Assembly: GCF_000003815.2 (NCBI RefSeq)
Contig: NC_049982.1
Coordinates: forward strand, 13,705,746-13,769,745
Direction of reading: 5' to 3'
Length of the DNA stretch: 64,000 bases
Source of the DNA: Branchiostoma floridae
Taxonomy: Eukaryota > Chordata > Leptocardii > Amphioxiformes > Branchiostomatidae
The notes under the pieces were generated by a model that was given only the letters and a program-made list of their open reading frames with translations, was not told the origin of the DNA and did no database searches. This document shows positions 1 to 64,000 of this stretch, piece by piece; within the stretch, counting starts at the first letter, position 1, and each line of letters begins with the position of its first letter. Made by a program: the position numbers and the translations under genes.

Positions 1-1207
1 CTGAAGCAAAATAACTGTATATGAGGTGAGAGGATATTCCTTCAGCTACAAGACCAACTGAGTTCCGATCCTTCGACTTCTCTAATTTTGATAAGTTAGA
101 GGGACAAAATATTAAACATCAAAAACAATGCACAAAATCGGGCATTTTGGCATTGGAGACATGAAGATGATTTTCCGGCAGACACAACTGATACTGTTAG
201 AAAGAGGGAAACCTAGCGAGTAACGTTACTCCAAAATTCTAGTACTACAGATCTTTTAATGATTTAATCATCCACGACGCGCGGCATTGCAACTTGGCTT
301 ACTCTCCAAGCAGAGGTTGAGTCGCGTAGATATAGTAGTGTTGGAAGGAGGACCAAAGACGGAGACACACAGACACACGTCACACTTGTACGACGATCAA
401 GACAAGACTGACTTTATTTTGAATCACATTACTGGTCGCGTTCTGGCGGTTCTAGAACACCCTTCTCCGAACGGGGCCACCGCCCGTTCGAGCACGTCGA
501 GTTGTTGTTGTTTACTCCGAAGAAGGGCCGCCAGAACGCGACAGTTACAATAAACAAATTCAAATACAATTACATAATATACGATACAATACAATACATA
601 ACAGTAGTACTACTAGTAGTCGGTAAAATATAAAATAAATTTTTCCCAGGCCCTGTGTAATTTTTCCGACTTCTACATCTACGCGACTCAACCTCTGCTT
701 GGAGAGTACTGGCTTTCGCAGCGCCTCAGAGGTCAATCTAGCCTGTTTACAGCGCGCACGAAGTTTCAGAAATGGGAGTCGGGCCAAAAACACAATTTGC
801 ACCAAAAACCGAAAACACACCATTTCCCATGCGCTTTTCAGCCATGTTAGCGTTTAATCAGTTTGCAGTAAATAAAGAGAAATGTAAACTCAAACACAGA
901 CCCTCAGAAGTATTTCGTCCCTTTTTTTTGTCGCGCACCTCGCCCTTGTCGCGGGAGAACTGAGGTGTGCTCCGTTGCGGACTTTTACAAATTTGAAGGG
1001 GGGATCAGTCATACTGCTCAGAAAAAAAATCTGTACAGTAACGCTAGAAGGCAGATAAGAATAAAGCAGATAATCATAATATGATAAATAACATATATTT
1101 ATATAAATAGAAAAACAAAATAGCACCATGAGTTGAGAAATTTATACACAAACGTTTGATCACACCCATGTTGACCCACCAGCTGATCACCACATCGTCC
1201 GTTCTTT
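1..1207. other. Upstream intergenic DNA
   Basis: No gene was recognised here. Short open frames have no conserved residues or splice sites. The main content is the terminal-inverted-repeat element at 300-708. The stretch ends at the CRE and E2F-like sites that appear to mark the promoter of the death-domain gene. Confidence 0.5.
300..708. mobile_element. MITE with 31-bp terminal inverted repeats
   Basis: The left end starts TACTCTCCAAGCAGAGGTTG and continues to about 330. Its reverse complement ends at 708, giving about 31 paired bases. A second, nested hairpin lies inside, with arms 435-449 and 528-542 (GTCGCGTTCTGGCGG and its complement). A second element with related ends lies at 44200-44379, so this is a dispersed family. 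It has no transposase frame. The target-site duplication is not clear and the superfamily is unassigned. Confidence 0.8.
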
Positions 1208-1236
1208 TGACGTCATTCGGAAATTTCCCGCCAAAA
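1208..1236 (+). promoter_or_regulatory. CRE and E2F-like promoter sites
   Basis: A perfect palindromic CRE (TGACGTCA) lies at 1208-1215. An E2F-like site, TTTCCCGCCAAAA, follows at about 1224-1236. Both sit 24-50 bases before an ATG at 1260 that opens a short frame in phase with the death-domain gene. The tight cluster suggests a core promoter. Binding is inferred from consensus matches only. Confidence 0.5.
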
Positions 1237-1259
1237 GAAAAGTTGCGGGATTGATTGCG

Positions 1260-1309
1260 ATGGCTGTTCGAGGCAGTGCAAGGAGGTTAAAGAAAGAGCT
1301 CCTTGGGCA
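1260..1309 (+). CDS. Possible first coding exon of the death-domain gene
   Basis: The ATG at 1260 opens the frame MAVRGSARRLKKELLG. A possible donor (GTGTAA, after CA) ends the exon at 1309 in phase 2. The acceptor at 3155-3156 starts the next exon in exactly the phase needed, and adding these 50 nt brings the gene to 1485 nt, a multiple of three. The CRE/E2F cluster just upstream supports a start here. The donor is weak, so the link needs transcript evidence. Without it the first methionine would be that of MSKSQLQD at 3224. Confidence 0.35.
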
Positions 1310-1449
1310 GTGTAAATTCTCTTTTTTCGCAAGATTTTGTCGAGCCAATCATTTATGAGGTAATTACCTCCTTGGTCGAGCAGAGCCAATGAAGAACGTA
1401 AAATGGAAAACCACGGAGGAACAAGGAGGTGAGATTACTAGTAGAGGTC

Positions 1450-1560
1450 TAAGTCATTTCCACCTGAGCAAAGTGAGAAAAGCCATGTACACTTTAATAA
1501 GTGTACAAACATCGGTGTCACGACAGGTTTTGAACCCAGGAATACAGGGTTCTGGTCAAA
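1450..1560. repeat. Diverged relic of the SINE at 2196-2496
   Basis: The segment with CACCTGAGCAAAGTGAGAAA and the following 'gtacac...catcggtgtcacgacagg...gaaccc' text aligns by eye with the better copy at about 2366-2450 (CACTTGAGTAAAGTGAGGAA, then 'ggcacaagatcggcagcacggcagg'). It is read as an older copy of the same dispersed element. No gene is seen here. Confidence 0.45.
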
Positions 1561-2099
1561 CAAGTTGCCATTAATGCCATGTGACCCCAACCTTTTTGGT
1601 CACTATTGAACTTTGTATGGGGCTAAAACTTATAAGTTACCCCTTGAGAATAGTTTATTTTCAATACTTTTATTCAACCGCTAGTCCTTAAAAGCACACA
1701 ATGCAGCATTAGAGCATCAAATTGAAAATACTCTGGAGAAGACAATCGGTAGGGTATTGACATTTACTTCACCATACTGCTAGCACATTTGTATATTATT
1801 TCACACTTTGGAAAGAATGCACAAACATGCCGCAAATGGCTCCCTTTATTTATTGTACCCCACAATAAATTGGCACAGGAGCGAGCCACTAAGGATTTCC
1901 CATCAGTAATTTTTGGTGATTTCTGAATGTGTGAAGTCACTGAGCACATTGAATCTGATTCGCTTGTTCGCAAATGGAAACCTGATTTGATCAAGTGATG
2001 TTATTGGGTTTTTTGTTATTGGGTGGGCCGACTACTCACTCTTTGCAGCCAGGGGCTGAATTGCAAGGAGCTTACAATAGGCGGGGCTAAATCCCAAGG

Positions 2100-2207
2100 G
2101 TCTGGAGCGAGCTGCCATTCGGCGCCACTCAGGTGACCTCAATGCGACTGTCGCAAGTGTCTGGAGCGAGCTGCCATTCGGCGCCACTCAGGTGACCTCA
2201 ATACGAC
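2100..2207. repeat. Two 49-bp direct repeats, period 59
   Basis: GTCTGGAGCGAGCTGCCATT and the 29 bases after it occur at 2100-2148 and again at 2159-2207. Only one base differs (AATGCGAC against AATACGAC), and the copies are separated by 10 bp. The second copy abuts the tail of the SINE at 2196-2496. The near identity points to a recent duplication. Confidence 0.85.
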
Positions 2208-2496
2208 AGTAATTGCCCCAGGTGCGGCCAAGGTACTGTAGGTTTTGAACCGCTCACACCGCACCATCGCACATGTGGCGGGTTCTTTAACGAGCCCGGG
2301 GTATGGCTCTCCCCAGACACGGGACCTCCATTTAACGTCCTATCCGAGGGACGACTCATTTTCACTTGAGTAAAGTGAGGAAAGTCGTGTAAAGTGCCTT
2401 TCCCAAGGGCACAAGATCGGCAGCACGGCAGGCGGATTCGATCCCGCAACCTCTCGGTCACGAGGCGAACACAATACCACTGTGCCACGCGGTCTT
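2196..2496 (-). mobile_element. tRNA-derived SINE
   Basis: Read on the minus strand from about 2496, the sequence starts GACCGCGTGGCACAGTGGTA, which resembles a pol III A box. About 35 bases later it has GGTTGCGGGATCGAATCC, a good B box (GGTTCGAATCC type). The tRNA-like head is followed by a unique body containing GGGACGTTAAATGGAGGTCC. The body prevents a cloverleaf, so this is a retroposed SINE and not a tRNA gene. A relic lies at about 1450-1560. Confidence 0.65.
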
Positions 2497-3156
2497 CACA
2501 GAGTCTGATGATATCTCTTGAAGTGGGAATCATCAGTCATGTTTGCATTATACGTCACATCTTTGCTCCATGAAGGTCCCTATGCAATAGGATAGTGTTA
2601 TTTAAATTTACTGTGTGTAAAAATGACTTGAAAATGAATTTGAAAAAAAAATTAGTTTCAATGCCTTATTGCCGCCCTAATATTGCATTGGGTGCCTTAA
2701 ATTCATTTATTGTGATTTGAAGCTTTTTTTTAGTGGCTAACTACATCGCTGATGATGACAACAAAATAAATTTTGAATAACTTCAGTGAACAGTTTTGTG
2801 CTCATATTTTACTGCATGGAGGAAAGTTGGCAGCTAGAATAAGATTTTTCAATTACTTACAGAAGGAAATTTAAACAAAATGCCAGATGAGAAGTACTAT
2901 TACTTGTTGTTGCCGAATCACGGTGTTGAAGTGTCCAGACATCACTGGATAACTCAGACAAAGCCATGGAGGGTCTCAATTTTACATTACAGGAAGATCA
3001 GTGGCTCAGTTTACGTTGAATTAAACATTACATTTTTAGGTAAATGTATTTTCATTCCCTTGGTACTCACTAGTAGTGGAAGATCTTGTCAAAATGTTTA
3101 GATGGAGAACTTTAAGGAAATGTACATGTTGCTCTATTTTTATCTTTATTTTTCAG

Positions 3157-6044
3157 TTGTGGAGAAAAAAGAGCCCCTGATGACTATGACGTGGCAAACA
3201 AGAAACAAAGAACTGAACGTTTTATGAGCAAGAGTCAACTACAGGACACTAAGAGTTCAGGACAGTCTGAACCTGGCAATCAGCTGGTGCCCTACCAACA
3301 TCTACCAATACATACCTTACATACAGAGAACTTTGAGTGCAGTAACCACAGCAAGATAGAGTTATATTCATTGATGGTAAAGAACATCAGCAGGAGGTGC
3401 ACAGCAGTTACTTTAAATCCAATACAACCTGAAAGGATGATACATATCATCCTAGAGAGTGCAGAGGCATCAGATGAATTTGTACAGCCCTTAGTTGCTT
3501 CTGGCTTGATCGAGGTAGACAAGATACAAGACACATACTATTTTGGTGCAGCAAGGGACTGTATTGTTACTGTCGGTTGGGTAGATAATCTTGATCACAA
3601 GGATGATATGTATGGGTACGTTGCTGGACTGGAACAACTAAGCAACAACAAGGAATCCACTATCATAGTGCTTACATCAGGAAAAGCAACCAATGCAGGG
3701 GTCAAGATGGGGCAGGTCGTACCAATTGGAAACCTGATTTCCTTCTCGAATGATGTTGAGTCTAGAACATCATTGTTGGGTCCAACATTCAATACCTTCA
3801 ACCCAGAGAATAAACGCCTTATGGAGTTGTTACATGACCAGACCAGACCAGATGTGTGGTACAGGCAGCGACCCAGTGCTGTCTGCATGGATACAAGTCA
3901 GAATGTGCGGTGCAGTGTAGTTATAGACAGACATCCTATTTTCTTGAGAAAACTTTTGGAACATTTTCGTGGAAATGACATCTGTGTGATAGTTGCTATC
4001 AATGAAGACATGGAGCATAATGGAGCCATGGACCACAGGGCAATGCAGAATGCCATCACCATGTTGCACACATTCCTGGCAGCTGGAATAGATACAGGTA
4101 GGAGCAGTTAAACAGATTTGTGTGTAGACATTTCACATTAACCCTCAAACCACCGTAGCTTTTTTGTGACGTAGATTACCGTATGGGGTCAAAACTGACC
4201 CCAAAACGTTTTGTACAAATACAGCTTTTTGTGTGAATCTTTTTGTGATTTGTATATATGTATAGTTTCATTAATCTATGTGGGACAGTCTGACATGATT
4301 AGGTGAGAATACTTCTAGCTCATTATCATAATTTATGCAAAAGATCATGAGGACCACATCTTGCACCAACGCTATTCAAACCGGGAAGGAGGTTTTTGAT
4401 GCCAGTACCAACTTCAATGCCATATAGTGCCTGAATGGCTTATGCTAGGGCCACCGAACTTGGTAACTTTTTAGAAAATGTTAATAGCAAACATTTTCAG
4501 TGAACAAAATATGTTCATCATTTTTTACGTTGCCATGGCAACGGAATTCTGACAGACATATTTATCACGAAATTCTCTAATTTTGTATTAAACATTTTAG
4601 TTTTAAGGTTTTCTTGGCAAATAACAATTATTTATCACATCTTACAAAATTCAACATAAATTTCAGGACTCAATATTCATAATTTATGCTAATTTGATGA
4701 CGTCATCAGGCAAAATCCAAGATGGCGACCGATATTACCTAGATGACGTCATAATGTCGTCATATGACATGAAAATGGCACAAAAGTTGGTACAATAATT
4801 TTGGCTTACATTTACATCATTCTCTGAAAATTTCGTGATCCTACCGGAAGTAGTTTAGGTGTGGGTCGCAAAAGTTTGTTTAAAAAAACGCTGGGGTCAG
4901 TTTTGACCCCACTGGACCATGTAGAAACTTTCGAGGATAACTCAATCAACAATAAGTCAATCTCGGTAAAAACGTACAAGAAGTTATAGGACAGATATAT
5001 AAACAAACTCCTGGAAGGAAATTTGTTTTCAACTAGAAATGACATAATGGCACACATTGATATGTGCCTGGGGTCAGTTTTGACCCCATACGGTGGTTTG
5101 AGGGTTAAAATTGCTGAGAAAATGTTTCTTAGCTTGTGAAATTGTAAGTGTACTACCAGTAAGCCTAAGATTTAAAAGTGCTGAAAATTACATGTTATTG
5201 ATAATGAAAGCCAGCTTATCACTAATTGAATATATCCTGTACTGTCACTTGTTCTAAGATTAAATATTTTTTAACCTTATTTTGTCATTTCAGTGTTTCC
5301 TCAGGTAGGGCTGGTCAGAAAAGAGCATACAGAAACAACCTGCAGGCAACTATGTAACACAGCCCACACTGACCGTATACGTACCACTGCTGAAATAAAG
5401 GTATATTTTAGTTTTCCAGTGTTCTGATTTTGTTTCTCTATCATGCACTATATGTTCTGCTACTGCAGTGGTCTATTTTCTATATGCTTCCTCAATTTGT
5501 GACCAGTGTAAAATGTGGAGCCAAAAGGCTACCTCAGTGGGTAGATTAATGTGAATTGACTGATGATAGCACCTGTCGACATGATCTTTGTAGCAAGGCT
5601 GATGACCTTTGTTGCATTTTCTCTTGGAGTGAATGGGTTTGAAATTTTGCTTTTCAGTCTCCAACCAGTTACCAACTGCCTGAAACTCCGGACTCTCAGC
5701 GACAAACTAATACTACAAAGGACATTCCTCCATCAGTTGAGCCGGCACTTATCAGTTCAAACAAGCTTACTGACATTCTGCTGCTGGAGGTGGCAAAAAG
5801 GTTACTAGCAAGTGATGCTATTGACTTAGGTGTGGCCCTTGGACAAGAACGGAGAAAAGCAAAAAATCTTGTCAATTCATGTGGCCAGCAATCTGATGCG
5901 GCAGCAGTACAGGAAGTGCTGCATGCCTGGAGGGATTCAGTAGGGAGAAATGCCACTCCAAACAAGCTGATTGATGCATTAAGGGTCATTGAAAAAACTG
6001 ATGTTGCGGATCTTGTCCTCTCAAGAGTTACTATGTACTCTTAG
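3157..6044 (+). CDS. Death-domain protein with unrecognised N-terminal region
   Basis: Three clear exons are joined: 3157-4097, 5294-5400 and 5658-6044 (stop TAG 6042-6044). All have AG acceptors and GT donors, and the phases agree (1, then 0). A possible first exon lies at 1260-1309, giving about 494 aa in all. The last ~95 residues, from about NKLTDILLLEVAKRLL to the end, read as a six-helix death domain: a leading helix, the 'ALGQERRKAKNLV' region, a helix with 'LHAWRDSVGRNAT', and a final 'LIDALRVIEKTDVADLV' helix. The preceding ~300 residues (containing IIVLTSGKATNAGVKMGQVV) match no family I know and have no membrane segment. It is probably a cytosolic adaptor in apoptosis or innate immune signalling, inferred from the death domain alone. 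The first intron within this set carries a piggyBac-type MITE. Confidence 0.75.
4142..5104. mobile_element. piggyBac-type MITE with TTAA duplications
   Basis: TTAA at 4138-4141 is followed by CCCTCAAACCACCGTA. The inverted copy TACGGTGGTTTGAGGG ends at 5104 and is followed by TTAA at 5105-5108. TTAA target duplication and CCC ends are the hallmark of piggyBac. There is no transposase frame, so it is non-autonomous. The palindrome-like GGGGTCAAAACTGACCCC (or its complement) occurs three times, near both ends and at about 4893. It lies in the intron between the first two clear exons of the death-domain gene. Confidence 0.85.
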
Positions 6045-6097
6045 TTCAGGGGAATCAGTGCAATATTCCAATGTAATAATATAGTATACAAATGTAC

Positions 6098-6132
6098 TAT
6101 AGTATAGTATAGTATAGTATAGTATAGTATAG
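6098..6132. repeat. (TATAG)n microsatellite
   Basis: About seven uninterrupted copies of the 5-bp unit lie 54 bases after the death-domain stop codon, probably inside its 3' UTR. Confidence 0.9.
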
Positions 6133-8461
6133 ATGCTTTAGTACCTGCTCACTGTACAGATTTTAATGGATAGTGTAATGACTTTTTAGAAGAAATATTG
6201 TAATGTTGCAGAAATATTATCAACTGCTCTCTAGAATGGTTTCTTTAGTGAATCGAGGGGGAGACAAAAAAGGTAATGAGCTGAAAACATCTCATCATCA
6301 TAGATGTCACACATGACAATGCTCAGGATCTCTAGACTTGAAATGAAATTTCAGAGGATCAAGGTCACTCCTCTTGCAGCTTTTGATACTATCCTATGCT
6401 ACCGTAGGATCTGCTTGGAAATTACTGAGGTCTTCAAAGTAGTTCTCAATGGGTATTTGGTACTACCATTTTCTATATAATACAAATGAATCTATAGGAT
6501 TAAAACTGCATTTTGATCATCAAACTTCATTTACATCTGTCATTTATGACTACTTCTCTATCAGAAGATAATGAGACATTATTCACAATACACACTAGCA
6601 ATTGACACTTGCAGACCTTTAATAATCATTTAGAACATAAAACAATTTACAGCTTTTCACAGATAGTGTAAGGACAGGTTTTGTATGTGTACTTGTGAAA
6701 GCAAAGAACATGTCTGTAAAATTATGTAACCTTCTTGCAGTGTATTTATGGTCATATAGAATGACTACAGTACTTGTATAGCTTTCCAACACATTTACAT
6801 ATTTTTTTCTGTAACAATAATACAACCTTTACAAGATGCACTCAAAAGCCAACATTTTTCTGCAAGACCCTCCCCCCCATCCCAACTGAATCATAATCCC
6901 TACTAACACCTTTATCCCCATCTATGCTGCAGAAAATCTTAACTTCTGTAGTGATCCCTAAATAAAAATCAACCTTGGAAATATTACATCGCAACTGCAA
7001 TACTTTAAGTGCACAAGACTGAATGTTACGAATTGTACCTTTCTAAGATAAGGAAGCCAAGACAAACAGGTTTCATTAAGATACAATGTGTATCAAATGT
7101 GTGTTTTCTTCACCAACCAGTGGTCAGTGGCTCACAAGGAAAACTTTCTACCACTTGAGCTAAAAATTGGCAGCATGATGTAACCCCTGAACAGCTAGTA
7201 GTAACTGTAAATTGAGCCATGTGTTTAAGGCATTATGAACAGCCCATAGGTCATTATTGTTTCAAAGATGAATCAAAGGTTTTAGAAAGCCTCGTAATGT
7301 GCCTCTAATCTGGATATATTTACATGTGTAGATCGCTGGCCCACCTCTTGCACCCAAGGCCCTGTTTTGAAGAAATAGGAAGGTGTTCTGCTAACTTGAA
7401 ACATCAGGCTTAACAATTCACACAGTTTGGTTTCTTTCTAATTGGAAAATTATAAAAAAAAGAGTAAGCTAAACGGTTTGGAAGTATGTTCATGACTACC
7501 TTGTTAATAGCACTGTTAGAGATCTATCTATATACAATTCTAAAATTTTTTTTAGTGCACTTTTAACAGCAAGGACTCTGAGAAGCTCTAAATCTAAGAC
7601 AATGCTAGAATTTTGCAGCTTTCTCCTGCCATGATTTCGGAGATACAGTCAAAAGCAGTATGGAACATCGAAAGATTGCAAGTTCCATGGTACATATCAA
7701 AAGCCAAAAGCATGTCAAAAGTTGTATTGGTGCAATTATTGAGAATTCTATCTCGAGTTGGACAATACAAACTTTGGCCTACCAAAGAAATGCCCCTAAG
7801 CTGGAAAATTACTTGTTTGAGAATACACAGTCCACAATTGGCTCCTGGCTGAGATTCAGTGAAAATAAATTGAAACACTGTGCATCGGCTTGTATTTCAT
7901 CAGCCTAACCAGTTCCCCACCAGCACACCTACTGTAGTGGTTTCTTGCTGAGCAATTGTGAACTCAGTAACACAAAATGGCCCTTCAAGTCATTTCTCCA
8001 ATCTTTCACACCTCGCTACATCAGTAATATCCTCATTATTTGAGTGGCTGAACTATGCTTGAAAGTGCTTCACTGACACATCTTAATCAGATGTGCCTGA
8101 TCATCATCACTTGCTTCGGGTGCACTTCTGAGCTACCGCTTCTTCCAACACTTTAACAGCTTGTATAGCTTACAGTACAGGAAGGATACAACTCTTTCCA
8201 ACCTTACAGTACTACGTTTAACGCTTGTAAACATAATAGAATTAATAGATTTTGTTTTGAGCTAACAAAATGCATCCCAAGATGTAAGTCTATTGCTTTC
8301 CACTTATGTCCCTATGTTGTCTAAAGATTGCTTGACAAGGCTAATGGAGGGAGGACTAGTTTAACGCAGGTAGGCGTCTCTCGGTAGGCCTACAGGATAT
8401 TCACACCAGCAGACTGGATACAAGATGCGCTTCCTGCGATCACGTGCTGTAGCAAAACACA

Positions 8462-8561
8462 NNNNNNNNNNNNNNNNNNNNNNNNNNNNNNNNNNNNNNN
8501 NNNNNNNNNNNNNNNNNNNNNNNNNNNNNNNNNNNNNNNNNNNNNNNNNNNNNNNNNNNNN
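8462..8561. other. Assembly gap of 100 N
   Basis: Exactly 100 unknown bases, the usual placeholder for a gap of unknown size. True distances across it are unknown. Two short open frames that span it are artefacts. Confidence 0.99.
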
Positions 8562-8931
8562 CATACTGTGAAATTCATGTTTGGATGCTGCTGCAAACAT
8601 CTAGTAGATCAGCAATACACATAATGCACACTGCAACCACCACCAGAAAGACAATGCATATTAGACAGATAATTGTACTGTCAAAGGAATATCCATCAAA
8701 TCAATAATTGCAAGCAAAGCCAATCATACTGTCAATTTCTGACAAGATGACACCCATAGATTCCAATCTAGCACTGCAACCACTTTTCCTTGACTCCCTT
8801 AGCTTCAAGCAACAGAATTATATAAAGAGCACCCTTCTTTCTTCACAGCAAACCAAAATACATAAGATTCAGCGGGAGAAGTAGGCTTGTCCCACATGGG
8901 CTCTTATTTGTTGGATACTTTTGTGATGTTT

Positions 8932-9150
8932 TCACTCTCTTGCAAGACATGCCACAGTGACCACATACCCATCCTCGGTAGCATCCTCTGCAGGAACGTC
9001 TACTTGGTCCAAGTACACTTGTTCAGTGCTGTAGTCAACAAGGCCAATTGTTAACTTCATTGGTCGAGTCAAATTTCCACAGTAAATGACGATGCACAAA
9101 GTGAAAAATGGATCAAGCATTTCCTGCAGGGGGGGCCAAGCTACCGAAGT
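8932..9150 (-). CDS. Candidate terminal exon, possibly an alternative end of beta-TrCP
   Basis: On the minus strand a strong acceptor (AACTGTTTCCCTCCTTCAG) at 9151-9152 is followed by an open frame of 72 codons to a TGA at 8932-8934. The frame opens in phase 0 with TSVAWPPLQEMLDPFF and has an acidic C-terminal half (DQVDVPAEDATEDG). Beta-TrCP exon 11 ends in phase 0, so this exon could replace the normal last exon, which would remove the end of the propeller. It may instead belong to a separate unfound gene, or be chance. I do not recognise the peptide. Confidence 0.3.
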   Translation of the reverse strand, partial: TSVAWPPLQEMLDPFFTLCIVIYCGNLTRPMKLTIGLVDYSTEQVYLDQVDVPAEDATEDGYVVTVACLARE

Positions 9151-9224
9151 CTGAAGGAGGGAAACAGTTGGTACATTTTACACTGCACGCTCCCCTTCCC
9201 CCTGAACCATTTCTTTCAAGTTCT

Positions 9225-9230
9225 TTTATT
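9225..9230 (-). terminator. Possible poly(A) signal of beta-TrCP
   Basis: TTTATT on the + strand is AATAAA on the minus strand, about 630 nt after the beta-TrCP stop. It is a common hexamer, so this is a plausible rather than proven 3' end. Confidence 0.3.
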
Positions 9231-9860
9231 TCTCAGGTACAAGATGTTGATCCAATGTAATTGTCCATGTTTTTCTAACTCATAAAAGCCATGAGAGCAG
9301 CTAAATTGCTTTTGAAGTCACAATGATTATGAGATGTTATACACAACAGTCATGCATTCTGCTTCCCTGCTTCAGTGAACTGAGCTACTGAGAGTGACAG
9401 CAGCCAGAATGGAGCGAGTAGGAAGTAGGAAGTCTGAGTTTTGCAGAGTTGGAAAGATATGGTGCAATTTTTCATAATCAAATTGTTCAGGTCTGCTATA
9501 TCCTTATGATACCCATACACAAGTTTGACTTTGAAAGGTTAGAAATGATTTAAACTAAAGAGATATCAGGTGAAAATGTTGCTTCCACAACCTCCATAAA
9601 GAACCTTCTATTGTCATTTTTTGTCTTCCCATAGGTAATGTTAACAGTGAAGAATTGCACCATACATAGTTGCCCCCCAATTCTGCATAATCTGATCTGA
9701 GAGAAACTGTGGAGTACAAGGCAGGTGGTTGAAGAGATCAGTTGGACAGGGGATACTGATTGCAGTGTAAAGCCAAGCACTTTCCAGAAGACCACATCTG
9801 ATCAATACTAATAAACCGACGCGCCACCAGGGGGAAGCAGAAATTGTTGTAAGCCAATAA

Positions 9861-12800
9861 TTACTTGGAGACATAGGTGTACGTCCGGGCAGGGGAGCGA
9901 GCGGGCGGGTCCGGCGGGGGCACATTCAGGAAGTCCCAGATCAGTATGGTGTCGTCATGGGAACTACTGACAATCTGGAACTCATCAAACTGTAGTCTGA
10001 ACACCCTTCCAGAGTGCTCCTGCAGGAAGACAACAGATGTACAGCCAACACATTAGCTACACACTTGGGTTTGGTTAGATATGATGCTGTCATCTTGATG
10101 CTGTAATTTTCATCTTTGACCTCATCAACTAAAATACAATTAAACTGATCAACATTAAGAGGTTGACGGTCTACTGGTGATCATGACATAGTTAAGTAAG
10201 CTTCAAATGTACCTCCATGTTCTTGAAAAACAGAGAAGAAAACTTTACAAAAAGAAGCAATATCAGCACTGTCTTAAAATGTCAGAAGTTTGGTTTTTAG
10301 AGTGAAGCATGACATCTCTCACCACTAGGGTTCTAAGGCAAAGGGTGCCAGCTGGCGCTCGAGGGTCCAACGCTGCCTGCAAGTCCCACACCTTGATTTT
10401 ACTGTGAGGAGATGGAAGAGAGATCAGCATGACAAAAACATGAAATTATCCTGAGTCTAGTAAATAAATACCATTATCTTTTATCATTTGTCTTTTTCAC
10501 ACATTTTTTTTTCAAAAACTTTTCTGGTTACAAGCTGAGCACAACATCAGCAACTTATGTACGTCAATTATCTTTTGTAGGACACTGTTAGAAGATCAAT
10601 GCACTGGTAATGCCCTTACCCATCATATGCTCCACTGACGATTCTCTTGTTGTCAAACCTGATACATCTCACCAACTCCTCGTGACCTTCCAAAATACGC
10701 AAGCACGCTCCACACTCTATGTCCCATAACCTAGTCAGGAAAGAAAATAAATCAGGTCATATTGTAACAATACATACAACATTCACTAACATGTAAAACT
10801 CTTTCAATGCCTTGACTTCATTACTTTCACATGAAATAACTCCTATTTCTGATTCATTTGCCATATTTGCCAACCAGCAAAGTTGTCAATTTCAGACACA
10901 AAAATTTTCAATTCAGTTTTCTCATTTAAACTGATCAACATCAATCTAATTTATGAATGAGTCAGTCAAATGATTCTTCCTTCAAGGCCATCATACTATT
11001 TGGAGTGCTAGCTCCTTAAAAATCAAGAAACACCAAGAAGCACAACTGACCTTATGGTGTTGTCTGACGAACCACTGACAACGAGTCTGTCTCTGTACTG
11101 CAGACAGGCGATGCCCCTCTTGTGGCCGTTCAGTGTTCTCACAAACTCACATGTTGATGTGCTCCACACCTACAAGTAAATCAGTACAATCACAGTCTGC
11201 AAGGTGTTCATACATACATGAGGGAAACACAAAGCAATGTGTCATTTTACAGCATGACAGAAATATTTAGTGCTATAAACATTGAGATTCTGAGTTGGAA
11301 ATATGAAACATTCTATTTCCAACAAACACTACTGATGGAAAAGTTCTCAGCCTCACCTTGATTGTCCTATCCCCAGACGCTGATACGATGTACTTGTCAT
11401 CAAAGTCCACCACATTGACGGCAGCCCGGTGCCCCACCAGGACTCTTCTGAGGTTGATGTCTGTCGGGGATTGCATGTCCCACACAGCTATGGAGCGGTC
11501 CTGGATGGGAGACAAGGATTACATCTTCAACACAAGATTCAATAAAGGTGCTCTATTGTCTACTATAGCAATGGTCTGATGTGCACATAAAAAAAAGGTT
11601 CCCCTAAGTAATCTTTTGTCATAATCATGTGACTACTATGAGTCTTTTCAAATCTGCAAATACCACGGTACATTAAAATTATTTTCCTTCCCTGCATATT
11701 CATCTTGTATGACAAAAATGCCTTTACCTTTCCATTCATGTTGCACATACGTTGGGTTAAGTGTTTATGTGACAAGGACATGACCATGTTTTTGTTACCT
11801 TGGAACAGGTGACCATCATGCCGTGCTGAAACCTGAGATGCAGCACAGCCTCGCAGTGGTGGATCAGTGTGTTCACCATCTCACCTGTGTGGACGTTCCA
11901 CACCCTGCAGGAACATCAGGTGTTAGCAAACAGTGATACAGTTACATTACTTACAAGGGCAGGGATTATCAACCAATCAGCACATAACATCATCACCACT
12001 CAAGCTGAAGAGGACTGAGCAATTCAGTTGAAAATTCTAGTGAGTCCAGTCTTTTAAGTTGACAAAGACTTAGGACTTATCAATCAAGGATGGCCAAATC
12101 ATGTTATAACTTATATCATATCCAGGCTCTGAAACAAAATGAGATGAGTTCACTTCCCGCACCTGACTGTTGAGTCGCTGGAACCAGAGATGATGACCTG
12201 GTCGTCGTACTGTAGGCACAGCACCGACCCAGTGTGTCCAGTCAGCACCTGCACACACTCCAGGTTGTTTCTATCCCAGATCTATCACAAAAGAGACACA
12301 ATTCATTTGAGTACAAATCGTACAATATTCCATTTTTCAATTCAAAATACGCAGTGCATTTTTCGGATCTTAGAACAACTAAGACTTTGAGTTATGGACA
12401 ATGAATTTGTTTTCACATTTGCTTTGTTCCACTGAATGTCATCCACTTTTGTATCCACCAGACAGAATGTAACTGTCTATACTGGGCCCTCTTGGGGATC
12501 AACCTTTACAAGTTATAGGGGCAACCCAATTGCCTTCAAATAAAATAAATAGATAAGGTAGATATCAATAGCAATACTTATTCCTAACTTCCTTGGTAGA
12601 GCCAAATATCATTATTTCCATCATTCTGCTTGAGAACACCTTCGGGCACCTGTTTAGGAATCTGTTGTTTTGTACTGACCTTGATAGTGTTATCTCTAAG
12701 TCCACTGACAATCTTGTTGTCATCATACTGGAGACAGTACACCCCCTTGCTGTTCTCACTTCGGCACTGTATCTTCTGTAGGTTATGTCTGCCACACCGC

Positions 12801-15800
12801 CAGTTTGTCTCTATTTGCTGCAAGGGGCAGATTGCAAAGGGACTTATGTTAGACTGACGTCAGATCATTCAACCAAAACAGTTTCTTTCAAGGTAAGAGA
12901 CTGGAAAATGGAACAAGACATAAAGTTTATCTTAATAATGAAACATAATTCATCTAGGGCACAAAGATAAATTGACTTGAATATGAATAAACTGAAGACC
13001 TTTCAAATTATTCATATCGACCCGAGGGTCTCAAAAGACACGAAGTTCTACAAATCACTTTTGCTAAAGAGAGGCAATGATAAGTATACAATGTACCTCA
13101 ATATCTTGTATAATCCTAGGGTACAGTTTGCGGTAGAACTGATGGTTGGGTTGCGTTTCCCCTGGCTTTGGTCTGAAGAGATGTTGTCCCCTGTGGAAAA
13201 AGAAAAAGTAGAATTCATTGACACGAATCAATATGTTCTTGTAAGCAGACTATGATTGCTTACTTTCCAACAATCTCTATTTTTGTGATCACCAGACAAA
13301 CACTGTAAAATCTAAGGACAAAATTTTGGGCTAATACCTGTTATCTAACTCTTTCTCCAATCATATCTCTCAACACTGTTAACTGAAGGGACTACCCTAA
13401 AGATCAATCAATAAATAAATAAACTGTCATGGTTAGAATCAGACTTGAGGGTATGATAAAACAAGGACAAGTTTTACCTGCCCCAATTCCTAGCTTCATA
13501 CAGGATTCAAACATTGAGAATAAAAAATGAAGACAATGTAAAGCTCCTCACCATCCCCTGCGCTCTGCCAGCCCTTTCCACAACGGATCCGTCAGCACCA
13601 TTCTTTCTATTAGCTTCTTCCACAGCATCCCATCAGAGATGACCCGGTACCACTCCTTGCACACCAGCTCACAAGCTGACAAGGACTTGGCGTCCAGGTA
13701 ACTCAGTATTTGTTCTGCTACATGGTCTAGGCCTTTCTCTGCAAGAATACAGTCACATAATCAGGACTACTGGTCAGCCAGTCATGAATATTTGTAACAC
13801 TGTCATAGAATTCTAAGGAATCTAAGAGGGCATCTAAAAAGATCATGGGAATAGAAGGCATCCATTTAACAGACTACAGTCAAACCTGCCCGAGCGACCA
13901 CCTCTTCTCAGCGACCACCTGGCCATTTCGACCGCTTTTTCTCGGTCCCGATTTTTTTTCCTATTGACGTAAGCATTAAGCGACCTTTTCTCAACGACCA
14001 CCTGGCCAACGCGACCGCGACCAGCCCAAATTGGGCCCCTTAACGACCGCATCATTTTCAAAATTGAGGTTTTCATCGATTTTTTATGATAACTAGCGTG
14101 ATTTTGTGGCGAAATCGACCAGTTTGCGTCGGATTTTGACTGCCATTGCGATGTTATGTTTAGAATAAAGATTGCGGCGGTCAATGGGTGGGTCAATGGG
14201 GCAGTCTACTGTAATATGGGAAGAAATTTCTAAGAAAGATCTGTGTAGCTCATACCTTTTAAAGAAAGATCTGTGTGAGTGCTTTTGTCCAACTGTACTG
14301 TACATTCACCCTTGGGTAAGTACGCGATTGGGACGTACCAGGCATAGAATTCGTAGTTATTTCAGATACGGCGATCAAGAACACATCGACGCATAAAGGC
14401 TTGTATGGTAACTGACAGCATCAAAGTTCCCTTACTGTCTAAAACGTTAGTCTACAAATATTATACTGTATCGTATAAAAGCTGGGGTTAAATTTACAAT
14501 TTACAGTGTGCGTGTTGTATTTGACATTAAAGACCTCGCTTCTTTGCGTGCGTGCAGTGTGCTTGCTATTTGCCATTAAGCACAACGGAAACCGTTATAC
14601 TTTGCATAGGGCATGATTTGAGTCGATACTCTTCTCAGCGACCACCTGTCCAAATCGACCGTTTTTGTCCGGTCCCCCGGGTGGTCGTCTTGGGCAGGTT
14701 TGACTGTATTAGTTTTTAACATCAAATGCAGTCACAACAGTATCAACAAATACAAGGCTGTGAAAAGGCTATATTGGAAGGTTTCCCAGGGCTGTCACCA
14801 GCTTTAGTTTTTTCCAAGCTTACAAAAAGGTAGCATAAGCTAATAAAAATGTATTTTCATGTCATAAAGTTAACACTAATGTATGTCAACTACTTTTGTC
14901 CATCCCCAAGCAAATTTCTATCTCGGAACAATAGGGCTGGTCCTGTTGACAGCCATGGGTTTCTCTCTCTAGCTAGGAAAATGAAGGCAGTTTAAGTAAT
15001 GTAGACCTACTGGGTAATGCAGTAATGAAGTCTCTCTGCAGCATGGGCTTGAGGAAGGCATTGATATGTCCATGCTGGTAGTGGCACATTCGAGATATCA
15101 GTTGCTCCACAAAGTCCAGCTGGTCCTGTTCTGACCATTGTTCAAAGTACTTAACACACAAGTCTCGCTCCTCCTCAAAATTCTCGGGCCGCTCTCGCTT
15201 TTTCTGGATTGGCTGAGCTAGGATGGTCATCTGTCGTAACTGTGCATATAAAATAAATTCTACTATTAACAAAACTATTCACAGTTTAAGCCAACAAGAA
15301 TCAATGTACATGTATAACAATTACTGCAGAAAGACTTTGATACACATAAAATATTGTGTTGGACATGAACTGCACTTAACTTTAAGTCTTCTTTCACTTC
15401 GAATAAAACTGCTTGATATTATTATCAATGCTATGTTGAATAACTTGCATTTTATTCAAGCTGAAAGTAGTTGGTCAGTAGTATAAATTTTACTTAATTG
15501 TGATCATTGTTAGTGTTTAACATTCTGTTGTACTAGTGGATAACAGGGAACATAATCCTTGCAGACATTTTTAAAGCTTCAAGCCAGGCAGTCTATCTCA
15601 GAATGACTTCCATGCTGTGTCACCCCATGGACTGGCTGCATTTTAATCACTGAGTAGTCATGTGATCAATATTTATCCAATCAGCATAGATCTACTTTGT
15701 TTACCAAGGTCTGCATTTTCATCACTGGTACTTTGATCGTCTTGAAATACAGTCCCCCTTTGATGCAGTAGAATATCAGCATAATAGCTTTCCTTCTAGA

Positions 15801-18800
15801 TTTTGAATACTACCATATGTATGCTGGACTCTTAACTTTAGTTGGTCTGGCCCAAATCTTGACTGATAGTGATAATCACGGGTTATTAACCGGTGATTAT
15901 CACAATCAGTCAAGATTTGGGCCAGACCAAACTTATATATGTTGTGGGCAGACTTCAGTGTTCAAACAGTTTCTTTGTGAATTACATAAAGTCTTTTACT
16001 CAACTCTTTTCCACAAATTCTCTAGGCAACAGCTTATAACTACATGTAGATTTACTGAAGATTTTCCATGATCGTGCATTTCAAGTCATTGCAAATGCAC
16101 AAAATGTAGATCTTAAAACATTTACTGGTATACCTTTCAGTTTCCAGAGGGCCTTGTTTGTCGGATGTGAAAAACTGTTTCTATTCAGAATTCAGTCAAA
16201 CGACAAGAGGTCCACAGACCACTGCAAATCCCCTCCATTTTATGCCATCTTGCTGCCCTAATCAATTGTTTCTCTCAAAATCAATAATATTGCCTGGGCA
16301 GCCTGGCACACTCCCACTGATAATTGAAAATCTATGACACAAGGAAACGTCTTAGCTTTTACTAGTTTTAGAAGCCTTCACAGAATCTAACTATTAAAGT
16401 TCTACAGAAATGCCTTTTCTCCTTTCCCCTTCCCAATATGCCTAAATCATGTCACAGTCTACAAATATCTCTTTTCATGTGAGTAGAGCATCTGGCCCCT
16501 TAAATGGTCCACTGGGCGTACAGAAGTCTCCTTGTGGGCAAGTATTCTGTATTGATTCCACAGCCACAAAGGCTGCAAGTGAACCCAAATTAATGAGAGC
16601 CTTGGCACTGTTTCAAGTACTAGAAAACTTGAGTTTTCCCTGGGAAAGGCTCCAGTTTCAAAGAAAAATCCAAAGGCAAATCTATTCCAGCCAACAAACA
16701 GCCAAGTATCCCTTTTTACAGTTAAACAAAGGGATTGAAACGTGTCAGCACCAGCCAAATGGTGCACGTAGATTTCAAAGTGTTGAGGCTCAGTCTCCTT
16801 GGTAACACATCCACTGGTACCCAGTTGTGATGTTACGTGTTGTCTGTGCTTTGTTTCTTAAATGCAGGGTTCTCCCCAGAATTTTTTAGTATAGTGGAGG
16901 GGCTGGCAAAAATAACCTGAACCAACACGCTGCGCTTCCATGATAATAGGTTCATTTTGTAATGACAGAGGGTGTCAAATACTACAAGTAGAATGTATTA
17001 TACTTATAGTGATTCCTTTGTTGTGAAGTGGCAAAACAACTATTGTTTTGATCATTCACAAGTTTTTGCAGACAATGCTGACTGGAAAAGTGATGCCACT
17101 TGGCACAACAATATGTGAATTTTCATTAATTTTAGCAAAACTAACCAAGGAAATAGGGAAGAAACACACTAAATTTCAAAAGGAGTATAGTGGAGCTGGG
17201 CTAGAGTATAGTGGAGGGCCTCCCTTATTCCATCCTCTGGGGAGGACTCTGTTAAATGCAACTTACCACTGTAGTCAACAACTCTTACCTTCAGCTAGTG
17301 TATATATATTTGTGTTTAGAGTCAGCTTTCAATGAAGATATGTATTAGAAAGGACCATATGACTCACACACCTCAGACAGAACACAATATTGACACACTG
17401 TCTGGCTCAATGGCCTGTAGCCAAGAACTCTAAGAAGACAACTACAAGTGCTAGTACTTCTTTCAAGGTGTAATGTATCTGAGGACAAATCTTTTTTGCC
17501 ATTCAGGAAAAACAAATCACATTTCTTAAATCCACTTGATTTATTACTGCAGTGCAAAATCTTTGATCTGGGCACAATGTTGTGATTATTTGTGGGGTAT
17601 CCCTATCAGGCCCAACATATTGCATCCAGTTTGAAGTGACATGTTGTTCATGTACTGTCCATGCTTGTACATGATCTCTAGAAGACTGAAAAAAAGCACA
17701 GCATGTAATGCGGCAAAGCTAAAGGTTAAAAATGTCATTATCAAACATGCTAGTTCCATGTTGTTCTGATTATCATAATACAGGCTAATCTTGACTTATC
17801 TTTATTACAGGTTTCCATTTCATGTCACTATGCAAAATATGCTTTTCAGTAAACAACTTTCCCCACACTTTACAAGTCTACTTGGTCCTATTACTATATT
17901 CAGCACAGCTAATTGGGTCCTTGGAGAATCGAGAAGCAGCTACTGGGTACTTATCAGATCCTAGTTGAACATCCATATGAAATTTAAATCATGCAATGTT
18001 GCAAACAGTTACAGCCCTTTGTGACAATATGTATAGACATGTCAGCCAGATTTCATAGGCTCAAGGAACTGTAGAGAATACGAACAGTATTTTTCATTTT
18101 TGCTTTCAATGCTTTCACATTCTGGGAGACAAATCTGACAAAATACCTTTATAATCCAAGGAGGTTAACCTCCTTGTATATTTCTAACAATGTATCCAAA
18201 GTAAGTAACATGTAGTATAACTTTGCCGCAACTGCCTGTGGTCAATAGTGCAAACAGAAGCCATCTTGCATGACTGAAGGAAGAAAAAATACCACGAACA
18301 CCTTTGTGGCATTATGTGGGGCTGAAAAGACAAGTTCTGCATGAGAAACAAGGGTAGGTACCTTTGTCAATTTGGAATATCAGGCATTCTGAAGGAGTTT
18401 CATTGATTCATTGTAGTGTTTGAATACATCTATGGTATTCCAGAGAGAGGTATGGTTAATGTGCTGGAACATAGTTTCGAAGAAAACATTTATTCTACAT
18501 TTTATAAAACCCTCTCTAAGGCTTCTCAATTCTTTCTTAATGAAGGCTTGCTCAATACAATCATAAGAACAGTGCATATGTGCCACTGATTAATTTGACA
18601 ATTGGGTAATTCTGTATCATCCCAGTATTCCTACAGCTTAAAAATTTGTAAAAATAATGTCTTTCCATCACAGTAACCATGTCAACAACAAAATCCATCC
18701 CCTTTCAATCATCCAATTATTACTTTGCTGATTGAAAGGGGATGGAAATATGGTAATTTTTGCCATCAGAATACCAAATGGAATATTCAACTGTGCAGCC

Positions 18801-20502
18801 CAATCCCAAACTCTGAGCTTGTATTGAGGCAAACCACTATGCAGACAATGAAACAAGTTTGTTGCTGGATAATCAAGAGTAAACAAACAAAGTAAGACAA
18901 CGGCTCATATACTAGTATTAAGGTGTTTTACACTGAAAAAAAAAGACATTCTCTTATGTATCGTAAACATATTGCATTTGCATCTTTACCATGCATAATT
19001 CATGTAGCTTCATCCATTAAAGATGGTTATTCTGTAACTTGTCAGCTGATTATTCTCATTGTAACAATGTACACATTCATGCAATTATACTACTGACAAT
19101 AATTGATGGTAGACATTCCATTTCAATAATCCAAAAATAGTGCTGAAATTGGTTAAGTCCAACCAAATTTTTCTTTTTGTGTGAGGCAAACTTTACCTTA
19201 GAAATTCACTTTCAAGTACAGGATGTTCATGATTGTTCTGTTTTATGAGTAATGCCTGATGTTTGCCTTGTTTGGAAGTGGTCCCAGACAAAACTGTTTC
19301 AATTCCATCAGCTTGGATAATGCAATTATGTGATCGAACGATAGTAACTCAAGGTCTGACTTAGTGACTATCTGTTAAACAAAAGCAAGACTTCAGTCAT
19401 AAATTGTGCCTGAGCCAGTCAACTGAAAGCATCCATTTGGTTCAGTTATGTCTTACGATTATTAATCCCCAGCAGTCTTTCAAGAGACACATTCAATTTG
19501 ACAATGGTAACACTTCAAACAAACTGTGTAATTCAATAATATGTTTCGACTTCTACACATGACAAACTGTAATTGAATTGGAAAATTGAAATAAAAAGAA
19601 TGGTAGGTATTTCACCCAAAACAAGCGTTAACATTTTAAGACTGTTGTAGTCTATTTCATAAGCAAACTACAAGTGTCTGCAGTCATTATGAAGAGGCAT
19701 GACTGCATAAATCCATCGGACTGAATAAAAGTATGGTATTAGACGGTAGACCTGTAAATGCCTTTGATGTGTTAAAAGCGGTTCACAATACAGAAACAAT
19801 CTATACACACGAACCTGACATGGAAAGTGCCAGTATATCGTACATGAATCCCATTTTTGAAAAGGGCAACTAAAATATAGGTATACATACTAGTAATTTG
19901 CTTAAGGGAAACTACCACGTCACCCCCCAAAAAAATATGAAGAAGGCAAAATACCCACTGAGTCATTTCCTCTCTTAAGGTTTCCTTACATTTACACCAA
20001 TGGACACCATGTGGTTAACCAACATTTGTGTTTTCAAACAATATGGGACCGAACACAGAAACCTAGCTCTTGATCAGTGATAGGGTCACATTAAACTCAT
20101 ACAATAGCGCATAAAAAAATTACTAGTATGTGATGTCTGGGTACTCCTTGGTTGAAGTCGCAGGTGTCCACATCAAGCAGAGTTCTCGTTTCTGACGATT
20201 GGTCGACAGACACAAATTCTGTCGGATATCTAACACACAGTGGTATAAAACAACATTTCTAAGACAGAACATTTGAAAAGCCTTTAAATTTTTGTTGTTT
20301 GAAGAGTTTTCGCCCAGCAGAAAGCACAGGCCACCGCCCTTTGTTTACCCCTACCATTTCCTGCAGACGGAAAATCTATCATGGCGGTCGTTGACCAACA
20401 GTGCGAAAACTCGGCAGAAATTTGGCGTCAAATTCTGGCGTGACATGGACAACTCACCTTCGTTTCTTCTATTTTTTCATCTCCTATAGTGTCTGTTTCC
20501 AT
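9861..20502 (-). CDS. BTRC/FBXW11: Beta-TrCP (F-box/WD40 subunit of SCF ubiquitin ligase)
   Basis: Twelve exons in transcription order: 20458-20502, 15011-15239, 13552-13738, 13097-13190, 12680-12817, 12163-12281, 11799-11904, 11357-11500, 11051-11169, 10620-10730, 10323-10401, 9861-10019. They total 1530 nt, or 509 aa plus TAA, and every splice phase agrees. Domains: the D dimerisation segment is at about 37-75 ([20 protein letters not shown]), the F-box at about 92-140 ([18 protein letters not shown]), and seven WD40 repeats from about 190 to 500 ([47 protein letters not shown]). The F-box binds Skp1 and the propeller binds phosphorylated DSGxxS degrons on substrates such as beta-catenin and IkB. 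The start METDTIGDE resembles that of Drosophila Slimb. It is a single gene of pre-vertebrate type, head to head with PBDC1. Confidence 0.97.
13877..14706. mobile_element. pogo/Tc-type MITE in a beta-TrCP intron
   Basis: TA at 13875-13876 is followed by CAGTCAAACCTGCCC. The inverted GGGCAGGTTTGACTG ends at 14706 and is followed by TA. TA duplication and CAGT-type ends fit the Tc1/mariner-pogo group. The subterminal motif GCGACCACCT recurs several times at the left end and inverted at the right. A tandem AAAGATCTGTGT repeat lies at about 14236-14277. No transposase frame survives. It lies between coding exons 2 and 3. Confidence 0.85.
15842..15930. mobile_element. Hairpin MITE, about 38-bp arms
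   Basis: TTGGTCTGGCCCAAATCTTG and the rest of the left arm (15842-15879) are complementary to 15893-15930, with few mismatches and a loop of about 13 bases. This is nearly a fold-back element. No transposase is present and no target duplication was confirmed. Confidence 0.7.
16866..17251. mobile_element. hAT-type MITE
   Basis: The ends CAGGGTTCTCCCCAGA (from 16865) and the inverted TCTGGGGAGGACTCTG (to 17251) match in 14 of 16 positions. TTAAATGC flanks the element on both sides (16858-16865 and 17252-17259), an 8-bp duplication as expected for hAT. The phrase AGTATAGTGGAG occurs internally near both ends. There is no transposase frame. Confidence 0.75.
18694..18746. repeat. Short hairpin, 18-bp perfect arms
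   Basis: TCCATCCCCTTTCAATCA at 18694-18711 is exactly complementary to 18729-18746, with a 17-base loop. It lies in the first intron of beta-TrCP and is probably a remnant of a small inverted-repeat element. Confidence 0.7.
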
Positions 20503-21049
20503 GATATAGTCTTCCGGCGGCTCCAGGGTCACGGATTTGCGAACAAAACGGAGGAAACGGCAGCAAACAAGAACTACAGGCGGTTTCTCCTCAGAAATGG
20601 CAGGGGAAGAACTTGTGACGTCAGAGATCTCGCATAATCTCGCACTGCCCGAGATCAGGATTACTTACCACATAGAAACCTTACCTCAGCAAACTTGCCA
20701 TTAAAATCCATAGAACCCAAGTCGATTACTTTCGGAAGACTTTCCGCGGTTACAATTTCTATTATAGCCATAAATAAAGCTGCAAAATAAACTTAAGTCA
20801 AGAGTCACGTGATACGAATGATTTGGTTCAACCATTTCTATATTAGGGGTGAATTATTGGTATGACAAATTTATCACGGCAATAACTGCAAATATTTGGA
20901 TCAATAACCTGACATTGACCACAATGACACGCTTTTTAATAATCTTTGCTACTATTTTCGATTACATCTATCATAATCTAGATTATTTACACATGATTCA
21001 AAGAATTCAATCCAGAAAACCATAATAAACTCTTCCACTTCAGCTCAAC
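20503..21049. promoter_or_regulatory. Shared bidirectional promoter region of beta-TrCP and PBDC1
   Basis: The two start codons face away from each other 547 bases apart. Between them are a CRE (TGACGTCA, 20616-20623), an E-box palindrome (TCACGTGA, 20805-20812) and CpG-containing stretches with repeated 'tctcgca' near 20625-20645. No TATA box is obvious. The layout fits a compact housekeeping divergent promoter. The exact transcription starts are not visible. Confidence 0.6.
20685..20771 (-). CDS. Candidate alternative first exon of beta-TrCP
   Basis: On the minus strand an ATG at 20769-20771 opens 29 codons (MAIIEIVTAESLPKVIDLG and on) to a GTAAGG donor after GAG at 20685. It ends in phase 0, the phase needed to splice to beta-TrCP exon 2 at 15239. 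It lies upstream of the METDTIG exon in the same promoter region. Vertebrate BTRC and FBXW11 also use alternative N-terminal exons. Coding status is unproven; it could be an upstream ORF in a 5' UTR. Confidence 0.4.
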
Positions 21050-24018
21050 ATGGCGGACTATGGACTCGGTTCTCTGGTGAGTTTCACGTGCACGTGTGTT
21101 TTTCCTCAGAAATTAATACCTGAATGTTTATCCTACTGCCCTGATCATCTATAGTTAGTGCTGTTATTGTGTTTGTGTCCCAAGAAACTAGGGTCTCGAT
21201 GAGGACCTTGTCTGCCACAAGTTATGACTCGACTCATGGCCTTCAAAATTGTAGTATAAAATTGACAAATTTATTATGAGTAACGTTAGTTAACGTTACG
21301 TTATTTATGTTTATAAAATTTGGTATATAGATTATCCCTATATCGTCCTTATGTTCAGTATGAAGAGCACCAATACCAGATACTTTCAATATTTTGGTCA
21401 GATGGCATCCCCAGCAGTTTAACCAAAAACAATATTGTCGACTTGTCCACCCAAGGAGGTCAGGATCATACCAAACCCAAAGGCTTGTATATTGTAATAT
21501 CATGAAATCCGCAAAATCTATGTCATAGAATCCATTGGGAACATTTTCTGCATAATTGTGTGAGTGAAGATATGTTTGCGGTTAAGGAGCGTTTCGATTT
21601 TTTTTCATCAATTTTCCAATTCAACAGTTTGTCATGTGAAGCCTTTCTCTTTTAAACTGACTTTAGCCTGGTTTTTATACCAGACCCCAGCTCGATCTCA
21701 AAAATATCTATCGTGCAGATAGATACTTTTGAGGTTGGGGCTGGTATCCAGGCTACCTTTCTCTTGGAAGACAACAGGGACGATATTCATAACTAATGAT
21801 TTAACTTTCAGAAATACTTTTGCAAATGGTAGAATTAGGTTATTGCCCTTCTAGGCTGTCGGAAATTGAATGTTAAGTTTTATTCAATAGCAAAAGTCAT
21901 CTTGATGACAGAGTACAGACCAACACGCTCCAAATGTATGTACAGCATGTTCTCCTGTGTACTGATCTGTAGGACCCTGCTGGATCACTTGCAGCTGCAG
22001 GAGCCTTGTCACAGCCAGCAGAGAAGTACGTCAACAATGTAAGTAAAGTTGGGATGTGTGATAGTGATACAATGTTGCCATCTCATCTGTGGTGTACATG
22101 GTATCTAGGGATCTCCCCATGATGACACCCACTCACCATCATGTACCCTTCCCTGACCAGGGTTCTTCCTGTAACATTTTGACACTGCGACAGACAAAAA
22201 TCAGCATGTTAAGACATTAATTGAACCAAGCAGGGTCTACCAGCAAACTGCCCCTCAAAATAGAAGAAATTGCATTTCAGGGGGTCTAGGTTTCACAATT
22301 TTCCTGGGGGAGCATGCCCCATAGGATCTTAACACCTTCAAAAGGATTTCCAATCAAAATTGAGGGGCAGAAAAAAAGTTTCAGGCTGGCTAGAACACTG
22401 CTCCCTCAACCCAGCCTCTGCTCATACCTATGTCATCCAAGGTTTCGTAAATACAGAAGTACTGCAGCCCATGTGCTGCACTGCAGAATTGGCTTACTAA
22501 AACAGAACAATCCACAAGTGGAATAATCTCCTGCCGAAATTGTATACTGCCCTCACTAAACACATTTAAGTGCCAACTGCCATCTTGTATGCTGTGCCAA
22601 GTATGCATTATGTTCCTAACAGCAAATTTCTAGACTAAGCTGAATCCATGCACTAGGTGAACATGACTGTCCTGTCAAACCTTGGTCAAACTGTAAGGAT
22701 CTTTGACTCAACTCTTATTGTTTTAATTTTCCATGCAGCCTGACCTTGAGCTGGCCTGGGCATCAAAGGCCTTCCAACATGCAGAAGTCTATTTTAATGT
22801 AAGTCTATATACTTTTTTCTTTTCTTTAGGTAACTTTAGAACATTTTGGACTTCATAGTACAGTGTATTTGGATTTTCAAAATTATCCTTTAAAGACAAC
22901 AAGGGTCACATTATCATGTACACTAAAATAAGTCACAGATGATTGATATTGAGAGCCTTTTTTCTTCTTTTCACAGCTCATATCAGCAGTGGACACTACA
23001 TGTCTGAAACTTACTGGGAAGATGGATGAGGAAATCTACACAGAGTTCAGAAAAGACTTTCCTGACCTGCATGTAGCAGCTGTTACTGAGGATGAGCTGA
23101 AATCAGAAGAAGCAAAATCAGTGAGTTACCTTTATGTTCAGTTGTCACAGCTTGTGTCACTTTTGTTAAATTGATGGTTTGCTTACCCAGAAGATAAGAT
23201 GGATTTCTGTCAACATTTGTTTTCTTGTATTTTTAGAAGTGGTCAATTCTCTTAAATTGATGGTTTGCTTAGGACTTGTGTCAACATTTGTTACGTTTCA
23301 TTGTGTTTTTAGAAGTGGCGGCCTTTCTGCAACAAGTTTGAAGGGAAGGTGGAAGATTTTAACTACGGAACTCTTCTGAGACTTAGGTCTGATCAGGACT
23401 ACTCAGAAGAAAATTCCTGTATAGGTGGGTATGAACAATGTATTTTACATCTCAGTGTGTTCATCACGTTTGACAGGAACTGGTCAAATGATGGTCTCAT
23501 GACTGAAGGAGTTGTCCATATAACCTTGTGAACATTGTTAGACATAGAATGTACATGTACCCAGAACGTAATGTACATATGGTAAATAGTCCGGAACGCA
23601 AACCTTTCACAATTGCTGAGTCTCATTTCGTCCTCTTTTGTCAATGTTGCATCAGAGTAATAGCTGTTGCATACAACCTCAAATTCTGATTTCCAGTTAT
23701 TGTGTCATGGCTGGTAAGATTCTTGCCCAAAAAATTCTAATCAATTGGTAGTAAACTCTTTTAAACACCTTAGTAACCACTTCTAAAATATGTGGCAAAA
23801 GTTTGCTGTATTCTTATGCTACTTACCCTCAAGGTGAATAGAAACTTACAGTACCTTGACCTAGTATTAAGGCAGCATTGTTGTTTCTTTTTTCAGTGCC
23901 AAGAATCCAATTCTATGCCATGGAGATTGCCAGAAACAGGGAGGGTCACAACCTTGCAGTATGGAAGAAGACAAAAGAGAAAGGAACTTCAGAAGACACT
24001 GCACAGAAACAGTCATGA
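21050..24018 (+). CDS. PBDC1: PBDC1 (polysaccharide biosynthesis domain-containing protein 1)
   Basis: Six exons: 21050-21076, 21973-22038, 22739-22798, 22977-23120, 23313-23424, 23897-24018. They total 531 nt, 176 aa plus TGA, with all phases consistent. Conserved blocks match the animal family: AWASKAFQHAEVYF, KMDEEIYTEFRKDFPDLHV, SKWRPFCNKFEGKVEDFNYG, TLLRL and PRIQFYAMEIARNREGHN. The human protein is longer because of an extra acidic, lysine-rich tail; here the tail after LAVWKK is short. The yeast relative (Ypl225w/Chp1) has been reported as a co-translational chaperone for the eEF1A GTPase domain, so a cytosolic role in eEF1A folding is likely by homology. The intron before exon 5 contains a duplicated copy of the splice acceptor. 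Confidence 0.95.
21667..21753. mobile_element. Small MITE with TA duplication
   Basis: TA then GCCTGG at the left, and CCAGGC then TA at the right. The inner arms are largely complementary (ATCTCAAAAATATCTATC against GATAGATACTTTTGAGGT). The TA duplication suggests a Tc1/mariner-type origin. It lies in the first intron of PBDC1. Confidence 0.65.
22262..22330. repeat. Fragment of a dispersed repeat
   Basis: The text 'gggggtctagg ... tcctgggggagcatgcccc' resembles, in opposite orientation, the segment at about 37150-37185 ('gggggcatgctcccccgg') inside the MITE at 37049-37581. It is probably a partial, diverged copy in a PBDC1 intron. Confidence 0.4.
23166..23318 (+). repeat. Tandem duplication of a PBDC1 3' splice site
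   Basis: TTAAATTGATGGTTTGCTTA occurs at 23166-23185 and 23252-23271. Each copy is followed by GTCAACATTTGTT and then by a pyrimidine tract ending TTTTTAGAAGTGG (23235-23242 and 23311-23318). The second copy is the true acceptor of exon 5 (AAGTGGCGG). The first is a decoy whose next bases (TCAATTC) do not encode the conserved peptide. Confidence 0.8.
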
Positions 24019-24226
24019 CTAGCAGATATTACATGTGCTATAACTGCCTATTATGTGTGAATGTATTGCTAACTGTACTGTTGTTTAGGATTCCACATTA
24101 CTTTCCTAAATTAGCATAGCTAAAATACTGTTTTTCATTTTTAAAATATGCATCCACCATTGTATATGTTCAAACAGCAATCAACAAGTTTTAGTATGCC
24201 CAGTTACCTGAGTTAATGGCATTTTT

Positions 24227-24268
24227 ACCTCCATGAAATGTCATGGAGGTTATATTTTACCCCGCGTT

Positions 24269-24299
<31 letters not shown>

Positions 24300-25300
24300 A
24301 AACAAAATAACTCAAGAACGGCTGGGTGGATTGGTTTCATACTTGGTGTGTTGGTAGTGTGTGACAAAAGCTGGAAATGATTAGATTTTGGGCCCCCCTA
24401 GCGGCTCCCCTTGGTACTGCAGCGCAACTTCCGGTTTTGCTATCTCGGTGTTCTGAACATACTATGGCCACGATTTTTGAGTATTAGATAGCTCTTGTGC
24501 TCAGGAAGAAATGACATAAGTTTGGGCCCCCTAGCGTTTAGTTTTGGGATAGCAGGGGCATTTTTGTCAAAAACTTCTGAAGAGGATAACTCAAGAAGGG
24601 AACAACGGATTTTCATCATTTTTGGTATGTAGGTACCTTAGACAATGTTTTACAAGATAAGATACTAATTATGCAAAATAGGAGCACATTTGCATAATTA
24701 ATGAGAATATTATATCATAGCAGTTTTTTCAATGTATCTCTTGTTCCAGACATGCTATGGTCTTGACATTTAGGTGGTAGATAGCTTTTAGTGACATGAA
24801 CAAGTGGGGCAAGTTTCAGGCCCCTAACATTTGATTGTGGAATTGCAGGGGTGTTTTTGTCAAGACACTCCAAAGAGGATAACTGCAGAAAGGAACGACG
24901 GATTGCCTGCATTTTAGGCATGCAGGTAGCTTAGGCAAAGATGTTCATAATGATATACATGTTATGCAAATGAGGACATAATTTGCATAATTAATGAGGG
25001 AATTGTATAGTTCCATTGTTTTCAATTAAACTGGACCTCAATACATGTAACACATGTTAATTATGATAGGTGGAATATAAGCAGATACCAAATATGGTAA
25101 TGAGGAACTTATTTGCATAATTTATCGAAAAATTGCAAAACCGCTTTATGATTGATAATGGGAATTTTATAATTGTGACATGTGTACGTTATTCAATAAT
25201 GAACAACACCATGCATAAATTATGTTAATGTGTTAGTCAATTGCATGAAATTTACGAAAGCTCTCAATTTTCATGGAGGTATGAGGTCGCCGAACTCTAG
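24227..25300. repeat. Dispersed repeat with ACCTCCATGA ends
   Basis: It begins with the palindrome ACCTCCATGAAATGTCATGG and ends near TTTTCATGGAGGTATGAGG, so CCTCCATGAAA-type text lies inverted at both ends. Inside, AAGAGGATAACTCAAGAAGG and a partner (AAAGAGGATAACTGCAGAAA, about 24873) show internal duplication with ~300-bp spacing. A (GT)n run lies at about 24270-24300. No coding frame is present. It lies just downstream of PBDC1. Confidence 0.55.
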
Positions 25301-25449
25301 TTTTGTATGTAACCTTAACCTTACATTTGCGTTGGGATGTTTTTCTATTCCCTTTGCGCGAAACTAGGCAAGACTGTGGTCTGCCTGAGAATACAACTAT
25401 TGTTGAACCTCACAGTGACAAAAACAATGTCAGCCATCTCTGGAAATGT

Positions 25450-25455
25450 TTTATT
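25450..25455 (-). terminator. Candidate poly(A) signal of PDCD4
   Basis: AATAAA on the minus strand, 3 kb downstream of the PDCD4 stop. If used, it implies a long 3' UTR over 25440-28431. Nearer hexamers may be used instead. Confidence 0.3.
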
Positions 25456-28431
25456 TAATTAAGTGAAATGTAGAGAATACACAACAGTGCAAAGGAGAAC
25501 ACCCTCCCACACTGCCCCAGTGACTCCACATTCAAACATGGGTGGTTTGGTGGTTGGTCTATATACAGCAAAATTGAGTACTGTCAAAGTATTAACCACA
25601 AGCCAGGCCAGGCAAAGTAAATAATTTGCTCAACAGAATAGCTCTACTATGGTATATAGAAAACATTACACATGGTGCAATTGATTTTGTCTGTTGCACA
25701 GATAACTTTCATTGAGTCCCAGTAAAGGAAAAAGTTGGTGCCAGGTTTTGACCTACCGGTAGCGGTTAATTGGTTCCAAGAAAACAGTTGGCATGCTTGC
25801 CTTCATACTGTGATGAAAAATATCCAATGAACAAATCATTTATTTTGCAGGGCCCAACAGAACTAGTGATACAAACTTCACAATGCAGGCAAAGCACAAT
25901 AGTCAATACATCAACATCAGCACTGCAAATGCAGGCAACCAGACCTTAGAACAGCATACTAGGAACAGCAGCTGTGTTCTATAAACTTGGCTAACCTTCC
26001 CTGTTATCTAGGGCCATCAATTAAGTTTATTGACTTCTTGATTTCTACTTAGTATGTTCTCTATCACATGATACTATGTCATACAGGTGAAAGCCTTTTA
26101 AGCAATGTCAGACTGGAAGCTCTGGCTAACAGTGCCACCTGACCACCCATGTACATCTATCACGCTCAACTTGCCTGAGAAATTTTCCCACCTAAGAAAT
26201 TTGTACTGGAAATGCCAGTCATCATATCTTGCCTCTTTCTCTTCATAGAGAACATTTACATTATTTGCACTTTATAACATCTGAACAGAAGCATTCTGGC
26301 ACAGCCCTGTAGTGGAACACTGCATCCATCTCATACACGCTCAAGTATTTTTGGACTCAAAAAAATCTCAACCCTAAAATTTGTGAAGAACTAGTATGCT
26401 CACAAAAGAATTAGAACGAAAAATATTTCCCCTTGTACTGGAAAATCAACTCAACAGTTAGCACTGACTGAACAAAACGTACTGCCGTACATTTTTAACT
26501 AACTGTACCACAGATCTCATTCACCCTTCTTCAGATAAACAGATGCCCCAATCCTTTCCCAATGTTAAGCAGCATTGCATGTAGTTACATCTCCTTCATA
26601 CCACTACAGGTGCTCAGAGCAGATCACATGGAAACCACACCTGTTGTGCAGATCAATTATATGAACTATGCAGTGTCAAACTGAAGGTGGGCTTCAACAC
26701 CTTTGAATTTACTTGAGCTTTTTTCAACAGTTCTGCCCTGGTAGGTGGTCTTCACCTTCTGATCTCTCTGCAGCAGGTCACCTGTAGTTCTGGTAACATA
26801 TCGACTTAGCAGTGTCTTCCAGCAACATTACCGTTATATTTGGCTCTGTACTTCAACATTTACATATTCTTTATATTCTAGTAAAATAGTATCTTTGGGG
26901 GACACCATCCATAGGTGTGGACAAAGCACAGATAAAGAAGATGGCCTTACTTCACTGGTTGATGAGAAGGATCACAGTCACTATTGGCACCCAGGTCATG
27001 TGCACCTTACTGAACACTTTTCAAATTTCATCAATCGGGTAGCAACCAAACATTTAGCACTGTTTGTGTGGAAGGTCAAATTTTTCTCCAGGATTTATTT
27101 GACGCATGAAAATTTGGTATTGACCACTTCAATTTAGACATCTCTCCTGATCATCAACCAATTGGTGAAGACCTTGACCCAAAGGGATGAGAACAGCACA
27201 GATTCGCTGCAGTTCTTGAACATGTACACTATAATAACTATATCAATGCACGTATGGTACTCATTTGTCATCCCACAACACAGTAAACCTGAATCAACTC
27301 TTCATAGTTTAACATGGTTAGTTCTGTGGAAGTGAACAAACATTTCTCAAGCTTAGGTCAGCATTTTTCTCTAATGAACTTTTTTTTTTTTACACTGACT
27401 TTACACACCTGACCTAGCGTGTACTGTGGGACTATATCATGAAACAGCAGTGATATGTCTCTACTAGTAAGCAGAACACAGGTTACAATTGGCCAGTTTC
27501 TTCTGTTCCAGGCATACAATGACAGGCATACAACGACAGGCAAACAATGACATACGTGGCCAAACGAATGGGTTTCTCTATAGTACTACTACTAAATTTG
27601 TGAGAAATTAACGTTTTCATCTGGAGTTATAGATTGATCTATTGATTTTTTTGGAGTTTTCCTATACTACTTTGGGGTACTAGGACAAAGATTCGTATAG
27701 CACCAGAGGCCAACTACATGCATTGCTGAACATCTTAGAGAAACCCATGTTTATTCTACCACATCTTTGTATGCCTGTCTTGGACCAATACCATTGAAAC
27801 CAAAACATAATGTTCTTACATCAGCTGCCCTTTTTTTCTTGCTTTTTTTTATACATGGTACATCCATATACATATATATATTTCCATCATACAACATCTT
27901 CCCAATTAAGGCAACAAAAGTTGACCCTTGGCCTTGAATTGGTGCACTCACGACCCAAGTACAGCTCTCCCTCAGCCAAGATTGACAGCACTGTTGCTTT
28001 GTTGTCTTCACAAGTCTTGTACATCATTACTTGTCCTGGCCTTCAGCAAACGTAACATCATCAAGCATTACACTGCCACACTATAAAGAACAACTGCACC
28101 AGGAAATGCATCATTTTAACAGAAAATTCTTTCTATTCTTTCTTGACAGCTTTTCAAATATCAGTGGCATCCTTACAATCACTGTTACATGCACATGTTG
28201 ACCTGTAGCACACTAAAGTAGCCATTTGGTTACCAATTCTCTACTGGTTAGGGAGAAGGTACATAGACACCAGCACAAGTTGATGTTTCAGCACAGAAGA
28301 CCAGGACAATTCTGTCATAAGTACATAAATTTTACACTTTGGCCCCCTCATAAACAGGTTTATCAATCAAGTTGAGGGCAACAGTATGCTGTGGGTCATG
28401 TGATGTGTAGCCAATCATGGGCCAGGTCCCC
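25456..28431 (-). other. Probable PDCD4 3' UTR or intergenic DNA
   Basis: This is a gene-free stretch between the repeat after PBDC1 and the PDCD4 stop codon. It is A+T rich with no exon-like frame on either strand. Its only tentative assignment is the 3' UTR of PDCD4. Confidence 0.35.
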
Positions 28432-31400
28432 TCACTCCTTGATGCGGCCACCATCACCCTCGCTGACGAAGCGCTTGCGGGCCCTGAGAGAAAATATCAA
28501 CAGGTGAATGCTGACTTTTGGCCCATTGAATAACAATGAAAGGTGGAATGGTACATAATTGGTTTTCTCCCCTTTTTTTTATCAAAATAAAAGGCATAAG
28601 AAGCTCACAGTCTGGAATAACATGCACACACACACACAAGAATGTGTCAAACTGTTAACTGCAGTATCAGTGACACCCTAAAAAGGAACCAGTATGGAGA
28701 ACTGCTGACCTGATGGGCACCTTGGCCTTGGTGCGACTGTTGATGACTCCCTGCTTGAAGCACTCCTCAGAGAACCTCTCCAGGATTGTGTGGGCATTGG
28801 GCACATCAAGAACTATGTCAGGCATGGACTCAAACACACGGTCAAAGCCCTGCGAAGGAAGAACATGCACACCATGAAACAACAACAACTGGTTGTCCAC
28901 AGACATTCTTAAACTTAGCTCAATTTAAAGCAAACCCCACCCTTTCTACTGCTTTTCATTGAAAAGTTAATTGTCTTAGGTGAACTGAGAAGTGTTGCTC
29001 TTTTGAGTATCACATCCTAATCTCATTTATTTATTTATTTAGGGTTACCCCTAATCTCATTACTCTATGAACACTTGACAATCACTTCAAGACACAACTG
29101 TTCAACAAAACACTGTGTGGCTTGACATATCAACTGAGATACTCCTTTTCATCCCTATCTTATCACCAGTAGATAGCTATTTCAAACTTTTGTAAGCTAT
29201 CACAAATGGCAGCATCAATGGCAACAATTGGAAAACCTACTCACCCTGTCCATCTGGTCCACGGTAAGAATGATTGCATCAGCGAGAGACTTAAGCAGCA
29301 TGAGGATTGCAGTGCCCACCTGTTCCGACCCTGCCTCCAGCACAGTCACCACGGCCTGGAGGAAAACATTCATTTCATTTCAATGTACCAGACCAATCTA
29401 CAGAATTTTGTCCGTCACTCTCATTGTTTTGGAGACAATTTTGTTGATTTTAGTTGTTTTAACAATTTTATCATTTTGCTTGCACATCACTACTGCCCTC
29501 CGTAGTCATGTCTGTTATTCTTCAGCATATTTAAGACCATACTCGCATGAGCATGGATACATGTATCATTTCCAACAGTTTGATTACAAATTAGTTGTTA
29601 TGGTGTTGTGCACCACGGGCATGATTCTAATACAACACTGACAAACAATCCAGCATGAAATTGGATGAACTCCATGTCCATTACATAACAGTGGTGCCCC
29701 ACCTCATAGACGAGCTCATGGTGGAAGTGTGGCACCTCCAGCTCCACCAGACAGCGGGTGGCCTCCTGGATGTCCCGGGAGGACAGGTACTCCCTCAGGA
29801 GCATGTCATCTACAGGCACAACCACAGATGAAAACAACTTTATTTGGAATGTTTATTTACAGGCAAAACATTATTCATCTACAGGTGAAAACACTAATGA
29901 AAATAACCTCAAACATCCATATCTGTACTGTTGTAGAACTGGATTTAACAACATCTCACATTTTTTTTGTTAATACTGCACTTTCATGGTCAAAATTTTT
30001 TTGGAAAGCCATTCCTGTTCCTGCACAAACCTCTCACCTAGAAACATGCTTGACTTTCCATGTCACTAATGGAAGTCTCAAAGTCTCAATGACTCTCAAG
30101 TCAGTATAGATGACAGGTAACGAAACCCAGTTGTCAGTCAAGTAATGTACTATAACATTTGAATACAAGTACAAATTCTGTGGATACCAAAAATGTCACT
30201 AAGAAAACAATATGTAACCAAACATCAATCCCTTGAGAGCATTTGGTAGCTCCCAACACACTTTCCATTACTGCACTCCACTGTTAGGTAACCAACATTA
30301 CTTAACAAAACTTATGACCCCCAACTAGCACACATCGTCCCCAAAAGGTTGCTTAAACTGACATGAAGGCCTACATTAATGTTTGCTTGACCATCCTTTC
30401 CTGAACTTGAAAAACCACAGCACACACATGCCACCTACTAACCTTTTTGATGAGGTATTTGACAGGTCGCTGGCCACCACCCACGCCCCAAACATTGTCA
30501 AGGCGAACCATCCCATGTTTCATACTCAGCAGCACATGGGCACGGTCCAGTGCCGCCCTGTGATGGAAACAAGCTTCTTTTTAATAGTTTTCTGTTTTGT
30601 CATCTCTTCTAACACATTCTTGAGTGCTAAACTAAATTACAAAAACATAGGGGAAACATTGTTTGTTGCAGCCTATCAATCTACAATTTTTGCAACTTGG
30701 CCAGATACCTTACAGTCCCTTTAACAGGGCAATCAACAGTTCCATAACAGTCTGATAACGTTACAGCATGACTTCTGTCCTTTCCAACACAAACAAAGCT
30801 CTTAAGGCACAACAGCAGCCTGATGCTAAGTACTGCCTCCTTTCCATCTTTTTTAAAACTGTTTTTTCTTTCAACATCTTGGTAAGAAAATAATTTGTAG
30901 AAGAAAAGTGGCAAAGTCTGCCATTTGGGCGACACTCACTGAACACCTTGAGGGAGGGTCGCATCAGTATTACTGGAACAAAAGACAACAGAAAATATTC
31001 AAGTACATGAAATCACTGCAACACAGCCTGCGGTATTTTTTTTAAACGAAATTCATAGTAATACACTGAACAGAGCAGACCGTTGCAAAAAGTTTATATT
31101 TGATCATCAATAGGGAGACTTCGGAAGTAAAGATGATCCACAATTCAATGACTTATTTGAAACTGACATTTAATCATCAAAAGGTGAGGAATTGATTTTT
31201 TTCTTAACTTTCAATCGTAAGTTTTTTTTCACAATTCGGTCTCAAATTGATAAATGGCTTTATAAGTTGTTGTTTTTTTGGGGGGGGGGGGGGGGGGAGA
31301 AGAAGGCAAAAACAAAGCATCAGCCCGATGTTGCCCCTTGCTTGGATTTCCACTCAACACTCACATCATCTGTTCCGAAAGCCTTGACCCTTCACTGGAA

Positions 31401-34400
31401 GACAAAAACGGAACGGACTGAACATGACATGCTATGCCCACAGAAAGGAAGAGGGGGAGGGGTTACAGATGGAAACCAAATCACTCCACACTTTTTATTC
31501 ACTTGAAGGACGGTAACTTTAACACTGAGAAGAGTTAAAGACAGACTTATAATGCATGATTTTGGGTATTTTAGGACCCAAACTCACACACTTCGATATG
31601 GGAATGTGATGTGTGAAGTGGGGCTGCATGGCACCAGCAAGATGTACAGCGTAGGCACCCTGTACTCCATGCCATCTAAAGATAGGTTAAACTGCATTGC
31701 AGCAGTATCTTGGTAGGACTGGTTTGTCATTAACATATGTATGGTTAGCACACAGAATGATCACAATGAAGGGTCAGGACAGTAAGGCAAACATAACACT
31801 GTTAGTTACAACTGACAAGCACAAAGCAGCCACTCCTCCATTAATTTAGTGACAAGGACACGTACCTGGTTTGCGTGGATTCACCACTTCCCTTGTAGTC
31901 AGTGACATACTTGGGAGGAAGCACGTCATCTGCTACAGCCCTGGCAATGAAGGACCCCACCACCTGTGTGTGCAAGTCAGAAACATTCAACTGTTTGGTG
32001 CACCACCTAGCAGCATCTAAAGAAACTGCATTGTACCAGGGTAAGCTGGTAATGGTATCATATAGGCAACATTCATGTTTAACATTTCTATGGCATTACC
32101 ATCCATTCCATAACATACCAGCTTTGAAGGTACAAAGGGACGGGTGCAAACATGACCATTGCATAGTTCTGAGTTTGCAGCGACATAACTCACATGTGGA
32201 GCATCAGGAGTGTCCAGGGTCAGGTCCGCCAGGTCATCCAGGATGGAGTCGAAGGCAGTGGCCATCTCCTGCTGGTTCAGGATATTCCCGTACAGGTCCG
32301 AGATCAACCGCGACGTCATCTCACGGTGAGAGTCGTGCTTGTCAAGGGCCATGCTCACAGCGTGAGTCGCAATCTGAGGTAGAGGGATTGGCTGGTGTTA
32401 ACCCTTTTCCAGAAAACTTTCTGAACATCTCGGTTTATGTAAGACAGCATCAACTGTACACATGCTACCTTTATAAAAGAGCAGACTCTGCATCAAGAAT
32501 GTGCCCCAGAAAGACCTCCCACACAATAGCCATGGTAACATCTTATGTCTGAAGATACTGGAACTAACAGGGCTTCCTCAGCACCAGGAAATTAGGTTAT
32601 TAACACAGGTGGTATGGAGAACCCACTCAATAATTACATCTCCTGAGGAACCATTCTTCTGGGACTCGTGCCTGAGATGCACATAAAGGCTATTACATAT
32701 GTAGCCTCCTTGTTCCTGCACTTCTTTTTAATGCCAGGTCAGTACCTTTCTTGTTTGTGGTACAATGCCAGCTTTACAATAGAACTTTATGTAACAAACC
32801 CAAAGGGGCAACTTAATGAACAGGAGCATCATCATTTTTAGAGCTGTTCCGAGAAGTCTTGAATCATTTTCCTGGAACAGCCATGACCTAACGTTCATGT
32901 TACCTCAATGAAGGTTAGACGGGATCCTTTTTAAAAGTTACTCAAGCGCATGGATAACTTATTTTTTCTAGGTTGAGAAATCTTGCAAATCCTGTAAAAC
33001 ATTCACACTGTAGCAGAAACACTGAAAATAGGTCTGACTGGTCATCACCTCATGCTTCTTGTGCCCAAGGTTCAGCTCACCAAGTGTCACCTGCAAGGGA
33101 AAAGAGGATGTAGGGATTACACAAAGGGGAATCACAAGCTTCTTCTGTCTGAACAAAACATCACTTGCACTACTGTACAAGGACCTGAAATTGTGGTTTG
33201 CAGGACATAACAAATTTGACAACCCAGGCTCTCTTCCACATGCTGCCAATACCTTAAGATCTGGGCAGCCATGCATCTTGTCATACAACAGCTTTTTGAC
33301 AGACTTTATCTAAAAAAAAATCAGCATTTTCCTAATCTATTGTGGTCTAACGAATTTTCTCCCCATCTTGACTAACTTGTAAGTGCATAAAGCCCATGCA
33401 GCCTTGCTTACGTAATGTAGCTTAATGGCTCTTTAGCAAGGAAAGCCAATACTTACTGCAACTTCATTTGTGTCTCCATGTTCAAAGTACTCCTGAATCA
33501 CAGGCTTGATGGTCTTCTCCACTTCCTCTGGCGTCAACTCCGGAGCAATGGTCTCCAGTTCATAGTTACCCTGAAGGGAAAATCGTCCCTATTAACAACT
33601 TCAAATGTACTACTCCATCAAGTGGTTACTACTGCAGCTTCTCCACTGCCTAACCCCTAACCAATAGAAATCGGTAGCTAATCAGCTACTTCAGTGTGCT
33701 GAAGGTTAGTGGTAGAGGCTGTTGAGAGATGGGTGATGGCAGTGTAGCATGAAGGATGTTCCCTCTTCCTATAACATGGTAGTCTGGTTGCTGATTTTCT
33801 TCTTATACTTCTACAAGGTGTAGAGTACTTTTAGCATGAACATCTAGCAGCAGGGAAATTCACTACTGCGATTCTACTATAACCAACAGGGTGCCTGCCT
33901 CACTGTAAATACTGACCTGAGCATCTGAGTCGTAGTTGGGATCCTTCTCATCAATGACCCCATCAATGTCCAGCTCACAGCCAGGCTTCCCCCAAACACC
34001 CTTGCCTCCAGCTCCACCTGCATTGTACAAAAGATCATCAGTAAATTACAAACACATGTAAATGATACACAATCAATCTTTGGTGGTCAAAAATGGTATT
34101 ATCAAGAGACAACAATGCATTATACATCGTACATACATACATGCATCAGTTATGGCTATTATAAAATCTATTTGAAAATAGTACATCTCTTTATACATCT
34201 GCACTATGCATACCTTAGCATAAGTAATACTTTAACATCAGTATCTATACCCCTGTTGTTGTCGAGGTGTGTGATATTGACAATATGAACACCTGTATAA
34301 TTCTTGTACTTTGTAAACCCTACATGAAGGGCAATCAAACTTTCCTTTGATGTACAAGTCATATAATTTATAAACACTTTTGTTTTTTTTAGATTCTGAA

Positions 34401-37400
34401 ATAAAGCACATGTGAGAGACAGCTATTTGATGGTCAAACCAAAGCTGCAACTGTGCTTTACTTTAATACTTAATGCAACCACAACTACCAATGTGTATCT
34501 GTGGAAAGCCTCATGTGGTAAAACCCTGCAATCCAACCCACTTCAATTTATCAGAAGTGAGCTTACTGCAGACTGAGTGGGGCTAATGGGGTTGCCTAGC
34601 AAATAAGACATTCTGAACTCAAGACATTTACTTAGCCTAGAAAGCTTAAAGTTATAGTTTCACCGGAACATGCTGTGGGTCTTAGGCCAACAGTGGCTTC
34701 TGATGTTTGGTCTCCAAACCATTAGCCAACTCAGGAAAGGGTGAATAAACATCCCCCACTGCTGAACAGTTCTCAGAAACTAAAAACGACTTGAAGTTGT
34801 CATGTCAAACTTTTATTGTAGACAGGGTAATTTATAACATAAAGTAAGATCTACTTTGTACTTTGTACCTATGAATGGCAACTTTGTTTTGAATCATGCA
34901 TTCAGTTTACTTTAACTTAGTTGTTAGAATTGATATGCCATTTGATTGTATCATTTCATTAGTTAGCAAGTCCATTGGTTTTCCTTATTTTCTTGCATAT
35001 CTATAATGGTAAGTAAAAACATCAAGCACCTAAATATACCAAAAAATTGTGGCGTGTGTGTGTGTGTGTGCATGCGCACGCGTGCATGTGTTCTGATAAA
35101 GGTTTATCCTATTCATTCCCACTTGGTTGACCTATGGTGGTCAAATATACTGCAGTTTCCATAATGGGGTGATAAATCATGATGATCGTCGATAAACCAT
35201 GATGATCACCAAACACCTCAAACCAGCCTAATGTGACATGGGAAGGAAGGGAAAGAAATGTCCCCAACAAATGTCACCTGTCAGATAGATAAATCTAGTC
35301 ATGAAAATAGCTAGGCTCAAATATTTACGATTTCTTATAAAGCTTCTGTGCGACCCGACCTCAGTATGACTCTAGATGGCACTGGGTGTTGTAAACATGG
35401 TGTTACGTGACTCCATGGGTCAGGTCATATGATCAGACACACCCCATAGACATAAACTGGTCTCTAGAGCTGTTTACACAACACATAACATTGTAGTCCT
35501 GTACCAGTTTTACAAACGTTTCAACTGAGCTGATAGAAAAGTACATTTTCAGATCATATGGCATTTCATGCACATCATTCTGATTCTTACATACAGGTTA
35601 TTATTAAAAACATGTGAATGTTTGGTATGACAATGAATTTAATGGACTACACTTCAAGAAAATCTGTTAATTGTTGGAAACATTTCTTGATTCGACTTAA
35701 TACGGCATTGTTAAATTTATTGAGGTTGGTCTGAAGGACATGTTTTCAGTTTGCTTACTGCTACCTTATAAAGTCAACAACTGGGCTTACAATGGATTTT
35801 GTGGCTACAAAAACGTGCTTTGACATAATTGATGATTCTGAAATGCTGCATTGTCTGCTTTGCTTTTTAAATGGGACACTAGTTCACAAGTTGGCTAGCC
35901 TGACTAGATTCTAAAATGCTCCTATCAGCCAGCCCTCCAGTCATTAACCCCAGCCAGCGACTAAAAAGTTGGCATGCTATTGCAAGATCCTGACGTCTCA
36001 AAAACTAGGAACCTGCTCCCCCCTCCACATTGGAACCATCCAGCCACCCAGTTTCAATTGAGTCACAACAACAACATTCTGGGTCATACATGTAGGTAGT
36101 CTGCACCATACTCCTTTCCCCTACATGAAGTACAGTAGAAATTGGTCATACATATCTTCTACTTCTAGATACACACACAGCTTTTCTGGCCAACTACTCA
36201 ATGTTATGGCCTCTTTTCTCAATGTCTGTTATGATCTTATTTTCAACCAGGAAGGGAATCTGGTGGAGACTAGAGGTCATACAGAAGTCACTGATCAAAA
36301 CAACAGCACCATGTGACTGCCCTACCACATGTCCCCAGTGCAATAATAGGGCTGTTAAGTGTCATGAGGGCAGATGGGTTTCTCCATAAATAAATTTCAA
36401 AAATATTGGTTATTTTTTACAGCTACAGCCTATCAAATTTATGGCAGTGTTATTTCTATCTTGATATTATCATTTTCTTTAGAAACCTACGCAATTTTCC
36501 GGAGTCCTTTATAAAAAACATGATTAGGAACATCAAACCTCCACAGCCAAATAAATCAATTCACCCTAGATCACCCTGGAATGTATACCCGGGGGTTCAA
36601 ATGCCACCTGTCTCAAACCTTTCACATGCAATAATGTTATGTTTTTCTTGTTTGCCCAAGATTAGTGTGAATCTCCATAGCTTGATTCAAACGATTCAAA
36701 CTCACTTGCATGGGCCGCTGCCAAAATTTGAACAACAATTCTTCAAGACTTCAACCAAACTGTCAGGCTGCCCGGTTCTTTTGCATGAATCTGCAAATAA
36801 AGTTATCGATGCAATATGCATTAATGTCACGTATTTTTCGTGACAAAGTTGAGTTTCCTCGGTTTGTCATGATGTAAATAAAAGACAACCATATTGTCCT
36901 CTGTCCTGGCCCTCCCTACTTCCGGCAATAGGGAAAGAAAGACCACATGTAACAGCTGTTTACAGCAGCAGAGAAAAACAGCTGCTGCAATGCCTGTGAT
37001 CATTTATCAACCTGAAGACTTTCATCAGACACAGGGGACATCTGAACTCATGCCCGTAGCCAGGATTTCGGTTGGGGGGGTTCTTTTTAGTAAATGTGGG
37101 ACCATCGAGCGCCGCAGGCGCGAGACTCACGCCGAAGGCGTGAGGTACCTAGGGGGGTCCGGGGGCATGCTCCCCCGGAAAAAATGAAATTTTGACCCTC
37201 TGAAACGCCGTTTCCTGCATTTTGACCGTCAAAAATCGCTTGCGAAGTTTAATGGAATTTCTATTAAAGGACAAGGCTTTGAGGCCAACTCCCTCAACAT
37301 ATTTTCACCATGTCCGACACCAAAGGCGTGAGTCGTCGCAATGGAGGTCCGGGGAAATTTTGAAATCTGGACCCTCTGAAAAGCCATTTCCTGCACTTTC

Positions 37401-40400
37401 TGGGGCAAATTTTACTACGATTGGCTGAAATGTCTATCAAGGAAAAATGCAAATCAGTCATGCCTTTGAAAAAAAATCTTGGACATGAAAAAGTGGACCT
37501 TCGATCCTGAAAAAGCGGACCTTTTGAGCGAGTGGGGGGGGTTCTTCCGAACCCCCCGAACCCCCCCTGGCTACGGGCATGCGTTCGCAACAGCTGAGGG
37601 CAGTACAAAAATCATCAAGGTCTTCTTGGAAGCATTCACCAAAGTGAAACCTTTATGTCAAATACAATTCTGCATTTAGATAACAACTTCATGTACCATA
37701 CTAATCAACAGGGTTTCTTGCAAAATAGTGTTTTAAAAATGCAGCCCTATACAATGTTGAACTTGTATAAACTAAAAGGATAAGATACTTTTATCACATA
37801 ATGTACATGCAAACTGAGCTATTTTTAATGTGACATCATCGCATCCTGGATATGCTAATGACATGTTCAGGCTTTATCAGCTGAAATCTCCACAGTACTC
37901 CTGGAGGGCATGCTGGTTGATGAATCCAATACTCAAGGAGAATATATGCCATGACGCACATCCAAAGGCAGTTTCACATATATCTATGGGACATGGTCCC
38001 CGCATCGTCATTAAAACTATACGTAAATTCACACTAAAATCATTTCAGTGTAAGCTGACCAGCAGGTTAAATTATACTTAATACCACCTTGACAGTACAA
38101 GTGTTTGATATGTCAACTTAGCTTCCAAACTAATTTTTTCAGTTGAACTTGACCTCTTCACAATTCACCTATGTGTGTTTTATCCACTGGGTGAGTATGA
38201 AATTTTATTGTTTCAAGTCATTGATGTTTCAAGTCTCTCCTAGGTACTTGTTGAATGTTGGGCTTACCTGCTCATTTTCCCATGGTGTGTCAACAAGAGA
38301 GCTAACAACTGTAATAGTCCAGCAGGCCTACCTAACCTATATTGTTTGGGCTATGTATGCATCAGACCTACAACAATATTCACTTGTTCACCATGGTGCA
38401 TGGCACACTTGTGCAGGGTTCTTGGCAGGTACCTACATTCTGTTGACTGTCTGGACTCCATCCTGACTGCTCTGTCAACAAAAACATTACCTATAGGCCA
38501 AGGACAAACCCATTTGCATTAAGTACACAACTTCAGAAGGATACAAAGAGGCCACTATTTTTCTAACCAACTTGGCTGCAGTAAAAACATGTGCATATGC
38601 CAACTGAAATTAAAGCTCGGAGTAAGTATCATATCAGGAAAGACCTTTTATGAGGTTGTAATATTAACATCAACTTTATTAGAAACGTAAACATAAGTGC
38701 TATTGCTTCTTTGTAAATAAACAAAAACACAAGTACATGTTATCATGTGCCATCTGGAATTTCTCCATCTCCAAGTCTGAATTCTTCAAGTGTCATCAGC
38801 TGGATATATGCCATCCTTTCAGAATACCTGGGGTGTCAGGAACACAGGATACTTGCCTGACCACAATCCACAGTTTTGTCCAAGGGATGTTTCTTCAACT
38901 ACAGCATTGTGCAAATTACTATAACAATTTCCAAGAATTATGTCCTTTTTCTGTCTAGGGTTTTAACCTTTTATGCTGTCTTGCTTATATTGGCAGAAAA
39001 GCTATTTTCCCCATTTCTTATGGAACAGCAGCCAAACAACACATGACCTACTTTTCTAACTTTAATATTCATGAACTGTGACAAGTGTTAGCCAGACAGA
39101 AAAAAGTCACTGACCTCCTGTAAACTACTTCCTTGAACATGTAATTTGAAGATGAGACATGTTACAAAGTTGGCAAGAAATCTGATACATAAAAAAGATG
39201 CCATATTTGTATATTGCTTTGTTGTTGTTTTTTTACACAAAAACTTTCAATGATTACTTTTAAATACCCATAGATCTATTTCTATCCAAAGTATTATTTA
39301 AAAAGTGTTTCACATGATGTAAGTAGGTCTGTTCTGACATTGGCCTGAATTGCTATATTTGTCAAATGTCCTTCATCTTAATTCTTGATACCCTTGGTCA
39401 TGGCTGTGCACCAGTCCTGGACTCTAACCACCTTATCAGATTTGTACTGTTGCCCTGGAGGGCATGCATGAACAGATAATAATACCATTAGACATGCCCA
39501 TGACCCAGTTGAATATTGATGAGCTCAAGTCAAACCAACAAGTATCAATGAATGAAAAGAAACAAAAGTAGACATATCACTACAAGTTATAGTATGTACA
39601 GAAATCTATCAGGGGCAGAACAGCCATCTTGTAGTAAAAAAAGGTCTTAATCTTTTGTATATCATTGTTGGATGTCCATCGTCACTTCGATGATGACATC
39701 ATCGTATATCATTATCAAGCATAAAAAACACAATATGAACTCAGCTATTCTGACAAGACCCATTTTTCATGTCAGTTGGCAAATGGCTTGTTGGCCTCCA
39801 CCTAGAAAAAGTATTGGGAAAACAATTTGGTGACCAATTCTGCCACAGGATTCAGACCCCTGGGAGATCCAATGTAATTTACCTGCATTTCAGACAGACA
39901 GTAAACCTTGTCATGAACATTTGCAGTGAATGTAATTATACAAACATGATCAGTCCAGCATGTTTACCAATAGTTCTTTTGTTATATGTTACAGTGAGGT
40001 TCCCAAGTCTCTGCTGTCCTCTCTGCAAGCAACTCAGGAGCCTGGATTCGATTCTCTGGAGCATGGAGACTGTTTCTACTTGCCTCTTGTGTTTTTCTGG
40101 TTCCCACATTGGGGATCAAACCCAGCCTTGGCCATGAGAGTGGCAAACTAGAATTGAATCAGTGGGTTTCAAGTGCCACCAACTGACCAGTGCAATGGGT
40201 CTGGACCTTTTGGCCTAGCGGTTTACGGCATTGGTTTGTGGACTTGCTTTGATTCCCGGGAGCCAGGAGACTGGTTCTGCTTGCCTCTTTTGTTTCAATT
40301 TTTTTCTTAAACTAAAGATCCACAATCCATGCATTTCATGACATACACTCTATCATTAGAATATGTTTAACCACGAAAGTTTCCAGCTCAGTTATTCTTC

Positions 40401-42579
40401 TTTTTTTGTTGTTGTTGCAAAAACTGCAAAACTTGTCTACTGGGTCCTGTCTCCAAAGCAGGTTAATCCATTCTATAGCTACAGACACCTTTTAAAGCTT
40501 TATGCATGGTCAAAACAAGTCTTGGCATCAGTTACCCTTCTAGGCCTGCCCTGAAAAGCTCTGTCCATTTTTAGTGCAGATCAGGTGTCCAACATAGCCA
40601 TTGAGCTGTAGAACCACCCATACAAAACAACTCTTTTGTTCAATTGGTTTAGGGTGGAACTGCACACAACTCATGGGGTCAAAGAGTAAAAACTGAATGG
40701 GGCATTGGACTTCAAACCACAGGCTGGCATTATGCAGGTATATTTTGGGAGATTCAAATTTACTCTTTATATATTTCTTAACAATTATTGACAATTGTGA
40801 AAACGTCTTCACAGAACATCATCCTGTTTACATTGAACTACCGGTAGAAGTAGTGAATTGAATGTTACAAACAGCATATCATAAGGCCTTCATTCAGAAT
40901 ATCATTGTTACAAACATGGCCACATGTTCAGACCTATCAGCACATCTCTGACAAATCACGTCTCACAAAAGACAGGATCTGCTGACTTGACTATTGTCTT
41001 CTTTGCCAGCTTTCCATTGAATCAGTGAGCACTAAAGGAAGGGGTCAGTTCTTTCATCACAAAAGCTATTTGTGTGGTGCTATGATGTCAAATCTTTGTA
41101 GGTAAGACTATGCTTATACATTTTGAACATTTTCTTAGCATTTCTTGTTATCATTTTTTAGCAGATAATGAAATTTTTTATACTGTCATGATCCTGCCAG
41201 GTGTGTCAAAAAGTCAAATGCTCACTGACATTTACTGAACACACTGGTAGTGGTAGCTTTATGCTTGAAAACAATCAACATTGCTATGGCTAACAAGCCC
41301 TCATGTACATGATGCTGAGGGCTTGAATGCAAAAAAAGGACAATTTTCTAACTTACTAGCTTGTCAACTTGTATGAAATAAATAAAGTTCAATTGCTTAA
41401 ATTTATAACATCAGAAGGTGGGCTAATAATATCCAGCTCGCTTTTCCATAGATCTGCAGCAATGTGACAATGCTCAAAAGTATCCTCAACAACATTCATA
41501 CTCATAGTTTTAAATCAATCAGAAAAGCTTTTGAAATGTAGAAAATACCATGTTTTAAAGTATTTACTAATTTTAGCAGAAGACATTAGATTGTCATCTT
41601 TTCTTTAGAGTCACTAAAATCAAAACCACTCAGAGGGTAATCACTGTACATGCTGTAAACAAGGAAACTAGCAAACTTCACAAACTATAAATACTTCACT
41701 ATTTGTATGTGGTTGACAACGTAACATTAACAATTAACATAGTTGTGGTTGAATTGCGAGGCTAATGTAAAAGTGAGGATGATGTCTGGGGGCAAGTGAC
41801 GTGTTTTGATGCAGCCTGGAGGCAAATTCCCCCACTCAACACAAGTGTGGCATTAGGGCGCCACGTGGTCAGGGACTTGGGCTTGTTTGGCAACAAAGTC
41901 CATCAGTTTGTGCACAGTCAGCTGAGTTGAGGAAACCCCGCAGACGATAGTAGAAAAACAACAGCTTAGCACATAACGACTTTTTGTTACAGCAGTGCTA
42001 GGAAATTTGACGATGCCTTCGCACAATACCGTCCGGGACAAGAGCAAAGGCATTTAAATGTACGACTTCGTGTTTGCATGTCAATACATGTACCGCCTGC
42101 ATGCTGAGCAAAAGCGCGCTCAGCCCACCGCGTGGCGTGAAAAACATCCAGCCCTGTCTGGACATGACACCACATTCTCTAAGCGCATACATTCCAAAAA
42201 CAACAACAATATACCACAGCTGACGCAAGTTTGTCAGCAGCCAACCTTTAGACAGACTTTCTTGTTCTGTCAGCTGCACGTATTATTGTTTACCTTTCTT
42301 GGGGAGCCCCCGTCCGTAGGATGTGCGGGACTTGCGGTCGTATCGCGGCTTGGATCGACTCAGTTGGCTGACATTCACGCCGTTGGTCAATGGCAGCTGC
42401 TGGTCTTCCTTGCTAGGGCTTCTCTTCGCCCTGCGCTTGGCCTTCAGCTTCGGTCGGAGGTCGTTGAGGTTGGGAGAGGCGGCGGGAGAGTCGGAGAAAT
42501 TCCCATCCACCTCCCCTTCGACCTCGCCATTTTGTTGGAAAACTTCCACTTCAGGTGAGAGGACGTCCCCGCTTGCCAT
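28432..42579 (-). CDS. PDCD4: PDCD4 (programmed cell death 4, MA3-domain eIF4A inhibitor)
   Basis: Twelve exons in transcription order: 42294-42579, 33917-34017, 33457-33570, 33253-33309, 33049-33090, 32194-32373, 31866-31963, 30439-30557, 29703-29809, 29245-29355, 28710-28849, 28432-28483. They total 1407 nt, 468 aa plus TGA. The N-terminal ~100 residues are basic and disordered-like, ending [16 protein letters not shown] as in vertebrates. MA3 domain 1 spans about 140-270 ([35 protein letters not shown]). MA3 domain 2 spans about 325-450 ([23 protein letters not shown]). The C-terminus has [11 protein letters not shown], the conserved basophilic kinase site. MA3 domains bind eIF4A and block cap-dependent translation. 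A 57-nt exon at 33253-33309 inserts 19 residues in the first MA3 domain. The donor of exon 8 is ambiguous. Confidence 0.95.
31280..31297. repeat. G18 homopolymer
   Basis: An 18-base run of G in a PDCD4 intron follows a T-rich stretch. The length may be unreliable from sequencing, and on the transcript strand it is a C run. Confidence 0.9.
37049..37581. mobile_element. MITE with 16-bp terminal inverted repeats
   Basis: CATGCCCGTAGCCAGG at 37049-37064 is exactly inverted at 37566-37581, and runs of G and C follow inside each end. The phrases GACCCTCTGAAA and TTTCCTGCA occur twice (about 37195 and 37372), showing an internal duplication. Superfamily and target duplication are not clear. It lies in the PDCD4 first intron. 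Confidence 0.8.
39995..40310 (+). repeat. Two diverged SINE-like copies
   Basis: A segment containing GGATTCGATTCTCTGGAG, GGAGACTGTTTCTACTTGCC and a T-rich tail (about 40050-40105) recurs at about 40240-40305 as TTTGATTCCCGGGAGCC, GGAGACTGGTTCTGCTTGCC and TTTTTTTC. The second copy starts with TGGCCTAGCGGTTTACGG, which could be an A box. The pattern suggests old tRNA-derived SINEs in PDCD4 intron 1. Confidence 0.45.
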
Positions 42580-42915
42580 CGTTGTTGTTGCGTTTCTGAA
42601 GGCTAACAGGCAGAAGACTGTGGCAAAACACGGCTATCTAGCTTTTCTGGGGAAAGTGACGAACTAAGGAAGATTGAACAGAAGAAAAGAGATGGCGTGA
42701 GGACAGATACTACGGAGACAATATAGAAACACGACTTCAACCTGGAAAATTTTAGCTGATGTTTGTGGCATCAACTCCGCCCCCTCACGTGACATTTTTA
42801 ACATCTTTCTATTGGCCAATTTGTATTACGACATGTGGACTATAAACCAATAGGAGTCCTTTATTTCTGGTAGCCAATCAGAGATTCTATTTAAGTCACG
42901 TGAAATATGACGTCC
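42580..42915 (-). promoter_or_regulatory. PDCD4 promoter with CCAAT and E-box sites
   Basis: Upstream of the PDCD4 start are a GC box (CCGCCCC, about 42777), TCACGTGA (42785-42792), ATTGGCCAAT (42811-42820), AACCAATAGG (42845-42854), AGCCAATCAG (about 42872), CACGTG (42897-42902) and a CRE-like TGACGTCC (about 42908). The regular spacing of three CCAAT boxes suggests NF-Y binding. No TATA box was seen near the start. Confidence 0.6.
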
Positions 42916-44199
42916 ACAGTCCTCTGTTTACAAAAGAAATAGGTAAACATAGATGACCACATGTTTTCACAAAGGGGGCGGTTTTATTCGTATGCTGTGT
43001 TGTTGTTGTTATTGTTGGCTTCTGATGAGAAAATCTAAGTTGGTACACGCAACAATGAAAGAGGCAAGCATCAGTTGGTGTTCATTGTCAACCAACATTT
43101 TCAATTGGTCAACGTTACGTTTTATTTTGAAAATCGCCCTATGAAACCTGAAATAATGTTCTGATGTCATGGAGTCCTTGGAGCTATCGGTCAATGACCT
43201 GCAAATACCAGCCTAATCTCGATGTTCTTTATTCCGTCCCAGGGAAATCCTCCTGTCCTTGTTTTGGTTTGATAAAGATAATTTTGAAACCTCCATAGTT
43301 TGATAGCGTTTTTTTTCTCCCGGGCTATTGCTTTTCCTCAGATGCTTGGCGTTTCTGCAGTGTGTGTTAAAGTTATTGTTTTCATATTTTTAGTAACGTT
43401 AACGTTAAAACGTCAACATTTATTAAGATCATTGACTAATCAATGCTACAATTGAAGAATTACAGGTACGGTTATAGCCTTACATCAGATCTTGGCAGGA
43501 CATAAAACAAATTGCAAGGAAAGTTTAAAAGTGAGGAAGCCCAATTCCGTGAGAGAGTGCACGTACGTCATCCAGTTCCAGCATAATACTACAACTGGAT
43601 GTCACATCACGCCACATTGTATCATGTACAATTGTCGTGCAATAAAGTTCTCTATTTGGGTATTCCTTGTGATTGTACAGTGGCGAGAAAACTGCACATT
43701 AGGTGGTCTTAAGAACTTAACCTACGTGTTTGACGACGGTTACTGACTCTTGTTCACCATCAGGAAACAAGGCGCCACTGATGATGTGCAACTTATCACG
43801 TATCCTCAACTACTATTCTGCTAGAAATTCTGAATACAATGAACCTTTAGCACGGTAAACCAGTGATAAATAAATCTTATAACGATTTACTTATTTGATT
43901 CCTTGACACCAAGAAGTTTCTTGAATGACCTTGATTTTCACAAGCAGGGAGATGAACTCAAATACTATGTACAAATGCTTTTTAAACATTGTAACGTAGA
44001 CTATTAATATTGATTCCACCAAGGAAGCAACAATATTCTAAAGCCAAATGAATTACTCAATTAGGCAGTGAATGGGTGACGACAAGAAGATGGGATGGCA
44101 AGCCTGAAAACAGCAGCTAATGGTCAGTGGACTTCACGCTTTTGTGAAATTAACCTCATGTGGCCTGTGTTTACACACTGTCTCTCGCTGGCAGGGGTT

Positions 44200-44379
44200 A
44201 GTACTTTCTCCAAGCAGAGGTTAGGCTCCGGCTGGTTTTTTTTAAACATTTTTCAGTCATCTTTATTGGGCTTTCTGGACGACTTCAAGAAACATGACAA
44301 AATAGAAAGCCCGATAAAAATGACTAAAAAAACGTGAAAAAAAAACAGCTGGGAGCCTAACCTCTGCTTGGAGAGTACT
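44200..44379. mobile_element. Second member of the CTCCAAGCAGAGG MITE family
   Basis: AGTACTTTCTCCAAGCAGAGG with GTTAGGCTCC lies inverted at the right end (GGAGCCTAACCTCTGCTTGG with the last base varying, ending GAGAGTACT at 44379). The outer 19 bases match the ends of the element at 300-708. An inner hairpin (TCATCTTTATTGGGCTTTC against GAAAGCCCGATAAAAATGA) repeats the nested-hairpin design with different sequence. Confidence 0.8.
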
Positions 44380-45225
44380 CGATCCCGGCGGCGCGGAGCT
44401 GCACCTGTCGGGCCGGTACAGGTGTTTTAACATCGACACTGATGTTGTTTTGATAGACTACATGTAACGTTTAATACAGAGGAATTCGTGCAGATATTAC
44501 CGCTCCATTTCTTTAGGTTGCCAGACTACCCCTCCAAGTTCATCCTAAGGATAACGCTACTGTTGGGCAGTTCAACCCTAAACGAGCTTTTAGACCGTCT
44601 CTCGTCACTCCAAGCTACCACTAACGTTATAAGGGATCCGGACGGAAGCTATGGGTGAAGGTCGCGCTTCGGGTGGCACTCCCAACGGGTGGTCTGCAAT
44701 TCCTCAACCTTACCACAAAAGGGGTCAATGACCCCATATCTACCCCGAATTTCCCCAAGTACGTGTTGCCATACCAATTACCATACACGTGCAGACATTT
44801 CCATTGATCATCAGTGCTAAAGACAGCTAACGTCACTTTAATACCAGGAGGGTCCCATAAGCCGCCGTTTCGTGGTAACCTTTCGCAGAGCGCGGCCATG
44901 ATTGGTATTCCAATTCAACTTTTTCACGTTATAATAGTTGACTTCGCTTATGCCCGTGTTGCAAACAGACGATACCTCTATGCATGATCTTGGATTCTCA
45001 GCGATTTTATTCAGCACAGTTGATAAAAGCAAACATGGCTCTCTTCTGCAGAATAAGACAAAGTAAAACTCGTTCTAAGGTATGGTACCGTATGAGTTAT
45101 GGGACCCTCCGTTAAATCATTTTACCTGTACGCCATATATTTACCTTTGGCCGATTTGTGGTGTAGGATTAGGAGCCACCTGGCTGCCGTTAGATTAGGT
45201 CAGTATCGACGATGACATCTTCACA

Positions 45226-45315
45226 GCACCCTCACACTCAGGGTTGGCAATCGCGGCAAAGCCTAACGATATCACTAGGCTCTGCCGCGATTGTCAACCC
45301 TGAGTGTGAGGGTGC
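45226..45315. mobile_element. Fold-back MITE with TTCACA duplication
   Basis: The left arm GCACCCTCACACTCAGGGTT, continuing to 45264, pairs with 45277-45315 with very few mismatches around a 12-base centre. TTCACA flanks both ends (45220-45225 and 45316-45321), a 6-bp target duplication. The element is only 90 bp and nearly all hairpin. Confidence 0.85.
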
Positions 45316-48105
45316 TTCACAGTAGCCTGAGTACCATCCTCCGTAGTGACCGCTGGCTCAGTACTTTCGCTTGCTAACCACGGAGGCTTCCCAGTCTTTG
45401 ACTACGTTGCAATGACTGACACAGCATTCATAGACAGAATATGATAATTTTTGTTCCAAAATCAAAACACAGTAAACTAGATAGACAGGGGTCAAGTTGG
45501 ACGCTGTTAACGTTAGATGAGGTAGGTAAACTTTATAAGAGCACTTCGAAAACTGCTTTTGTATTTAGAGGGGAAATCATTTTGGAGGTTGTGTTCTCTA
45601 ACAGAAACAAAGACCATAACTTCTTCACATTGAAAGATTTTGTACTTTTCCTGAAAAGCTGTGCTTCAAAATCACATGTCGTACCCTGCAAGACAAATGA
45701 TGCAAAATGAATTCCCTCTTGTCGCATATGTTGTTGTTGTTGTTGTTTGCTTGTACTTGATACGTTAGGTCGATGATGATGAAGGATGGACTTCAGAACT
45801 CCTACATTTAGTAGCACGCATGCGCTCCGTCTAGCGGGTGTGTAGCAAACTGCACTGAAGCAGTATCGGGCACAATATACTATGTCTGTCATCTGTTTAT
45901 AAGACCATGTTGATTTTATTATATGGATTAAATCCACCCTTGCATCAATTTTCGGTCGTTTCAAAAAAAAAAGTTTTTGACCAGACAGTAAAGCTGTAAA
46001 ATGCAGATTGAAGACTTTGCTCTCATTGTCTTTTTGGCCCGGAAAGACCCCAAACGCCTGCCGACATGTCCATTTTAAAAGACTTTTTCAGGTTTGTCTT
46101 TATCAGATTAGTCCAAGAAGGAGAATAAACGTTTTGCACCCGCACAATGTACTGGTCCCTACACCTAACTGTTGGTATACCATATCATGTGTTTTTAGTC
46201 CTACATGCATGTTCAACCTTAGATTTCATACTGAAGTAAACTTTTTTCCTTGCCAAACTTTTTTTTATTTATTGCTCGCTCGCATCAGTTTTAGAGTTCC
46301 CAGATGATGTCATCCATCATATCAGCATGGCCTAATGTTAACCTGCAAGAAAAAGAACGTCTTAATTGCAAAATAAAGGACCTTATCATTCTCAAAGAAA
46401 GTACATGTATTTTAACATTGGAGCAAACAGACAGCGTTGGCATTGCGTTAACGTTATACGAATAACATAAACATTAGATGTAAGACTGCCGATCTTTACA
46501 GGTCATTTATTTTATGCTTAGAAATTGTGTGTCCTCTGTTTTTAACAACTTCATTGGCAGGCTCCTGAATAGATGTTCTTTCTTGCACTTATGATATATC
46601 TGTCACAAGAGCGTGCTATTCTCTAGACAAGTTTGTGGCCATGTACTTATGATACATATTGCAAGGAGGTGCTATTGATCCATGGAACACACAGGCCCCC
46701 CCTGAAGTTGCGTGGATGGTGATGGTTGCAGAAGCTTCAGAAACAAATTCAAGAACAGAGTTAGTCAAGGAAACAAATTTTCCACAAAGAATTAGGGCAC
46801 ACATAAAGACAAGTTGTTTTATCTTGCTGTATCTAGTTCTCATTGCAATAGTCACTGTAGTGTGTGCCTAGTCTGGTATATAATTACTGATATTAAATCC
46901 ACATCATGATCACAAGATAATTTTAATATTACTCTCAAATATAAAAAAAGAATGTTTTATGCTGCTAGAACACAGCAATCCCCATCAGCCCATTCAATTT
47001 ACTCACTCAGTCACATACTATGGAGACCTGATCTGAATAGTGCCAGCAAGGAATCTCTGCTGATCTAAGAAGTTGTGTATTGCTGTCTCAGAAACTTTGC
47101 AAGATACCAAAAGACAACAGCAGTTTGTCTCCACCCTTAATCTGACACGTTTATTCTAAAAGCCATCTCTGGTTTGAGTTCAGGTCTCAGAGGCAGCAGG
47201 ACTTGATCTTAGATTACAAGCACTCCAAGTCTTATACACCACTTAGCTTTGTCACAAGGAGAAGCTAAGCCACCATGGCACTTTGCTCTGGCCTCCAACC
47301 AGTTTTGATCCATCCATTATCGCCAACTCAAATCATGACTGATTACTTCTGGAGTCTGATCAGTGAGCTGTCGAACAAGGCTTCTACAATTAGCACAAAC
47401 CCTAAGAGGATTGATGGGAGGCTTCTGACCGACGGCTATGTTGTTTGAAGGAGGTTCCACTGTGCATGCACTAAACAGAAGATACAATTTGCAAAACTAG
47501 CAGAGCTTCTGTAACAGCATGTTCAACACAGTCCACTGAGCAGAAAAAAAGCATCAGCAAATAAAGTGTCTGGGATGGCTGAGGTGTACTGAGGAAAGTT
47601 GTAAGCTCCATTAGATCAAATCTATGTGAATATGCTTCTTCAAGTTGCATCTTTTCAGGAAGAGATATTTCCATGTCTTTTGCCTACATACGTTATTCAT
47701 ACTTTAATAGGTCCTTCTGATGGACATGGATGTTGTGAGCTGGAGAATATTAGGTTGAGAAATTACTGTGTTCAACAAATGGTCCTGAAACTGATCATTA
47801 GGTGAAAATTGCTGTGTAGTGTGCAATTTACAGAAAGCCATCGGGCACACTAAGTAATTCTGAGACGCAAAGCATTGAAGACTGATCCTAGGCATGCCTT
47901 GATTGTGATAATCAAATTGTTTTAAAATAGTGTGTAATGGGGTTAAATCATGGGGTTGCCAGGCCTGAGATGGATTTTGCCCTCTAATATGCCATTTATG
48001 ATAAATGATGGTTACTTTGCAAAGATGTATGAGCACATCTCGGGATACTATTTTCTGCAATTTAGTGAAAATTTTAAAGTGTCTCCTGGTAGATATCATG
48101 TTTAC

Positions 48106-48278
48106 CATAGCCTCCCTAGCAGGCTCTTTGGGGCCTTTTTTGGCTCATAATGCACTTTTTCTGGCCATTTCTATTTGTACTTGGTCGCTGATTGCTGGCG
48201 TTTTCTGATTGCCGGCCTCCTCTTGCAGTGTATTATGAGCCCCAAAAAGGCCCCAAAGAGCCTGCTATGGAGGCTATG
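48106..48278. mobile_element. MITE with about 45-bp terminal inverted repeats
   Basis: CATAGCCTCCCTAGCAGGCT and the following 'ctttggggcc...ggctcataat' are inverted at 48232-48278 (ATTATGAGCC ... GGAGGCTATG). TTTAC flanks both ends, a 5-bp target duplication. There is no coding frame. Confidence 0.8.
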
Positions 48279-49595
48279 TTTACCAGTTGTGAGAAGATTA
48301 GATGGTGAGAGGCAAACATTGATGAAGGCTCAATATGACATACACAATAATCATATGAACATCAGACTGGCTCTTTTCAATCAAAAGTTGTTCTGAGTCA
48401 TCATGACAGCCAAGATTCCAATGGCTAAACATGGAAATAACTAAAACCATTACACAAAAACAACTTTTGTCCAAAATTGAGGCAAATTACTTCCAATAGA
48501 CTAATCAATGCTTTGGATATTGCATTTTCATCTGGTTATAAGCAATTTCAGGCAGCAACACCAGGTGGTTCAAATCTTATTAGTATCTCATTCATGAAAG
48601 TGAAAGCAAGACATTTTTTGGAGAATGTTAATCTGCAGCAGGTGCCACTTCCAGCTTTGAACAGCCTACATCATGCTTTAGGGCACAGAGTGCTGCTAAT
48701 TCATCTGTGTCACTGCAGATTAGGTACCCACTGTCATGCTTGTTTCAAGCAGACAGACAAGTAAAGCCTGAGCACTTCCCTGCCTGTCTGTCTGCTGAAT
48801 TAATGGTTATTCCAAATGGAGGCAGCCGTGCCCCTGATCATGTTTTGAATCATTCTTGGTCTGCTGCTAAATACATGTAGCTTCAGTATTTAGCAGCATA
48901 CCAAGTATTTTCTAACTGTTAATATGTGTGTGTATGTGTGATATTTACCAAATGGTATCATAATGGTACCAGAATGGCACCTTGCATAAAGTCCAACAGG
49001 ACTCTTCCCTGTCCAGTCCTCTTTCTAAGTGCAAGAACTAAACGCCTTTGTAAAATGGGTACTATAATTGCAAATCCAAGTGTAAGATGCCCTCCGGGTG
49101 ATGTGATAGTAGCAATGCGAGGCACCCATTATCCAGGTGAAATTGTTTTGGTGGCTTCAGAATGTTGGCTCTGATGAGTGTAGTCAGCTTTTCTTTAGAG
49201 AGATTCGTCACTGGAGGGCCTAACTTTCCTGGTTTCGTGAAGTGCAGCTGAGCCCCTTGCCCAATTTGAGAGACCGTTTTCTAGCTTTTCTTCAGTGGAT
49301 TATGTGGAATCCTCTGCTGTCCAACTCTGATCCATTAAGGCAGTTGTGTTGCCTTTTATTGTTTAATCATATTAAAGAACTGACAGTAAGTCTGGGCCCT
49401 ATCATGATGTTTCACTGAATATTCTACAGGGGTACTGTAAGCTGTCAAAACTAATCAAAAACTCCCCTACCATATAGCGGTGGCCAATATTGTGCAGTAC
49501 CCATCATCATCCACTTTGGCTCATGTCCACATGTCAAGGTGCATTATGCAAAAGCCAGTTCTTATTAGCGATAAAGGACAAAGACAAGCATGATC

Positions 49596-49601
49596 TTTAT
49601 T
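49596..49601 (-). terminator. Candidate poly(A) signal of complexin
   Basis: AATAAA on the minus strand, preceded by GTCATG. It lies 5.2 kb after the complexin stop. Long 3' UTRs are common in neuronal genes, but a nearer site may be used. Confidence 0.25.
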
Positions 49602-51295
49602 CATGACTGGCACTTATACAGAGCCATGAAATAGGTTTCTATCAAGTAATACAACAGAATAAACTCATGAGGCCATAAAAGATACCTGGAACTAGTGGAA
49701 GTGTCACGCATTATGTATTTTATAATGTGAGTTGACTGCGCATTTCAGAAGTTTTTGCTAACTCGCACAATAGGAAGTATCTTTTAGCTGACGTTTTGTG
49801 TAGCTTTTGTCCGCTCTTTCCGCACGTTTTTCACATAAATGATTTGAATAGATTTGACAATAATGGGTATGGCTATATTACATACACACAAACTTGGCCC
49901 CTTTCAGGGGTGATTAGTACACCATTTAGATAAAAGCAAATCTCCATCATTCTTCATTCACTCAACATAACACACCACCATTAGAAAAAATGACGCAACA
50001 AACAATTATGTGTTAGTAGCTTTTGTCTTTTTCTATGCTTGCTGTATACAATTCCCTTGCACTGCCAGTGATTTCTGTTCATTGGGTGCTATGTTGCTAG
50101 TACACTATGTACACCATATGCTAGACCATTCAAATCCTGATCCCTGTCCACCAAAGACTTAAACTGTCACATATCATAATAATAACAACAGCACCCCAAT
50201 CTGTTTTGTACAACATAAAAGAAGCTGCATCACATCGGGTTATGCCCTCTGCTATAGCATTTTGTACAAAAAAATATAACATTGAATTAAACTAAAATAG
50301 CCAGTATCTTTGATACAAGCAAAGTCATAATGATTCACAAACAAGTAACGCTCTTTAGTTGATGTAAAAAAATACTGGCTGGCCTAAATGGCATGTTCTT
50401 TCTTAGTAAACTCTGTTGAGAATCTGCCATCCAGGTTGGACAACTACCCACACAGAGCACTATAAACCATCCTCAGAATGCCACCAAGGACAAAAATGTT
50501 AAGATCAAACTGATATGAGTAACAATGGTCGACGATAATCAATTTTACAAAAATGATTCCAAAGACAGTAAAAAGTTGCAACACTTAAATAGATAACATT
50601 TGAGTCAGAAAATTAGTTCTCAATACATTGGGAACACCAGAATTCCTTGTGGACTCTACCTGTATTTCTTATACCAACGGCCTCCAAATGAGTGAAGTTT
50701 TAAAGGTTTTGTTGTGTACTTTTTGCATCAGATATTTTGAGTGCAGCATATCTCCTGAGAGAAGATTCCTATTTCTATAGCTCTCTTTTTTTTCCACACC
50801 CTCCCCATAAGGGAGATTCACCTAGATTTTTACATGAGCTCAAAGTGTTACAGGAATGTTACCCTAAGCACTACAGGAACCACCAGCTTAACGTTACACT
50901 GACTACATAACGACAACATTCACATCACAACTGACATCACAGATTCCTTGGGCGCTGGACCTAGCTAGGACATCAACATGAAGTGAACAAATCTACAAAG
51001 AAGCCCTTAAAAATAGGGATCTTGCAGTGTAGTAATTACAGGTACCGTTAAGTCTCTCTTAATTCCTACTGCAAAGCTGAAAAGTTCTTCCAGGTTAGAT
51101 AGTCAGGTGATTATCAGTCTAGCCTATGTACATAGTTTAGGCCACACTAAATCAATTTCTTGTTTCTCCAGTTGTCTTGCATATTCTGATTGGAATACCC
51201 CGAGTTCACGAGGGCTGTTGAATTTGACAGTCTCCATGGAAACAGCTCTACCATACGATGGAGGGCGGTGGGTTAGTGGTGTTACATGTACATTT

Positions 51296-51331
<36 letters not shown>

Positions 51332-54300
51332 AAACATACATATACTCACACATATATATGTCCATACCCTGTGTTACAGGTGACCATATATTCTTTCACA
51401 CATACATGTACCTATAACACGCACTACTCACTTCTTAGGACGATGCTAAAAACATCATGAAGCACACAAGCACACTCTCAGTAAGTACAAAACCTTCCAG
51501 TCCCACAACTAGCATTGTAAAGCCTAGCTCAACATCTTGGCTGAAACATGGAATGTGGAAAATATCACAACCCACAGTCAACATTACAGGTGTCAGTTGA
51601 AGACAGTACAGTGCTAGCAGTTAAGTTGGTTGCTCGGCGGTGATGTACACAATTGGTAGAGACAAGAACCAAGGAATGTATTCTGCATGGCCTCACTATG
51701 GATAAACATGCTGCAGTTGCCTATTTCACCATTCGGTCACTGGGTGCATTGTTACGAGCCATAGATGCTAAAATCACATTTGCACACACAACGTAATTAT
51801 CACAATGCAGCCTGTTCAATTTGATACTCATTCAACATAGAACTTCACCAATTTTCACTGACAGGTAAAAATAGGTGAGACTTAAGATGAACATCTGAGT
51901 CTTACGATGACTCTGAGGATTTCTTCACTGAAATTGTAAATGCTGACTAGAGATGTAGTGGAATGAAAGTAACAGAGAGTTAATTGATGTACTGATTCCA
52001 GTTGATACACAATTTTTGGTGAGAGGCTATTGTTACGAAGTCATTGGGATGCAGACTGGTCTCCATTATTGATTCACAGTCAACTTAACAAGGCTGACTA
52101 TGAATGATGGATGCAGGATGGACCCTGGGTCAGCAGAGAACATGACCTCCTGTACATGACAGCCCAGGCTGGATAGCCAGGTCAAATGTCACCTTTTTGA
52201 AACAGAGCAGGGGCATGCATTGTGTGACTCTAAACATGAGAAGTGCAAAGCAATACTGATGTTCTGAGAAGAGTAAGGGTGTGGGTGGCAACAGTTTACT
52301 GACTACTGCCCTAATCTTACTGTCCATCATCAAATGACAGTAAAGGAGACGTGGGTGGGGAAGTAACTTTCATCAGCAATAAGAAAGCACTTTTTGTAAC
52401 ACACCAATCTGTTACTTTCTTAACTGCCTTTGAGTACTGAATGCATCAGGCTGCACATTAGTTTCTGTTTTATGTGTAACATTATGAGGAATTTCCAACG
52501 GGCGATAACGAGCCAACTGATGTGCTGTGTTGAAATTAGCCATTCCATGGGGACTCTGCCTCGAAGTCTTTTAGTAGTTGTTAAATGGGTGTGAATCATG
52601 GTAAGGTTTGGCTCACCGTTAACAGCACACTTAACTTAGCACAAGACATATGCAGCCCACGTAACTTGGGACTTCTCCACAGGCAATGAAGCACTAATAA
52701 AGCTCCAGTCTAGTATAGTTAAACTGTTCTCAAAGTGGGTTTGGCGATAATGAGGATTTTGCCCTCAGTCAGCCATTTTTATTGCAATAGCATAGGATTG
52801 TGCCCGTCTACAGGATAGCATTAGACTTGCATTAACTCTGACATGTACAAAGTACCTTGGGAGTTTTGTCTTTGAAGGAAGTAATATTCAACTGGAATCA
52901 GCATTAGGAGAATGCCAAAAGAGTGTGGAGTATGGCAGCAGGGGACAATGAATAAAGATATGCACTTAAGACACACAATCCTTAATACAGTGTTAGGGTA
53001 CTAAAACAAATTTTTGTTACTAGCAGCATCGGAACAATTGGATCTTAAGCTGAAATTGTGCCACACCTCATGACAAACAGACCAATTCATGGTTGTTGGT
53101 GGGGGGTAGGAATTGGGATATTTGTATGATCTCTTTCTTGGTATAAACTGGGTGGTTGCCATAGACTGTCAAACATCATTGTCGCCAAGATATGTTGCTT
53201 TGTGTGAGAGCTGCATGTGGCTTGCATTAGGTTTGCAAAGATTTTGATCGATCTAAAAATCTGGGTCATCCCAACAATGTTTTTGTTTAGATTTTAGGGT
53301 ACTCCACCATGGAGTTAGACTTGCACATGCATGATCACACAGTAGACAACATAACATGCTAGGAAATGTTATGTACAAGAGCACAACCACATACAAGTAT
53401 GCAGAACACCATGAATACAGAACTGTGATGATTTCTACACATTGAGCATCACTAAATAGTATAATTGACATCACCTGACACTTACTGTTCCAATGCTTGG
53501 ACTATGAGAGACAATATAACATCAATGTTTTGTTGTGACTATGACTTGTTGCTAATGTTCTACATCCTAAATACAAGTATTTTCAGACCTGACTGTCGAG
53601 GACCACACAATTGTTACCAGGATGCAGGGGTCAAAAGTGACACACGTACATGGGCCCCAGCCGCTTCTTCATCCTCTTCATCCTCTTTATGTGTTACTTA
53701 AAGTTTTCTTTTTCTTTCCTTGTTTCTGCAGAATATGACAGGAGGCAGGACATGAATCCAGCAGCTGGTGACGCCATCTTGTTTGTGGTGTGTCAGTAGA
53801 GACCCCCCTCCCCACTGCACATGGACGAACTTACAGGTATTTCCAACACATCAATTTGTGGGCTGGTGAAATGGTACACTCTCTATACACATAGGATCCT
53901 TAGTCACATTCATGGAAACTAAGATGTTGACTACATCTACTGGACACCCATAGCTAAAGTTGGGTTGGAGAAAATGAAGCCAAATAGGCAGACCTGGTCC
54001 ACCAGCTCTGTGTTTTTGATCACTCAATTACACCCTAGATTGTTTGTGACCGTCCTGATGACCAAACACTGTGATCGTCACTTGAAGAACCAATGATATG
54101 GAAATGCTTCATCATGCCACATCCATCTTCATTTGAAGATCACATGATTTCCAAATTTGGAGAAATTTTTCTCCTGTTTAGTGGTGCAAATTATACGAAT
54201 TAATGGGTTTTCTGAGCCAAGAGAGTTTGCAGTCCAACATAAGTGGGCACTAATGATTCAGCACCACGGACAGATACTGCATCTTTTTCTGGTCATGAGA

Positions 54301-54835
54301 TAAATGTCTGTTTTTTCTAACCTCAAATCACATCAATGTATTTTGGTTACTTTCATCTTGAAGAAGTTGATGAAATGTACTTCCAGATTCCAGAATTTAC
54401 TAGAGAGTAATTATGTGATCAATATCTAAGATAGGACTGCTAGATATAGACCATGTTAGAGTACCATGCTAGCAGACCAGGCCCCCATTTCTCTCAAGCC
54501 CCCTGTACATTTGGTTTGCTTCAGTTTCCATGCATGGTGAAGAATCTTTAATAATATTCACTCCAGAGTCTCCAAGCATTTCAGCAGCTCATAAAATGTA
54601 TCCATGGAACTTTTGTTCACCACTCATTGGGTATGTTGATCCAACCGTTGTCATGATCATGTTATCAAGGGTTTCTTGTTTTTCATTACGATCATGGATG
54701 ATGACTCCTCCTCCCCCTCAAGATAAGCAGCGACTGCCCATGTCAAGGAACCCAAACAAAAGATCCAAAGAACCATCTTGAAAGACAATGACACACATAC
54801 ATGGATGTGTGGACCATTTTTCTCCAACCTTTCCA
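49602..54835 (-). other. Region downstream of the complexin stop
   Basis: No gene was recognised on either strand. It may be a long complexin 3' UTR followed by intergenic DNA. A perfect (CA)n microsatellite of 31 bases lies at 51299-51329. Confidence 0.4.
51299..51329. repeat. (CA)n microsatellite
   Basis: Fifteen uninterrupted CA units. A less regular CA-rich continuation follows to about 51350. Confidence 0.95.
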
Positions 54836-57800
54836 CTATTTATTACTAAACTTCTCTGCTATGCTTGGAAACTTCTCGGAGAACATTTTCCACAGTTCAT
54901 CCAGAGGCCCTATAAGAGGAAAAACAAAATGGTTAGGCTACATTCATAAGAAAATGATCACAATCTAGAAGCATATAAGGATATAGATATCTTGTACCGA
55001 ATGTAAGAAAGCTCACTGACAATCTGTAATGATTAACAAAGCATGCAGAAAGAAGTCACAAGTAAGCATAATTGCGCTGGCAAATGAAATTAAAAGACAA
55101 AAGATACAGAAAATAAGCAACAAAACTGTACCTTTGGGAGAGGAACAAATAAAGACAACTGGATGGCACAAGGGAGATGATATGTGCTACTGGTGAGCAG
55201 AATAAGTTTGAAAGTGTGCATTCATTTCACAAAAACAACACAAAGGACTCAAGAATGAACAAAACGTAAAACCTACTGCAGCAGCTGAAGATTCTCAATG
55301 TTTATTGTTCTGGTGTAAAGAAATGTGCTAAAGCACTGTATGCTATCTAATTTTGCTACAAGATCAAAATCAAAATATATCAATATATACATTCAAAGCC
55401 AGACTATGAATATCATCCTATGACTATGAATATCATCCTAACTTACAAACATTTCAAGTGCATTTATGATCTCAATGTTCAAACGTAGATGAAATAAGAC
55501 CCTTTAAACATACATAAATCAAACATTCAATTTGTTGAAAGGGTCACAGAGGTAACAAAGACACAGAAGAACACTAAACATTGAAACAGAAATACAAGGA
55601 AGAAAATCTATATATGTAATGTGTAAATATTATCTATTTGGATTATCAATATTATCATATACAGATATGGATAAATGTAGGTCAATCAGACACAAAGATG
55701 TTTAAAATTAGTTTTGGATGAGCAAATTCTGTCTTTTGTACACTTTGGTTCTATAAATACACATTATTATAGAGAAACTACATTCACTACAATAACTTGA
55801 ATCTTGTACATTGTACTATTATGGTAATCATCTACATTTGTTTTCATCATCAAATCTAACAGGTGGCACAAATTTATAGTTGCAAGTTTTAATCTGACAG
55901 ATTCTCAATTTCATAAAATGACCTTTTTTGGTAAACAAAACTAATTGATGTATAACACTTAAAAGATAAACACATTTCCTTACATTTATAGCAGAAATTT
56001 GTATAATTCTTCTCTTAAGCTTTCTTAATGATGATTATTCATACCACAAGACTAAAGAAACGATAATTCAACAAAATCAAGTCAACAGAAACACATACTG
56101 CAAAATGTACACCTGGTTACCTTAAGTTTGCTAACAAAAAATATTGCACATAAAAACTCTTGCATAGTTAGAACCTATGTCTTGAAGATTTGCAGAAATC
56201 ATGAACAAAGAGAAATGATGTACAGGAGAATATTCTGGGCAATGTTTGTCTGAGTCCAGAAATTTCCATATTTGAGGTCAAGTTATTACAAGAGGTTATT
56301 GTTTCCTCTTGTGTTGGAAGTTCATGTGTTCTAATGTCATTTATTGTTATCCTTTTAGTCCTCTACTACAGCACTGTATCTGAACAGCAAAATTGAATGT
56401 CCCACCTCATACAACACTTTTCCACTGCTCAATCAAATTTTCAATCAGACTGTGGTGTTGTTTTTACATAATATCATTTTCTCTTTTGCAGCTAGTAGAT
56501 ATTATTCAGTTTGATTCAAACACAAAGTTTTGCCATAGCTTCTTGCAAAAAAGAATGTCAAAGGCCAATATAAGTTGACATCAACACTTGTCTTACAAAA
56601 TAATTATGCTATATTTTCCAGACAATCTCAAGTGCCTCAAAGCACAGCCTGCTTTATTTGAAATTTATGCCTCTATCGACATGTGTATTCCTACAGTGAG
56701 CTGATGAGTCGATCCATCTTATGTCTGGACAGCAGGTTACTAGTAGGCGCCATCTTCATTAGGCACCACCGAGGGGGGGGGGGCAACTAGTTCTTTGGGT
56801 TTCCCATTTGAAAGATAACACTCACTTATTCTGTGTTTCACAATCATGTTGCCAACAGTACAGACAGCCTGGTTCTATTTTCCAAAACAATACTAGAGAG
56901 TATAATTGGCACTTTCTTCTATCATACAGTTCGAAGAAACTCTCTTCTGAGCTTTCTGACACGTGTTGTTCACTTTCCAAAAACTGCTTGCTTTGAAAGT
57001 CCCATAATTTGCATCTTTCCATCTTGCCCACAACTGTACAATTTGCTATGCACTTGCCAATGCCAAAGCTGTCTGCAGAGAGGGGAGAGTGATTGGCCTT
57101 GTGACAGGTGCAATCAATTCTCTGTCCCGGGCAATAATCCAGCACCAGCTTTAGATTCACTCTGCGTATCTCATCCTACAAGTTTAGGCCCCGCTCCCCC
57201 AGGAGCACTTTCTCCTGCTACTGCAACTCTATTTGGATGCCTTGTGTGGGAAAGACTTGATTTTAGTGTAATATCCCGACTCAGACTGGAGGGAACATGG
57301 CAGGTTTCTGTGGGAGGATTTCCTACAATGGGAACAGAAATGAAGCCAGCAAGCCCCGGAGGCTATCTTCAGTGCCGTACATGCCTTTGTTAGCCACATG
57401 ATGCTATTGGACTAGAAGTAGACTATACATCCCCAGAGAATTTTGGCTATATGCACCAAAGTAATGGAAGGTAACCATCTAAATGAGATCTTGTTTGGGA
57501 AACACAGCATGTAATGTTCTTTAAAGCTGTAGAGACTTCAAGCCAATTTCAAACCAATCCAGCCCATTGAAGGGAAAACCCCATACCAAATTTGAAACTG
57601 GGTGCTAGTCTTCCTCTAAATAATAACATGTGCACCTCTCTATTCATACATGAAATATGACCAGAATATTTCTTATCCTGCGTAATTATAACGTTAACAC
57701 AGTGATAATTTTAGCTATTAGAATTTCCGAACTTCTGCAAAAGGTTTAGTGAGGATTTTTGAGAGAAAAAAAATCCTGTTCACATTGGAATGATGCCTTA

Positions 57801-59957
57801 TGTCAAAATCTGTTGCACCTTGCCAAATGTACAACATCCTTAGCACAATGATTCTTGACTCTGTGTAATGGACAGGGAACTTACAAAAGAAGATAGTCCA
57901 CTATAATCTAGTGCTTCTTGTATTGTGTTCTACCAGTCTTTGTATTGGGAGCTGTTCCAACAGTGTTTTACCACACCTCTAGTTGGCTATATACATTGTA
58001 TAGTAAGTGACACATTGCTCTGTAAGCCCACCATGAGAAACTACAAATGCCTGCATGTGTAGCAGTTTTTGATAGAACATTTTTACCTGAACACTTTGTT
58101 CAACACTTAAAGTTGTAGACTATATCTTTGTCTTTTTTTCCAGCTGTCACAAAAAATTGAAGCAACAGCAGAGCACAGACGACCAACCTTCCTCCTCCTC
58201 CTCCTCTTCTCCGATCCCAGGGGGAGGTTTCTTCTCCCTCGTTAAACTACGGACCCCATCTTCATCCACCTCCTGTTGTTGATCCTCCTGAGGTTGTTCT
58301 TTTTCCTTCTTCTTCAGTCCATACTGAAATGGAAAATGATTAAAAGAACTTCATCCCTCACAACCTTCTTCATAGATTGTCCACAGAGTTTGAAAGGGTA
58401 GCAGTTTAAGATGGTGTCTGAACCTTGTGCTTCATTGAAAGCAACAGTTCCTGAGGTCAATATTAGAGTGGCACATATACTCTGCTTCAGTCCATTATAG
58501 TTAAAATTCTTAAAATGTTGCCCACCTTTGAAATCCCCATCACATCTTGTCAACTGTCAATGCTTCAAAAATACTCAAATCCCTAACATACACAAAACAT
58601 GTTATGGCCCTCAGTGCTTTTATACTGATCCTCAAATGGCTTAGGTCACCATCAAAGTCTTTGAAATGCCCTCCACTTAGCTGTAAAAAATATTGTCTCT
58701 TTGGAGGTTCATTTTGCTGGCTAAAGGGACTGCCCTGAATGACCACAAAGTCATCCTTTATGACAAGAAGGGCCCAGAGTGAACCTCAGTAACCCTTCCT
58801 GGGCTACAGTAGACAAATAGAAGAGGCCAAGTGAAGGTCACTTTAACAGACAATATGGGTTCAGCCCTTAGCAAGAAGCAATTATCAGATAACCATGTAC
58901 ATGCATGCGTGTCTGTGTGAGTATATATAGTACTGTTGCGTGGGTGAAGTAAGGACAATTTATTGTTGGAGCCAACTTGAGGCTTTTCCTTGACATTGAT
59001 GCTCATGAATTTTGTCAGCCATGCTTTTAACTCATTTTTAAGTGTGTCCCTTCAAGACTAAAATGAAAAGTGAAACAAAACCAGGGCTAGAAATACCACC
59101 TGCATATACAGGTTAGTGCAGGTAAAATTGGAGCTGTGCAGGTATTTCTGGTGTCTACGTGCACCTAACCTGCACTGGTCCATGTACTGGGTTTTATACA
59201 TAAATGTCATATGATGTAGGTGTATGCGGATTGTTATTAGCTGCATTGACTGTTACCACCTATAAAGTAGAAGAAAAAATAACAATGGTTCCAGAACTAT
59301 TTAAGTATGATCCATACTTCATTAATTCAGAGTGGTGCAGGCAAAATTTGTCTGGTGCAGGTAATTTTCAGTATTACCTGCACCAGTGCAGGTATGCAGA
59401 AAAATGTATTTCGAGCCCTGAAAACTGTCGAGCTGCTTATGATGCTAGCAACTAGCTTGAAAAAATGTAATCATTACAATCAATGTCTGTTGACTGGTTG
59501 AATCCTATTGCAGGAGAAATAAATAAAAGTAATTTAAAGACTAAAATCATCTTTTTGTCTGTAACACATGAGTCTGAATGCTCAATCACACATCTCATGA
59601 TCTTCAAGGAGATATTATCATCAAAATGAAATATCTTTTATTGGTCCCATCACTAGGATGTGATATGTTTACACATCTGCTTGGAGATAGACATATCCCA
59701 TATTGTACCTAACTTGTGCTTGAATATCTGCTTAAATCATTCCTTGAGCATATGAAGATGATCAAGTCTCACCTTGTCCCTGATTGTTGACCTGACCTTC
59801 TCCCGCTCCTCCTCCATCTTACGATGTTTCTCCTTCCTGGCCTCCTCCTGTTGCCTCAGGGCCTCGGCCACCTCTGGGTCCTGTCCGTCCTCAGTCAGTT
59901 CCTTCTTCTCTCCATCTCCTTCTTCATCTTTTCCTCCTCCTGTTATATTCTGCAGTT
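54836..59957 (-). CDS. CPLX: Complexin, 3' coding exons (5' end missing)
   Basis: Three exons: 59773-59957, 58188-58323, 54836-54909 (stop TAG 54836-54838). Phases agree. They give about 131 residues; the first exon, expected to encode the short N-terminus, was not found and probably lies beyond 64000. The accessory and central helices are present (EVAEALRQQEEARKEKHRKM, then EEEREKVRSTIRDKYGLKKK). The residues that contact the SNARE bundle in mammalian complexin 1 (R59, R63, K69, Y70) are all kept with the same spacing. An acidic run of glutamates precedes a C-terminal amphipathic segment PLDELWKMFSEKFP. It ends FSNK with no CAAX box. Complexin clamps and promotes synaptic vesicle fusion in nerve terminals. 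Confidence 0.93.
54910..58187 (-). other. Last intron of complexin
   Basis: 3.3 kb between the acidic exon and the final exon. Open frames on both strands at 56822-57393 lack motifs and splice support. A G-run lies at about 56774-56783, and an 18-bp tandem repeat (GACTATGAATATCATCCTAT) lies at about 55403-55438. No CAAX-encoding alternative last exon was recognised. Confidence 0.6.
59082..59420. mobile_element. hAT-like MITE in a complexin intron
   Basis: CAGGGCTAGAAATAC at the left matches, inverted, GTATTTCGAGCCCTG ending at 59420. CAGGG ends are typical of hAT elements. GTGCAGGTA-type text recurs many times inside (for example at 59115, 59137 and 59362). AAAAC flanks both sides, but a full 8-bp duplication is not seen. 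Confidence 0.65.
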
Positions 59958-60923
59958 CTGTAGGAAAACACAAGGTGTCCCAAAAATACCGTCATTTGAA
60001 GAGGTGAAATATCATGTACATTTTGTGAAAATGACATGATTATTTTGTACACAACTGTTGGGTTGCTCAAAGTATATCAGTTCCGTAATATTAGTGATGA
60101 ATAAATAATAAAAGTCCACAATTAAGAATTCTAAAGTTATGATTCTAAGCTTGGACGACATCTGGTGAAATCTAGATCTCGCATACTAAAACAAAAAAAT
60201 ATGGTTTATTTTACCCAACGACTTAGTTTTCTGTGCCTGATAAATTTGCCTGTAAAAACCTTGTGTGTGAAAAATTTGCACACATTTAAGACATCTAAGG
60301 CAAGTGACTACATGACATGATTTTTTTATCTAATGCTTAAATTTTTTGTTTTAACAACTCCTGATTTTAGGTCCCTTAGGAATAGCCTAATTTGAAGATC
60401 TGTCACATTTCAAAATCACTTAACCTTGTCAGAAATACATGGAAAAGTCATTAAGTATAAGGTTGTGCACTGTAAAACTCAACAACTTTCTTCTGTTATG
60501 TAAGATTAAATCTTTACTCGTACTCAACCAGATTGTCTAGTGTTTGTGTGTAAAATATTATTTAAAAATCACTTGAATATTGACAGAACAAGATTTTGTA
60601 CTCTAATAGACTATAGAATACAACAGTATGACAATTTAATTTTGTTCCATCTTCAAGTTTTAAAGTTTAAAACTGCAAAAACAATTTTAATCCCTAGGGA
60701 ATCAACTACCTTACATATTATCTTGCACAGATTCTTCGTGCACACAAAACCCTGTCCCTTTACCTGTCATTGTGACACAGCATGTCACAGTGATATATCA
60801 CTGACATACCAATATCTCTTGGCTGTCCAACTCAGAAATTGTTTAGGGTAAGATAAACTAGATGTCAGTTCTACAGGAATAACACACACATACCACAATA
60901 CAGTAAGATTTATGAGAATATGA

Positions 60924-61072
60924 GAATATCACAATGCATTGAGCAAGATTGATCATCATATGGTATAGTGTCAGAAAGTGTGGTCTGAAGTGCTGTAACT
61001 GGTGTATAAGAATACCACGATGGAGCAAGATGGATGACTATATGGTTTAGTGTCGGGAAGTCTGGTCTCATG
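60924..61072. repeat. Imperfect tandem duplication
   Basis: 'agaatatcacaatg...' with GGTATAGTGTCAGAAAGTGT (copy 1) recurs as 'agaataccacgatg...' with GGTTTAGTGTCGGGAAGTCT (copy 2), about 84 bases apart. It has a few substitutions and small indels. Confidence 0.6.
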
Positions 61073-61356
61073 ATTGACAGGAGGCACTGTGTCTAGAAAG
61101 CCACGAAATGAATGTCTCTCCTGGGCGCCATTGCAGGCTGACAGGCACATGTATCAATCTTCATGTTCCCACATATATGTTGCCTGATACCATCCTCCCA
61201 CGGTTTTCTACATTCACACGCCATGTAAAATTGTCACAGCAATTCCATCACATCCTGCACTTTCATGTACAATAAATTTGGCTCTGAGCCCCATGACAGG
61301 CATTCATATTCAACAATTGCGCAGCACGCACGAAATGTCCTGTATATCCGACTGTC

Positions 61357-61757
61357 CTGATGCAAATGACCTTGCTTCCCATCGAGTACTTTTTTTTGCT
61401 TCCTGAGTACTTTCATTTATTGGAAAAAGGAACAACAAAGATCCTTTGCCCTTCCCTACTGGGCAAACAAGCCAAGCTCCTCCTAATGTCCCCAGGCGGC
61501 TCAAATTGTGCTTTGACTGCCTCCATCAGTGAACCTTCAAATTTGACTGCCTCCATCAGTGCATCTGATTTTCTTAGTAAGTGTGCTGATGCAAATGACC
61601 TAGCTTCCCATCTACCAAATGCTTCCATTTCTTGGAAAAAAAATAATGATTACACAAATGCTTTGCCATTCTGTACTTTTCTGATGGGCAGGAAAAGAAC
61701 CCAAGCTCCTCTTTATGTCCCAGGGCTCAAATTGTGCTTTGACTGCCCCCATCAGTG
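61357..61757. repeat. Tandem duplication, period about 227
   Basis: CTGATGCAAATGACCTTGCT (61357) recurs at about 61585 with one change. CTCAAATTGTGCTTTGACTG (61500) recurs at 61726. Within copy 1, TTTGACTGCCTCCATCAGTG is itself repeated at about 30-bp spacing (61512 and 61542). Confidence 0.75.
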
Positions 61758-64000
61758 CACCTCCATCCAATGTTATTCCTTCCACACCTGTGACCGTATG
61801 AACCCTTTAAAGGAAATGTTCCTCTATCTAGGACGTCTTTAACTTGAGATGGTGTGATCTACAGTTTATTCCTTTGCTGCATGAGGCACCCAGCTGATTG
61901 GGGGATAAACTTGGGGGATAAAGCGGTGCCAGAAATGCTTTTAAGGCAGATTTTCCGTGCCTTTCCAACCGTTACGCTGCTATGTGCTGCTCTTTTACCG
62001 ATTCCATGCTTGGTTGATGACCATGCTCTGGTAGTAGCATGGCCTGTGCGATAGCCACTTTCAAGTATATGTAATGGTTTGGTGTAACGCATGGCATTTA
62101 TGGTTGTTCTATACATCTTATTGACAGATTCTAAATACAGGCAAGAAGAATAAAATTGCATACCCCCTGTGCATATTAGCAGTGCATCTAACAGGGTACA
62201 TTGTCATCTTTTCCCAATAAAATGTGCAATGCCCATGTTGGAATTTCTATAGGGGAAACGTTTTTAATATAGATCAATAGGCAGCCCAGAGAATAACTGG
62301 TATTATTCAGATATTATAGAATAATCCATTTTGAATCAACGTGCATGAAGTTATAACAAATATACAATTAATTGACTACAAAACCTGTCAAACAAAATAT
62401 GAATATGGTGTGAATACAATCATAGTCGTGCAGCTTGAGCTATTTCCACATGAACTGCTTGCTCACGTAGAATTCTTAAATGGACTGAAGTCTGATAAAT
62501 GAGCGTAACCTTTAAGTTCAAAAGCAATATGTGCACACCTCTAACCACTTCCCTTCAATAACCAACATGGACCTCACCCTGGTAGACGGCAATATTTTGT
62601 TAAGTGCAGACTGTTGCCCTCAAAGATTTTAAAACGACCTTTAATCTCAGAGGCCATTTTAGCTGCGGCACAAGTTTGGTTATGCTGAGTTCGGCATGAG
62701 GTGAAAATTGCTCCATTGCAGCTGCAGCAAAGCTAGCATTAACTTTCATACTTCTACAAGTTACCCTAAGAGACCTAAGATGGCCACATTAAAGGAAATG
62801 GTAAATCTATAGAAATCCCCAGGGTGCACATTTAAGATACACAGGTGTTCAAGCCATTCTTATGGGACCTTGACAATGCTGAGTTTCTGCTGTGGTCTGA
62901 GATAGATTACTTTGCAGGTTGAGAGTTCATAGAAACATGAGTCCAAGCTCTGTATTATGGTGGAGTTTCTTAAAAGTTTTACAACAGCATCTGCAGGAAG
63001 GCAGTCCTTTTTGGTTGTGTGGTCATGATACTTAAGTGCTTTGAAGACTGCAAGACTGGTACTTTGCTAAAACTGCCCTACGCCTGCTCACCACAATTCC
63101 ACGAATTTTCTCGTGACTTTGAAGTTCTAGGATCGGAGTGGGGTTCTCTAATCCTGACAATGGCCTCTGAATGTTATTAGTTCCTTTATTCTTTTCTTTT
63201 CCAGAATGCAGAAGAACCCATTACCCATAAGCATTTCAGGGTAGATTGCACACTATCTACCATGCTGAGCATTTAGAGTTTTTGACCTCTCAGAAAAGCT
63301 TGATTTAAGAAGGCTTTCATTTAAGAGGGCTTTGCTTGTACATGTACTAGAATACACCCAGGACACTAAAAGCCAATTTGTATAAAGAAGAATGGTCACA
63401 ATCATCCACAAATGGATATGCAAGTCTTAGATTTATAGGTAAAAGGCAATATATCATGCACTGTAACAGTCTATTAAGTGAAATACTCTAAGTTATTTAC
63501 TGTGTTAGTGCATTGAACAGTCAAACTTACATTAGTCATATATACCTGTGAGGATAAGGTTTGATCCCTTTTATTCCTGATGTTCATTTGGCAGCTGATA
63601 TTTCCATATTAGACACCATTCTTTAGATTTAAACTTTAATACTTGACATTTTGTCAATGTTATGATAATTTCCAATGTGGCTTTCTTACAAAATCAGTAA
63701 GCAATGCTGCAGCTCAATGCTATCTGTTGGTACCAGATGCATTCATAGGGAAAATATAAAATATTTCTATATGAAGATGCTATTAACGCTAGTTCACCTT
63801 TATCTGTCAGGTGACCTATATCCGTTATATTCAAAAACAATGTATTTAGGATTATTATCTAAAGAAGTTGCAATATCTTGCAAATAACTTGCAACATTTT
63901 GAAAATATTGAAATTCAAAATGACACTCTTGTTGCATTTGATGTCCATAGATAGGCTGTTTTTTAAAAACAGTGACAATAGGTTATGCCGGGGGATAAAG

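Follow-up and report, generated by a model that had tools for sequence, protein, structure and literature searches.

Neighbouring beta-TrCP and PDCD4 genes in a lancelet, with a PDCD4 N-terminus lacking the mammalian degron

Background

The mammalian route from SCF beta-TrCP to PDCD4 runs through an S6K1 site at S67 and the degron D70SGRGDS76 that follows it. PDCD4 is described as a beta-TrCP target in mammals (PMC6539695). With respect to genomic setting, BTRC and FBXW11 are reported to belong, on human 10q and 5q, to the Lbx/Tlx paralogons (PMC2446394), and chordate linkage groups are described as having kept linkage while the gene order inside them was largely scrambled (PMC7269912). In amphioxus, 25% (3,950/15,884) of neighbouring protein-coding genes are reported to lie in bidirectional promoters (PMC6292497). 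A literature search combining PDCD4, BTRC and synteny found nothing. Here we analyse a stretch of 64,000 nucleotides from Branchiostoma floridae (the window), in which homologs of the ligase and of its mammalian substrate lie close together.

Gene models and gene order

The initial annotation placed beta-TrCP and PDCD4 as near neighbours, and this is borne out by full spliced coding models for both genes on the minus strand (Table 1). The interval that they define extends from the final base of the beta-TrCP stop codon (9861) to the A of the PDCD4 ATG (42579), and 7,929 bp separate the start of beta-TrCP from the stop of PDCD4 on the same strand. All introns in the spliced models of beta-TrCP, PDCD4 and PBDC1 are of the GT-AG type, and the one N run in the window (8462-8561) lies outside this interval.

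The beta-TrCP model matches the Pfam families Beta-TrCP_D (87.7 bits against a cut-off of 25) and WD40 (1.4e-52), and its PDB match is F-box/WD repeat protein 1A (PDB identifier 6ttu, E 4e-293). Of the 46 Pfam matches for the models, the 25 listed do not include the F-box family; the 6ttu alignment is unbroken across the F-box region, over beta-TrCP residues 12-509. The match to PDB identifier 1p22 starts at residue 81 and has 373 of 429 aligned residues identical over the F-box and WD40 regions. The D domain, F-box and WD40 propeller are thus found in one protein, of the FBXW1A/FBXW11 kind. Homology begins at residue 12, and the first coding exon (15 aa) with its start codon was placed from reading frame and splice site only.

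In the PDCD4 model, MA3 is found in two stretches (Pfam E 2.5e-50) behind a basic stretch of 17 residues, as is typical of PDCD4, and the PDB match is 8xxl (E 1.5e-134). Homology to the latter begins at residue 18, with identities of 15/57 in residues 18-78, 23/31 at 79-110 and 186/335 over 111-448. A stop codon is present in frame 54 bases upstream of the ATG. At the junction of exons 7 and 8 the frame is kept only if gtaggt, which looks the weaker donor, is used in place of gttagt. Both beta-TrCP and PDCD4 are ordinary, well-conserved animal genes.

PBDC1, on the plus strand, is the sole gene between the two as far as ORF scans show, in agreement with the initial annotation. The intergenic scan against Pfam took in 73 of the 91 listed ORFs of at least 64 aa between 14.8 and 42.0 kb, the 18 others overlapping modelled exons. 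The best intergenic matches, Baculo_p48 (E 0.0043) and Reticulon (E 0.0081), each in one of the 73 ORFs, are weak and were taken as chance, as were the weak matches SWC7 (E 0.0034) and CENP-W (E 0.008), each in one of 146 ORFs. An Rfam scan at gathering thresholds and a tRNA scan of the window gave no match. The PBDC1 model carries the Pfam PBDC1 domain (E 9.6e-55) at residues 34-157 and matches the YPL225W structure (PDB identifier 2jyn, E 8.6e-30). Its homology begins at residue 26, the first coding exon (9 aa) and start codon having been placed from frame and splice site only. An open frame with MAGEEL at 20597 on the plus strand was considered for the PBDC1 start but rejected by eye, since the ATG at 21050 reaches the conserved exons in frame via GT-AG introns.

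Table 1. Positions of genes, coding exons and other features in the window
Feature	Position	Strand	Description	Basis
beta-TrCP (BTRC/FBXW11 type) gene	9861..20502	-	12 coding exons, 509 aa	spliced model
beta-TrCP exons	20458-20502, 15011-15239, 13552-13738, 13097-13190, 12680-12817, 12163-12281, 11799-11904, 11357-11500, 11051-11169, 10620-10730, 10323-10401, 9861-10019	-
Candidate bidirectional promoter, head-to-head spacer	20503..21049	.	547 bp between inferred beta-TrCP and PBDC1 start codons
PBDC1 gene	21050..24018	+	6 coding exons, 176 aa	spliced model
PBDC1 exons	21050-21076, 21973-22038, 22739-22798, 22977-23120, 23313-23424, 23897-24018	+
PDCD4 gene	28432..42579	-	11 coding exons, 449 aa, two MA3 stretches	spliced model
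PDCD4 exons	42294-42579, 33917-34017, 33457-33570, 33049-33090, 32194-32373, 31866-31963, 30439-30557, 29703-29809, 29245-29355, 28710-28849, 28432-28483	-
PDCD4 first coding exon	42294..42579	-	aligns with 8xxl_CD region carrying RLRKNS S6K site and DSGRGDS degron; both absent
Complexin gene	58147..59946	-	parts of two coding exons, conserved from 59946 and from 58323 to first in-frame stop

The head-to-head spacer

The spacer between beta-TrCP and PBDC1 has a CpG observed/expected ratio of 0.99 across its 547 bp, and the bin 20501-21000, with a ratio of 1.06, ranks fifth among the 125 bins of the window (median 0.26). The spacer bin is thus surpassed by four others. Beta-TrCP and PBDC1 are divergent genes, probably with a common bidirectional promoter. 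PDCD4, which is arranged tail to tail with PBDC1, has its start codon 22 kb away from this spacer, and a shared promoter, if any, pairs beta-TrCP with PBDC1 and not with PDCD4.

The head-to-head arrangement and the CpG-rich spacer are also what one would expect if the triplet were an ancient gene order, held together by the beta-TrCP/PBDC1 bidirectional promoter or by intronic regulatory elements for reasons unrelated to PDCD4 turnover. The human PBDC1 gene, which we take to be at Xq13, argues against such conserved microsynteny, since the pair would have been broken in the human line. On the other hand, 372 putatively ancestral bidirectional promoters have been inferred, most of them lost in vertebrates (PMC6292497), so that the hypothesis could hold even if the arrangement is missing in humans. 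On balance, we regard conserved microsynteny as unlikely.

The PDCD4 N-terminus

PDCD4 was initially annotated as a known substrate of beta-TrCP, a description that stands for mammals but is not carried over by the lancelet sequence. A motif scan of the 449-aa protein found no DSG-x2-4-S phosphodegron of the canonical beta-TrCP substrate type, and no RxRxxS S6K site of the S67 type was found just before the degron position in the N-terminus. An alternative exon carrying the degron was sought in the minus-strand frames of 28432-46000 and was not found, no D/E-S-G-x2-4-S being present in any of them. The only RxRxxS/T in the whole protein is RKRFVS at residue 435, which is C-terminal and S457-like. 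The nearest thing to a degron is DSPAAS at residues 30-35. When the first 92 residues are shuffled, the pattern DS[GP]x2-4S turns up in 3.6% of cases, so DSPAAS is not clearly due to chance and could be a variant degron. A looser degron match, SDAQGNYE, is seen at residue 126. Since beta-TrCP substrates without a DSG motif have been described, namely SMAD3 and, with DDG motifs, CDC25A and B (PMC10487276), lancelet PDCD4 could still be a substrate. The ligase side is intact, as 274 of 297 residues of the WD40 part are identical to 1p22. The lancelet probably lacks the canonical S6K/beta-TrCP route to PDCD4 destruction or has one that operates via another site, and to call the two genes an E3 and its substrate in this animal is, judged from their sequences, unproven.

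These observations bear on the idea of a functional E3-substrate neighbourhood, in which the genes would be held together and ligase and substrate co-regulated in one chromatin domain. The spacing of 7,929 bp on one strand, the intact coding sequences of both genes and the relation known from mammals (PMC6539695) are in its favour. However, the PDCD4 N-terminus is devoid of both the degron and the S6K site, an oppositely oriented gene lies in between, and the anatomy of the locus pairs beta-TrCP with PBDC1. The distance between the human genes, given in the initial annotation as about 10 Mb, also speaks against it. We found no support for a functional meaning of the spacing, and consider such a neighbourhood exceedingly improbable. 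A ligase beside its mammalian substrate looks meaningful, yet the known recognition signal is missing from the sequence, which calls for caution in reading such pairs.

Chromosomal linkage and origin of the arrangement

Human PDCD4 is presumably at 10q25.2. BTRC has been placed at human 10q24.3 (PMC10487276) and PDCD4 on chromosome 10 (PMC6596451), and their presence on one human chromosome makes the ancestral linkage proposed in the initial annotation plausible at the chromosome level. The window also holds a complexin gene, for which Pfam Synaphin was matched by two joined pieces (E 3.8e-23) and in 2 of 146 ORFs; an N-terminal exon was not identified within the window. Its presence would fit the 5q35 paralogon if CPLX2 is, as we believe, at 5q35.2.

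Both observations argue against pure chance, whereby beta-TrCP and PDCD4 would stem from different ancestral linkage groups and have met in the lancelet line. Chance is nonetheless helped by the pair having been picked after looking and by rough odds of 0.7-3% that, out of 50-150 substrates, at least one lies within two genes of the E3, a figure calculated from assumed numbers and a random order of 20,000-30,000 genes. We consider pure chance very improbable.

With PDCD4 lacking the human destruction tag, the closeness most likely reflects inherited linkage together with local reshuffling, and not a functional unit. We favour with good confidence a row of three unrelated conserved genes, whose proximity has no role in PDCD4 turnover. 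The ancestors of beta-TrCP and PDCD4 would have been on one chordate linkage group and hence on one chromosome today, and shuffling inside that group would have brought about their present closeness. Beta-TrCP and PBDC1 would constitute a divergent pair on one bidirectional promoter, and PDCD4 a separate unit served by a promoter of its own near 42.6 kb.

A by-product is the testable question of when PDCD4 came under the control of S6K and beta-TrCP. We tentatively suggest, as a rather unlikely possibility, that the neighbourhood of the two genes predates their ligase-substrate relation, the switch-less PDCD4 representing the older state, and that vertebrates later gained the S6K/beta-TrCP switch in a fast-changing N-terminus, or else that the lancelet lost it. 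In that case, PDCD4 stability would have come under mTOR-S6K control only in vertebrates, unless the lancelet lost this control.

Comparison with known systems

As in the Lbx/Tlx paralogons described for human 10q24/5q35 (PMC2446394), the locus has a beta-TrCP gene. It also has a PDCD4 gene whose human counterpart shares the chromosome of BTRC, and the window a complexin gene. Unlike in these paralogons, the Lbx, Tlx, Fgf, Npm, Kcnip and Slit families are absent from the Pfam matches of the 219 scanned ORFs, shorter ORFs being outside the scan. The head-to-head beta-TrCP/PBDC1 pair, with 547 bp between inferred start codons and a CpG observed/expected ratio of about 1, resembles the bidirectional promoters reported for amphioxus (PMC6292497). 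The N-terminal S6K site and DSG degron of mammalian PDCD4 are missing from the lancelet protein, whereas the latter retains its C-terminal RKRFVS site along with both MA3 stretches. As in the mammalian SCF beta-TrCP/PDCD4 pathway, both proteins are present, and the WD40 part of beta-TrCP is nearly identical.

Gene models and gene content

The initial annotation had placed a gene for the E3 ligase beta-TrCP near one for PDCD4, its substrate in mammals, with PBDC1 between them, and this observation is confirmed by spliced models, Pfam domains and solved relatives. The three coding sequences were spliced by hand from the window, and every modelled intron is GT-AG. The beta-TrCP product carries Beta-TrCP_D and WD40, the PBDC1 product the PBDC1 domain, and the PDCD4 product two MA3 stretches (Pfam); in the same order, their best matches among solved structures are FBXW1A (6ttu, E 4e-293), YPL225W (2jyn, E 8.6e-30) and the PDCD4 chain (8xxl, E 1.5e-134). 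The first residue covered by a homology match is 12 in beta-TrCP, 26 in PBDC1 and 18 in PDCD4; the small initial coding exons of beta-TrCP and PBDC1 are therefore putative, modelled from frame and splice sites. From PDCD4 exon 7 to exon 8, the frame is kept only via a weaker-looking donor. The single N run (8462-8561) lies outside all three genes, and thus the beta-TrCP/PDCD4 linkage crosses no visible scaffold join.

Positions of genes, exons and repeat-bearing stretches in the window
Feature	Position	Strand	Details
beta-TrCP	ATG at 20502, stop ending 9861	-	12 coding exons, 509 aa; spliced model
PBDC1	21050-24018	+	6 coding exons, 176 aa; spliced model
PDCD4	42579-28432	-	11 coding exons, 449 aa; spliced model
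Complexin gene (two coding exons, each in part)	58147-59946	-	Synaphin E 3.8e-23, joined pieces
Death-domain exon	5643-6041	+	Pfam Death E 5.8e-07
Long ORF ahead of Death-domain exon	3116-4108	+	331 aa
Stretch in beta-TrCP intron 2	13875-14708		~830 bp; 20-nt inverted repeats at both ends, 95% complementary
Stretch in PDCD4 intron 1	37044-37586		~540 bp; 21-nt terminal inverted repeats, 95% complementary
Repeat-rich stretch behind PBDC1	24240-25290		TG run; within 24100-25500, 4 pairs of imperfect inverted repeats

PBDC1 is the only gene found between the pair, as no other credible gene was seen among 73 ORFs of at least 64 aa scanned singly with Pfam in 14.8-42.0 kb (73 of 91 listed, the 18 overlapping modelled exons being excluded; the range begins within beta-TrCP, past its 9.86-14.8 kb part, and stops ahead of PDCD4 exon 1 in 42.0-42.6 kb). 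The best Pfam hits there were weak, one at E 0.0043 and one at 0.0081, and both were read as chance. The flanks were covered by 146 of 152 listed ORFs (at least 52 aa in 1-9860, at least 58 aa in 42600-64000), of which two matched Synaphin (complexin), one the Death domain and two gave weak single matches. A simple pattern look identified no N-terminal complexin exon within the window. The ORF ahead of the Death-domain exon has no Pfam match at E 0.01, and the two possibly form one immune or cell-death gene. The stretch in beta-TrCP intron 2 looks like a DNA-transposon remnant, and that in PDCD4 intron 1 appears MITE-like.

Substrate signals in PDCD4

Recognition of human PDCD4 requires D70SGRGDS76 and priming by S6K1 at S67 in RLRKNS, according to PMC6539695; in PMC3462793, the two motifs fall inside residues 39-91. 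In contrast, the window PDCD4 lacks both: aligned with the solved chain, it has different letters against AKRRLRKNSSRDSGRG and a gap for the remaining part of the degron. A motif scan found no DSG in the 449-aa protein, and its sole RxRxxS/T is RKRFVS at 435, which corresponds to the C-terminal site. Likewise, [DE]SGx2-4S does not occur in any minus-strand frame of 28432-46000, and therefore an alternative exon there could not supply the degron. Identity to the solved PDCD4 is 15/57 aligned positions at residues 18-78, 23/31 at 79-110 and 186/335 at 111-448; that of beta-TrCP to 1p22, a solved beta-TrCP structure, is 373/429 across the F-box and WD40. At the sequence level, the ligase is conserved and the recognition signal in PDCD4 is not.

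This absence is not final, because degron-like matches occur in the protein and beta-TrCP substrates without a DSG motif exist, as stated in PMC10487276, which also gives Gly after the first Ser as the consensus. DSPAAS (residues 30-35) resembles a degron apart from that residue, and is not clearly chance: when the first 92 residues are shuffled, so loose a match turns up in just 3.6% of cases; SDAQGNYE at 126 is looser still. The initial interpretation is partly supported: the gene identities and order hold and the mammalian substrate relation is documented, but the canonical substrate signal is missing here.

Gene layout and ancestry of the linkage

beta-TrCP and PBDC1 are divergent, with inferred start codons 547 bp apart, and bin 20501-21000 has a CpG o/e of 1.06, where the median of the 125 bins is 0.26; even so, it ranks only fifth, and among the four bins above it is 14001-14500 (1.15), which lies within the intron 2 stretch. 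According to PMC6292497, 25% (3,950/15,884) of neighbouring protein-coding genes in amphioxus are organised around bidirectional promoters. Given this background, the head-to-head layout and the CpG-rich spacer, beta-TrCP probably has PBDC1 as its regulatory partner. PDCD4 faces PBDC1 tail to tail, with 4,413 bp from one stop codon to the other, and a separate PDCD4 promoter fits the CpG o/e of 0.95 in bin 42001-42500, adjoining its start.

Under random gene order, with 20,000-30,000 genes and 50-150 substrates assumed, a known substrate would lie at most two genes from the ligase with a probability of 0.7-3%; for a single specified pair sharing a chromosome with an assumed 700-1,600 genes, the probability is 0.25-0.6%. 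These figures are weak evidence for anything, because the pair was selected after the fact. The proximity of beta-TrCP and PDCD4 is ordinary.

CPLX2 is located at human 5q35.2 and PBDC1 on human X; if the latter is right, the beta-TrCP/PBDC1/PDCD4 triplet was lost in the human line. We found no literature combining PDCD4, BTRC and synteny. According to PMC7269912, genes stay linked but their order inside a unit is mostly scrambled, so that one would not expect the close spacing seen here to be ancestral. PMC6596451 reports not finding the neighbourhood of lamprey PDCD4 close to the jawed-vertebrate genes. In PMC2446394, BTRC/FBXW11 count among the hallmarks of Lbx/Tlx loci. Human PDCD4 lies on chromosome 10 (PMC6596451), BTRC at 10q24.3 and FBXW11 at 5q35.1 (PMC10487276), and these locations, that of CPLX2 and the complexin gene in the window fit a single ancestral linkage group.
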